DNA of 64,000 nt from Pestalotiopsis fici W106-1 (taxonomy: Eukaryota; Ascomycota; Sordariomycetes; Amphisphaeriales; Sporocadaceae). Below the pieces are notes generated by a model, which saw only the letters and a list, made by a program, of their open reading frames with translations, did no database searches and was not told the origin of the DNA. The DNA is taken from positions 5,985,013-6,049,012 of the forward strand of contig NW_006917093.1 in the NCBI RefSeq assembly GCF_000516985.1. Reading direction: 5' to 3'. Position 1 is the first letter of the stretch. The number at the start of each line of letters is the position of its first letter. A program made the translations under genes and the position numbers. Below are positions 1-64,000 of the stretch, in pieces.

Positions 1-1195
1 GCCATTATGGCTGGAGGTGGTTGTGGTATGCCGGGAATAGGCAGCTTGGCTTTCCCTCGTGGAGAATGAGATTTACCACCAGCACAATACTTTGACTGGT
101 AAGCTGTAGACGTGGTTATTTCTGCGGGGAGCGACCACAGGTGGTTGAAGATTAGACGGGTTTGTGTATGTAGGTACAATATAAATATCCAAGTGCTTTG
201 TAGTAGCTTAGGTAACCATGTACCTTGTAGCAGGACCATTGAAGTCTGTACGGGCGAATCAAATAGCATATACCGTGCAGCAACTAAGAACCGTCCATCG
301 TTAGTACGTAGGCACAATAAGGGAAAACAAAAATAAAATCAACTCCCCAACAATCACCTGGCGCAAATCAAGTTACACTACGGATTTGATTACACATGTT
401 CTTAATCGTTTAGTGCCCAAAGATTCAAGGTCGTTAAGCTTTCATATAAGAACACCTGATTTACAAGAACCACAATAATCAATACCTTGTTAGGCATTGT
501 TGTGACTTTCGTACTTTAGCCATTCAATGATATCGCTCACATTCCTCAACCTTTCCCAGGAACTAATAATCCCGCCTACTAGATGCAATTATCTGTGCTT
601 TTACCGGATGGCTTCATATGTCGAGCCTAATTGCACACTACGACGGCTGCTGCTTAGGGTATGTAATGTAAAGAATGTAAAGATTACGTACCTTACATTA
701 GATTGAAGACACTATGTACTTACTATATATATATATGCCAGGTTCAGGCCCGGGATCTTGGGATCAAAGAGACTTTCCGGAAAACTTGTTGTCTGCCATC
801 CGTTCCAGAGGCAGTGTAGGTACAAGCGTATAGGCGAGACACCTATGTAAGGTACATCGGATTTTCTTGGTTATGGTGTACTAAATGTTACTGGTTGATT
901 ACATGGTGACAGTACTGAACTTGGGCAGGTACACGACGTATATTTCACTTGACAGCCAAGCTGTATGCATTATACAGGCACACACTAGGGCACCTCGGGC
1001 AGATCGATAGACCCGTCGTCACAGGTACGAGTATGCGAGGATTCCACCCAGATTAGCAGTCAGCTTTGTTGGCTTGTCAGCTTGGTCAGTACCTTGGTAC
1101 GCACGAAAATTGATGCGGGGGAACCGAAAATCATAGCATAGACGCGGGAAGAGTGTCGCATTTAGCAATTGCCAGTAGCAAATCCCAACCCGAAA
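1..1195. other. intergenic, no gene seen
   Basis: This stretch is A/T-leaning and broken by stops in every frame. I see no splice-consistent coding exon. Short repeated scraps such as variants of a 'ttacat/gtaatgta' motif near 660-710 and a short (TA)n run near 724-735 are the only visible structure. Confidence 0.6.
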
Positions 1196-1318
1196 GGGGG
1201 GGGGGGGGGGGGGGGGNNNNNNNNNNNNNNNNNNNNNNNNNNNNNNNNNNNNNNNNNNNNNNNNNNNNNNNNNNNNNNNNNNNNNNNNNNNNNNNNNNNN
1301 NNNNNNNNNNNNNNNNCN
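1196..1318. other. poly-G run followed by assembly gap
   Basis: A run of 21 G (1196-1216) leads straight into exactly 100 N (1217-1316), then 'c', one more N and 'cc'. A block of exactly 100 N is the conventional placeholder for a gap of unknown size, so distances across it are not real. Any reading frame crossing it is meaningless. Confidence 0.97.
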
Positions 1319-1935
1319 CCACCACGCACGCGACCGGCTTCTGCGGAGATGAGCCATTGGACCTTTTTGATGACGACCATGTTTCTACGCGACTCAGCCC
1401 TCCTAGCTCTTTTAGCTCAAACCCCGTCGTGAAGGAGACTAGGTACACAAAAAGCCATACGCCGCCGGCCTTCTCAAGCCTGCCATGTGTTCGGATTGAC
1501 CTAACCTAGACTATATCGTACATCGACCAAAAATCTCGAGTTGTGGTGCTGTACACAACTTGCTCCTCTCGCTTCGGTTTTTGTTCTGCTTCTCCCTCGC
1601 GCGATCGGACAAGAGATCGGCGCACATTGGCAACGGCGCCCGCCTTCCTCCTCCTCCCCCCGGGTGTGACCCCTCTACTACATTAAATGCCGTCAGCAGC
1701 TCTCGCTCGTTCAGATCGCAAAACTTGCTCCAGAGTCATCTTTTTCCGGCTGACTGACATTTGACTCAAAAACACCTGTCGTCTCGGGACTTGAGAATCA
1801 GCATTCACTCACTCACTTGATTGGCGCGTTACCAATCACTAAGCAAACAAGTCTAGTTGCGCCCATCTTCACGTCTTAGACGCCGTAAGCAGCAGCACAG
1901 TGGGCGACCGGAACCCCCACAAACACTCAAGACAC
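1319..1935. other. upstream region of the CRAL-TRIO gene
   Basis: CT-rich, A-poor sequence typical of a fungal promoter and 5' leader lies before the ATG at 1936. No separate gene is supported. Confidence 0.4.
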
Positions 1936-3787
1936 ATGAGAGCGTTTTCAAAGCGTACAACAATTGCCTACGTCCCCTCGTTCAAAGTGAAACCGTCGAC
2001 AAGTTTGCTGTCAGTTCGCAGTCTCGCATCAGCCAGGCCGCCACGTTCAACCGCCCTTCGTCACGTACCTGTAGTGAGGCTATCCATTCCGAGACTTGCT
2101 CGCTGCCACTCGACCGGGAAGCGCCTCGCTCAATCTACAGCCTCCAAGGCTCTCCAAAGCTCCTCAAGTCCACTGTTCTATATTATACCTTTGATTGCCG
2201 GAGCTATCGTCCTGTACAGTGCCGGGATTCATTGGACCGGACCCGCCGAAGCTGACCTGCCAACTTCCGAGAAAACACCTCGAGACCTCGCTGTGGACGG
2301 GCTTGTTTTTGAGGCCATGTCGATTCCTCCCGGCCGCCTGGGGAACTTGACCCCCGAGCAAGAGGAGAAGCTGTTTGAGCTATGGAAACTGATCTTTCAG
2401 GTATGCGGTGTGGAGGACGATGGTATTTCAGAGGCCGCTGCGGATGGTGCCTCGACTTCTCTCCAAGCTCAGACATCAACAGCCAGCTCTGAGAAGCCCA
2501 AGAAAGATAAGAAGCGTCTGGGTCTATTCAAGAAAAAGGATAAGAAGGACAAGGAGAACGGTGCGGAGAAGGCATCGGGATCTTTGGATACCATCAAGGA
2601 CCATGATCCGGATGACAAATACGGCCAGAACAAGATGTTCCAGGAGACGCTTGCCAACAGGTCTCCTGAAAGCATACGGGCCTCCCTGTGGACAATGGTC
2701 AAGATGGATCACCCTGATCAACTGGTCCTGCGCTTTCTCCGGGCACGGAAATGGGATGTGCAGAAGGCTCTCATCATGCTGGTCTCAACCATGAAGTGGA
2801 GACAGGATGCCAAGGTCGACGAAGATATCATGCTCCATGGCGAAGAACACTTCTTCCTGCAGGAGCAGTCTGGAGCTACCGAGAAGGACAAAAAGTTTGC
2901 CAAGGACTTCCTGGACCAAATGCGTATGGGTAAGAGCTTCTCACACGGTATTGACAAGGATGGAAGGCCCGCGACCGTTGTCAGGACGCGTTTACACCGT
3001 GCTGGAGAGCAGTCCGAGGAGAGCTTGGAGCGCTACACGATCTATCTCATCGAGACAAACCGGCACCTGCTTTCTGCTCCCGTCGATACTGGCACTGTGA
3101 TCTTTGACATGACGGGCTTCAGCATGGCCAATATGGACTACACGCCCGTCAAGTTCATGATTCAATGTTTTGAAGCCAACTATCCCGAGAGTTTGGGTGT
3201 CGTTTTGGTGCACAAGGCACCCTGGGTTTTCCAAGGTTTGTACAGATTTCGAAGTGACTTGAGCGACTCACGTGCTAAACTTTGCAGGTTTCTGGAAAAT
3301 CATCAAGGGGTGGCTGGACCCTGTTGTTGCAAGCAAGGTTCACTTTACCAATAATCTCAAGGACATGTCGGAGTTCATTACGCCCAGCCGGATTCCGAAG
3401 GAACTAGATGGTGAGGATTCATGGGAGTATCATTATGTGGAACCAGTCATTGGCGAGAACCAAAAGCTGAAGGACACGGAAACGAGAGACAAGATGCTCG
3501 AGGAAAGGGAGGTGTTTTACGATGAGTATGAGCAGGCGACGTTGCACTGGCTGAGGGAGAAGGATGCCGCAAAGCGAACCGCTGTGCAGGCCGAGCGCAA
3601 CGAAATCGCGAGGAAATTGAAGGACGGCTACTGGGCACTCGATCCCTATGTCAGATCAAGGTCTTTGTACGACAGAGTTGGCATTCTACACGAGGGCGGA
3701 AAGCTAGACTACTACGCTTGGAACAAGGCACCCTCCACTGGTGCTGTCGCAACAAGCGTAGAGACAGCGGCAGATGACGTCGACTAG
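1936..3787 (+). CDS. Sec14-like CRAL-TRIO domain protein with N-terminal membrane anchor
   Basis: Two exons, 1936-3235 and 3288-3787, joined over a 52-bp GT-AG intron, give 599 residues. The first ATG of the frame was taken as start. Residues 1-60 are rich in Arg, Ser and Ala and poor in acidic residues, like a mitochondrial presequence. A hydrophobic helix follows at about 79-97. A Lys-rich linker (about 188-215) precedes a CRAL-TRIO-N helix region (about 255-285) and the CRAL-TRIO lipid-binding fold (about 325-495). Family members bind and exchange phospholipids, especially phosphatidylinositol, between membranes. The anchor suggests a mitochondrial or other organelle-bound form rather than soluble Sec14; that location is inferred. 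The intron interrupts the lipid-binding domain, and both sides read on in frame. Confidence 0.9.
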
Positions 3788-3963
3788 GGACGAGTATAAA
3801 GACCCCAAATCACAATTTGTGCCGAGGTTTGCCGCTCGATGTGGACAGGACGTCTAGGCTTCTTAATGACATATTCGATACCTCCCTCGATTCGAGCGCT
3901 GTAGTCGAAAGGTCCCTAACTCACAGCTTGCCTAGCTACCACTACTATATCCGCAACATTGTT

Positions 3964-4923
3964 TTACATCTTGGGCTTGAGCTCCTCAAGGAGAGCCTGG
4001 AGCTTGTCCGTGTCTATTGCCTGAGCTGGCCAGCCAACGCCGAGGCCCTCGGACTCGTTGGGCTTGGGAATCTAATCTCGTGTGAGTGACTGAGTCGTCT
4101 GTAAATGTATCGATGTGCCTGCTCGAGAGCGGCTGCGATGGTGGGTGATGGCAATGAAGAGAGGTGACTTGTGGCAAGCTTACCATGTGGAAGTGGACGT
4201 GGTCAACGACCTGGTGAGCAATTCGGCCATTGTTCTGCAGCAAGTTGTAATCTGTTGCGCCCGAGGCAGCGGCCAATTTCTTTACGACCGGCTATGTTGC
4301 AAGTGGTCAGTAGTCAGGTCATGGCGATGCTTGGATGTATGGATAACATGATAAACCCATCATCCTTCGCGACAAAGGAAGCAGTAGCGAGCGGAGGCCT
4401 ACCAGAATCTCGCTGAGATGGTCATCTGGGATGTCCGAGAGCTTGGCGCCATGATATTTGGGGATTACGAGCTGTGGTTTGGTTAGCAAAATTGGTCAGC
4501 CTTAGCCTCGGTAGGGTGGTCAGAGCATGGTCGAGCGTACTGCATGGCCTCGGCTGAGGGGTTGAATGTCAAGGAAGGCGAGGGTCTTGTCGGTCTCGAA
4601 GAGCTTGAAGCACTGCATTTCACCTGGTCATTCGAGTCAGCTGTCTTTCCTGCTACCTCCTCCAGTCGCGTAGGGGCCACTTGGGCCATCATCCATGTTG
4701 GGTGAGATGCATCAGCCAAACCACAAACTAGCCCAGCACATAGGTAGGTCAGATGGGAGGACACGGATCAACGGGGCCGACGCGGAGCGGCCGACCTTGA
4801 TGGCCATCCAACCTAACCCAGCCCGGCGCAATTGAGTCTTTCGGTGCCGAGTCCACGGGGTCGGCAAACATCCTGCTTACCCTTGATAATCTTGCAGAAT
4901 ATGCAGGCGGCGTTGCTGGCCAT
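3964..4923 (-). CDS. HIT-family protein (HINT/Hnt1-like nucleotide hydrolase)
   Basis: Five exons on the minus strand, 4881-4923, 4541-4623, 4403-4471, 4184-4291 and 3964-4071, give 136 residues, the usual size of a HINT protein. Every junction has a GT donor and an AG acceptor and keeps frame. The N-terminus carries the CxFC motif (residues 7-10) that begins many HINT proteins. The histidine triad HVHFH lies at 96-100, with the nucleotide-binding 'NNGRIAHQ' segment before it. HINT enzymes hydrolyse adenosine phosphoramidates such as AMP-lysine. The gene converges with the CRAL-TRIO gene, leaving about 175 bp between stop codons. No single exon is long enough to stand out alone, so the gene is easily missed. 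Confidence 0.93.
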
Positions 4924-6933
4924 TTTGAAAAGGATATCTAGACTCCTCTGGCAAATGGGTTTTGGAAGGTGTGTTGCGCAGTCAGTTCAGCTGCAAGGAG
5001 AGTTTCGGCCAACAAGAATCGTGTCTCTTTTTCTGTTCTGTTTTGTTTTGATTTGCGGTTGGGGTACGTTTGTTCTTGGGTAAAGACGATGCAGTGAGAT
5101 AAATGTGAGTGTTACGTGAACTTTGTTTGGGGGCTCCCAGGCATTTGCAGTCAGTGTGGATGGACGATACATGAGTGATGGCGGGGGCGGGTCCCGACCT
5201 AGGTTAGTGCCTTTATGCCATTATGGAGGGGTAGATACGGAATAATGTCAATCCCAGGTCAGATGTCAGTACACTCACGTATTCTTCTTATATATATGTA
5301 TAAGATAAATTTATATTAGGACCACCTCCCGCAACCACGACCCATTTAGTTGTATCAACGCTGCATAACCAGGATTTTTTTTTTTTTTTGTTACATGGAT
5401 ATGAACATATTAACGATGTATTTGTACACGTGATATTTTGGCTACGACTGTAAACATTCAAGGTTATTAGCAACATTACAGCTTGTCTTCTTCTAGGTCA
5501 ATTCCGCAAATCTGTTGGCTTTGCGAGGGGTAAACCACGCGCTTACAAATACAATGACAAAGATAACATTGAACGAGTCGCCGCGTATTGGGTACTCCTT
5601 TGTGCGTAAAGCAGTCGAGCGGTCGTGACGGCGAATCGCTGATCAAGATTCAGTCGCTACAAATAAGTAAAGCTCATGATCGGATACAGCCAGGGCCACG
5701 GAAACCCGAATAGGAGGCGACAAAGAGATGGCGATTTATTTGCTTGCTTGCCTGCTGGTCCTTCGCTCTACCATCTCAACTCAGTATCTTAATCTATACA
5801 AGTCCCCTGGCAGCAACTAAGCCCCCCTCCCAGAGTCATGATGAGCCTCTCCCTTTCTTCATTTCACACCCCTCACTTGACGACATGTGGCCTGAACGTG
5901 GCCAAATGCAATGTTCAGGGCCAGGAGGTCCACGTGAGGAGCCCGAACCAGTCTGAAATGACTGCCAAGGCAGATGAAGCCTACTTTGTGCTAGAGATCA
6001 ATACGGCTATCGCTTTTGTCGATAACAGAGATCCCCAGGCGTATTAACGTTGTGGCCTTTGCTACTCGTGATGGATTGAGCGTGTGTGAGGCTTAGAGGT
6101 AAGAAGATATCGGGCCTGACCAAGAGCGTGTAAATGCGAAGCCTAGACAAAGCAGACTAGCCTGCGATATTGTAATCAAATATAAGACGTTGCCTTTGCC
6201 CCCTTGGAAGAACCAGTTCGAGCCCAGTGGCGTTTATATGCAACAACACTAGCTAGTACAAAGCATCGAAATATCACCCCTCTTGGCTGTCGTTGCTTAA
6301 TATTGAGACACCGTGACCGCGCGTGGTTGAGGGGAGCATCACAGCGACGATCAATGGCCTCGGACTTTTGAAAACTGGCAAGATAACGATGAGATCAGGC
6401 TGGGTGTTTATTTGTATCACCATTGTCTCGATTGCCAGTTCCTCTAGAGAAAAGCTTCATCAAAGGACCGGTGTACGATGATATAACATCAAGGAATCCG
6501 AGTTGCGGCATTGGGAGATCGCCAATCCCTACTTCACTCAAAGTAAGTCATTGAAACGACAAAGAAGAAGATGCAATGAAAATCAAGGCAGAGAAATTGG
6601 CTACCACGGAGTGGAAGCATTCTGCAGATGCTATGGTTGTCATTATCGTGAGTAAACAGCCGATTGTCGATACCAGGCCCAATCTTCGATGAGCAAGGGT
6701 GACAAGACAAGAAGTAAGCAGTCCCATGGCATCTTAATTGGTCGGCATAATTCTCGATCACATGCTATAGTCCCACACATACACAAATACCCTACCAGGG
6801 AATGTATACCGCGGGTGTTTCAATTTACTCTGGCGGTAGGCAAGCTCTTTAGATTTTGATTTATATCTATCTTGTTGAACAATTAAATTTCGGGCATTTT
6901 TCTTGTCATTTCCAGAGGAGCAACCTTGAAGCG
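4924..6933. other. intergenic, about 2 kb, no gene supported
   Basis: This lies between the HIT start and the gelsolin stop. It holds short poly-T and (TA)n tracts near 5290 and 5375. Two overlapping open stretches at 5744-6047 lack any recognisable motif, splice partner or supporting context, so I do not call them genes. Confidence 0.5.
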
Positions 6934-8416
6934 TTAATAAGCCTCTAAAGCCTTGAGGAACCCAGGGCTTTCATAACCTTCGACAACCTTGGAAACCGGT
7001 GACGCCTGTGCCTCAATATCGTCACCAGAGTCTGCAAAGCGACGGATGTAGTGCTGTGCAACCTTGATCCAGCTAGCCTTCTCTGCCTTGCTGGCGCCAG
7101 ACCCTTGCCACTGTAACAACATGTGTTAGCAATTGCCTTTGCAGGTGAATCAACGAGTTTAACAGGTAGCTCCCGCGAGCATTTCGTCAGTGGTTGCAGT
7201 AGCTCAACACTAGATGGGAAACGTTTGCCAACAAGACAACCTGGAACAAGTGGGAAATAACATGAGAATCTACTTACTACCCAGATATCGGAGCCGGTGT
7301 CGAGGAGAAACACGTCGTTGGTATCAAGATCCGATTTTCGTGTTGCTTCGCCGTCCTTGACCATGTCAAAGGAAAGCTGACCAGAGGCATCAGACAGTCT
7401 AAATAGGCGTCGTGGTCGGGGGTGCTCTGGTCTGCTCGCGGATCGGATTGGTCTCGGGGCATTGAGACTTGTAATGGCATCATCATCGCCACCGCCGAGG
7501 AGTGCAACAATGGCGCGAGATCTGGATTCAGTCTGGGAGACAACCTCAACATCGATGTGTTTGGCAATGGTCATGTCATGCACCACGCGGGCAGCGCCCA
7601 TCTTCTCCATGGGGCTGCAGTTCTTGCCCTGCCATACCCAGATTTTGTCGTCCTTTTCGAGGATGAAGACGTCATTCTCATCGAGGCTCTTCCACGTGGG
7701 CTCGACCTCGTGCACAACGACGGCATCTGCACGCCTGGCAGAGGGGTGCTTGAAGACTCTTAGCAGCAGCAAAGTCTCCTTTGGCTGCTCGTCAAGCTCG
7801 ACATGAGTGAATCCCGAGCGCACACCGCCAGACAAGATGGAGATGCGTGGGAATAGGGCCACAAAGTCGTCCGACGGCGAGTGCTGAAGCTCACGGTGCT
7901 GTGTAGCTGCACCATGGAGGAACTCATCCAGCTCGACGGTTTTGTACTACCGATTCATGGTTAGCGACTGAGTCTTGCCCGACAGCAATTATCTGAAGGC
8001 TGGAGCTCCAGACTTGTCATGATGGCCACGGGAGAGAGAAGAAAGGGGGAGGGCGGACTCACAGCTGCCGTTCCAGCTTCGTCTTGAGTGGTCTTGCTTC
8101 CTAGCCAGAAGAATACATCGTGACCGAGCTTCTCCTCGCCGTCCTTGTCGCCAACCTTGTACGAGTGCAGAACAATGTAGCTGTCGCCCTCGTGGAATTG
8201 ACCATACTTGTCCTGGGGCCAGGGCACGACTTGAAAGTCTTCGATGCGCCATACGTGAAGACCAGCAGACTGCCCTACCTGCCCATCATTCCATGCCGGT
8301 TCCGAGGCAGCAGATTTATATTTGACCTGGTGGTCAAGGTCGGAGCCAATGAGCTCGACGTTGCTATCGCGCCAATCGTATTCCTTCTGGTGTACCAAAC
8401 CTTCGTGAGGGGCCAT
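6934..8416 (-). CDS. Gelsolin-repeat actin-binding protein (severin/villin-like)
   Basis: Three exons, 8063-8416, 7278-7946 and 6934-7110, give 399 residues. Three gelsolin-type repeats are visible. The first is about 55-160 (VWRIEDFQ, then GDSYIVLHSY and DVFFWLG across the first intron). The second is about 185-285 (LLRVFK, DVFILEKDDKIWVWQGK). The third is about 310-385 (LFRLSDASG, DVFLLDTGSDIWVW). Repeats of this type bind actin and calcium and cap or sever filaments in the cytoplasm. Introns fall at the tip of repeats one and three and restore the conserved W-x-G motif. A plausible 5'-leader donor sits near 8498, so an upstream non-coding exon or alternative start cannot be excluded. Confidence 0.92.
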
Positions 8417-9862
8417 GGTGGATGGTGGGTGTGCGCGAGGGAGAGAGAGAAGAAGAGAGAGAAACTTGACAAGGTCGGCAACAATAAGACAGACTTACGT
8501 CTTTCGACTGGCCAATATGGTGATTGAAATTGTACAAAGTGATCAGATTGATTGACAAGAACAAGAGCGGCAAGGGGGGTTTCAAATAATACCGATGTGT
8601 GCATATATATACCCGTACCTATTTATATTCATGTACCCGAACTGTCCAAGCTATGTGTATACCTACAGCGTAACCTAGGGGCCTCCCTTGCGTCAACGTA
8701 GGTACCTACACGTGTAAGAGGTACTGATTTACACATGCAGCCGGAACATTGAACGGAGGCGTTCAGCTGACTGCTGCGCCTTGCCAGTGACGTCGCGTAC
8801 CGGAGGTATGTACCTCAAGCTAGCTAGGGAACATTGAAGCCCTGAAACGTCATGCATGTGGTAGGTACCTACTAGGTAGCTAGTTGCTGCATACCGAGCT
8901 AGCTGTGCTGGTGCATTGCGATGTCAATAATCTGTATAACGAACTCAAACTGTGGAGCCTCGGGCACGTACGGCTGTGGCTGACCTTTATGCTTGATGGG
9001 TATCTACCGTGGAGACTGTCTTGCAATAAAACAACAAATGGAAAGGTGAAAGCCTAAATGATATTCCCGCCACGCTGTTTGAAGGCGAGTCAATAGCCTA
9101 TCATTCCATTTCCTGAAGAGAAGCGGTTCAAGACACTTTTCTCCCCTCCCATTTGCATTCATGTGCATGAATCCATAGATTGCCTTATTGTCTTCAAAGA
9201 GCAGAGTAATCGGTAATTCAGAGAGGAAAGCTATGCTGTGGGAAAATGGCAAGCGAGAAGCGGAGTTATAAGCCAGTCAGTATACTGAGTAAAACAGTGT
9301 TCAGCCACGAAAAGAATATACCTACCTACTACTCGTACCGATACACATACCCTTTTTTCTTTTTTCTTTCTTGGGTTGGTTACCTCCACGCCGCCAATCG
9401 CATTTGGGGGGGGGGGGGGATCATCATCTGTCTGTCTCTGCCCCTCCATGATCCACTTGCATTCATTCATCTGCCCACCCCCCCAGCTCTTTGCAACTCC
9501 CCGCAGCTGGCGCCCGACTCATTCCCACGACAGATAGGCAAGAGCAGCTGCACCTTTCTCGCAACCTCGAGAATGGCAACGTCAACGTCGACTGGGTCCG
9601 GCTCTGGGACCATCCCCTTCTGCTACACACTGGGACCTGCGAGCAGCAAACTCAACTGCCACGTCCCACGACCCATCATCCCAAGGCTGTAAACGCTGCT
9701 GCCGTCCTCGCAACAACAGTAGCATCACACGCCACAACCACCATCGATACCGCCACTCGGTCCTTGTCTTCTGTAATCCATCTGTGACACGTCACTTTCC
9801 CCCAAAGATTGACTGTTTGCTCTCTTGGCATCCTCCAAGGGAGACTCTACAACTTCGGCGAC
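8417..9862. other. divergent intergenic region between gelsolin and OTU1 genes
   Basis: This is about 1.4 kb shared upstream of two divergent genes. A GA-rich block sits at 8440-8465, a G run at 9407-9419 and pyrimidine-rich leader sequence at 9340-9800. No independent gene is supported. Confidence 0.5.
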
Positions 9863-11012
9863 ATGTCGTTGAAGATTCGCTACCGCGCTCCTTCCGGGCC
9901 AGGCTCTATCGACCTCGCTGGCGATGCCACCGTCTCCCAGTTGTTTGATGCCGTCAAGCAGGCAACGGGCACCGCGAATATTGCCATCAAGTACGGTTGG
10001 CCGCCGAGAGCCCTGGAATTGGACCAAGCCCATGTGTCGATTGCATCCCTCAATTTACACCGCGAGAGCCTCACTATCGTTCCCGTAGACGCGGCTGCCC
10101 CGACCGAGGCACCTCTCGCTGCACAGCAAGTTGCTCCCACGCCATCCATCCCCGCCGGTGCCTCTTTCGAGCAGAAGGACGTAAAAGATGGGCCCGTGAC
10201 CGTGAAGATGACACAGACCGACACCTATCTCGGTACGCCGTCACCTCCTCACCCCATTTGGCTATTGCATTGAATCCCTTGGTTGGGGGCAGAGTTCTAA
10301 TCTAATATATTGTACCCTTTAGTCCTGCGAGTGATGCCCGATGACAACTCGTGCATGTTCACCGCCATTGCCGGAGCGCTTAGGGGCGCCAACTCAGGAC
10401 TTGATGGTTCGTCGCCTGAAAAACTCCGGCGCATAGTCGCCGATCACATACTCGCCAAACCGGATATTTTCACCAAGGTGGTGCTCGAAAAGGAGCCACG
10501 GGCCTACTGCGACAACATTCTGCGACCAGATGTATGGGGCGGGGCTATTGAGCTCGGTATCATTTCCGAAGTCTTCTCGATTGAGATTTGCGTCGTCAAT
10601 GTCAAGGTATGAAGCACGGTCGTGGTTGATGGTTACTGCCTCGGCAACAGAGCTAACTTGTTAGTAGGAGGGGACAATCATCAGGTACGGGGAGGACCAG
10701 TACGATCTCCGTTGCGTACTTGTATGGTCCAATATTCACTACGACCGGGTGGCTGAAATATTCACCGAGGACCAAGTTGATGATTCTTTTGACGTCACGA
10801 CTTGGAATTGTCGCGAAAGTGACCACATTCTCCAGAGCGCTAAAGTCCTCTGCCGGAAGCTCAAAGATGAGTATCATTACTTTACCGACACGAGCGACTT
10901 TGTCGTGCGATGCAACCAGTGCGGCTGGATTGGCCAAGGTGAAAGGGCCATCGTCACGCATTCGGCGAACACTGGCCACGTGGCCATCGAAGAGATTCCA
11001 GACACGACATGA
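9863..11012 (+). CDS. OTU1: OTU1-type ubiquitin thioesterase (YOD1/Otu1)
   Basis: Three exons, 9863-10232, 10323-10606 and 10668-11012, give 332 residues. Residues 1-80 form a UBX-like ubiquitin fold (MSLKIRYRAP, KYGWPPRALEL), the Cdc48/p97 contact in this family. The OTU peptidase follows: the catalytic loop DDNSC has its cysteine at 134, and the conserved SNIHYD has its histidine at 242. A C-terminal C2H2 finger (about 300-322, CNQCGW then H and GH) matches OTU1/YOD1 architecture exactly. The enzyme trims ubiquitin chains from Cdc48 substrates, including ERAD clients. I take the ATG at 9863 because the ubiquitin-fold sequence starts there; in-frame triplets before it are not ATG. Confidence 0.95.
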
Positions 11013-11255
11013 GACTTACTTGCTCAGCTCTTGCAGCTCTGGTTGCCTCGCCACGGAGTCTTAGAGTAGGGGGCGGTGGTGCAATCGTCGAGAGGCCCAG
11101 AGTCAAATGCCAGGCGCATCAAGTTTTTTTTTTTTTTAAGTTTTTTTTTACATTGCAGATCATTGGAGCTTGTGCAGTCCTATACCCCTCACATGTACAT
11201 GTATACACACATATATGCATACATATATATGTACAGATAGACTTTGTCAATCCAT
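11013..11255. other. convergent intergenic spacer
   Basis: This lies between the OTU1 stop and the formamidase stop. It contains two T-rich tracts (about 11123-11150) and a (TA/CA)-rich stretch at 11190-11235. Both genes must end their transcripts here. Confidence 0.5.
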
Positions 11256-13840
11256 TCAGGAACCAGAGACGGCGTTCTTGACCTTGTCCACCACGGTTGC
11301 CTTGTACGTCAGCCCGCCACCAAAACTGTACTCCCCGTCCTTTCCGCCCGCTGTCACCTTGCCCTCCTTCTCTCCGTTTGCAAACGCACAAGTGCCCATG
11401 TCAAGAGCCTTGGCCGGTCCAGATGGCAAGATATCGAAATCAAAAATATCTATGGGCAGACCCAACGTTGTGCAGGCATTGGGAATGTCTACAATACCGG
11501 CAATATGCCCCTGGATTGGCGCACACGACATCAACAGGTAGATCTGGTAGTCGCTGTACCCAAACCTCTTGAGATACTCGATGCATCCTGTTGTCAGCGG
11601 TTAACATGCATGCCATAATTAGGTACTTCTCCCCTGCCTGGAGCGGGTTTCATCGGTCCACTTACGCAGTATCGTTTGTCGATATGCGACAGTCACGTCC
11701 ATGTAGTGCTGCTTGCCATGCTGGTCGACGGAGAAGCCCTCAAAGTAAATGTATCGCCCGGGACCAAACTGTGGCTCGACCGGTCCGGGGATATAAATTG
11801 GTGACTTCAGACCCAGGTCGGCCATGCCATTCTTGATGACTTTGAAGTTGATGGTGATGACTCCTGCCATTTCAATGGCTCCGCACTGTCAGGTGATTCA
11901 TGGTCAGCAACGAGAAGCCAGACACTAGATTTGCACATGAAAAGTGATCGACTGCAGATGTCTTCAAGAACGATTGGCTCGAGAACGAAGCCATGACACG
12001 CCTCTAGACAACGCAATATGGACATGGCAGCATGCATGTGCATAAACGCGCACGCGCCGAAGAGGTAGAGAGGAAGGGGGCGGGGGGGCAGCACGTACAA
12101 AAGAGATCTCGCCGTCGCCCTGGCTAAAGTGCAGGTCTCCAACGGAGAACTTGGCTCCAGCCACATGAACAGGCAAATACACCTTTGAGCCACGGCTGAG
12201 GTTCTTGATGCTATACAGTCGCGTTAGGTATGCTTTGATCACCAATGCCCCGTTTCTCAAATATTATTTTGTTCTTGTAACAATACATATACGTTGGGGA
12301 GAGGATCAAGACTCACTCGCAATTGCCCCCATGCTCGGGTCGCCCTGGGATCGTCCTGGCACCCTCCAGCCCGACCTTCTCCTTGATAGTCGCATCGGCG
12401 GCGCCGGCGTGTACATTGGTCGGATTAGGAGGCTGTGCAACGTCCCGGTCAAGCTTGTTCGCTGCGATCAGCTCGCCCTCGCGCTTGTTCCATGTTGCTA
12501 GGACCTCGGCCGAAGGAGCACAGCCCAAGATGCCAGGGTGAATCAAGCCGGCAAACTTGACGTGTGGAATATGGCGCGAGGTACACTGCATGGCTCGGAG
12601 TTAGCATGAGAGTCGGGACCCCAAGTCGGCCTGGCTAGATTTCGTCCAGTGCCTCTGAACAACGACATGGCCCGAGATAGGAGCACTGCCAGTGGGGGTT
12701 GCGGGACATCACTCACGTAGATGCCTTCAAAGTCCCAAATGGCCTTGGCACTGCAATCTGATGGTATCAATCAAACATGTTCCGAATGAAAAGAGGCATA
12801 GGTCATATCTCTTGCTTGCGAGGAAGGCAACAGAGCAATAACAGCAACTCGACCCAAGTACTTCTGACTTGCGTGAGAGAAAGAAAACCCTGATACGTAC
12901 GCTGATGGATACAGTTCGTCCAGAAACCCGCCACCGTTCCTGCGGTCGAACACGCCAGTAAATCCCCATGGTTGATCCTTGTGTCCAGATACACATGTCA
13001 GTCTTGTATCTCGATGCTCATCAACACTTTCTCACTGATCATGGCTCTGCATTCCTCGGCGGAGGGAAATGAACGGTCGGTTGAACAATTTACCGGGAAG
13101 ATAACCCACGTAGCGGCGCATCATGCAGGATCAGTGGGATAGAGTTGGGGAGTAGGCAGATGGAATATTGCGCTCATTGCCACGCAGGGGTTCGCTCTCT
13201 CACTCACCTGGAACGGTTGAACATCCATTATCTCTACCAGCAGCACATCGCCGGGCTGTGCGCCATCGACGTCGAATGGACCAGTGAGGTAGTGAATCTT
13301 GGTCAAGTCGACATTGAGAACATCATCGGCACTGTCATTATTGCCAATCTGACCTCCAGTCCTGTGTAGAGAGAGAGAGACAATCTTGGTCAGCCACGGG
13401 CGAGCTTCAAGCTTGGGTCGAAGTGCTCCATCTGAGCCAAAAGGGAGCAGGCGACAACGTGACGCAATAATTGTGATCATATCGGCCACGAGGGAAATGA
13501 TATAGACAGACGTTTGGGCTTACCAATCAACACATTCGATTTTGACGGTCTCGCCGTCCTTGATGGCACCGACAGACGGGACTGTGTGAAAGCCAATGCA
13601 TCAGCCAAACGCCCAAAACCAAAAATTCTTCCACGACCCCTTTTCTTCTTCTTCTTCTTTCCACTCTTTCATCTTCCAATACCTACTGTCAGGATGCCAT
13701 CGATTCTGCCCATTTCTAATCAGTATACGTCGAGTATAGGCCAAACATAAAAAAGGGACACTTACATGCAAGTTCTCTTGCTGGTCGGCGGGCTTGTCCA
13801 AGCTCACCTTGCCGGCTGTTCGGATACCACTCTTGCCCAT
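11256..13840 (-). CDS. Formamidase/acetamidase family amidohydrolase
   Basis: Ten exons: 13766-13840, 13687-13705, 13524-13581, 13208-13361, 12901-12977, 12717-12750, 12317-12585, 12099-12210, 11666-11885 and 11256-11587. All have GT-AG borders and frame is kept throughout, giving 449 residues. Family marks of FmdA/AmdA enzymes are present: NRWHPD near the N-terminus, GGQIGNNDSADDV, the PWGFTG and GGGFLDE segment, RHIPHVKFAGLIHPG, the GxxVYLPVHV and GDLHFSQGDGE strand pair, and CAPIQGH near the C-terminus. Such enzymes release ammonia from formamide or short aliphatic amides and serve nitrogen scavenging in the cytoplasm. The second exon is only 19 nt, and its residues (NRWHPD) are among the most conserved. 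Confidence 0.92.
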
Positions 13841-14926
13841 GGTCGATGAATGCCAAGACTCAACCCTCTATATATATATGCCGTTACTATACACAAGCAA
13901 GCACGCACGCACGCACACAGGCACGGTTCAGATTAGTCAGCGGAGCAACCCAACCCAGAGGATGGGGATTAATGCTTGGTGCGGTGCTCGAAATTATTTT
14001 CAAATTCGGATATGGTGCCTAGGCAGGATCAATGAATGTTTCAACTTGTAATGTCTTTGATACCATGATACAGAAACAATCAAAAGACAATGTGTGTTGG
14101 CAATGCATGTTCCCGATACTTGAGATATATATACTGCCTCTGGTTGGGGCATTGCATTCCCCCGAAAGGCATACACACATACCTACTACATAACTACCCC
14201 GCAGAACCCTCTTCCCCCCACCCCACACCAAAAGATATGCCCGCCCGCCCGCCTGCCTGATCTCTGTAATCTAAGGTAGGTATCTACAAACGTATAGACG
14301 TCATACCTACATAGTACTACTGAGCAACCCGCAGTTCTTTATCTCTGCGCGCTCAGTGGTATTTGTTGTGTTTATTAGTGTAAACGGGTCGACAGGCTTA
14401 TCACTGGCCCTCCCTTGTCAGTGAGCCACCCTTGGTAAAACACTATTTGTCAAGTATAAAATTGACTTACCCGGCCTAGGTCGGTATGGATAATATATCT
14501 TAATACGTATCTAGGTACTTGGGCAGCCAAAGAGTGCATGCGGCATCATGATAAGACGACGCATAACGGCTTCCGAAGCACCACTCACTTATCTAGGTAT
14601 CAACCCAGTGGAGACTATGGTTCTGCAGACTGACAGAAGTGATGCATTCTAGTAGCGCCTGGTTCCTGAGCAGACAATTATCATAGAGGAGCGGACACGT
14701 AGATCACAAATGTAAAAGCATTATCTAGTCAATCTCTCAGATGAAGCAGGGGCACCGTGCTCTGATTTGATACACTAGGCTTGTTTTTTTTCCCCTTCTC
14801 TTTCCCCTCTCCTTCCTTGCCTCTTTCCCGCTTCTTGTTTTCTCCTGTGTAAAGTTTTTCCCATTCGTCTCCATATTGCCTCTGCTGATCGTTTGAAACG
14901 GCTGATCATGACGGTCTTTCCATCGT
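13841..14926. other. intergenic, no gene seen
   Basis: About 1.1 kb upstream of the formamidase start, containing a (TA)n run at 13870, ACGC repeats near 13900 and CCCGCC repeats near 14240. No coding signal was found on either strand. Confidence 0.5.
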
Positions 14927-16310
14927 CTATAGTTCTTTCTTGTGCTCTGAAGGCCCCTGGTATGGCGGAGGGGGAGCAGGAGAAGAAGTTTGCTGTGCTG
15001 CCACACTTGTTGAAAATTTGTCCGAAGCAGCCGAGGGTGCATCATGCTCAATGTGTAGAGCATCGAGATCAAAAAGAGACAAACTCAGAAACTCGTGCTT
15101 GTTCCGCCAAACCTGCTGGCTCGCGGCAAAGTCCTTGCTGTCTGCGGGAGGTGGAGGAGGATCAGTGACCTTTGTGATCAGGTAGGCAGTCGAGGCTTCG
15201 GCGATGCCGTAAATGAGCACTCCCAGGAGGGGCACGCGGACTAGGACATAGAACCCAATGCCAAAGCCAAAGAGCAGGCCTTCGCGGCTGCGGAACCAGT
15301 TCTTCTTCTGCTCCTTGCTCATGTGTATACGGGCAAAATAGGGCTCCAGCAGTTCGCGCATCAGACTGCGGGAACCGAAATAGGTCTGCAAGAATATAAC
15401 CAAGTATCGTCTGGGAAAGAAAATGCCAGTGCCAAATATCGCGGCGGCTGGCCCCAAGCCAACGGCTTGGTTGAAGGTGTAGAAACTGGCGGCGGGCAGG
15501 ACGAGACGGCCGACGTAGGGCACATATGAGAGGGCAAAAACAGCCAAGGATATGGCAGCCTTGCGGGCGAAGCGAACGGCAAACATGGTGCTGGCTTCGG
15601 CTGTGCTGGTGGTGTGGGTACTGCCGTCTTTGATCTTGTACTGTCGCAAGTTTGGATAGTACATGTCTCTTAGGGAATCGGGATTGTCGTGCTTGTGCTT
15701 CTGGACATAAGTCTGATCTACCCAGCGTAGGGAGTCCATGAACATGTTGTCGAGCGTAGGAGTAATGTATCTCATGAGGGTCATGAGGAAGAGAGGTGCT
15801 TGAAGGACATGGTTGGCGAGCAGCTGAAGGGTGTCGACGAGGCTGTCGTCCCACGATGCCTGGTCAAGGTCGAAGAAGAGAGCAAGGATACGAATACCGA
15901 GCTTCACTGAAAGGATCTACACCAATACAACACCAAAGACGAGGTCAGTTCTTCTGCCTGGCAAAGACCGGGGGTTTAGAAGCAGGGCAGGCGGGAACCC
16001 ACGGGGACGGCGACGAGGACACGAATCACTACACCAGCGGCAACAGCCAGGGCGGCTTGTCTATAGTGATCATTGGTGAAGATCTCGGGATTTTGCAATG
16101 CACGGTGCGCTGCAGAGAGGAAGAGAAGGCAGAAGGAGTCAGTTTGACGCTCATGTTCAAGTAATTGTTTTGTATGGACACATGTGCCTTCTCACCTCCG
16201 ACCAAGGTTAGCTGGATACCCCGCAGGACGGCGTTGATGTCGAAGTGGGAGAGGTCGAATGCCTTCTTGAGCTTTTGCTTCTCTTCTTGAGATAACTTGG
16301 GCTTCTCCAT
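14927..16310 (-). CDS. Multi-pass membrane protein, RRT8/UsgS-like
   Basis: Three exons, 16196-16310, 16003-16109 and 14927-15916, give 403 residues. After a charged N-terminus come several hydrophobic segments: an Ala/Val-rich helix in exon 2 (about 55-74), one starting the third exon, and at least four more, including AISLAVFALSYVPYVGRL and FGFGIGFYVLVRVPLLGVLIYG. The segment RYLVIFLQTYFGSRSLMREL between them is what I recognise from fungal proteins annotated UsgS or grouped with yeast Rrt8/Lds outer-spore-wall proteins. That recognition is from memory and the molecular role is not known to me. The C-terminal 70 residues are Pro/Ser-rich and probably cytosolic. Confidence 0.8.
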
Positions 16311-17973
16311 TGTGTCGGAGGATGGGGTAACCGTAAAAGGAGCCCTCAGCGCCGTCCGGGCCAGCGAATGGTTAGTAGTTGGGACAAATTATAGAGAAAA
16401 AAAAGAAGGAAGATTAAAAAGTGGTGGTGAAGAACAGGAAGGCTACGGCGAAGAGTGCTTGGAATTAAAGCCACCAATTTGTTGTGGTGTAGGTAATATG
16501 TAGTACTAGGTAAATGATGATTGCACGGGTTTCAATGTTAGGGAAGTGGGATGACGACACGACGCCAAGCTTGAGCTCAACTAGCTTGGAATGCCTGCCA
16601 GCCCAGATATGTACTCCTAGGTAGTTATTTTAGCTATATTAATAACTTCTAGGTGCCGCAAATGGCAAACTAAAAAAGCACACTTGACGGATATCTGGTG
16701 CCGGGGCTGGCTGCAAGGCACCCTTACCCGATATTACATACATTAATAGTACAGGGGAAAGTTACTGGACCACTGAGATGCACACCACTCAGTATTTCCT
16801 AATGTCCATATTGGAAGGAATAAGAAAGAGAGAGAGAAAGAGAGAGAAAAGAAGAAGAAGAAGAAGTAGAAGGCACGCAGGTCAAGGCTCCAGATCAATG
16901 GTAGTATAGATTCACATTTACTGGGTACATCCTGTAGCTACAATATGTCAACATGCATAAAACAGCCACTGGCCATGAATAGCGCGAGCTTTGGGTTCGG
17001 CCTGTCTGATGTCTATCGACCACTGCCAATAATAAAGTATCGAGAGGTCCAAAAGCCAAGCAAGGTACAGAGAGCACCTGATAGGTGATTGTGATTCCCA
17101 TGTAGACTAATGCACGACTACATATTATATGCTCGATCGTTAAGCTCTTCATTTTACGGCGTCTTATTAATCGACAGCGTTTCCGTCATGGCAAAGAATC
17201 ATGTTTCGGCATGTATCACCTCATTACGCCTGCGCGTGATGCTCCCTTTCCGCAATATAAAGATCCTCAATGTCAATGAGAACAACCATCTACATGCAGA
17301 CAATAAACACTATGCATGCAAGTTGTAACGGTAACCTCTTTGTGGTCATTTGCATCTGCCTTGACACCACATGGGACTATGCGTATAGTATACAACAAAG
17401 TCTTCATGATTTTCATTCTTACAATTATTCGTACTAGTATTATTATTTGAAAAAAAAAAAAAAAAAAGGACATTATGTACTAGGCGGCTACTAGGTAATG
17501 TTGTACATGGCTTCTACAGGCAGTCAGGGTCCTGTCCCGCTCCAAAAATTCGGCTGGCTCCAACCCCGATCGTCTGCCCCGGGCTCACCTTGTCGCAGAT
17601 CCATCACATTAAGGCCGGGTTGCCAATACTACTAAGAAAACACCCCCCAGTCGCCTCATCTTTTCTACCTACCTACTCACTTGGTGGTAGATGAGAACAA
17701 AACTTCTCAACTTGCGCACGCTGCGACACCGCTCGACGACGACAACATTGAACGACCTTCTGCCCGCTGGTCTGTTCACCTTTACGTGCGCCGTCTACCG
17801 AAGCACTCGATTTGTTACTTGCCTACTTGTCGTCCTAGGTACCGACTGTACATCGTCGTCCACGTTGTCTTCTTCTCGGCACCTGCGCCCACCCATGGCA
17901 ACCGCGATGCTGGAGATCTTTTCTTAAAGACACCCTAGACGGGCCTCCCCTTCCATCAAGCACATGTACGAAC
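16311..17973. other. divergent intergenic region, about 1.7 kb
   Basis: This lies between the membrane-protein start and the Inp1 start. It holds a GA/GAA microsatellite (16825-16870) and a poly-A tract (about 17449-17467). Open stretches at 17681-17940 look like pyrimidine-rich Inp1 leader rather than a gene. Confidence 0.5.
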
Positions 17974-20365
17974 ATGGGGCCGCACCCATCTTCCTCTTCA
18001 TCCGCCCATGGCCGGCTACTCTCGCCTCGACGGGTCGCGACCGAGCCGCTGCCTCTTCAACCGCCGCGCAGGTCAATGTCCGTCTCCTCAGCATCCTCGT
18101 CGCGCTCTCTTGCCGCCTCTGCCTCGTCAGCATCTGCAGCAGCAGCAGTCGCCGCCCCCAGAAATTCCGACGAATCCATTGAGACGTTATTTGACCACCC
18201 CTCCGTCAAGATAATAGCCTTTACATCTAGCCAGCGCGCTTCTTCATTTGGCGCTTCTGACTTCCTTGCTGAGCCGAAGCCAGGCTCACTGCCTGCTTCT
18301 TCCAAGCTGGAGAGAACCCTTGCTGTCGGTATGCTTATCGCCCTCTGTTGCTCGCTGCCGAGCACCATGGTGCTTGTAAAGCGGCCCGCTGGCGGCCATT
18401 TCGCTGATGCCTTCATCTCCTCTTGCAGGTCCCTTCCGCATCTATCGCGCTCCGGGCTCAGTCGCCTTCCTCAGTTGCGGATCTGCCCTCCAGCCCATAT
18501 TACCCAAATCCCAATGCTGGTGTATAGATGAAATCAACAGCCGATTTGTCCTTCAGATTCGTCGTCCCCAGTACTGGAGGATAGAGCTGCCCCTCTCGGA
18601 CCCTGAAGATTTCGAGAGAGCATCTGCTCTAAGAGACGTTTTTGATAATATTTTGCTGTTTGAGAAGACGGAATGTCCATTTGTGAGAAGTTTTACTGTA
18701 GAGCTGCCCGAGAGACCACAGACACCCGTCAAGAAGAAACCGTGGACTCCCGTAGGCAAGCACCTGGTCCCATCCGTTTTCTTGTCAGATGTTTCATCGC
18801 CCTCGTCGCCAGCAGTCAAGATCGCTAATGAGAAGCTCCGACGGAGGACCCTCGACATAAGCTCACAGACGCACATGGAAGCTAGGGATCAAGCTGTGCG
18901 CAACACAGAGCGGGCATTGCCCAACAGTACACCGAGAGGCTTGGCAGATGGGCCACATGTGAATGTCAGAGAGATGGCAGCAATTGCAGAGGCTAATCAA
19001 CCTGGCTCTACGCCGGATACTCACCTGGAGGCTGCCACAAGTTCATCTCACGGCAAAACTAATGAGACGAGACAAGGTGCTCTCACAGCGTCGATCCCGG
19101 CAAGTGCAGATCACCATGCTCGGAAGGAACTGGAACCCACGATACGAGACGCCCAGGGCAGCCCTCGATTCCCAATTTCAGCTCCCATTACTCAAGCAAC
19201 AACAAAAGGTTCTTCTATCGTCCCCAAGACGCAAGAGTCTGCTCCGCAACCCGGAGAGGATAGTAAAGAGTTACATAGTATAGATGAGACAAAGCCTAGC
19301 GAAGCTAGAGACGACATCCACACTTCATTCGAAGCTGCTGGCAGCGTTGGCGCCGTCAACCTCAAGAAGAAGAGGATGAGCCGAATCCTCGCCGGTCGTT
19401 CTGTGACTTTACCTCCTCGGCTCACGGTAGTGACATCGACACCGCCCAGACCGAGTCAAGCCGCAGCCACGGAAGAGGCGCCAACGGTGTCCTTGCCAGC
19501 AAGAGCATCGTCAGAAGGTGCCCCAGAGGAGCAGTCTCCAAATGGCTCCGTGGACTCGTTCCACAGTGTGCAGTCTTGGCACAGTCCGATCAGTCCACCT
19601 TCCCTCTCACCGATATCCTCTTCGCCTTCTCCGCCTTTGTTCCCATACCCACACGACAATATCAGGATCCCCCATCGGGGATCACGGGGGACGTCGAGTG
19701 CTGAATTCACACCCGCGACGGACGCGACCTTTGTGCCGGCTCCCATGTCAGTTGAGACTCATGCGCAGGATAACCATGATTCGGCTCCGGCACTGGGGAC
19801 GGGTTATGACGAGGGCGTCAGCCGTGGCCTACTGCAGAACCCGGCCGAGACAATGGCCAGATCATCGGCGACGCCGCAGCGACCCAACAGCATACATCAT
19901 CGCCCAAAGACTGCCGACCCCTCGGTCGGCAGACGTGCTTTCCCGTCGATGCCAGCATCGGCCAATATTCTGTCGCCAACGGTGCGATACCGCCCAGAAG
20001 GACCCCTCGCGGTAGTGCGCAGGTTGCCCAGCGTGATCCTCCAAAAGACGGTAGAGATACTGTTGTCGCCACCGAGCCACCTCGTCAATCTAATGCTTCA
20101 GGTTGCGGCCAAGATCGCTGCTGGGGAGTGGAGGGGCCTGGTACTCGGCATGGGCGAAGGTGGAGAGAGTATACCAGTACATTGGGATTACTCTGACGGC
20201 GAGCTGAGCGGTTGGGAGGACGACGAGGATTACACGTTCTCCATTAGTCGGCTTCCGACAAGCCGGAGGTCGACCGATGTTGCACCCGACGACGTATCTA
20301 ATTCCATGTCGGATAAGAAAGCCACACGGGCTGGTAATAGCAGTAGGAGCTGGGAAGTAGATTAA
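17974..20365 (+). CDS. INP1: Inheritance of peroxisomes protein 1 (Inp1) family
   Basis: Two exons, 17974-18328 and 18429-20365, flank a 100-bp intron and give 763 residues. The N-terminal 60 residues are Ser/Ala-rich. The Inp1 domain spans about 65-200: LFDHPSVKIIAF, LERTLAVGPFRIYRAPGSVAFL (split by the intron), PILPKSQCWCID, FVLQIRRPQYWRIELP and FVRSFTVELPE. In yeast Inp1 tethers peroxisomes at the mother cell cortex through Pex3, holding back a share of the organelles at division. The remaining 550 residues are low-complexity, rich in Ser, Pro, Thr and Glu and probably disordered, with a short acidic patch near the end. The start is the first ATG giving the N-terminal extension; a later start is possible. 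Confidence 0.9.
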
Positions 20366-23300
20366 TGTCTTATGCTGAGATCTCCAAAGCTGGTGATGAC
20401 TGGCTACTGGAGTAAGTGCATAACAAGGGTGCCACGTTTGTTCTTTGTTGTTCTCATGATTGTTGCTGTTGCATGGACGATAGGAGTTTTGGGTTGCACG
20501 GAATGCCTTATAATACCCGCGTCACATTACGATATGCGGCACAAGGCGGGGAGGGGGGATGGCCTTTTGCATGCGGCGTTGTCTTTCACATGGGAATTAT
20601 CCTGATGGTGGCTGTCTCCATTTAGAGCCCTGGAGACTTGATAGATTTGGTTAAACATAGGACGATGAGGAAATGGATGAGATGGTGGTACAAGTGCAAG
20701 ATGCCAGATAGCGTCTTAAACCGTGAATGAGACAGCCACATATTCAGGCACCTCGTAGTAGTTGATGGCTTCTATCCCATATCACGTTCACTATCTCTCA
20801 CTAGGCCTCACGTACTTCTCATATAGCCTGAATTATACAACTATAGATCTGGCTTCTTGTAATAGACTCTGCCCATCTCAGAGCTGCTGCTCCCGATATG
20901 AGAGATTGCAAGTGGCAGATTGAGAGTTACAATCTGCATGTGAGTAGACTCGGTACATGACGATGACAGAGAACAGAGGGAGGACGAGGAGGACGTCGAG
21001 TGTTTTTGCATTCTGGGTATGATGTGCGCATGGTGTGTATACACTACACATACTATGTATCATGTGTGTGTATGCATATGCTAGTAACAATGGTTTTGTG
21101 GTTTACAAGTGTCTCTTCAAGAGTCTTATTAAGCCACGGACGGAAGTTTGGTCCGCTAGGTAGGTTGAACATGTTGCCTGCTTCCACCACAGCCCCCCAC
21201 CCCCCCTTGTCCCACAGTTGCGCAACCAACTTTTTTTGAGTGTCAATCCTGGCATGCTCGGCATGTTTCTATTTTCAGCTCGGCTACTACTCTGTATCCA
21301 ACTATACTAAACATGCATGTGCCACTATGATCGCAGGGTGGCTTTGAAGGGGTCCCACCCAGCCAGGATGATCATGTCAGATCACTTCCATTATGTACGT
21401 AGTACTAGACGTAAAGAAATCAGATGGAGGGAAAGAATAGATCGGGGCGGAATTGGATTGAGTTGTAAGGATGGCTGGCTGGCTGGCTGGCTGGCAGGCA
21501 GGCAGAAAATACCTATCTACCGCATACATACCATACCTACGTACACTACTTACTGCCTTACCAGGTACCTAAAGTGCATGCCTGCGTGACATCCCACCTG
21601 CATCCAGAGAGCAGCATCAATCATGCACAGTGGTTGCATATCAGCCTACCTCTTGTATTAACATGGCCAGGTAAGAGTCACTTCACATTGGTTGTGTGGA
21701 TGTAATGTATGTAGGTTTTCCTCACTTCATTATTGAAGAGACACGATGCCTGGCGTCTTGAGGGCTGGCTACACGACATGGCCTCGCCTTGCTCAACCCG
21801 CATCATACACAAGTGAGCAGCAAGCACTCTAAAAACATCCGCCCACAGGTGAGTGCAACAATATCACCACCACAGACATCATGCATGTATGGATTTGTAT
21901 CCATTATCAACCTATAATCCTTGCTCATGCCAGGTGCCAGTGCAATAGCTCGCAGATGCTTTTCGCCATGGAGTCATGATTGTCTTATTCTTCCCCCCTC
22001 CCCTTCTCTTCTTGCTTGTGATTATCTCATTTGAGAGTTTGTTAGTTGGCCATCGTGGAGAGGATGTACGTATTAGTAGGTGCGGCGCCCCTCAACCCCT
22101 CGCCAAAATCGGCCAATGGCAGTACGATAAATCTGAATGAAAGATACAGCAGCATCTTTGCTTTTATGCGCACGCACAGACGCACAACACGGTCCCGAGA
22201 GATGTAAGCGGGGCGGTTTTGTCTCTTCCTTTCCTTTTTTTTTTCTTTCTTTCTGTTTGAGGTCTTGCATGAATGGACGGGTTCTTTACTATGGCTGGTG
22301 CCTGATCTGTCTGTCCATGCTAGTTCAGCTGCACGTTTCGTTACAGGACAAGGGCAAAAAACAAAGTAGCAGAGAGAGGGAGAGAGAGAAGACGGAGAAG
22401 GAAGGAAATGAAAATTGAGAAAGGGAAAGAGGAGAAAGAAAGAGAAAGTGACACATTAATATCAGTATAATGACAAAATGACTTAGTAATTCTTATAATT
22501 TGGGAATTACCCGAGCGGCTAGATGGATTCATCTTGTGGGGACTGTTTTTTTTTTTTTTTTGGACATCAATCGGTAATACATCATCTGTCTTGGGATCTT
22601 TGATAAAATTAACCAGAACAAAGTTGTGTCTTGATTGGTTTTTTTCTTCTTTTTCGCCACTTGCCTCGTGCTGCTTCTTTCTTATTTTCCTGACTTTTGT
22701 CTTTGACTTCTTTTTCGGTTGCCCAAATTCGCCCGTGCAATTCAGCTGCGGGATGGGGGGAAAAAACGACGAGTCTTGTTGGGAATGGGGCGGGAGAAAA
22801 GAGATATACAAATACAAAAAAGATTTTAAATGAACGGATCGATCAAAGAACCACACACAGACACACAAGGTACAAGAGAAGGGGGAAGGGGAAAAAAAAA
22901 AAAAAGAGGAATAGTAAAACAAGGTCAGATCGAAAACGGACGATCCCTTAACGTATTTTGCCCCCCAGGCGGGCTCTGGCTCGGCTGGCTCGCCCCTACT
23001 TGGCGATAGGCTTGTACCCAAAACCAGGGATCATCATCCTTCGAGGCCGAACCATTCCGCCTCCGTCTTCGCCGCACAGCTTATTTAGCTACGCAAAGGC
23101 AATCAGTCGGCTGTCTTTTATTTCCCTTTCAGATTCACGTTTGCCGTTTGTGGCCGTTGTCCATTCTATTACTACCCACCTAATTCCCCGAAACGCCCTC
23201 GTCTATCTGCAAGAAAGGGGGGCTTGGCTCTTCGTCTTCTTCTTCGTCTTGTTCTTCTTCTTTTTTTTAAAAAAAAAAAAAAACGAGGAGGGGGGAAGTG

Positions 23301-24388
23301 AGTGTGAGAGATTGCTGGGCTACTACTTGCTTACCTGCTTCCCTGATTGCTTGTCTTTTTTTGGGGGTTGGTGTGGCCGCCGCCATTCAAGTTACATTAC
23401 ACATACACACACACACACACAGAGAGAGAGATATATATTATACATGGGGTATGGGGGTGGAAGCAAAAGCCTGCCATTAAATGTATAAACGGTAGCCAAG
23501 TCAATGGTATACATGCTTGGATATGCAAGTGTAGGGTGTGTCTGTCCATGTAGGGTTTTGACGACGGTCTCGGTCCATTGGCTTTGCTGCATCGCCACAA
23601 TCACTGTCTCGGTAGCTTGTGTTTGAACTGCATTGTTTTCACCATCGGAACAAGAGAGACGAGCACGACAATTGACTGGCCTGACCTGGAATGAACCTGG
23701 GCGTTGGGGCGGGTGGATTTTTTTTATTATTATTATTATTATTTTTCCCTCCTTGGTTCGATCTGTTCAATCGAGAGAAGCAAAGTAGGACCCCGGACCC
23801 GGGACCCGGAATACACCCCAACTCCTCCTCATAACACAAAACCCAACAGCATCATCTACGCCGAACCACTTCAGACAACCACTCCTGCCCTGTCCACGTC
23901 TACCAGCTCTGGCAGAAGGCAGTCTGTCTGTCTACCTGTCTGCCTCTCTATCTATCTATCTATCTATCTATCCATCTGGAGTGTTCTGGGATTGTACATC
24001 TCGACGACTGTACGACATCAGTACTTGTAGTCGTGTTACACCATTCACCACCATCCCCTACTCAACTTATTCGACTCTCTCGGCCACCTCACTTTCCTGC
24101 TCGGTCCATTTATCTATCTATCCTTTCCGTTTGGTACACGCCCTCTGACCCATCATCACTTGTCCTCTCTGTCCATCTCGTTCGAGAAGACCAATTAGCG
24201 ATTATATGGTAAAGGGCCAATCCATCCATCTACGTCAATTAATTATCACCCTCCTGCCCATTACCCGTCGACGACTGAGGATTGGGCGCCGGACCACATA
24301 TATTGTTACACGCCGAGGTCTTCCTGAGCTGTTGCGTCTCCTCCTCTCCAACTAGCCAAGTTCCGCGGCAGTGTCACCCTCCGTCACC
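20366..24388. other. long intergenic region with microsatellites, no gene supported
   Basis: About 4 kb separates the Inp1 stop from the next start. It is full of simple sequence: GGCT repeats (21475-21495), poly-T (22542-22560), poly-A (22890-22905), T/A blocks (23260-23283), a CA/GA run (23399-23430), (TTA)n (23721-23742) and (CTAT)n (23943-23970). Open stretches near 22341-23021 and 22958-23488 are built from these tracts. The final kilobase looks like promoter and leader of the following gene. Confidence 0.55.
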
Positions 24389-25627
24389 ATGGATCAACGA
24401 CAGCAGCAGCAGCAGCGTCGCTCAAACGTGCCCTCTGAGAGGAATACAATCTCAAGGCCACAAATGTTTATGCATCTCGAGTTTGGCCTTTCGTGGTCCC
24501 AGCGGCACGCGCCTCAAAAGCACACAATCACATATACATCAAGAAACCTCAGAGATTCGAGGTCTCGAAGTAGCTTTCCTCGCCAGTTGCCTCCGCCAAA
24601 TGCAAATTTCCTGGGCCCCGACGCCTCTACCTACCAACCTCGACCAAGGGCTTCTCCAGATCGTTCTGTCCACCATTATCAACAACACCAGCAACAGCAA
24701 CAACTACAACATCATCAACAACAGCGACGACGCAATTATCAGCAGGAACAGCAGGAGCAGGAGCAGGAGCAGCGACTACAACAGCAACAACAACAACAAC
24801 AACAACATATCCGTGAACACCATCGTCGCCAGTCGAGGGGTTATGATCCGTCGATACAGTTTGCACACCGACCACGGGAAGTGGATGATGCTTGCGGATA
24901 CGCTCAAGACCACGAGCGAAGGCGGTCCAGGAGCGAGTCTCGAGGTCTATCACACGACCGAGGACATTCCGCCCCACCCCCCTTCCACGACAGCCCCTGG
25001 GACGACGCACCAGGACTGTCGGCATCGCTGTTCCCCCCTGCCCAGCCAGCGGCGGCAGTAGCAACAGCAGCATCCGGCAATGATCAGGAGGCGCTGGAGA
25101 GCGTGTCGAAACCGCTGCCGGCGACGCCGAGTCACTTCCGTCTTGGCGAGGACGGGCTCCCTTGGTCGGCGGATGCCTGGCCGGCAGACACGGAGCAACA
25201 CGGCTCCCAAGAGCAGTCCTCATATACGAATCAGCCACCAACGGTAGGCATCGCATCCGGATCACGCGATGACCCGCAGAGAGTCAAGGAGCTCGAGACG
25301 CTCTCGGCTGCCATGGTCACAGTCGATAACGGGTTTGAGAACCAATGGTGGTACCAGGGCCCCAGGGAGACAACGGCTTGGTGGCCGAGGGATCAGGAAG
25401 AGCCCTCTCGACTCAGCTTGGCCGATGATCTACTGTTCTCTGCTACCACTGAGCCGGCAGACCGTGGCTTTGGTGACGACTGGTACGGCCCATTGTCATA
25501 CAATGAGGAGTCCCCCTTGTTTGATGGAATTGTTTCGCCCGTTTCAACTGCTAGCCCAGCCAGGCCGCTTCAACGCTCAATGACGACAAGATCCGAAGAG
25601 CTTTTCATCATGAGCGACAGTCGATAG
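24389..25627 (+). CDS. Glutamine-rich hypothetical protein
   Basis: One exon of 412 residues starts at an ATG in good fungal context (CACCATGG). Residues 3-10 and about 95-145 are Gln-rich, encoded mostly by CAG/CAA repeats. The N-terminal two thirds is basic and probably disordered. The C-terminal part looks better conserved: SKPLPATPSHF with LPWSADAWP near 235-255, then VDNGFENQWWYQGPRE (about 310-330), a second W-rich segment and LSLADDLLFS. I do not recognise a domain. The frame is open without interruption and the codon choice fits a real gene, but the product is unknown. Other frames are also open here because the CAG/CAA repeats lack stops. Confidence 0.7.
   Translation: MDQRQQQQQRRSNVPSERNTISRPQMFMHLEFGLSWSQRHAPQKHTITYTSRNLRDSRSRSSFPRQLPPPNANFLGPDASTYQPRPRASPDRSVHHYQQHQQQQQLQHHQQQRRRNYQQEQQEQEQEQRLQQQQQQQQQHIREHHRRQSRGYDPSIQFAHRPREVDDACGYAQDHERRRSRSESRGLSHDRGHSAPPPFHDSPWDDAPGLSASLFPPAQPAAAVATAASGNDQEALESVSKPLPATPSHFRLGEDGLPWSADAWPADTEQHGSQEQSSYTNQPPTVGIASGSRDDPQRVKELETLSAAMVTVDNGFENQWWYQGPRETTAWWPRDQEEPSRLSLADDLLFSATTEPADRGFGDDWYGPLSYNEESPLFDGIVSPVSTASPARPLQRSMTTRSEELFIMSDSR
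24663..24812 (+). repeat. CAG/CAA trinucleotide-rich tract within the hypothetical gene
   Basis: Interrupted CAA/CAG triplets, strongest at 24776-24807, encode the central polyglutamine region. Tracts of this kind vary in length between strains by slippage. Confidence 0.8.
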
Positions 25628-27129
25628 AGACGACGACGATGACGTCGACGAAAGCGACAACAACAAGAACAACAACATGGTGCGTACCGAATGTGAAGTT
25701 GGCTGAAGGGAGGAAAAGAGTTTGATGAGAAGGGGTGGGGGCCTGGTGCAAAAAAAGAAAAAGAAAATTAAATCCAAAATCTCCAAAGAAATGACTGGTC
25801 TTCTCAAATTGCGAGCCGTGTAATTAGTCTCGAAAAACAAACGATTGGGCAGTCCAAAGGTTTGCTGCAGCGGATCGAATCCCATATCAACCACTTTACT
25901 TAGCCTGCTGCACGACGGATGGGTGTATTGGTATAAGTCGGACGTCCCTTGATCTCGTTGACCAACCGCCGAGTAATTCCAGGAAAAAAAAACTACTAAA
26001 AAACTGAAGCCATTTCCAAAACTTAGCCCATATCCTACCTCAAAATTTTCTGTCATGGTTTTGTATCCACCAACTGTCCTCCGGCGATTTGCTTCTCCGT
26101 AAGATCTTGATATACTTCCATAGGGTAAAACTCGATTAATACGTCAGGCGAGACGGGTATATTATAGAATATATATATGTTTATCTATTTATATTTATTT
26201 GTAAAACCGTGCTTATAACGAGTAAAAGTGGCTATAATCGGAGCATGGCACTATTCGGCACTTAGCATCTGGTTGTCCACATTAGTGATATCACAAATAT
26301 CCTATTTTTCTTTTTGTGCCGTAATGGCTGGCAAGTACCAAACCAGGTAATATGTTATTTCAAATAGCCATTGATATTCGTGTACGTCGTCTCGGCATGT
26401 CAAAAGAACTATAGCCCCTCTCCTCTGACCCCTTCCTTTGTATATATACAGCTAAGAATTTCTTCTTCGCGCGGCAGACCTCCTTATCTAATTCTGAGCA
26501 AATGGCCACGCCAATCCCAGCCATGTGTGTGTATATGTATAAACCGTCCCCCCCCCCCCCCGGCGGCCCGAGTAGCCGGTTACTCATCGAGAAGCACAGT
26601 ATTGATCTTGGCCTCGTATTGAAACGAACAACACGGATCCAGCCGGGTATCCGCACGGACGAACGTGTCCCTTCGCCCCCTCCCTTGAAAAGCAGCCGTA
26701 TGTATTTGAAAAAAAAAAAAAAAATTCTTGACGCCGCTTGTATGCATTAGCCTTCCCCCTTGCCCTGTTGTCGGCGGCCCAACACGGGCAGTTCTATACC
26801 TGTCACGGGCGTCTGGATCAAACCCATCCCCAATGTCGACAGACAACAGACAGTGTAGATGTAGATGTCGTTAGGCCTATGGGATGAACCGGATAGCCCA
26901 ATGGAGAAATAGCAAACGCTGTGGTATCTCAAAATCCAGGTAAAGGAGAATCGGGAGGGAAAAAAAACCAAAAAATTTACGCTCATCCCAATCAAAGAAG
27001 AATGAAGACCCAACTCCAATCCCACAAACTCCCAACAGCATCAGAAGGCACGCAGAGCGTCGCAACTGACGTGCGTATGACGCAAGACTAACACGGAGGC
27101 GCTTTGCGTAGGATGTATCGCACCTCCTT
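25628..27129. other. convergent intergenic region, no gene seen
   Basis: About 1.5 kb between the stops of the Gln-rich gene and wc-1. It contains poly-C (26550-26560), poly-A (26709-26724) and A/T-rich patches around 26160-26215. No coding exon is supported. Confidence 0.5.
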
Positions 27130-30100
27130 TCAAGCACTGGCCTCGCGTTCCTCCCGGATTGATGCCATTTGACCTCCGTCGGCACCACCCTCCAGAAGTG
27201 GCTGGCTCAAAGGCGGCTTGGAGGGCCCCTTTGCTGCTGTCGGCGTAGTGCCCGCGCTGGTGGTAGGCCCGGCGCCCGAGCTCAGTGACCGGTTGGCGGT
27301 GCCTGCCGAGTCCGTCTCGGACGGCTGCTCGCTCATCTCGCCCGCCGAAACTTCCCTCGTGAGGGGAGACGCATGCACCGGCGAAGCAGACTTCTTGCTC
27401 GCCGCATCGTTGCCACCACGCGATGAATTCCGCGGAGAGACCCTGCCTGTCTGTATACACGATGTCTCGTCAGCACCATAATCTTGCCACAACCCCAGCC
27501 AACGAATCCGGTCTGCCTACTTACCTGCTTAGCCCACCTAAGACCGCAGCTGTTGCACAAGTCCCTTTGACCACTAGGTCCTCGTCGCCATTCCGGCGTG
27601 TTGCGAGTATGACAGTTGGCGCAGTCGCGTACAACATTGCCGACTCCTTTCCTGCGCTTACGCTTCTTCTTATTTGAGAGCAGACCGTGAAGCTCCTCTG
27701 CTAGGACACGGTTGACCTTTTCCATCTGTCGCAACTCGTACTGCCAACTCGTACACCGTGTGGTCTTGAGTTCGTCGAAAATATTGTCGTCAGAGGCGAG
27801 GGCGACATCTTGCGTTCCCGGAGGCACGTCGCCCCCTCCAGCCGCCGACACGAGGCCGCCGCCTGGTTGGGGGCTCGTGATTGCCGCGGTGGGCTGATTG
27901 ATCGACGAATTAGGATCGTTCAAGGCAGAGCCAGAGCCAGGTTTGCTCAGCGGCCCAGTGTTTTGGCCGCTCGAGCGCGACGAAGCCTTGAGCAATTTGG
28001 TCTGAGCCAGCAGAAAGGTTGGCTTCTGGCCCTCGGAGGCATCGCCGGGATAGAGCGTTGTATGCGCCTGGAGCACCTGACCTCGCCGGTTTTGAACTTC
28101 ATGTTTACACGTGACGGTTCTTCCGCGTCTAGCCTTTTCTATTGTACGGCCAAACTCGGGGCGCGACTCTCGGCGCATCAGTTCTTGTATGCTGGTGCCC
28201 ACTAGATGATCCGGCTGCAAGTCAAGTAGTGACCGAACATTGGATGACACAAATAGGAACATGCCCGACGTGGAAAGCTTGGTCCACAGCTCGCTATCCC
28301 CAATGCCGCCATGCGCCTCGAGGTCGCGGCGTTGCAGTGCAAAGACGGGGCGCTTTCGTCCTATCAGAATAATGCATTTGCGCCCCTTGCCGGCCTCGAC
28401 AAAGAGCGAGCCATGGCTCTCGAACCAAGTATATCCGCTCTGCTTCCGCCTAATTCGAAAGACAATGTTGACAGTGTTGCCCGTCGTGGTGTCTTTGAGC
28501 TCGCGCGTAACAGGTACAATATCAGACGGGTGGCAAATGGTCGAAATGGAGCTGCCGACGAGTTCGGTCGAGTCATATTCAAGTAACCGCTTGCACGAGG
28601 GCGAGAGGTATAGGAACAGCCCCTTCAGAGACAAGACGTGGACAACGTCGTCGGCATTCTCCAGCAACATCTTGTCCCAAGATTGCCGATGCCAGTCCGA
28701 TGCGGCACCCTTGGGATTGAACTGTTGTAGGAGAGTCGAGACGTCGTCGACGCCAAGTGTTTGCCCCGTCTCTGGCTCCCACTGCGAAGATGCAGGCGGC
28801 GTCCATATGTACTGACCAATGTCGCTGTGCTTGTAGCTTACCTGCATGGAGCCAGCTTCCTGAGCCGACGATATGGCATCTGGGCATTCCACCAGATCAA
28901 TCTGAAATCCCACAATGTAGCGTATTTCAGACGTGTCCCAAGGAATCGGGATCATGGTCAGGAGGTTGAGGAACGGTTTGCCGCCCTTTCTATAGTTAAT
29001 CAGGCTTTGCTGGACCTCCTTGCCCTCGGCAATTTTTCGCTTTAAGTTATATACTGCGCCATTGTCAACGAACTCGCGTTTGGTCCCGGCTTCGACCTTT
29101 GAATCCGGGGCCTGGAGAAAGCGGCAGTTCTGGCCGATGATCTCGTGGCGGCTGTAACCAGTCAAGTTCTGAAAGTTGTCCGAGACATAGATGATGGGGC
29201 AGTCGTTCATGGTTACGTCGCACACAACGAATGCGCACGACATGTCCACGGCGCCCAGATTCACCTGGGGGGTTTTCCGAGTGGCCACGAGCCACAGTGC
29301 CTTGAGCATATCGAAGCCGCTCTTGGAATAGATTGTCTTCTGCTCGAGGGGTTGGGGCGGCGGGCTGCCCACTGCATCCGGTGCCGGCTGAAACTGGCTT
29401 TGGGGGATGTCGACTGTCCCGGCGGCCCCGGACATTGCCGGCAAGGGTGATTGGTAGTTGGAATAACTCGGCGTGGCCGCTGCCGTGCTGGGCAAGGAGG
29501 ACAGCCGGGCTTGTGAATGTGGAGATATGTTGGTTGGAAAATTGCCCGACGGACTATCGAGACTGGATACAGGCTGGGATTGGTCCTGCTGTGGAGTGAG
29601 CATGTAGGATTGAGTGGTGTTCAGCAGCAGTGCGTCGGAGCCATCGACAGACATGCCGCCAGTATTGGCCCGTTTGGCGACGGGACCGGACTGCCCGGTC
29701 TCGTTGCTGCTGCCGCCGCCCATGTCCATGGACAGACCGGATGACATTGGGTCGATGGAGGACTGCGAGTAAGCAGAAGGTATGCCAGTTGAGAACATGT
29801 TCATGGTGGTGGGGTCGACAAGCTGGCCCATGTTCATATTTTGAAGGGCGATCATATTGCCTAACATGTCAGAAGTGGCGCCAGAGAAGTCGGGGGCCAG
29901 CATGCCCTGAGGAGAGAAATTGCCAGATGTGCCAGGCATGGTCATGTTGTGGTTCATGTTGGGGAAGGTACCAGGCATGGAGACCATGGGAGAGCCCATG
30001 ACGCCAAACTGGTACTCAGGCACAGGGCCGTTGTTGAACTCCATCATGGACAGGCGACGGTCGGCATCAGAGGGGGAGATGGCACCCGGGTACGGCTGCT

Positions 30101-30323
30101 GTGGGAGGCTGCGACGCCTGTGCAGTTCGTGATGGTTGTTTCGAATGATGTCGTCTAGGCTGTCGGCGCCGACGATGGGACCGTCCTGGTCGACGGAGAT
30201 GGAATGAGCAAGCTGAGGCGGCTGGTTCATCCCGGAGTTGGTGGCGCGTCTCTGATTGCGCTGCTGAACGTGGCGACGCTGCAACTCGTCCCGGGAGAGC
30301 TGGAAACCAGGAAAGTTATCCAT
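27130..30323 (-). CDS. wc-1: White Collar-1 blue-light photoreceptor and GATA transcription factor
   Basis: Two exons, 27525-30323 and 27130-27450, flank a 74-bp intron and give 1039 residues. The N-terminal 330 residues are Met/Gln/Ser/Pro-rich. The LOV domain spans about 365-485 and contains GQNCRFLQ, whose Cys400 is the residue that forms the flavin photoadduct in this family. Two further PAS domains follow (about 525-640 and 660-770); in Neurospora one of them binds WC-2. The GATA zinc finger is at 901-926 (C-x2-C-x18-C-x2-C, CANC then CNSC). The intron follows directly after the finger, and the Ser/Thr-rich tail lies in exon 2. WC-1 pairs with WC-2 in the nucleus to drive light-induced and clock genes. 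All key residues are intact, so light sensing is expected to work. The first exon stays open past the donor, which makes an unspliced reading look falsely complete. Confidence 0.97.
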
Positions 30324-31674
30324 TGCGACTACATCTGTCTGGGTCGTGTCTATACAAAAGGCTTAAGCTGGGAGGAGCTGTCATGGGAACCATGCGCTGG
30401 CTGACTCGGACACGGATGACGACTTCGGAGGGTTCAGATGCCGCGATGTTGGCACTTCCGCCGACTCGGGTTACTCGCTGGGTTGATGATAGGGCTGCAA
30501 GATCGGGATTGGGCGTGAGTTTCCGTCGCTCGGCTCAGATCAGGGTGGAATTGCAGTTTGGCAGGCCAGCAAAAAGAAGAAGAAAAGAAATGGTGACGCA
30601 GAAGAAAAAAAAGAAGATCAACTGTGTGGTCGTTGGGACGAGCGGATCATGAATATACCGCGCGCGCACCCCAGCCGGGAAGAGTTCGGCGACCAAGCAG
30701 TCTGTTCTCTCGTATACGGGAGGAGAAATGAGTGATGAAGAGGAAGGGAGAAAAAAGATTATTCCCAGTTGGACGACAAGAGCTCGAAACTAAACTTAGC
30801 ACAAGTTCCAAGTTGTGCCGGGTCATGCGTTAAACGTCTACCGTATGGGAAGTGTGGGAAAAAAAAAAGTCGTGCCAACGAGATGCCTGATGTGAGGCGC
30901 GGGGCGTTGAGCAGCGGCAGGAGGAAACAGAGGAACGTCGGTACTTTCTCGATGGTTTCAGTATATTCCTGGCGCGATCGGGGCGTCGTGGAAGTGTGTC
31001 AAATGGCAGAAGATAGAAAGCAGGTAGAAGGAGAGAGGAACTTTACCTACCTCGTGGCTCGGCGAATGTCGAGAATCAAACGAAACGGCGGGCGGCGGGG
31101 CGGTTGTGGCGTATCGATCGTTGTACCCATCGGGAATATTGCTGGAGGCGTTCGTACCTAATATATGTAAATAGGTGGGTTAGGTACCTACGAATATGCA
31201 AGCAATATAGCAAGCAAAGTAATATATATAATAATAATAAGCAAAAATAGCAGTTTATTAATTCTTTTTTTTATCTTAAATATTATTATTTCTTTTTTTA
31301 TTACCCGCTTTATTTTGCAATTTGCATTAGTTATAATTAGAATTTTGTTTTTTTATTGCGCAAGAGTTTTTTAATTGGCTCTTAATTGGTGAAATATATT
31401 CTCTGGTATCACATATCCATCCCTCGTCCCTGTCATTGAACTCTTGATCTATGGCTGCTGTAACCGCCTATGGCCACAGGTGTAATCGCTTTTATTTCTC
31501 GCCTCTTCCTTCAGTCAATCCAAGGTTCTGTCAACAAGATTGGTCCATTTTGCACCAGACAATGCAGAGGTTTTGGCTCCCCTCACATCTCTTCAAGCAG
31601 CGGCATTATCCCGTCCACCTACAAACCCAGCATCTATTGTTTCTTGAAAGAGCGCGCCGAAAAATGCCCGTCAC
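30324..31674. other. wc-1 upstream region with A/T-rich block
   Basis: About 1.35 kb separates the wc-1 start from the Kap121 stop. The first 800 bp is G/A-rich leader-like DNA. 31190-31400 is strongly A/T-rich with TAA/TTA repeats and drops abruptly in G/C compared with its surroundings. No gene was seen. Confidence 0.5.
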
Positions 31675-34600
31675 TTATGAGAAATATCGAAGAATCGTCT
31701 GCTGCGCCTCGGGCGAGAACTGCTGCAGTAGAGATTGGGCATTGACACCCGACGATTGCATCAAAGCCTTGGTGCCTTGGACCACTTTTTGTGCGACTTC
31801 GCCCGTGCCCAGCATGTCAGCCTCGAGAGCTTGAGCAACGTAGACAAAAACCTTGTCTGCTTGGCTGACCACAGCCGGATGTTGCCTGCAAACAGACGTG
31901 TTAGAAAATTGATAATGAAGCATGATGTTGTTGTTGTTGTTGTTGGGTTGGGGGGGGGGGGGGGGGGGGACGGCTACTTACTGATCAATCAAGGTTGCAA
32001 GGTATCCGTATGCAAAGGGGGCCGCCTCTTCATCGTTGGTGACGGGCAGTGTGTTGACCCATTGAGCAATAACATTTTGCGGGTCTTGTACGCTTGCGTT
32101 GTTGAAGTGGAGAATCTTCGCAATAGCCGCGCAGGCATTCTCGGTGGCATACACGGCGTCATCGCCCCGTGCATCGGGGACTTGGGTAACCTGGAACAGG
32201 TAGGGAATGGAGCCGTTGAGGAATTGAGACCATGGAGCACCACCGCGGTGAGCGGCGACACCAATGCCATATGCTGCAGCCTGGCGGATAGCTGCTGACT
32301 GGTCCTTGCAGCCGTCGATAAGAGGCTTTTGAATGTAGTTGACATAATGGATGCTCTCGGGTCCGCAATACTCGAGAACGTCATCCATGATGCACAGGCC
32401 CCATTGGCGCTGCGTTGGATCTGACGAGTTCAAGAAACTCTCATATGTGCCTACGAGCCTCTCCCAGGATCGAAGGAATGCGGCTCCGTGGTTCTTGAAG
32501 ATGGCGTGGAACGCCTTGTTCATATCCGAGAGCAGGGTCTGATCGTCCTCAATGGCCAGTAGCAGTTCCTCGGCTTCGTCTTCGGCATCTTCTGCCGTGG
32601 TACCTTCCCTATCTTGCTCGCGCTGAGCTACACGATCCTTGTAATCCTCGATAGCAGACAGCACACCGTCAATGAACTTTTCCATGTGCTGCTGAGACAT
32701 GCAATCCTTGCCGACAACCTCTACAGACTCGTAAAAGCACTGATACATCTCCGCGAGTGCGTCAATGGCCGGCTCTGCCGTCAGCACCTCCAGAAGCTTG
32801 TCAACAGTGCCTAGCCAGAGCTCACGCAGCTCATTGGATGTTGGGCCAAAAGCCTTCTTGTAGGAGCTAAGCAACTGGGGTACCAATTTTGCTGAGATGA
32901 ACCGAACCGGATCGTGGAAGAAGAAGGCCAGACCGGGCAGGGCGATCCTCTCCATGGTGTCCTTGACGTAGGGAGCAAATGCTTGCTCGAGTGTCTGGGC
33001 ATAGACAACGAGCAGCTCAATAGCCATATGTTTGTCGTCCATGGTGCTCGTTTTAATGCCAATCATCTTGCCCTTGAGAGGCACAAGCTCCCAGCCGTCT
33101 TCTTGCTGGATCTGCTCCACTTGTTCGTCATCGTCGAGCAGTTGGATGTCGGCCTTGGCACTGGCGAGCTCGACCAGAGGTGGCATGACATTGGGCAAGA
33201 ACGGCAGAAAGTCGGAGCCCATGACTCGGCACATGCGACCCCAGCAGTGCATGAGGTACTGACTTTGCGGGTCATCGGGATCAGTGATGCTGGCCTGAAT
33301 CGAAGCCAGCAGCTGCACAAGATTCATAGCATCGTTGCCAAGCCTCTCTTTGCCAACGGCCAGGGCAATTAGAGTGGCGCACTCCATGGCCTTGGCGCGG
33401 AGCAGGCGAAACTCCTTGTCGTTTTCCCTCTGCAAGACGCCCATTAACAGAGGCATCAAAGTGTCATAGTACTTTGAAAAGGCAGCTTCGGCAGCATCTG
33501 CGATTGTAGCAATAGTGGATAAAGCCTGCTCCTGCACAAAGAGTTTATCATTCTGGAGGAGTTGGAAGAGGTAGGAAAGCAACTCGTCCAAGTAAGGCAC
33601 AAGGATATTTTTTTCAGCCTCCTCGCAGAAATTGACCAATGCGGCGGCAGCATGAGCCTTGACGCGAGGCTCTGGCGACGTGAGGACAGGAATAATGGCC
33701 TTGAGGACAGTATCATAGTGCTCCTTTTGCATGGTTGGGGCAAAGTCGGTACTCATTTGACCGAGTGCCTGGCAGCCTGCCCATCGTACCCGAGGGTGTG
33801 CGTCCTTGAGGGCTGGGACTACAAGGTTGAGGACCTGGCTGAGCTCGTTCACCATCAGATCGCGGCAGCCCTCGGAGATGGCAGAGATGGCCATGAGGGC
33901 AGCGTGTCGGTCCTTCCAAGCCATCGAGGTCATCATCCTGGGGAGCCAGTTGAATGTGGGTGCCAGAATGGTCTCGCCACCTAGTTTGTTTGCCAATCGA
34001 TCCATGCACTGCTCTCCAGCAACATGGTTGAAGTCGCTCTCTTCCGAGTCGGGCTGTCATGCTGTTAGCACAATCTCTGGGCTAACCCAGGGTAAACCAG
34101 ACCGATATGGGTTAAGGGGGGGGGCCGTGAGGGTAGTGTCTCTTACGTCTTCCGATGCTAGCCATTCGGCAGCGTCATCATCATCCTCGCCGAGGTCCGT
34201 CATGAGGCTCAAGCATTGTGTAATCATGTCGTTGGTATAAGATGGGTCTTTACGGCACATGGAGGGCGCATAGTCGGCAAAAGTTGCCATGAGTTCGAGA
34301 GCATTCTGGCGACAGATGTCCGACAAGTCCTTGTCTTGTATCACACCGACGCTAAACATAACAAGATTGTGGAAAAGTGGCTTGAACATCTTTGGGCAGG
34401 TTTCGGCCAAGTCAATCAATGCAATTAGTGCCTTGCTGAGGTCATCCGAATCATGTGTGTCCTTGATAGGCGGAAGAATGTTGAGTACGTCTGGCAGCAG
34501 ACCGAAGTATTTTGGCTGGGCCTTCTTGGTGAGGTTGCGAAAGAAGGAAGCGAAGGCCTCCATGGCAGCGAGCCGCACCTAGAGGGGGGAAACAAACAAG

Positions 34601-35442
34601 TGTAAGTTGAGGCACTTCGCGGGTAGCAATCTTTACCGAGGGGAGCAAGTCGAAGCCACTTACACCGACAGCCTCATCCTTGAAGCCTCTACTGAATGCC
34701 TCTAAGACAGCACCCTCGTGCTGCTTTTCTATGATGCCCGGGGTGGTGGTAAAGACACGGTAGGCTGTCTCGCGCTTGCCAGCGTCGGGGGCAACGCTGA
34801 GGTTGAAGAGCACACCGAGGATCTCAGGCCATGTATCGTCTGAGTGGAGGAGGAAAAGGTCAGTGTCAGGTGACTCCAGGGGCAAGAGAGGGTGTGTGAA
34901 ACTAAGAGGGCAGAGACGACTGACTGTTCTCTGAGTATTGCCTAGCAATGTCGGCAACGGCGTCACTGATCTTGTTGCGCACGGTACGGTCTGTCTCATT
35001 GGCCAAGGACTCGAGAAGTTTCTGGCGCACAGCGCTGGCCTGATCGGGGTTTAAGGAGATGAAGATCTCAACCGTGTCGCCCTTATCGTTCTTGCGGCTC
35101 TTGGAGGATATCCGGCGAAAGATGACAGCAGCGAAGGAGCGTAGCTATGTGTTCGTTAGTCAAGGTGTAATAAGCAGGGCAGCACGAGGCAAAGGTTGCT
35201 CGCTAGCACATTTGGCAGGCTCTGAACGGAGAATGAGGGGGGGAGCAAAGTATACACACCGAAGCATCTGGCGAAGCGGCGAGCTGCTCAGCCAGGCCCA
35301 TCAACAACTGCTCAGGGCGAGTGGCAGTCCAGTTGTTGGCAAGGTGATCTTCCGCCTGGGAGCGGATATTGTTATCGGGCGACTGCAATGCCTGCAGGAG
35401 CTGGTTCAGCTCGGCATGAACGGCGGGCGGCAGCAGCGACAT
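31675..35442 (-). CDS. Karyopherin Kap121/importin beta-3 (Pse1) family
   Basis: Six exons, 35260-35442, 34925-35144, 34664-34839, 34147-34578, 31982-34053 and 31675-31885, give 1097 residues, the usual length for Kap121/importin-5. All junctions are GT-AG and in frame. The protein is an array of HEAT repeats from end to end: FAAVIFRRIS in the second, RLAAMEAFASFFRNL, RHAALMAISAISEGC, HPRVRWAGCQALGQMSTDF, RVKAHAAAALVNFCE and, near the end, RQAAAYGIGVAAHRGG. An acidic loop (GEDDDDAAEW) falls before the middle. The family carries ribosomal proteins, histones and mitotic factors through nuclear pores, with release by Ran-GTP. The intron before the last exon contains a GTT repeat and a 19-G run (31951-31969). 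Confidence 0.95.
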
Positions 35443-37617
35443 GTTGGCGGCGACGAAATGCACAGTCGCGATCGATGTCGTGCCAAGCCTAAGCCTCTGG
35501 TCGGCCGAAGAAGGGTTTTGTTTCGTTGAGAGGGGGGTCGGTTTGGGTTGTTCGTCTATTGAGGATTGTGATGTAGGGCACCGCTGTACCTTATTCTGGC
35601 GGCACTCAGAGCCAAGGTCAGGTAGAGAGAGGCAGTGGGGTGGATGCTGCGTGAGTGGTCGACAGGTGGTGAGGGGTGGGGGCCCTGGGAAAAAAAAAAT
35701 CACCCAGTTCAAACGGGGAGTTCGTGAGCTTCTGGCGTAGGTGATTAAATGAGGGGATGAAAGTTTTTGCGTCGCGTCAACAAGAGAGGACGAAAGGAAG
35801 TCAGTCAGTCTAACCAGACGCTGAAAATAAAAAAGGCGTCCGCGGTACGTGAGAGGAGAAAAAAAAAATCAGAGAGCGGGCCTGTGCTGGAGGAAATTCG
35901 CGGGCAGAGAGACGAAGAGAGGAACGTACAAGAGTGAAAAGAATAAAAGGCTGATGGAGGGGGATGTTTATCTCGCGTGGCAGCGCGTCTCTACAGGTAT
36001 CAATGTACATACATACTGCCTGCCCAGCCAACTCTTAGGCACGTAGAGTGGTAATCTGGCTGGACACTGCATCATGTATGTTCAGTCTTGTTTGGTTTGT
36101 TATATTCCCCAAGTACGTAGCAACGACACGCATACTACCTCGCAACATTGAAGTATGAAGCGATTGCTGCTGTCTGTTGCCAATTGAGATCTCCAGGTGG
36201 GGCAGAGAGTTCTTGATCATGATAAACAATTTGATGTACTTGATGCCTTCAACTGACCTGCCCATTTTTTTTGTCGGTTCTTTCTCCCTTCTTTGCGCGA
36301 CTGGTATTGAGACTAAATGACGTGTAAATCCTTCTTCTATTCAAAATAAAATAGCATAAAATTTATAATATTCAAAACTAGACCTCACCTTCCTTTTACT
36401 GTAATCATGATTGACAAAAGCGAGACATCATAATTTAGAATAATCGTCTGCTTTGCCCAGATAACCATTCGTACTGAATCCCAGGAGACTGCGCTCTTCG
36501 CCTCTTATTGAGACACGAAAATTACTATTATTATTATAGAATTTGATACTTGAATCACACACAAATGTACTAGGTTCAGATCAACCTTGGTTGGGACCAT
36601 CTTCTATCCCGATGCTTTACAGCAGAAACTCGCTCTTTTTATCCTACAAACGTTTGCTCATGAGGAAAAATCTACGCACGAAGGGCCGCCCTCTACAAGT
36701 ATTTTGTACCTGCCCCTCCATCAATTTGTGGCTGTGCCCCTCCACACAATACCTAGGTTAGACATCCATTCCAGGCCGAGTCACTTCGACAAAATGTACA
36801 TTACTCTGTACATACGTACTGCGCATATCTTGTGGGAGGGAAACGTTGGTACCTACATTGCTGGTACGCACTAAATATAAAAAAGAAAAGAGGAGTCACT
36901 CGAGCGCCATATGCATCTACGTAATGAACTTATTCCGCAAAGCATGGGGGAAAAGAGTGGTGTGGATGGGTGTGAGCTATGACGCCGAAGCTTGGGAACG
37001 CAATGGGAGGAGAGGGGGATAACTCTAAATCGTAAACTCACCTGGGGAAGGCTGGACACTTGTGACCTCTTTCAATTTGTCCTACTGCATAAACAAACAA
37101 CCGCACGCATTTACGGCACACATCTGATTTGATACGCATCCAGTTGAATGATCGCCTAAGTAACAACTCTGAGCTGTGACGTCCATCGCTTGCACCATCC
37201 TTGTTGCCTTCTCCAAGCTTTTACTGATCCAAGCTCCGACTTGAGAGCCACCACGGACCGTCTTTGGCTCGCTCCCGGCGTTCTGGGTCTCTGGACTGCG
37301 AATATCCTCATTTGCCCCAGGCTTTGTTGCGTACGAGTGCCGCGCTGTCAGTCCTCGAGTATCTCCATTCAGTGAAACCGGCGTGCCCTTCCGTTATCAC
37401 TTTTGGCAAACGGCACCCCAGCGCAGCACACCCTAGTGAGATCTCCAAGTCGACAGCAGACACATTGTATCCAACGCCCCTTTGTGCTTTAGTGCCTGAC
37501 CTACGTCAGCTACCAGTAACCTGTGTCTGTAACTGCATTCGTCTGTCTGGCTATCAATACATCTACCTATCCATATATTTTGCCCGACACGGCGTGGGCA
37601 GACCTGCATTTGCTGTC
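35443..37617. other. divergent intergenic region, about 2.2 kb
   Basis: Shared upstream region of Kap121 and Sds23. A/T-rich patches lie at 36340-36385 and 36520-36545. The last 400 bp is pyrimidine-rich leader, open in frame with Sds23 but with no clear extra coding exon. Confidence 0.5.
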
Positions 37618-39423
37618 ATGGACGAGTCTACGGGCTCAGCGGGCTCGGCAATCGACACCTCCAAGGACGCTCCCGTCCCGTCGCCCGCCCCTCCTTCCAG
37701 GTCCAACTCGTCGTCGAGCCTACACAGGATTCCAAGTCACCGCCAGAGTTTTGCCGAAAACTTGCGAGGGATGCCACCGTCGCCGCGCAGCCAGCGCCAT
37801 CCATCCTTTACACAGGCCGCGATTCAGGATCTGCTCAATCATCCACCAACCACAAGGCCACAGAATCCGCGCTTTGCCGGAAGAGACTGGCGCCATGTTC
37901 ACATCGGCGAGCTCATCTCCCGCGACGACGTCAAGTGGGTGGATATGGACACGAGTGTCGAGGACGCTTCCATGGTTTGTCTCATGTCCCTCATGCGGTG
38001 CAATGACTTTGGTGGCATGATGCACTCACTAACTGCAACACTGCAGGTCCTCCTCAAGAGCGCCAGCAACAACGTAGTTCTCATTCGGGAGCATGGCTCG
38101 GATGGTACTGTTGTCTCTACCTTCGATCATAATGATCTGAATGCATACCTACTCGTGGTTGTAGGGCTAGCCCATCCGACTGACGACTTAGTGGCTTTGT
38201 ATGATTCGATTGCCAAGAAGGCCCAGGCAAATGAGAGTATCCCACTAAGGGATATCCAGGTATGTAATTTTTACATAGAGATCGGACATGGTGCTCGATC
38301 TCTCTCCCGTTTGATCGTCGCCCTGCAAGGTAGTCTTTACCTAGGCGGCCGTTGAGAGCAACATTGCTAACCCCATCCCTCGGCGGGGGAGGGAAAAAAA
38401 GCCCATCTGTCGCAAAGAAGCATTGGTCATCCTACCAGCGAATGAAGACCTCGCAAAGGCTATCGAGGTGTTCGGCAGCGGTATTCATCGAGTCCTAGTG
38501 ACCAACGCTGGTGGCGACGTCGTCGGCGTCCTCAGCCAGCTTAGGCTCGTGGAGTTCTTCTGGAACGAGGGTGTCAACTTCAGGGTCATAGACGACCTCT
38601 ACCCTCGACTTATGCGAGATCTTGGTATCGGATCCCAACAAGTTATCGCTGTTAGGTAATTGTTTTTTTATGTCAATCTGAATCGTCGCCATTGCTAAGT
38701 GTCCTGTCAGTGCCGAGAGTCCCTTGGCCGATGCGCTCAGTCTCATGAGCGAGGAGGGCTTGTCGAGCCTTGCAGTTATTGATAGCAACAGAAATGTTGT
38801 CGGTAACATTTCGACCGTCGACGTCCGTCTTCTCACCAACGCTGCCAGTCTGCCTCTCTTGCAGAACACGTGTATGCATTTTATATCAGTCATCTTGAAT
38901 GAACGGGGCGTGGAAAAGGGAAAGGACTCCTTTCCTGTATTTCACGTCAACCCGCACTCTTCCCTTGCCCATACCGGTAAGTGGTTCCCTTCCCGTCCCC
39001 TGGTACACCATGAATGTGATGATATAACACAGCGATTGTGATTTTTCAGTTGCGAAGTTGGTGGCGACAAGAAGCCATCGCATGTGGGTAGTCGAGTCTG
39101 CTTCACCTTCACCATCAGCGCCAGCAACGCCGTTGCTTGGGCCAACAGTATTAGTTCCCAACTCCACGTCAAGCTCCCAGTCCCCATTGGCTACAGGTGC
39201 ACATTTTCCAACAGTGCCAGCATCGAATATGGCGGGAGCACATCTTTCGGGCCGCTTAACGGGCGTTGTAACGTTGACGGATATTCTTAATTTGTTTGCA
39301 AGAACTTCAGGATTACACCCATCCGACCCCAGTGAGCAACGAGCCCGTAGGCGGCGAAGTTCTAGCAGCTCTCTCCGACCGTCATTAGATAGCTCGCGGT
39401 TAAGCTTAGATTTTAAACGATAA
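37618..39423 (+). CDS. Sds23/Moc1-type CBS-domain regulator
   Basis: Five exons, 37618-37974, 38047-38259, 38402-38655, 38711-38976 and 39050-39423, give 487 residues. A Ser/Pro-rich N-terminus leads to [19 protein letters not shown], then four CBS-like motifs: [15 protein letters not shown] with [27 protein letters not shown] with [37 protein letters not shown] with [10 protein letters not shown], and a last motif (RMWVVES, then [14 protein letters not shown]) split by a 50-residue Ser/Pro loop. Fungal Sds23 proteins bind adenine nucleotides poorly understood in role and link nutrient and stress state to PP2A-type phosphatases and cell-cycle entry. An SNF4 (AMPK gamma) identity is the main alternative. 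The stop codon abuts the A/T island, so the 3' end of this gene borders the presumed insertion. Confidence 0.88.
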
Positions 39424-40680
39424 ACCTTAAGTTGAAAATAAATAATAATGATTTTAAATTATTAATATTAGTTTTTAACACATTATAATGAAGGGGTTAT
39501 ATTATATTAAGCATTTTATAAGTTATAAAAAAGTATAATAAAAGCATATATTATTATTTATAAATTAGCCGTAAATTAATACTTTTATAGCAAAGCCTTA
39601 GCGTCGCGGGGCTTAATTATATGCTGAGTTATCGTATTAAGCTACGCTTAACACGCATCGTTAAAAAAGATATCGACGAATTTTTAGATTTTTATTAATC
39701 GATAAATATAATTTAACGGCTTTTTTAATTTAATAATTATTATTATTCGATAAATCGAATTCCACCGTATATAAAACTTTAATTAATAAGCAGGGTTAGC
39801 ATTAAATTAATTAAATTAACTCAAATTTAATCAAATTGATTTATTAATTAAATTAACTCAAATTAAATTAAATTAAATTATTAATTAAATTAAATTGAAT
39901 TAAATTAAATTATTAATTAAAATTAATTAAGTAATTAAAAATGCTAACTTAAATTTAATTTATTTAATTAATAAGTAAATTTAAATTTAAATTAATTATA
40001 TTAAGTTAATAACTCAATTAATTTATTAACTTAAAAATTATGAATTTTAATTAATAATTTAATAATTAGAATAATATAAACCCATATTTACATATAAGAA
40101 AAATTAATAAATATAATATTAATTTTCTTTTTATTTTGCCGGTTTTTTAATTTTTAAAAAATTAATTTTCATTTGATTATTTTATTAAACTTTAAAATTT
40201 ATTTTAAAGTTAAGTAAAAGTTATAAAATAAAAGTAATAAATGCATTATTATTCCGCTTTTTAATGTAAATTAATAACGCTTTAAGCTTAATTTATTCAT
40301 TTATTTTATAATTAAAATTAATTAATTTAATTAACACCTTAAATAAAACGCAACTTAATTAAATTAATTAAACTCAAACTTAAAACTTAAATTAATTTTA
40401 CTTACTTTATTAATAAGCAATTAATTAAAAAGTTAATAATGAATTTATTTCATAAAATAATTTATTATTTAGAATTTTCGTTTTATTATAAATCGAATTT
40501 AATAAATTATCGGCTTTAGCTTTTAAAAATCCCTTTAATAAAAGCTTATATATTTCGTAGTTATATTTTATTAAAATAATAATTTATCGAATACGATTAA
40601 TTAAACCTATTATAAAATATTAATATTAAAAGTTATTTATAAAAATTAATAAAAAACTTATAATATGCGTATTTTCACGA
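39424..40680. repeat. A/T island, RIP-like, between Sds23 and the captain gene
   Basis: About 1.25 kb is almost entirely A and T, dominated by TTAA/TAAT/AATT words and a loose TAAAT repeat near 39800-39990, with only scattered CpG-bearing scraps (39600-39660). Both edges are sharp: the Sds23 stop on the left and normal G/C from about 40680 on the right. Such blocks in filamentous ascomycetes usually arise from repeat-induced point mutation of duplicated DNA, which turns CpA into TpA. No coding frame survives. I cannot tell whether it is an older dead transposon or part of the Starship's own 5' end. Confidence 0.85.
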
Positions 40681-40973
40681 AAATGATCCTTGAATGCGTA
40701 ATCTTTGGATGATATTTGTGTCGCGCGCCCAGATAATATGCGTGCTGCTTTTAAATCTACCAGGGCATGGTTTCAGCAAGCGCTTCCCTCGCAGGCTCCC
40801 CTGTATGTTGGCCCTCAAGCGACCTGGTCAGCTAAGCCTACCTACCAACTAACCTTACATAGGTACTTTACTGTAGTCAACCAACCGTACCTACGTTTAA
40901 GGCCCTCTCGTCCTACCGTCGTTTCGATTCACCTTTGTTCTCTCAGCATTCCCCCAAAGCTACCACTTTTCAA

Positions 40974-43329
40974 ATGCGCGCTGATCGTCGTAAACCACGG
41001 CACCTTAGCCGCAGCACCCCGCTGGCGATGGTGGTCCGCAGTGAAGATGATTCATCTGACACTGATACATGCGAACCACCAAGTCCAAAAGACACAGAAG
41101 TGGAAGCTGTCGATAGCCTATTCAAAACACTGTGGGACAACGTTGAAAACCATCGAAAGGCCGGCATAATCAGAAGGTCGTATAGCCGTAAAACAGAGGC
41201 TTTGTTGGAGCGTCAAAAAGGGAAGTGGCAAGAGTAAGTCTCTATAAATACCTTGCGTAGATATAGCAACTAATAGTACTAGGTTCTGCCTTGCACTCAA
41301 AGTTGACCCGCATCAGCAGCTCCACAAGGCGGATGCATCTGTTTTCAAAGCCTTCCTTGAATGGAGAGTTGAGAAAGGACGGATTTTGAAAGTCTCTGCA
41401 ATCCAAAACTACTGGAAGGCACTCAGTTCTATTTATGCCGCGACAACACAAAACTGGCTCGGGGAGTCTATTCTGGCGGACGTAGGCGGTGTAAGTAGTC
41501 TATTCCAGCACTCTCGCTCTTCGCTAACATAGTAGTTCATCCATGAGGTGCTGAAGCCAAGGTACAATCTAAGTGAAGAGCAGAAGGCGAAGGCTGGTCT
41601 TTACGTCGAGGATCTAGATATCCTGTTGAGCCATCACTGGCTCTCTGATACGGAAGTATTCCCACACGAACGCCTGCGCCTCCAGCTAGCCATCCTCCTC
41701 ACAATTGCGGGAGCCACTTCTTCGCGACCAACGGCACTCTTGAGTTTGCGGTACCGTGATCTTGAGTTCGCTGTCTTTCCACCGACGAAAGGCCTTGGCC
41801 GGTCGCAGCTGACTCTCACCGTACGTCTCACCAACACTAAAAGACGAGGGTATAAGCAGCACGCGGTCAAGTTTGGTTTCCACGAACAGGAGAACCTTAT
41901 CCATTGCCCCGTCTTGGGATTCCTGGCCCTGGCCCTGGCGGACGGTGCATTCCACACCCCCACCAGACTGGAGAAAATATATTCTCTTCAAGTCCCTGAC
42001 CATCAAGATCGCGTCACGCTCTACTTCAAGCCGGAGATTGCAGACAGATATGTCTTTCAGCGCATGGATGGAGTGGAGGGGCCTCTCGAGTACAGCCAGG
42101 CTCGGTACGCCCTACAGCGGCTGGGCAACTCCTGTGGGTACCTAGACAAACTCATGTTTTATGACCTACGCCGTGCTTCTGGCAAGATGCTCAATGAAGC
42201 ATACACGCCCGAGGAACGAAACCAGATCATGGGTCACACCGGCGGCACTTCTGCTGTCTACAGAAACTACTACATGCCAGAGTTCGTCGACAAGGATGTC
42301 CAATCCGTCTACTTCGGCGTGACGCCACGGGATAACGTGATTCGTGCGATTGGAAGAATCCGCCGAAATGCTCTCGCTCCAACGCGACTGACGCAGGACC
42401 AGCAGGACGAGGTGAAGCGAGATGCCAAGCTCAACGAAGCATATGCATCTCGTGACGAGGCCAAGCGTCTCGTGAAGCTGCGCTGCGGCACCGTGGCAAG
42501 CGCTAGGCAGAGGCAGGGCGAGCTCGATGACGACTTGAGGCTGCTGCTTCAAAAGTACGAGTCCGCAGCCAAGAAGGCCTTGAACCTTCGTACCAGCCTG
42601 AAGGGCCAAACTCTGCGCCAGTCGATGAGGGACTTCCACACGTTGGCAGACATCGATCTCGTCACTGGCTCGGCACAAAGCACCCAGCAGGAGGCCTCAT
42701 CCTCACAACCTCAATATGAGCTGCAGGAGCGAGCTGGGATCGCCGAGGCTCTCCGAGACTCCATGCAACAGTACGAGGGTCGAGAGCTTGATCGGATTCG
42801 GATCCGACTCGTGGAAAACATGGCAAACCTTTGTCACATGAGAGAGACAAGCACACGTCATCGTGGCACCAAGCGAGCCGTCCATTGTCCAGAGTCGGAC
42901 TCGGATTCGGAGCAGGATGTGAAAAGGCGCAAGGTCTCATCTGGGGCATCGAGCAGCCTACAGAGTGTCTTCCGCGTGAAGGCCAAGCCGGTCAACCTCT
43001 CCTGCCCATTCTGCCAACTCGACCCTTCTCTTGGCCCCGTGAGGAAGAACCACCAATATGCACGGATTGATAGTCTAGGCACACACATCTTCAAGCAGCA
43101 TTTCAACGAGGCAGGCCTATATAGAGGCAGTGAAGGCGGTGGAGGCCCCGAGTTCTGTTGCCCCTATTCAGATTGTATGGAACTTCTTCTTGGGGCCGCA
43201 GACTTTGCCGGGCATGCGCATGTGGTGCACGGTCTGGCCTCATTCCAGAAATCAACGCTGCCCCAGGCTGCTACAGCTGGCTCTGTGATCCAAGCGCTGA
43301 ATCAGGATTTTCATTTGTATACAGCTTGA
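40974..43329 (+). CDS. DUF3435 tyrosine recombinase, Starship 'captain'
   Basis: Three exons, 40974-41233, 41283-41490 and 41536-43329, with 49- and 45-bp introns, give 753 residues. Residues 86-155 form the helical N-terminal core-binding part. The catalytic half shows a first arginine in GATSSRPTALL (R220), a basic strand with TNTKRRGYK (about 255-263), FYDLRRASG (R368/R369), MGHTGG (H390) and VYRNYYMPE (tyrosines at 398, 401 and 402, the candidate nucleophiles). Two Cys/His finger-like segments close the protein: CPFC with a downstream H-x4-H (about 645-675) and CPYSDC with H-x4-H (about 695-720). Proteins of this family integrate and excise Starship giant transposons and sit at one end pointing into the element. 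Here the gene points right, toward accessory genes. All catalytic positions appear intact, so the enzyme may be active. Confidence 0.93.
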
Positions 43330-43620
43330 ACGGGCAGATTGTTTCTGCGTCCATTTTTTGCGTTGAATATGGTGCCAGCTGGACTAGGCAATCTTGCAGA
43401 ATGAAACTACATGCTTTGTGCAAATATAAAATTGAATCAAATAGCCTCTGCCTTATCGATATTTTGCATTAGGTCTAGGACGAATAGGCAGGTTCTGAGC
43501 TGTGTAAATCAATGGTGGTCCAAGGTGCTTTTGACATAAATGCCAAAGCACAAACAGGGCGAACAGGACATAACTAGAATGTGAACTAGCAAACAAACTC
43601 CGTGGAATATAGCGCTTGGA

Positions 43621-44274
43621 TTAGTGGATATTGATCGCGCGGCGTAGCGGGGTAGACTGCTGTACAGCATATCCGCAGTTGCCTAGAGGCCACGCTTCAC
43701 TGCTACACGCTATAACTACGAAAGAGTTGAACTTTTTTGATGTATCAATCGTTACCAGCCCGTGCTGCTCATCAATCACAACGCCCGACCACAACAGACC
43801 TCGCCGGATACTATCGAGAAAAGGCATGACGACCGCTAGCTGGCCCTGGCCAGCATTCTCCGCACTGACGATACCACCACGGCGACGACCACGAGTTACC
43901 GCATACCCACGATATGACCTGCGAAATCCCACCGCACGCCAGGCCCAGAGCGACGAGTTGGGTATAAGACAAGCTCGACCGAGCTGATTGAGGCAATCAA
44001 CTACCGAAATGACTGTCATGGTTTCCTGCGAGACAAGCCGAACCGGACGATACTGCATGGCGAGAAGAGCCAGTAGTTCACCCGCGGATGGACACTCCAA
44101 GGGTATCTTGTGCCCACGTCTGTTGGACTGGCAGCCGAGACTCTCTACAGAATGCGACCCATATGAATTCGATAGACCATGACAGGAAGACGTCGCAGGT
44201 ATGCCCGGGATCTTCGATTTCAGCATACGGCGACAGCAAGGCGACAGCAACAGCCCGAGCACGGTACACCTCAT
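43621..44274 (-). CDS. Hypothetical cargo protein
   Basis: A single open frame of 217 residues starts from the ATG at 44274; the frame is open a little further upstream without an ATG, so the real first exon may differ. The first 15 residues are hydrophobic and Cys-containing (MRCTVLGLLLSPCC), which could be chance. The middle holds SAGELLALLAMQYRPV, and the C-terminal half has a basic GRRRGG loop and short beta-like strands (QLAVVMPFLD, LLWSGVVIDE). I recognise no family. It converges with the captain gene, leaving 290 bp between stops. Confidence 0.5.
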   Translation of the reverse strand: MRCTVLGLLLSPCCRRMLKSKIPGIPATSSCHGLSNSYGSHSVESLGCQSNRRGHKIPLECPSAGELLALLAMQYRPVRLVSQETMTVISVVDCLNQLGRACLIPNSSLWAWRAVGFRRSYRGYAVTRGRRRGGIVSAENAGQGQLAVVMPFLDSIRRGLLWSGVVIDEQHGLVTIDTSKKFNSFVVIACSSEAWPLGNCGYAVQQSTPLRRAINIH

Positions 44275-44678
44275 TTGTATACGTGGTTCGAGGTAAGGAG
44301 AATCCCACAATGTTTGGACTTGCTATACTAAAGCTCATTGTTGGCCATACAGGCTTTCCCTTCAATGTTCACATAACTGTACATCGGGTACCTCTGACGC
44401 TGCGTCAATGGGCAGGCTCGGTCCAGACACCGTAAAGCACATAGGTACAAAGCTAGGCGCCGTCCTTTTACCCCATGTGGTAATGGGCGGCTAGATCCTT
44501 GCGCTACTGATACCCAGTACCTGGAAGACTATTACGGTTTTTGGATAACTGTATACTCAAAGAGGCAAGCAGGTGCCCTCCCTATACCTGTGTAAGTACA
44601 GTCGCTCCCCTGCCTTTGCGACATGCTCGAAGGCGCTCCCCACTCTTGCTTCTGCCGCCTCCACCGGGCATTTCCACT

Positions 44679-45359
44679 ATGGACACAGCTGGAAGGACAC
44701 CAATCGCTTGTCATGCTCTGGACAAAGAGCGCAAGCCTTTGGCCGGACTGCGTGTGATGTTGGAATGCTTTGGCGAGAATTTCTCCATCTACGAGGCATA
44801 CACTTCTTTCGATGGTTCTATCGACACATGGTATCCAGTCACAGAACTGGAACTGAACCCCCTTATCCCCGTTGCTGTCACTTCTCATGGTCTTTCCACT
44901 TGTCGTGTTTCCTTTGCCACGGCCGACTTCCTCGGTGAAGACGGGGGTGCATGGCCCTCTGTCTATGTCGACGTGGCTCTGAAGGCAGATCATCAGCACT
45001 CTGTTACCCTTCTCTACGCTGCTGCTGGCTACGCCGTTGAGGTTGCAGCACATGCAATACAGTTCAGTCCGGCGCCGGAGTCAGACGAGTTGCTAGACCA
45101 ACTCATCGTTGCCGACCCCCCGCAGGGTCTGCCCAGTCCAGGATCGTTGTTTCCCCCCTTTGCTGAACAGGAATTATCTATCGACCCAAGCATTATCGAG
45201 GCCCAGCCTCGAAGGAAAAGGGGTAGGCCACGAAAGCATCCTGTGAAGGTGGCGGATCCAGATGCCCCAAAAAGGAAGAGGGGGAGGCCAAGAAAAATTG
45301 TTCCTATGCACACCATGAAGAAAGAGTCGGAGGATCTGCAAGACGGATGTGACTTTTAG
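44679..45359 (+). CDS. Transthyretin/HIUase-like domain protein with two AT-hooks
   Basis: One exon, 226 residues. Residues 7-121 follow the transthyretin/5-hydroxyisourate hydrolase pattern: the opening strand IACHALDKERKPLAGLRV, a T-x2-DG turn at 42-46, and the late pair WPSVYVDVALK with a His-containing strand and LLYAAAGYAVEV where HIUases have their PLL...Y-[ST]-YRGS end. The C-terminal YRGS is absent and the Arg usually following DG is Ser, so enzymic activity is doubtful. The tail has two AT-hooks, each with core RGRPRK (181-186 and 201-206), separated by a Pro/Asp spacer. AT-hooks bind the minor groove of A/T-rich DNA, so a nuclear, DNA-binding role is likely. The fold call is from pattern, not a search. 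Confidence 0.72.
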   Translation: MDTAGRTPIACHALDKERKPLAGLRVMLECFGENFSIYEAYTSFDGSIDTWYPVTELELNPLIPVAVTSHGLSTCRVSFATADFLGEDGGAWPSVYVDVALKADHQHSVTLLYAAAGYAVEVAAHAIQFSPAPESDELLDQLIVADPPQGLPSPGSLFPPFAEQELSIDPSIIEAQPRRKRGRPRKHPVKVADPDAPKRKRGRPRKIVPMHTMKKESEDLQDGCDF

Positions 45360-45610
45360 GTGTGCGTGTGACCCAGACGGTGTGCGTGCTGGTACATGCG
45401 CTCTCTAGGGTGATGCAAGAACTTTGTTGTTTTGTTGGAATTAATGCTATACCCATGCAATATATTGTCACACTCCACTGAATGTTTGGTACTTCTGAGT
45501 TCATGCTTCATGGCCGGCTTGTCCAGAACACCAGTGTACATATATGAGCTGCTGCCTAGACTGCCCAAAGGGCCAGTTTATCCCCCCCTTTATTCTTTCT
45601 GTCCCTCACC

Positions 45611-46456
45611 ATGGCAGATCCAACCACTCCAGACGCGTTCCCGCTGTTTTCTCGCCTGCCTCCCGAAATTCGCCATGAAATTTGGCATTTGGCAGCAGAG
45701 GTCGGCGGTAACATTATTCACGTTACTATCACCAACGGTCAATTGCAAGCTGTTCGGCGGCGCCCAGAGCAGAGCCTGGACCGCACCACTCACCTGAGTC
45801 GCACAATCTACCGACAACACTACCAACACACCATCCCACTCGTTGGCTCCGCCGGGTTCATGCTTGTTAACTTCAATCGTGATGCCTTCTACTTCAGCGA
45901 CTTTAACCATTACCATTTCCAGGACTTCCGTCTTGGCAAGGAATGGCAGTGCCGACAACAGTCACTACGCAGAGTTATTCTTGGTCCGAATGCCTTTGAT
46001 ATGAAGTCCCGAAGACGAATAGACGCATTATTCAAGGCTTTCCGAATGTCGCCAGACTGGCAGGAGCTACGGATAAAGCTGGACGATGATACGAAGCCAT
46101 TTCGCCCTATCCCAGTCGCAGAGCTCCGCCCCCAGTGCCCCTTGCATCACTGTAACGAAAATCCTTATCACAAAATATCGGCTTGTCCCACGTGCAAGTG
46201 GAATGTTCATGTTTTTGGCCGTAGGTGGACTCGGTTCCATAATAATGGCTTCAGACTCTTACTCGATCCTGCCCTGCCCGCATATCCTACAGTACGTCAG
46301 ATCAAGAAAAGCAGAAGCCCGGCACTTGTGTGGACTAGATACACTCGGTGGCTCGAACTCGATCTCCCATTTGAAAAAGATGATGGTACGCCCGCTTTCG
46401 ACCTTCGGGGTCTTAATACTTGTTTGAAGGGGGATTTTTCACAGTGTCTTCATTAA
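45611..46456 (+). CDS. 2EXR-like domain protein
   Basis: One exon, 281 residues, starting at CACCATGG. The N-terminus FPLFSRLPPEIRHEIWHLA matches the 2EXR/F-box-like motif of a large fungal family, in which this helix opens a roughly 150-residue domain. The next strands (NIIHVTI, later HTIPLVGSAGFMLVNFNRDAFYF) fit the family's usual run from parental hydrophobic strand to FYF. A possible zinc-binding cluster (CPLHHC, then CPTC about 12 residues on) lies at about 177-196. The biochemical role of 2EXR proteins is not established. They are numerous in accessory regions. Confidence 0.75.
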   Translation: MADPTTPDAFPLFSRLPPEIRHEIWHLAAEVGGNIIHVTITNGQLQAVRRRPEQSLDRTTHLSRTIYRQHYQHTIPLVGSAGFMLVNFNRDAFYFSDFNHYHFQDFRLGKEWQCRQQSLRRVILGPNAFDMKSRRRIDALFKAFRMSPDWQELRIKLDDDTKPFRPIPVAELRPQCPLHHCNENPYHKISACPTCKWNVHVFGRRWTRFHNNGFRLLLDPALPAYPTVRQIKKSRSPALVWTRYTRWLELDLPFEKDDGTPAFDLRGLNTCLKGDFSQCLH

Positions 46457-46591
46457 TTCCCTAGTTGCTAGGCAGCGGGGCTTTGATAGCTAAATTTTAT
46501 TCAGTTGCGACTAGTAGCTCTCTGTTTGTCTGCAACTTGCTTGGATCCCACTGTGCCTCTGCGCTTGAGGGGCTGCCATCGCCCGATGCCT

Positions 46592-47071
46592 TTATTTCTC
46601 GATCCTGTGGTCGGACTGTTGGTACTTATGGAAAGATTCAACGCCGGCTCGCAGTTGAGGATATATGACTTTCGAGAAGACAAAATAATTTTCGCCTAGA
46701 TCTTCCCCATAGCGATTACTAATAAAGCTGATCATGGAGAGCAGGGCGGTTGCGAGATCGTAGGTGGTCTGCAATGCCTCATGTAAGGGAATCGCGTCTA
46801 TGGTCTCCTGAATCTCTTTCAACTGCACTTTCTTCGGTTCGATGATGAATCTGCAGATATCTGCGACTTCCTTCGCGCTCGGATCTCCCAGCGAGGGTGA
46901 TTTGTACTTTTTCACATGCTTGGCACGTTCTTTCGCAAATGCGGCTATTGCCTGAAAGCATCGATCAGGTGTCTTGTCCCTGAGTGTCTCAGATATGTCA
47001 TCCATGAGCTCTTTTTCGGTTTCCTTCACATGATCTTCGATTTGACGCTGGGGCGCTGTTGAGGAAGCCAT
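46592..47071 (-). CDS. Small helical cargo protein, paralogue A
   Basis: One exon, 159 residues from ATG 47071. It is mostly predicted helix and shows no named domain. It resembles the protein at 49564-50061 over most of its length: AKERAKHVKKY against WIERAKIVNKY, EVADICRFIIEP against QAKEICNLLIEP, and NYFVFSKVIYPQLR against RDLVFAKVLKPELLK. The middle of both has a hydrophobic helix (TALLSMISFISN here). The two copies lie 2.5 kb apart in opposite orientations and bracket the RING and F-box-like genes. The function is unknown. Confidence 0.65.
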   Translation of the reverse strand: MASSTAPQRQIEDHVKETEKELMDDISETLRDKTPDRCFQAIAAFAKERAKHVKKYKSPSLGDPSAKEVADICRFIIEPKKVQLKEIQETIDAIPLHEALQTTYDLATALLSMISFISNRYGEDLGENYFVFSKVIYPQLRAGVESFHKYQQSDHRIEK

Positions 47072-47257
47072 GGTGTACCAAGTCAACGCCTATACCGGGA
47101 GGCATGGGACAAGACACGACGACACACGCGTGTATTTATGTTCAGAGTCACTACTATAAGGCGCGAGAACGAAAAGCAGGATCTTGGATTTGGTATCGTG
47201 TTATCATCAATCACAAAGCTGGTACCTCTTCTGGAACGATCATCTGCATATCCGCAA

Positions 47258-47819
47258 TCACAAACCCTGCGGCGAAGCTGAACGTTTACGGAAAGAAATA
47301 TTCAATACTTTGCCCAGATCAGCCGCGTGGCACTCACGCACGCAGGAGCAACTGTCGTGTGCCCGGCAACAGCGCTCTCTACACATGGGACATGAAGAAG
47401 TTCCCTTCATCTCCCTCCACGTTACAATACAATTGCGACAGAAAGAGTGCCCTGGGATTGTGAGTAAGTGATGCCAAGACAACGCAACACGCTTCTTACC
47501 ACAAGGTATGCAACTCGGCTCGATCATCCCATCGTAGCAGATCGTACATTCGCCCAGGTAGAAGACCCGGGTTGAGTTTTGTAGCGCCCACAACGCCTGG
47601 TGAACTGGCCGATGGCAGAGTCCAGAGAATGGTCTCATTTGGCAGCTGGGACATATGACCTACAGATATCAGCAGCTTCTCGGGGATCTGGGAGGAATGA
47701 CCCACGCAGCGACAACTTTCAAGAACAAAACACTCCTCGCCTAGTGCGGTCTTGCATTTCTGGCAGTTGAAAGCCTGGACCGTAAGATCGATGAGTATAG
47801 CAGGCTTTGTACAAGGCAT
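47258..47819 (-). CDS. RING-finger (C3HC4) protein, probable E3 ubiquitin ligase
   Basis: Three exons, 47664-47819, 47500-47596 and 47258-47451, give 148 residues. The N-terminal part has an additional Cys set (NCQKC, then SCRC). Splicing the second intron builds a canonical C3HC4 RING: CTIC, an 11-residue loop, CGH, C-x2-C, a 12-residue loop and CPMC. The tail has more Cys (CSCVREC). RING domains recruit ubiquitin-charged E2 enzymes. The second intron is only 48 bp, a multiple of three, and free of stops; keeping it would place 16 residues between the third and fourth zinc ligands. The first intron is 67 bp, its acceptor chosen as the second of two AGs because only that one keeps frame. Confidence 0.78.
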
Positions 47820-48110
47820 ATTGGGTGGGAATGATGTAGTGTTGGAAAAAGAGAAGGGAAAGGAGAGCGGTACGCAGGCCTCTTTATAAAAGTTGGCCGC
47901 AGGGACTATTCTGAAAGTTGATTTCCTACCCCCCCTTGGACTCACTTCTCGTTTTTCGAAACGCAACCCCCGACTTCGATATGCTGTCAGCCAAGCGCCA
48001 GGCGAGGTGATGACCGCACAACCAACCAAATGCTTACATTGACAAGAGGTATATAACGGCTCTAGTCAGGTGTCACACTCGATTTCCTCCTTCATCCATC
48101 TTCTGTCCAC
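47820..48110. other. divergent promoter between RING and F-box-like genes
   Basis: 290 bp separate the two start codons on opposite strands, so regulatory sites are likely shared. No specific element was identified. Confidence 0.45.
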
Positions 48111-48888
48111 ATGATGGAGAGCGTCGTCCCTTTCAGATTTGGCGACCTCCCCGCAGGTAGGCTTCCATGGCAGAGAGGCCGCACTATAATTGCTGACAGC
48201 CTGTTTAGAAATTCGTATCCTCGTCTACGAACATCTATTAGTAGATCCAATAGTTGCCATACGACTTCGTTACAACGGGACCTTGATTTACGAACGGGTA
48301 CCTTTCTTTATGCAAAACCGGCTACCTCGAATCCCCAAAGACCTGTGCCTTGCCATGACAAGCCCCTTGTTGTATAGCGAATTTTCCCCACATTATGAAG
48401 CATACATGGCTAGGAATGTCCATCATGTATCCATGAGCGAGTTGGAGATATACTTGCAAAGTCGGTTCTTTGCAATTAATACGACTGGAAAGCTCATTGT
48501 CGAAGTAAGCGAATGGGCCACCCGTGATGTGAATATTATGCCGTTGCTACAATTCTGTTGGAAACACCCGACATACAACTGCCAATTTCGCACGGGAAAG
48601 ACCCATAGGTATATACTGGAAATTACTAAGCACCTTAATTGGCTACTTGATGTTGGTGAGGGACTGAAAAGGTGCATCGAAAGTGGTGCACTAGAAGCTA
48701 TTCAGGTACGCTGGCGCGGCTATACTATGTATGCCACCTTAGTCCGCGCTGGCCACCAGAAGAAGGGAGTCGTAAGTCAATCGCTGCAAAATGATTTGGC
48801 ATGGAAGTTGGGCATCGCTCATTTGCGGTGGATTTCATGGCGGGCGACGACAATGGACGATCCAGAGTCTCATGTTGCAGAGTTATGA
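48111..48888 (+). CDS. F-box-like/2EXR-related fungal protein
   Basis: Two exons, 48111-48156 and 48209-48888, with a 52-bp intron, give 241 residues. Splicing assembles FGDLPAEIRILVYEHLLVDP, the characteristic N-terminal F-box-like helix pair of fungal accessory proteins. The following strands (AIRLRYNGTLIYE, PRIPKDLCLAMTSPLLYSEFSPHYE) match the usual 'previous results, old contacts' pattern after that motif. F-box proteins bring substrates to SCF ubiquitin ligases through Skp1, and its divergent partner is a RING protein. Whether this divergent copy binds Skp1 is not shown. The last 40 residues are uncertain, because codon bias weakens there. Confidence 0.7.
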
Positions 48889-49563
48889 TTGAACCATCTG
48901 TCAGCCTACAGTCTATGATCGTCTCAAGTTTCCCAAATTGTCACATCTCGTGCGAATGTTACACGCGCATCGCGGCCTTGCGTTTTAAGATCTGCCCTTG
49001 CATTTATTTCCGAGTTGTGCCTTGCAATTGCCAGGCTGCGCAGTAACTGCCTTTGCATATTTTGGTATTCTTCAGTGTGCTCGAGTGGCGGGTGCGACCG
49101 AACAGACTTGGGCGGCTGAGTGACTTGTCGTTCTGCGAACACATATCGAAGCGAACCTGGAGGAATCACCCTCTTGCTGTGAGAACAGGTGCAGCATTGT
49201 CGAGTACAGTGATGTTGTTTTCTGGAGTAAACAGTTGTAATAATTATAGAATGGCTTGGCGTAGTCATCATGAACCTCTTTTGACAGACAGGGCAGAGCC
49301 GTGCATTGCTTGGGACGACCTAGCATCCAATTACCATCGTAGTGTTATAGTACTTCAAGAGATGCCAAAACCGTATTCCAAATTCAGTAATTGCATTCTG
49401 TTGACGATTTCTCGCATTTTGGAACTCAGATTTCGCGATTTGTTAAACGGCATTCAGGATAAGCGCCGACCAGGGCCCGCGCCGCATGTGGTATAAGAAG
49501 GCATGCACGTGTGTCAATTCCGCTAGACAAACTACCTACCTACCTAGGCACAACGCAAACACC
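48889..49563. other. intergenic, no gene supported
   Basis: 675 bp with an open stretch at 49053-49496 that has no motif or splice partner and overlaps an equally open opposite frame. I treat it as non-coding. Confidence 0.4.
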
Positions 49564-50061
49564 ATGTCAAGCTCCAACCAGACTCCAGTCAAGGTCGAAG
49601 AACAACGACCTGACTCGCGCGAGCAGCGGATCAGCCACCTCCGGCGCATCATTCTGCATAGGGCTGCGGACGAGCCTGATAGTCGGTTCGATAATGTCAC
49701 CAGCTATTGGATAGAGCGTGCGAAAATAGTGAACAAATATGGCGATGACTCGGACGGAGGCCCATCAAAAGAGCAAGCAAAAGAGATCTGTAACCTGCTT
49801 ATTGAGCCAACAAGGGATCAGGCGGGTAAGCTCTCTCAGGACGTTCAGCCTGATAAGGATGAGGTAATGACAATGTTGGGCGATATCACAGGTGGGCTGA
49901 TGGCATTGATTGGCTGGCTCGTCCGAGAAAATGGTCCTGACGAGCGTGATCTGGTCTTTGCAAAGGTGCTCAAGCCTGAATTGCTCAAGCTCGCTGGGAT
50001 TTTCGGTGATGAACGAAAATGGGAGAAGCGAGAGGCGAGCAGGTCTGTAACAATCGAATGA
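49564..50061 (+). CDS. Small helical cargo protein, paralogue B
   Basis: One exon, 165 residues; the ATG follows CACC, while the frame extends upstream only through non-ATG triplets. It is the divergent relative of the protein encoded at 46592-47071, sharing the W/F-x-ERAK-x-VNKY, KEICNLLIEP and VFAKVLKPEL blocks and a central hydrophobic helix (GLMALIGWLV). The charged Arg/Glu-rich N-terminus is not shared. The conservation pattern of buried hydrophobics and helix caps suggests a common helical bundle. The function is unknown. Confidence 0.68.
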   Translation: MSSSNQTPVKVEEQRPDSREQRISHLRRIILHRAADEPDSRFDNVTSYWIERAKIVNKYGDDSDGGPSKEQAKEICNLLIEPTRDQAGKLSQDVQPDKDEVMTMLGDITGGLMALIGWLVRENGPDERDLVFAKVLKPELLKLAGIFGDERKWEKREASRSVTIE

Positions 50062-50334
50062 TAGCATTAAGGAGCTCTATAGCTGCTGGCCGGCATACTT
50101 CACCGTGATGAATGGATCAGTAAAGGAGGAGGGGCTTGGTTTAAGGAAGTCAATCCAGTTTCAGAATACAAATCAGTTCGTTGTCACTATTATATGATCA
50201 ACTCATCTCGTCGGAGGACGTTTAAGGCACGTTCAACAAATCCACGCCAGAGCAATTTAGGTTTTCAATTTCATACCTGACTATCGAATTTCAGACAAAA
50301 AGATGATTGCTGGCCAGCAGCAATCACCCTCCTA

Positions 50335-52308
50335 TCACGCATGAGTGTCCATAAGTAGCTTAACTAACCTATCCATATTGTCCTCAAGCCTGAGAAGACG
50401 CTGGGACATGTCATGATCTTGTTTGCCAGAACGCTTACTTCCCCTGTTAGCTTTTCTCTCCATCTTGTTATCCGCTGCATGCTCATGCTGTGGCGTTGGC
50501 CGATTCTCCTGAATCCATTGTTTCATTGCAGAGCCTAGAGTGCGCTCGAGCTGGGAGCGTGTGTAGAATTGATTGTGGGACTCCTCTGATTGGAGAGTCG
50601 TACGAATCAAGACACGCACGTCCGCATCTCTTAAATCATACTCTGAAGGGGTGAGAAATTCAAAGACAATGCACCTATCAATATCCAAGTCCCTAAACTT
50701 GAGTCCTGCCAAATCTTCCTCGTGGCCATGCTGAATCTCCACAGTCCCTTTCTTTAACCACTTTTCGAATTGAGTTCGCTGCTGTCGGTAGGAGGGAGCA
50801 GGCAACATGACACCTCGGCTCTGGCGTGCGTTACTGTTGCCACCATACTCTACCATCAACTGCTGCTTCTTGCTTATGTTCAGAACAAAGCCGTCGTATC
50901 TTTGTCCAGTCCATGGATCCGCAAAGTTCACCCAGCGTTCTGGATCATTGGTAAATGGACCAACATCAGTAAAGCCCAGCCGTGGTCTGTTTGGATTGGG
51001 CTTGTTTAAATCAGGAGCAGGGACAATTGTTATGCTCTCAAAATGATCCTCCCATGAGAACTCTGAAGCCTTCCATTTGGTCTCGTTGGGCGGGTGCACA
51101 TAAATTTCGGATGTTTTCGCCGGCTCAGAATCCTTATCCGGGGTGGTTTCAGCACTTGGCGCCGAAGCGTCCCGGGGCTTAGATGGGCTCAGCGTGTCCC
51201 GGAAGTTCGAGATCACAGTAGACTCGCCGGTGGAAGCCGCTCGTAGGAATGCTTCTGCTTCTTGTAGAAATTTTTGGCCGCTCCTCGACAGGTTGGTTGG
51301 TTTAACCGAGGAGAGAAATTCTTTGTCGCCCCCCTTGCGTGCAACAACCAGGGGTCCCACGCCTGAAGCTCCTTTGTTGCCCGGTATCTCGACCGGGGCG
51401 GGAATTTGGCTAGGCCCAGCCTGTTCTGAAGCTGCTTCAGTGCTCGGCTGGCGTTGATGTTCAGCGTTTGCATTGGCCGTCACGCCGGCTGCTATGGCGG
51501 CAGAGGCATTTGCGTGCTCCTTCTGATCCTGATCCGCCGTCTTCTGGCTGTTGAGTGCCTGGGCTGATGCTTTCGCAAGTTCGGCCTCCTTTTGCGCTTC
51601 TGTCAGGGCCGCCTCGGACTCTTGAGGGTTGGTAACAGATTTGCTTTTCAGAGCATTCTTTATCGCCTTGTCGGCATGATCAGTCGCTTTATCGTGCAGT
51701 GTCTTGGCCTGGACCGCCGCGGGGTCGGCTGCGTCAGCCTCTGACATGTTGGCATCACTTTCTACTGGTCGTTCGCCAGCCGTTATTTCCGGTTTTTTGT
51801 TTGGATTCTGCGCGCTGTCGCTGGCATTGTCCACCCCTCCCACTTGTGAGGGAGAATTACCTCTGCCTCTTTTTGCCGGCTCAGCGCCTGCTGAAGAACT
51901 GCCAGCACCTGCTTCAGCTTCACTGGCTAGACTTGGAGGACTTCCCGAATGAGGTTGATGAATCACTGTCGCCGGGCTTGAGGAGCCAGAGGAGCCAGAG
52001 GAGCCATCCAACCTGATGGGGGATTTGGAGCGTGTCTGGGGCTGCAGGTCGTCGGCAGCTCTCATCACCGCCGCAATAGCCTCGATGTTGTTTTTATCTT
52101 GCTCTGCCACTGTAAGACCTCTTGCCTTAGCTACCGCCAGCGCGGCGTTGCAAGTCCATTCTTCATACTTTGGATCAGCCCCGGTGCCGAGGTGCTTATT
52201 GATTGAACCTAATATTGCAGGCTTCTTTGCTTTTTTCCCAGGCTTCAAATCGAGGATTTGGGCTATGGAACGGAGTTGTGGGACGGCTAATTCATCGAAG
52301 GCCGACAT
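50335..52308 (-). CDS. SAP-like N-terminal, Ala/Glu-rich cargo protein
   Basis: One exon, 657 residues. Residues 1-40 (LAVPQLRSIAQILDLKPGKKAKKPAIL) resemble a SAP/LEM-type helix-extended-helix that contacts DNA. Residues about 95-305 are low-complexity, rich in Ala, Ser, Glu and Asn, with a helical Ala-Lys-Glu stretch that could form a coiled coil. Residues about 410-590 look globular (WKASEFSWEDHF, PRLGFTDVGPF, ERWVNFADPWTG, CIVFEFLTPSEYDLRDADVRVLI), then a basic linker and a short C-terminal helix LLRLEDNMDRLVKLLMDTH. I do not recognise the globular part. A DNA- or chromatin-associated protein would fit, but that is inference. Confidence 0.7.
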   Translation of the reverse strand: MSAFDELAVPQLRSIAQILDLKPGKKAKKPAILGSINKHLGTGADPKYEEWTCNAALAVAKARGLTVAEQDKNNIEAIAAVMRAADDLQPQTRSKSPIRLDGSSGSSGSSSPATVIHQPHSGSPPSLASEAEAGAGSSSAGAEPAKRGRGNSPSQVGGVDNASDSAQNPNKKPEITAGERPVESDANMSEADAADPAAVQAKTLHDKATDHADKAIKNALKSKSVTNPQESEAALTEAQKEAELAKASAQALNSQKTADQDQKEHANASAAIAAGVTANANAEHQRQPSTEAASEQAGPSQIPAPVEIPGNKGASGVGPLVVARKGGDKEFLSSVKPTNLSRSGQKFLQEAEAFLRAASTGESTVISNFRDTLSPSKPRDASAPSAETTPDKDSEPAKTSEIYVHPPNETKWKASEFSWEDHFESITIVPAPDLNKPNPNRPRLGFTDVGPFTNDPERWVNFADPWTGQRYDGFVLNISKKQQLMVEYGGNSNARQSRGVMLPAPSYRQQRTQFEKWLKKGTVEIQHGHEEDLAGLKFRDLDIDRCIVFEFLTPSEYDLRDADVRVLIRTTLQSEESHNQFYTRSQLERTLGSAMKQWIQENRPTPQHEHAADNKMERKANRGSKRSGKQDHDMSQRLLRLEDNMDRLVKLLMDTHA

Positions 52309-52544
52309 GATGCTGGACGTATTCAGGAATATCGTGTGGGTGTAAATGAGGAAGAGAAAGCTTGGTCACTCTATTTATTCGTCTATCTAGGGCTGAGTCA
52401 CCGAGTTTCGATTATGGAATTCGTCTTCCCACACATGGAAAGACAATTTCATAATTCAAGAAACCAAAAAGTCACCATACATGGAATATAAGCGTCCCCG
52501 ATAGGGATGCAATCTCTGCCAGGAGCTTTCTAGGTCAAGCAATC

Positions 52545-53276
52545 ATGCCAATGGAAAGGGCTTTGAACTTGGACGGGGTCGCGGTGATGACTGAACAATT
52601 CTTACACTACCTGGCTACAGATGTCGCAGGCAATTCGTGTGGATGCATCAGAGCTAAGTTGCAGCACATATACGTCAGCAGCCTCGAAGAATCTATTCAC
52701 CTAGACAACCCGTACCAACTGGCCACGAAGCTGGACAGAATTTTCGATGAGCTTGTCCTCCATCTAGGATGGCCAATCAATCGGCAGCCGAGGCGAGATA
52801 TCGCTTGTGGCAATGCCTGGTTTTACAGACCTGATCATCACAAGCGCATTTTCTCCGTCGCCCGCCAGGCTTGGGAGACCGCTCTCTCGAAGAAAGGCTC
52901 GAGGTGTGGTGCATTTTGCCGGCCTGGAGGCTGCCCTGACTGGGTCGTCTTGTGCGCTTATCAAGACGCTCTGCGAATCCATATCCAACAGTGGTTGGAT
53001 TCGTTGAGCCCCGAGCTGGATTCCAGCGGGCACCCAGATAGTCTCTATTTTGTCTACCCCGCGAGTATTCTTTCGGATATTTGGGCTCTCGAATTTCTAG
53101 CAATCATTTTTAAAGACCCCAAACTGGAGAGCCTTGTGCAGTCTCTACGAACTGCGGTCGAAGACTGGTTCTGTGGTGGCGAGCAGAGTGTGTGGAATGC
53201 GGCCATTCCCGAGAACTGGCATATGCAATGTACGTACTGGAGAGGTCATGATCATGGTTTAGATTGCCAGCTCTGA
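52545..53276 (+). CDS. Hypothetical cargo protein, Cys/Trp/His-rich
   Basis: One exon, 243 residues from the ATG at 52545; a second ATG two codons later is equally possible. It is divergent from the SAP-like gene, with 236 bp between starts. The sequence has a helical first half (LDRIFDELVLHLGWP), a Cys-bearing loop (CGAFCRPGGC, about 122-131) and a helical second half (YQDALRIHIQQWLDSL), ending in a Trp/His-rich tail. The frame is uninterrupted and codon use looks coding. I recognise no family. Confidence 0.58.
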   Translation: MPMERALNLDGVAVMTEQFLHYLATDVAGNSCGCIRAKLQHIYVSSLEESIHLDNPYQLATKLDRIFDELVLHLGWPINRQPRRDIACGNAWFYRPDHHKRIFSVARQAWETALSKKGSRCGAFCRPGGCPDWVVLCAYQDALRIHIQQWLDSLSPELDSSGHPDSLYFVYPASILSDIWALEFLAIIFKDPKLESLVQSLRTAVEDWFCGGEQSVWNAAIPENWHMQCTYWRGHDHGLDCQL

Positions 53277-53375
53277 ATACACTACATACGATATAAAACG
53301 ACGTCAATGTGAATATGTCGTCGACCTTCAAGATCGACATAAAAATAATAAATGCAAAAGCAGCTCAAGATTGTG

Positions 53376-55240
53376 TCAAGCGTTGTATATATGTGCAGTT
53401 TGACCATCAAGTGGCTTGGTGTGAACAACCTTGATGTCGGAGAGGGCTATTCTAGGCGTATTTCGCAAACGTACGCGAGAGGTTCGGCGAGGGTCTTGGG
53501 CGCCTCGGGCGAGGTTCACTGATCTCACGCTGTGATGTGCAACATCGGGAGAGAAATCAGTCTCTTTGAAATCCATACGCGTGTAGGAGGAGTTGAGTAC
53601 TAGTTGGCGGACCGTATTGGCAAAGGCCGGTGAGCCGGAGACTGGATCATTAGCCATGCTGACAGGTTCTCGAGAGCCCGCGTGCACTTACCAACCGTGA
53701 CTTTGCTCCCTGGTGAGAAGGCGCAAGCATCTAAATACACCTTGAAGGACTGCTCCAGCTGCATCCGTCCGATGGTATGTATTTTCCATCTGTCCTGAAG
53801 ACTATGAGGGATAGACATGCCTAAGTCGTCGCCTTGAAATGTGAAGATTCTCCCGCAAATCAGACGCTGCTATGTTAGCTTGCAGCAGTTATTGCAGGGC
53901 TCTGGTCACTCACTTGACTGGAGCCGAGATTCATAAGCTCACTTAGCTGCTCTCTGCACCAATAGATATCGTCGTTCGTCCGCAAGGCCAAGATGAACTC
54001 AACGCGCCTGGTCTTGTCGCCGTAGAAGATGACGTCCGACAGTTTCCCAATCGTGCGAGCCAGGTTTGTCTGTGAGCCGCCTCGCAGAGGTCCCTGGAGT
54101 CGTTCCTTTTCTCGCTGGTCATGTCTTCGGCGATGTAGCAGGTGCAATGCATAGGGCATGATGCTAGACACGCCAGTGCTCTCCGCGAACAACAGAACCG
54201 AATCGTACTCCTCTAGATGTAGATTATTGCCGTAGGGGCCTTCCAGACGCATGCTCAAGGGCTTGGTAGAGGGATCTCTGACCAGGAAATGGATGTCCTT
54301 CGCGGCCGTCCCTTCGCTCCAGAAGAAGGCTGGCGTTGGTGTTCCGGCCAATCTATTGCGCAGCGGTGTTCCTGAAAGGTAGAGGTGGAAGTACATACCA
54401 GGATATGGCCGAATTGCGTCTCGAAGCGTCACTTTGACACAACTCATATCCTGGCTGGCGCCTATCGTTTCGATCTTGGTGGCCCTGCCCCGCCTCAAAA
54501 GAAGGAGCAACCTCCAGCACATGCCAACGAGAAGCAATGCACCGGCGACGAAGATCTGAACAGTAGAAGTGCCCAGACCTAAGGGCAGAACATGGATGGC
54601 CAGTGTGGCTAGACTAGCCGTTGCTAGCATGCCGTGTAGAAGACCGAACAATCCTTTCAGGCGGCGTCGAACGATCGGGACAGATGTGAACAGAAGGAGG
54701 AGGATCGTCAAGGACACCTGTCATCATTGTCAGAAAGGTTAAACGTACCATGGACTGACGCACCACCCATCCAGTGACAGTGTACGAACGCAGCTGTACT
54801 GATCTAGTCGATATGCTTATACCTCCATGAATGAGACCTTGCACGACGACGACGAGGCCGATCGCGTTGTGCCAGAGGTCGTACGTCCAAATAGAGATAT
54901 TGAGGATTGTAGCGAGAACGCGACCTGTAGTGAAGAGTGGGATCATGTTGAAAGTGCACAGAACAGCAGCTCTCTGTCCGACCTCAGCCGCAGATCGGAT
55001 GAATACGCTGAGGGTCAGCACATTCAGGACGAGATATGCTGAAGCCTGCGCAACTTGCAGTCTCGTCAAATGCCACAAAGACAATGGCATGAAGACATGC
55101 CGATTGATCCATGGAGCGAACCGGAGTGATAGTCGTCGGCGAGACCGAGAGAATAACAGTAGGATGATTATGGTTCCAGACACAATGGCGTACCAGTGCG
55201 GAACCTCGAAGGTCAGTCGAAATCCAAGGGTGGATGGCAT
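53376..55240 (-). CDS. Ferric reductase (FRE) transmembrane oxidoreductase
   Basis: Four exons, 54764-55240, 53914-54717, 53692-53869 and 53376-53641, with introns of 46, 44 and 50 bp, give 574 residues. Membrane helices surround two H-x13-H pairs, H124/H138 and H187/H201, the bis-heme ligands of this family. A flavin domain follows with PGMYFHLYLSG in place of the usual HPF/YxLSS motif. NADPH-binding marks come next: GPYG and the Gly-rich AESTGVSSIMP loop, then SKVTVVSGSP near the C-terminus. FRE enzymes reduce Fe(III) or Cu(II) outside the cell before uptake. For the first intron I used GTGCGT at 54763; the nearby GTACGT would leave only 31 bp. The frame is open upstream to an ATG at 55456, but that extension crosses a 31-bp repeat that is not a multiple of three, so I prefer 55240. 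Confidence 0.88.
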
Positions 55241-55309
55241 TTCGAAAACTTTGGGAAGGTAACGAGAGAGACGAGAGAGACGAGAAAAACGGGGGACAAG
55301 GGGGAACGA

Positions 55310-55401
55310 GAGCGAGAGAGATAGGGAACAGAAAACGGGAGAGCGAGAGAGATGGGGAACAGAGAATGGGAGAGCGAGAGAGACGGGGACAGAGAATGGG
55401 A
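55310..55401. repeat. Minisatellite, three ~31-bp copies
   Basis: Three tandem copies start at 55310, 55341 and 55372, each opening 'gagcgagagaga' and closing 'acaga(a/g)aa(c/t)ggga', set in a longer GA-rich tract from about 55265. It lies in the 508-bp divergent region between the ferric reductase and the MADS-like gene, so copy number might affect either promoter. Confidence 0.9.
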
Positions 55402-55748
55402 GAAAAAGGCGGCACGCCCAGAGGAGGAGATGTTGGTGAGTCCAACATGTTAACATGCAGGTACCCTGTGAAATCAAATTCCAACAAGCAAACAACCGAA
55501 AGCCGCAAGCCCGATTTCAGCATAGTACAAAAGCCCGGCGCTAAAGCGAGACGTGCGCCCAAAATAGCCTGGCCGAACAGCCCCGGTCCGAACGGGTTGC
55601 CGCGCGCTTAGGATCAGGACCCGGGTACCGTTCCGGCCTTCCTGCTCCGACCTCAATTCAACAAGTATATAATGACCGACAAACGAGCCTTTTCTCGTTT
55701 TCTGAAGATCTGTATCCAACTCTTGAATTCCCATAAGATTTCACAGAT

Positions 55749-56426
55749 ATGGCCTCCCGCAACTTTGTCAATCGCAGATATGGCGTGATGAAGAAGGCCA
55801 ATACACTCCACCGGCTGCACGGAGCTCGAATCGCAGTCCTCTTGGAGTGGAGTGGCACCGTCTATAGCTATCGCTCTGATGCCACTTGGCCTAACGGGGA
55901 CTTGGAGATCGACCCAAGCAATACGTTCTCGCCAGACCACTTCGAAACTGTGGCAGATCGGTCGAGTTCGCCCGCTGCGGCGCACTCAAACTCACTTCCA
56001 TCAACTACCAGCTCTGAGACATCAACGAGCAGTGATGGTTTGAGTAGCCAATCCGATTCCACAGATTGCAGCTATGTGACGGTTGCAGACGCCGAGCTGC
56101 AGGGGCTGGTCGCTCGGGAGGCCTCGGCAAGCTATCCCTCGTCCTCATCGTCCTGGTCCGAGGGATCCAGCACGGTCTCCACGACTTCTTCAAATCCATT
56201 CGGTCTCCCGAGCTTTTCCCCTCCAGCCTGTCAGACAGACGCAGATTCCTCCGAAACTATGCCGCGAGGGACCAAGCGTGACGCGTCTAGCTGGGCATCG
56301 CCAGCCGCATCAGCTGCGGTGACAGACCACCTGGAGGAATCGTCCAAGCGCCCGCGGCGGTTGCCTGCGAGAGTGGTGCGCAACAAGCGAGGGGCCCAGC
56401 CTGCACAGCCCAAGGAATACTTCTAA
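55749..56426 (+). CDS. Truncated MADS-box-like protein
   Basis: One exon, 225 residues. Residues 3-43 align by eye with the second half of a MADS box: F-x2-RR-x-GVMKKA-x2-L-x2-LHGARIAVLLEWSGTVYSY, against the F-x2-R-x2-G-x-MKKA-x2-L-x2-L-x-G-x5-LL-x5-G-VY pattern of Mcm1/SRF proteins. The N-terminal basic extension and the start of the DNA-recognition helix are missing; the protein begins where that helix would be half complete. The remainder is Ser/Thr-rich, with a short basic tail (KRPRRLPARVVRNKRG) that could be a nuclear localisation signal. A dimerising or regulatory MADS fragment is plausible; DNA binding is doubtful. Confidence 0.68.
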   Translation: MASRNFVNRRYGVMKKANTLHRLHGARIAVLLEWSGTVYSYRSDATWPNGDLEIDPSNTFSPDHFETVADRSSSPAAAHSNSLPSTTSSETSTSSDGLSSQSDSTDCSYVTVADAELQGLVAREASASYPSSSSSWSEGSSTVSTTSSNPFGLPSFSPPACQTDADSSETMPRGTKRDASSWASPAASAAVTDHLEESSKRPRRLPARVVRNKRGAQPAQPKEYF

Positions 56427-56507
56427 AAGGAACTCAATAGCGTTGGCGAAGCGGGACTTCGTTAATTGTAATGTAGTTGAATACGAATGATTTTTACATT
56501 AGGCTAC

Positions 56508-57342
56508 TTACATTTCCAATCGGATTGCTTGCAGTACTTCAGCAGTTGTCTTGTACTGCTGCTGCCAGCATCCCTTGATGACATTGCCGCCCTTCACATT
56601 TGACAGATCTGGAAAAGATCCTGCTCCGAATAAATCTTCCACTTTTGACTCGTAAGCCTGTTTTTCTGAGTACGAGTTCCATTGTGGTGGGCTGGTCATA
56701 AATGGCCAGTATCCCATCTCAACAGTATAGAAATAGATCCTAGACTGAATATATCGGTTGCCTGTGTCGACAACCATCGCAGGCGGGGGTCAAAGAAAGG
56801 AGTGTCGGGCAAGTGGCCGCCATCCAGACCCAATTGATCACACGTTGACCCGCCAAAATCACAAAGCCAGACACTGACAGATGACTCATTAACTTGCTCC
56901 ACTAAGACATTTTCCAGTCGCAAATCTGAGTGTATCACGCCGCGCTCGTGCACATGAACGACTGCCTCAGTAACCTGCTCACAAATCTTGTAGCGCTGGA
57001 GAGGGTGCAATTCGGTGTGGTAGGAGTCGATATAGTTCTGTAGATCCCCGAGTTTGGCCTTTGCAAGGTGGATGCCACTCTGATCAAACCTCAGGTACCT
57101 GTTGAGAAGGCTTAGCTAACTGTTACGGATGCGGGGAAAAGAAATACAAACGGTACAATCCTGGGGTGCTTTCCCAGCACCTCCAATATGCGTCGCTCGA
57201 CATCGATTGCCTTGCTGTTTTGTTCCTCCAAGGCTTTGCGATTCTCATTCTGAACGCGAATCCGCATCGGCGCTTTGAGAACCACCTCAGGTTCCGCCTG
57301 ATAGAAATTCGAGCTGGAGCCGTGATATGGTAGAGGGTGCAT
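56508..57342 (-). pseudogene. Protein kinase-like gene with a one-base frameshift
   Basis: Exon 1 is 57152-57342; exon 2 starts at 57098 after a 53-bp intron. Kinase landmarks in order: the VVLKAP lysine, the helix-C glutamate in VERRILEVLG, the hinge region RIVPYLRFD (restored by splicing), catalytic loop HSDLRLEN, DFGGS, and TDIFSLGSI. At the TTT run 56731-56733 the frame breaks; one extra base there would continue into FYTVEMGYWPF and the normal C-lobe to a stop at 56508. As read, the protein ends 13 residues after the break without its C-terminal lobe. This is either a real 1-bp deletion or a homopolymer sequencing error. The catalytic loop has S for the usual R, as in several fungal accessory kinases. 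Confidence 0.72.
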
Positions 57343-58287
57343 AATGATACTCGGCTAACAAGCATGGAGAAGGGAAGTCATTTCCAAAATTGGGTGTCGC
57401 GAGAGTTCATTTATGCGAATGCTAGTGAATTGGCAGACGTGCCATGCTAGGAACTAGTTTCTGTTTGTACACTTGACAGGAACTGGGATCAGCCGACGGT
57501 TTGCACACTTCAATGTTGTTTCACCAGCCAAAACGTGGCGCTGTGAACTTTGATTGAGATCCGCCTCTAAATAGTCTCGCCACATAGCTAAAGCATGCAA
57601 CGGCATAGGCTACTCAACCACCCCCCAATCGGTGAACACGCCTATTAATGGTTAGGGCAATTATAACCTCCACAGGCCTCCTTTACTCGGTTTGACCCAA
57701 GCTCCTTCTCTATGGCTTCATGGCCAGGTTTGTCTTTATCTGCGCAGGGCTCAAACGGCAAATTGCCTCTCGCTCTTGCCGCAGGAAAAATCTTCGTACA
57801 TATGTAGTTGAAGCACATTCTGCTAGACGAATAGCCAAGATTTGGATTGTCAACACGGAAGATTGAGAAATTATATTTGAAAGTTGCGTCCTACGTTTGA
57901 AATAGAACCAGCGTCCTCTTTAAATAGACATTCTTTACGCGTCCAAAAGCGATGGCTACGTGAATACATCACGGCTGAGCAGTTTGAACGCCTCAGTCAA
58001 AGTACATCAGCACCGAATGCTGAAGCACGGAGTCACTTGAACAGACACGCTGCATTACGACACAAAATGGTCCCTTGACCATATTTCCAACCTCCACAAG
58101 AGGCAGTGGCGACATGACGCATTTCGAAAAATCCCTCTGTCGCGAAGAAGTATCATGGCCTAGGCTATATGGTACCCACTGTTAAGATCACTGGTCCATT
58201 CACTGTAACCGGGCATTCATGCAGGCGGAACGCTGCAGTCCCTTTTCATGCGCACAAAGTTTTGTCATGTACTAGCTACCCTGTTCC
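57343..58287. other. intergenic, about 0.95 kb, no gene seen
   Basis: No splice-consistent coding exon was found on either strand. A 64-codon open stretch at 57884-58078 has no features of interest. Confidence 0.45.
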
Positions 58288-59624
58288 CTACAGGCTATGC
58301 TCCTTTTCTTGGGAGGCACTTCTCAACGTGGGCTGCAAGTTTTCCATGCACTTCAACATTTCTTGTCCCAAAGTAACGAGTTCTTGTGGTCCCTCTTTTG
58401 CATAATTGCTTGTGTCGCACTGTATGCGCGAATAGATAGCTTCTTGTTCTCCCTCAGGACGATCGCGGAAAATCTCGCCCGCGAAGATGTACCAATTGCA
58501 AAGAGCGACGAAAACCGCTTGATCTTGTGGGGAATTCTGATCTTGTGGGGGATTCTGGCTGTATAAGTCCTCGGCATGACATGCAGGGATTCCTCTTTCC
58601 ATAAGTCGCTCCTTCCTGAGAAGAACAGTGAAGGAATGCCAGTTTTCGAACACGGTAAGCTTTTCCTCAATTTCATAGTCGCGAATAGGAATGCGTTCCG
58701 CTATTGCATTATTAGTCAAGCCGTCCAAACGGTCTTAGAACCTACCCGAGTACATATCCTTGACGGCTCTATCGACATGCTTGACTTTAATGAACTTTGC
58801 CTCGAGAACCAGATACTTCACAAGGCCGCAGAGCTTTTCGAGCTTTTCCTTGGATGTGGAAACTGCTGTGTCCTCGACCACCTTCACGAATTCATCTAGG
58901 ATGAGTCGAACTATCCCAAAGCCGTAAGACCGAATTTCGGCTATATGATACATTAATGAGTGAAAACCAAGAACGGCACCAAGTACTTACTATCTTTGCT
59001 GTGAATGAATTGGTATTTCACTTGACATTTGAACTTCTCGAAACCGTCCGGAAGATTCTTCTCAACATAGTCAAAAAAATAACCAGCTGCATCATCAAAT
59101 AACTCGAGCTCTTTCTTCGAAACCCAAGTTTTGGCCCAATCTATCATGGGAGCACGTGGATAACGGCCATGTTTCCAATTCCCTTCTTGGTCGTGCTCTT
59201 CTTCATTGTACTCTTCCTCGTCGTACTCTTCCTCGTCGTACTCTTCCTCGTCGTACTCTTCCTCGTCGTACTCTTCCTCGTCGTACTCTTCCTCGTCGTA
59301 CTCTACCTCGTCGTACTCTTCCTCGTCGTACTCTTCCTCGTCGTACTCTTCCTCGTCGTACTCTTCCTCGTCGTACTCTTCGTCGGGATCTTCTTCGTCG
59401 GGATCTTCTTCGTCGGGATCTTCTTCGTCGGGATCTTCTTCGTCGGGATCTTCGCTGTGCTTCTCTCTTGGTTCGTCTTTGACAACGGCACGGACTTTCG
59501 ACAGAACAAGCCGTTTTTGGGCCACCTCTTGCTTAGTGATTTTGTTTCTCACTATACTAGCGTATGTCTGGGTCGTAGTTGCACCAGGACCTTTTGTGTG
59601 TATCTTAGCATATGTTGGTAGCAT
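58288..59624 (-). CDS. Acidic pentapeptide-repeat protein
   Basis: Three exons, 58991-59624, 58746-58940 and 58288-58700, with introns of 50 and 45 bp, give 413 residues. After a basic N-terminus (1-55) comes a block of tandem pentapeptides: five of DPDEE type, then about eleven YDEEE (one YDEVE) and two decayed copies. The C-terminal 270 residues look globular and mostly helical (DWAKTWVSKKELELFDDAAGYFFDYVE, RLILDEFVKVVEDT, EEKLTVFENWHSFTVLLRKE). I recognise no family. The exon limits are supported by frame and by matching hydrophobic helices on both sides of each junction. The start is the first ATG; an in-frame extension upstream has none. The first and last exons are the firmest. Confidence 0.68.
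59205..59453. repeat. 15-bp coding minisatellite
   Basis: Near-perfect tandem repeats of the 15-mer 'tcgtactcttcctcg' (59221-59370, plus strand) pass into 'tcgggatcttcttcg' units (about 59386-59450). On the minus strand they encode the YDEEE and DPDEE pentapeptides. Because the unit is a multiple of three and free of stops, two plus-strand frames are open across it too, as a by-product. Confidence 0.95.
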
Positions 59625-60084
59625 TTTGTCGTTGCTATACACCGAGGAAGATTATTCGCTGTTTCAATCCACAACAAGGTATTAACAAGTCAAGCCTTTT
59701 ATCGCGCAGTCCTGACCGTCGCCTGTAGCCAAATGTTCTATAAGTGGCTAAAATTGTTGTAAAAAAAAGCCCCTGCCCCAGCCAGAAACAATTGACTGGT
59801 ACGCGTTATCGTTGCATCGCATCAGCAGGGGTTCATCTACTGCGCTCTTCATTGTCATGCCAGCATATGACAATTGCGTTTTGAAGAACTGTTTGGCCCG
59901 AGGGGGCTGGTGTCCTCGGAAACCAGGAAACCTTGTCGGATCAGGTACTGTCCACCTATGTCCACCCATTAAATCGCTAAGCTCTGGTCCTATGTCACGT
60001 ACAGATACCTCCTACGTGCTTGCAGATGCCGAAAATCTTGATCAAAACAATCACCAGAAGTCGATACCCTGACATGCCAATAAT

Positions 60085-60835
60085 TCAATTCACCAATAGA
60101 AGCCAAAGCCAAGTGTCGCGCTGCCTCCAAAATTTTGTTTCGGTCTTGTATTGTCCGTTACGGATATTGCGTACTCCCCGCTTGAGGTTAACACATCTCT
60201 CACTATGCTTCGGCTTTTGGCAGAAGCGGCACTCTTGATCCCTTCCGCGGGTGGATAGCTTCACCTCGTTTCCGTGCATAGCTTATTGCTGACATTATTT
60301 GAATTAGTTGACAGTGGCGCATCTCGCTGCATGTACAAACTTCACCGCGTTCCTTTGCAGATGTGGCGAAATGAATAAGCAAATATTTATGCATATGGGC
60401 TTGACTGACTCCGAATTCGAGATCGTCAGGACTTGATGAATTTGCAGACCCACCGGCCGTGTGCTTAGTGATCGATGCAGCAGTAGGACCAATGTAACCA
60501 CAGCCGGCAGCAGTTTTCACGCACGGGAACCAGCGAGGCGACTTGTCCTTGCCGACGCACCATGGCATTCAGCTGTCCTGCACGTTTCAGGGTTCATCCC
60601 AATCTGGCAAGCGAAACTGAGGAAGGCGCTTACTGGGGTGGAATAGCCAATAACGAATGCAGTGTAGTCGTTGCAGTGGAACTCTCCTCGAACGACCCCA
60701 CTGCACTGCATGCACATAGATATGATTTGTTTATCACATTCACGTCGGGGCTCCTGCAGTCTGACCGCATGCGGTGATATTGACTGGGAAGCCACATTCC
60801 GGACAATGTCGCCCAGGATGGGTCTGGAACATCAC
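60085..60835 (-). CDS. Possible multi-exon Cys-rich gene, uncertain
   Basis: Several minus-strand pieces look coding but I could not join them confidently. A start piece near 60831 reads MFQTHPGRHCPECGFPV. A middle piece (about 60640-60710) reads CSGVVRGEFHCNDYTAFVIGYSTP and ends at a good GTAAGC donor. Another (about 60570-60605) reads MNPETCRTAECH. A last piece (about 60230-60515) contains KTAAGCGY and HMHKYLLIHF. Regularly placed Cys and His suggest a small metal-binding protein. Part of the first piece recurs in degraded form at 61650. It could equally be a pseudogene. Confidence 0.3.
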
Positions 60836-62104
60836 CGCTGCTTGGCTCAGATCATTTGGGCAGAATTGAGATGCCAACGTAAACTTCTATGTACCTGCTT
60901 AGATAGAATCACTCGGTTGGGCCTCAGAAAGGTGTACTCTTTTGGATTACAGGAAGTGGCTGGGACCGACCTCTGAAGGTTGTTCACTTGTGGTTTTCAT
61001 TCGCAAACACCATTTGAGATCACCGATCGCTCAATCTTTGTTACTGCACAGTTATACAGACCAAAAATTGCAAGAGAATCGAAATGTTTACAAGTCAAAA
61101 TAGTATGTCAAACCACTATTTCTCAACTATTATTCCAGGCCTAACTATATCAGATGTACCATACGCCCAAACCGCAGGTATGAGTTACGCTTTGCAGACA
61201 CAAGGAGAGAGGCAGCTCGAAGAGGGGCGGGAATGCGCCTGTGTCGAGCCGATGAAAGACGGTTGTAGATGTCAGTGCTGCATAAGATGCGGCTACTGTG
61301 TGTGGATGGTTGGAGCCACTGCTTCTTTCGCGACCGCCGGCATAATAGGGCTAAAAAAATGTAAGTCTCATGTTCCGCAAGTCTAGCAATATTTACTAAA
61401 GCTAGATGGAAGTGAATTGAATACGAGAATACGATAGTGGGCAGACCAATTCCTTCTTGTATGGGCTGCAGGCTTTGCGTCGGTTAGCGTAGGTGGCTGG
61501 GGAGTGAATATGTTACCATCTAACACCAAATAAAAACGGAGTGTGTCTGGACGCTTTGAATGATTTACTGGAATCGTTCCCTTGCGTTCTTGCTTGCAAA
61601 AAGACCTTGCATGGAATGCGCCTCGACCAACTTATTGACTAACCAGCATCGCCAACGATGGGTCTGGAACATCATCGCGACTTAACCAATATAAGTTCGG
61701 CGGAATAGAAATGCCGGTGAAGAAGCAATTTGTCACCAAGCACTTGCCGAGAAAGGTAGGCCGGGTGAAGGTCAGAATGAATTTCTGCTGCATAGGTATC
61801 CTGGTAGTACATACATCATTGCCGTTTCAGTGCGGGCCCTGCAAGCTTATGCAGAGTCCAATCATTGAACATGTTCGACGGTCACTCGTAACTGTAGCAT
61901 TCTCACGCCCGGTTGATGTGAAAGAGACTGTATGACCACAACGCCCGACTTCTATGACAGCTAATGTGATTTGTGTTTTTGCTACGTATGCAGGGCATTC
62001 TCAAGAACTGCAGACAGATTCACTGTGTGGAAAGTGGCCTCATTCTCGACTCGGGCGTCTCGGGGCTGTGCCAAATTGATTTCAGGCAGAATTGAAATGC
62101 CAGT
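60809..62104. repeat. Three degenerate direct repeats of about 80 bp
   Basis: Copies lie near 60809-60885, 61651-61725 and 62020-62104. Copies one and two share 'gatgggtctggaacatca' near the left. All three end in a variant of 'ggcagaattgaaatgccagt'. Spacing is irregular and the copies are clearly diverged, suggesting remnants of an old duplication in the cargo. Confidence 0.6.
61084..61386 (+). CDS. Small Cys-rich hypothetical protein with one hydrophobic segment
   Basis: An open frame of 100 residues. Residues 50-72 contain a dense cysteine set (CAC, CRCQCC, CGYC) and are followed by a hydrophobic stretch (VWMVGATASFATAGIIGL) that could span a membrane. A donor-like GTAAGT lies at the end, so a further exon may exist. 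No family was recognised. The short length and lack of context keep confidence low. Confidence 0.35.
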   Translation: MFTSQNSMSNHYFSTIIPGLTISDVPYAQTAGMSYALQTQGERQLEEGRECACVEPMKDGCRCQCCIRCGYCVWMVGATASFATAGIIGLKKCKSHVPQV

Positions 62105-62201
62105 GACCAGTCTCTATATAACATGCTATGCACCGACCCAAATATCTTAATACTAAGTTCTACCAGCATCGCAATTATATTACTTCTTCTTCCATACAAA
62201 G
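61387..62201. other. intergenic with repeat remnants
   Basis: About 0.8 kb including two of the degenerate repeats. A 74-codon open stretch at 61711-61935 is not accepted as a gene. Confidence 0.4.
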
Positions 62202-62966
62202 ATGGTTACCCGTAAACAGATCCGCCTCAATGCCTTCACGCACATGCGGCCAAAACTACCTTCTGAAGCGGCTCTTATAGTGAGCATCTGTCAAGATCTT
62301 GGCCATCTTTCCCGCGGCAAAACTCTCGATGAAGAAGCCTTAGACCGAGCGATCTCCTCGATGGACGAATTCATCCAGGAGCGGCCACAGGACCCCTTGA
62401 TCAGATCGGCGTGCACCAAGATGCATGAATCGGCGGACTGCAATCAAGACAACCACTACTTTCCAAGAGAAGAGTTGCTGCAAGGAGTTTGTGGATCTCT
62501 GGATAATCTCTGCCATATATATCGGCCTTCAGATTCCCTAGCGGAAGTGGTGTATTGGATGGCAGAAGTCACCCAGAAGGAGGCTCTCCACGACCAGACC
62601 AAGACGACATGCGCTGAAATGGTTGCATCAGCCCCGATCTGCAGCTTGAAAGGAAACTTCTGCGATCCAGTTCAGGTCTTGCAAGGCCTCGACCGAAAAC
62701 ATGCGCAGTACAACCAGCTCTTGAGTCGTTTTCAAGGGGCAGAGAAACGTGACGAAGGGGACAAGTTATATGCTTGGATCTGTGAGCAACATCCTCAGAG
62801 TCAGTGGGAAAAAGCCGATAGAGATATGTGTCTCTTTCTTCGGGGAGAAAGACTCGGATGGCTGCGAACAGCACGAACAGCAATGTTGGGTATGCCAATG
62901 ATCTTGGCAACATTGGCCATTAAGTTTGGCTGCTTTGTGGATGATCGGACAAAAGAATACATCTGA
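62202..62966 (+). CDS. Hypothetical cargo protein with C-terminal hydrophobic helix
   Basis: One exon, 254 residues, clean frame from an ATG at 62202. It is mostly helical, with even spread of Cys (about ten), and a segment MDEFIQERPQDPLIRSAC that resembles a helix-turn-helix pair of unknown type. The C-terminal 25 residues (TAMLGMPMILATLAIKFG) could be a tail anchor. The antisense strand also has an open frame across the 3' half, which I reject as a shadow. Function unknown. Confidence 0.6.
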   Translation: MVTRKQIRLNAFTHMRPKLPSEAALIVSICQDLGHLSRGKTLDEEALDRAISSMDEFIQERPQDPLIRSACTKMHESADCNQDNHYFPREELLQGVCGSLDNLCHIYRPSDSLAEVVYWMAEVTQKEALHDQTKTTCAEMVASAPICSLKGNFCDPVQVLQGLDRKHAQYNQLLSRFQGAEKRDEGDKLYAWICEQHPQSQWEKADRDMCLFLRGERLGWLRTARTAMLGMPMILATLAIKFGCFVDDRTKEYI

Positions 62967-63546
62967 GGATGATTGGTTCTGGGTTACGGGAAGTTTCGGT
63001 ATAATGAAGTATGTCTCTGGCAGTACCTTTAACATCTTCTTTTGAATTTTAGCCTCTAGTGCTTTGACCAAGCTTTCGTAATGAGATCTATCCCCATAGG
63101 ATGGTGTGTGTACAAGTTCCTTCTTCCAGTCTCTAACTCTCCCCGTACCATGCAATGAAGTACTAATAGGGGATGGCGAGGTACATGAGAACTTACCAGG
63201 ATAGTGGCACGCAGTACAAATGTGGCAACACCACAGTAGACCACCAGCAGCGAGTTAGAGAGCCATTTTAACCCCTCCCAGGGTATTGTAGCGAGTCCCA
63301 TGGCCTACACTAAAGATTGTCTCGGAGTTCGTAATGCCTCCGTTCACACTGTTCCTTTGGAAATGAACTCAACTTCTGATCTGATTCTTCATCAACCCTT
63401 GAAGCGGGACTTCTTTGGTTGAAGACTTGATATATAGCTCACTTGTAATATTACCGTAGTAGAATCGAATATTTGAAAGGAAACAAAATGAAAACCTTCA
63501 CAATCTCCCAACTGTCTGAACTTTCGCTCCCAGGCTGTCACATGGT
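62967..63546. other. convergent intergenic, no gene confirmed
   Basis: 580 bp. A minus-strand piece starting at 63301 (MGLATIPWEGLKWLSNSLLVV, a possible signal or anchor) ends at a GTAAGT donor near 63194, but no acceptor joins it in frame to a convincing second exon. Confidence 0.4.
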
Positions 63547-64000
63547 TCATTCCAGATTTCCAGCACAAATATCCGCCAGCCCTGGCAAGTCAAAGCTTCC
63601 ACGCATAGGAGCGTGGTCCATACGAGACGCTTTGGTCTCTTCGGAAATGCCTATGACTACCTCGTAGGTGATTCCATTCCTTCGAATGCCCTCCCTGAGC
63701 CACTCGAGCAAGACCCCCAGGCTTCTCTTGACATCTTCATCGAGCTTCGCCGTCTCTGTGCCCTACAGAGAGTGAGAATGTGCCGAAGGATTTGGTATGT
63801 TGAACTTACAGGTGCTCCCTGACTCTTGCGTCTGACGAAGTCTGCACAAATCTTGTTACCGACTCTGGCCAAAGCTGCGAGAATAAGGTAAGCCATGTGG
63901 GCCTTTTCCGCATCGAGGCAGGAGGTCAATTCTCGGTAAAGTTTGATGGTGTCGTCCTGGTATCCTGTGCCCAAGCCGTCTGCCACCTGGTCGGTGCAGT
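63547..64000 (-). CDS. Hypothetical protein, 3' part only (runs off the window)
   Basis: Two exons are visible, 63810-64000 (open at the right edge) and 63547-63762, over a 47-bp GT-AG intron that keeps frame. The 135 residues seen are helical: DDTIKLYRELTSCLDAEKAHMAYLILAALARVG, then KLDEDVKRSLGVLLEWLREGI in exon 2. No family was recognised. The start lies beyond the window. Confidence 0.6.

Follow-up and report, generated by a model that had tools for sequence, protein, structure and literature searches.

Starships are giant fungal transposons in which the tyrosine of a recombinase, the captain, cuts the ends of the element together with a short target, so that the block moves as a whole. 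The published target motif of Hephaestus is TTAC(N7)A and that of Janus, a Phoenix element, is A(N3)TTACTA(N2)A(N15)CT (PMC12153272); the direct repeats of Phoenix elements are TTTAC, TTTACT and ATTAC (PMC12257634). Terminal inverted repeats are reported in 18 of 20 elements (PMC12153272). Many Starships insert into other transposons and AT-rich regions, and the recombinase domains of captains and Cryptons are described as very distantly related (PMC12134995). The accessory families named for these elements include NLRs, patatins, ferric reductases and DUF3723 (PMC12506042). In the accessible main texts of the open PMC literature we found no report of a Starship in Pestalotiopsis fici; where the two are mentioned together there, P. 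fici appears only for its pigment and melanin clusters or in reference lists.

The window analysed here is a stretch of 64,000 nucleotides (C3:5985013-6049012) on one of the 20 contigs of the 51.7 Mb genome of P. fici W106-1, a fungus that lives on tea. Its coordinates were continued rightward to 160022, which adds the remaining 96 kb to the right end of contig C3. The region very probably contains the 5′, captain-bearing end of a Starship, as a sequence-only reading had proposed. A captain at the edge, an exact breakpoint within a repeat that has intact copies elsewhere, the TTAC core at this breakpoint and DUF3723 in the cargo together support this assignment. The features are collected in Table 1.

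Table 1. Features of the window and its rightward continuation (positions in window coordinates; the last two rows lie beyond the window)
Feature	Position	Strand	Basis or remark
Presumed Sds23, a CBS-domain protein; last core gene ahead of the break	37264..39423	+	multi-exon; stop codon 39421-39423; 5′ limit approximate
AT-rich RIP-mutated repeat flank between Sds23 and element	39424..40660	.	GC, RIP indices, genome matches
hAT transposon relict, first piece	39654..39789	-	adjoins second piece in related copies
Further AT-rich repeat inserted within hAT relict	39790..40408	.	related copies lack it at this place
hAT transposon relict, second piece, cut at element junction	40409..40660	-	alignment with 9 copies
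Left insertion junction	40658..40662	+	window TTAT; uninterrupted aligned copies 6/8 TTAC, 2/8 TTAT
Probable Starship element, left part	40661..64000	+	continues to at least 129499
Captain, DUF3435 tyrosine recombinase	40974..43329	+	exons 40974-41233, 41283-41490, 41536-43329
Transthyretin-like domain with AT-hook tail	44541..45359	+	transthyretin 21.9 bits (cut-off 25.3), AT-hook 17.2 (cut-off 17.4); both barely under cut-off
2EXR-family protein	45611..46456	+	E 9.1e-11, 43.2 bits, cut-off 24.8 (Pfam)
657-aa orphan frame	50335..52308	-	no Pfam match
Divergent ferric reductase, two or more exons	53875..55495	-	NAD_binding_6 and Ferric_reduct near cut-offs
Partial MADS-box-like protein	55737..56423	+	SRF-TF 21.9 bits, below cut-off 26
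Protein kinase piece	56699..57115	-	Pkinase 44.9 bits, cut-off 31.7
Frame with acidic tandem repeat	58953..59642	-	DNA repeat 59190-59453; no Pfam match over cut-off
DUF3723	113326-115920		72 kb from captain
HET-NACHT protein	126357-128753		then WD40 repeats in another frame, running into N

The GC fraction is 0.512 in the core (1-39423), 0.145 in the short stretch that follows (39424-40664), 0.499 throughout a gene-bearing island (40665-129499) and 0.228 at the end of the contig (139417-160022). Dinucleotide ratios of the RIP type are found in both low-GC stretches, while the RIP signature is absent from the island overall. RIP acts on duplicated DNA. The P. fici genome is described as heavily affected by it (PMC4320822).

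On the host side, the captain had been placed beside a conserved gene, Sds23. A CBS match is present in this gene (38724-39038), but at 22.9 bits it is slightly below the Pfam cut-off of 24, and on 37264-38352 there is no Pfam match at E ≤ 0.01; we take the gene to be Sds23, a name that no family match gives. Farther from the element lie an importin-type protein and a PAS/GATA protein, the latter presumably WC-1. The layout of a captain pointing inward beside a host gene stands, but the element neither starts at 39424 nor stops near 64 kb. The sequence from 39424 to 40660 is a repeat flank, so that the element begins at about 40661, and the island runs to at least 129.5 kb, 65 kb beyond the window. 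The flank has 160 matches in the genome, its own included, and also matches the AT-rich end of C3. Among the matches listed, the repeat occurs on at least ten contigs, usually in a single cluster per contig, with a further place on C4 and C12; on C3, C11, C12, C15 and C16 it lies at the contig end. From their distribution these clusters may be centromeres.

Part of the flank derives from a hAT transposon. In one copy of this repeat a Dimer_Tnp_hAT domain is encoded (Pfam, E 1.2e-18), and the piece adjoining the element is 87% identical to an uninterrupted copy at C3:6133342-6133593. The break was located by comparison with 14 related repeat stretches of the same genome, and hence with in-genome copies of the target repeat in a single strain. 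The hAT part up to 40660 is present in nine of them. Eight of the nine continue past the break with sequence that they share with one another (L030 does so over only some 50 bases, and L024 and L025 meet N farther on), while at this point the window enters unrelated DNA; the ninth copy (L027) diverges before the break. Because the break is sharp and uninterrupted copies of the repeat stand elsewhere in the genome, the left junction is placed at 40660-40662, where an element has inserted into the hAT relict 1.24 kb past the Sds23 stop codon.

The hAT copy in the window is set apart from its nearest relative chiefly by transitions in the RIP direction (22 against 6), among them the junction base. 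The T at 40661 is either the mutated C of a TTAC repeat or belongs to a TTAT copy; both fit. As judged by eye, the TTAC at the break looks like the reverse complement of a splice donor of the hAT gene. TTAC occurs six times on the strand in 1500 bases of the nearest hAT copy. The left junction, the place of the captain and the un-mutated state of the island show that the insertion either postdates the RIP that degraded the flank or was spared by it. It is very improbable that two contigs were misjoined through an AT-rich repeat, leaving the captain beside Sds23 in the assembly only. At 24.5-fold coverage, the published assembly is a draft of 118 scaffolds (PMC4320822) and the join does fall within a repeat, but there is no N anywhere in 39424-40664, and the break lies on the TTA(C) core a short way before the captain, a place that a random misjoin would not choose. 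A misjoin elsewhere in the AT-rich stretch would leave the junction of captain and hAT standing.

At the 5′ end of the element the captain precedes all other genes and points inward, its first ATG lying 313 bp inside the junction. The expectation of an intact DUF3435 recombinase at about 41 kb, directed away from Sds23 into accessory genes, is borne out: the reading frame is open across three exons (splice sites picked by eye) with no stops, and matches DUF3435 with E = 9.1e-67 and 226 bits against a Pfam cut-off of 25.8. It is identical over 735 residues to PFICI_05930, whose database entry begins at the ATG at 41028; the supplementary captain lists of a published Starship survey may well include it. 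DUF3435 is matched at three places in the genome, of which only that of the captain is strong (227 bits; the other two reach 29 and 26.5). The captain has the likeness of the tyrosine-recombinase fold, with a Phage_integrase match of only 13.9 bits (E 0.048; cut-off 27.1). Tyr365, Arg368, His390 and Tyr402 are present in all of 10 aligned sequences, its own included, and Arg220 and Lys258 in at least 90% of the 10; these are residues of catalytic type, and the captain is probably active.

The closest relative of the captain among 7995 candidates scored is 79% identical, from Pestalotiopsis sp. IQ-011, and the next is 43%, from Xylaria curta. The former is labelled arginyl-tRNA--protein transferase 1 in its source and is apparently misnamed. 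No second copy of the two element parts tested was found in the genome, the captain being single copy. This would also be the state of a DUF3435 gene domesticated for a role in the host, and DUF3435-like genes without elements are known, but domestication is almost certainly not the explanation here. The catalytic-type residues are conserved, the gene sits at an insertion breakpoint, and the fall, among the candidates scored, from a single close relative to 43% is unlike a widely conserved host gene.

Three of the four frequent accessory families of Starships are found in the island. DUF3723 and an NLR are clear and a ferric reductase is divergent; a patatin was not found in the 65 island frames scanned with Pfam (79 coding-like segments). 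The ferric reductase had been named as cargo from the letters. One exon matches NAD_binding_6 at 22.8 bits (cut-off 22.2), but the two-exon join falls below the cut-offs (NAD_binding_6 20.6 bits; Ferric_reduct 25.7 against 28), and from these near-cut-off scores the enzyme is classed as divergent. Its translation contains two H-x13-H pairs, which we take to be a ferric reductase motif, and it was not among the matches listed in a genome-wide scan for NAD_binding_6. The remaining cargo claimed within the window is retained in part. The kinase passes its cut-off, whereas the fusion of AT-hook and transthyretin and the truncated MADS protein are likenesses that stop short of theirs (Table 1). The frame at 48190-48888 has no match in Pfam, and the 657-aa frame returned only itself when 7997 word-sharing candidates, out of 5.8 billion proteins, were scored.

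Beyond the window, DUF3723 is the informative cargo family. In the whole genome there are five exon matches to it, in two clusters, both less than 80 kb from a DUF3435 match, and the family is found nowhere else. The second cluster (C1:4220877-4294928) is 5-79 kb from another DUF3435 match. Of its relatives, an unnamed entry shares 63% identity with the island protein, and sequences from Hypoxylon, Xylaria multiplex and elsewhere 43-45%; Pestalotiopsis is not named among these 11 proteins, for which 7991 candidates were scored. The NLR is weaker evidence for a Starship because NACHT-type genes are so common in this genome: there are at least 150 exon matches, and one such gene is expected in 89 kb by chance with P about 0.23. 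Its HET-NACHT-WD40 arrangement resembles the het-e type of Podospora. The WD40 repeats are closely similar, 120-126 bases each, and extend to 129499. Other families in the island are 2EXR, HD_3 (two), DUF7924, HNH_2, F-box, DUF7727, C2H2 proteins and kinases; the two HD_3 (nucleotidase-type) matches lie on opposite strands at 78538-80142. Most of the island frames scanned are without a recognised family.

A second Starship-like locus is seen at C1:4220877-4300267. Its DUF3435 match is partial and distant (29.3 bits, 105 of 418 positions), and four DUF3723 exon matches, three of them with stops, lie within 80 kb in the direction in which the recombinase frame points. The third DUF3435 match (C2:2192814-2193101, 26.5 bits) is in an open frame of 323 aa, and contig C2 has no DUF3723 match in the genome-wide listing.

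On the right the island is bounded by a run of 9917 N (129500-139416), possibly an assembly gap, and everything beyond is AT-rich. The end of the contig consists of 20.6 kb of RIP-mutated AT-rich repeats common to clusters on other contigs, and this block is probably the centromere of the chromosome. The plus-strand continuation of the hAT repeat, starting at the junction, was not found at the readable end of C3; positions 377-530 and 538-601 of the continuation are matched (80%) at 143727-143880 and 144044-144107, with the preceding bases missing. Terminal inverted repeats were sought with 11-mers of the reverse complement of 40656-40720, and none turned up in the readable sequence of 38001-160022, where no right end was seen either. 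The right end presumably lies in or near the run of N.

It is distinctly unlikely that only the recombinase and perhaps a few kilobases are Starship-derived, the rest being fast-evolving accessory DNA beside a centromere that is no longer one mobile unit. Such an arrangement would agree with the failure to find a right end or a pair of direct repeats in the readable sequence, with the abundance of NACHT-type genes, and with the many frames lacking a family. Against it, the left junction is sharp, the captain is open and un-mutated, and a family that keeps within 80 kb of DUF3435 matches lies about 73 kb inside. If instead the island is one Starship, its span is at least 88.8 kb, and all of its genes, those up to 64 kb included, would belong to it.

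As an intact Starship, the element would have been moved by its DUF3435 captain, cutting and rejoining DNA through the tyrosine. Its target would have been a TTAC core of the hAT relict altered by RIP, near a large AT-rich block. Besides mostly unrecognised genes, the sequence carried, at least 88.8 kb, would include DUF3723, a ferric reductase and a HET-NACHT-WD40 receptor. A broader idea, which we consider rather unlikely, is that a Starship lineage of the Amphisphaeriales and Xylariales uses the splice-donor TTAC of dead hAT elements in centromeric heterochromatin as a safe harbour that spares host genes, with a cargo of which one part, the 657-aa protein, is without known relatives. Starships move large gene blocks between fungi, and P. 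fici adds a probable intact one. The locus also illustrates that, where a second strain is lacking, an insertion point can be pinned down to within two bases from uninterrupted copies of the target repeat in one genome. If the AT-rich block is a centromere, it bears on where Starships can settle harmlessly.

Compared with known systems, the element resembles the Phoenix family (Janus, Horizon, Thetis and Limos) in having a DUF3435 captain first and pointing inward, and a target or direct repeat that contains TTAC. The first part of the Janus motif, A(N3)TTACTA(N2)A, is fitted by four of the six TTAC hAT copies, but the full motif with (N15)CT by none of the copies aligned. The likeness to the Hephaestus family (Nebuchadnezzar and relatives) is one of target site, its TTAC(N7)A being fitted by five of the six; the closest hAT copy (L032), with TTACTG and a T after N7, fits neither motif. 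To Cryptons and the Cre and Xer recombinases the captain bears a likeness in the tyrosine-recombinase fold, but here it is a DUF3435 protein bordering a large cargo region.
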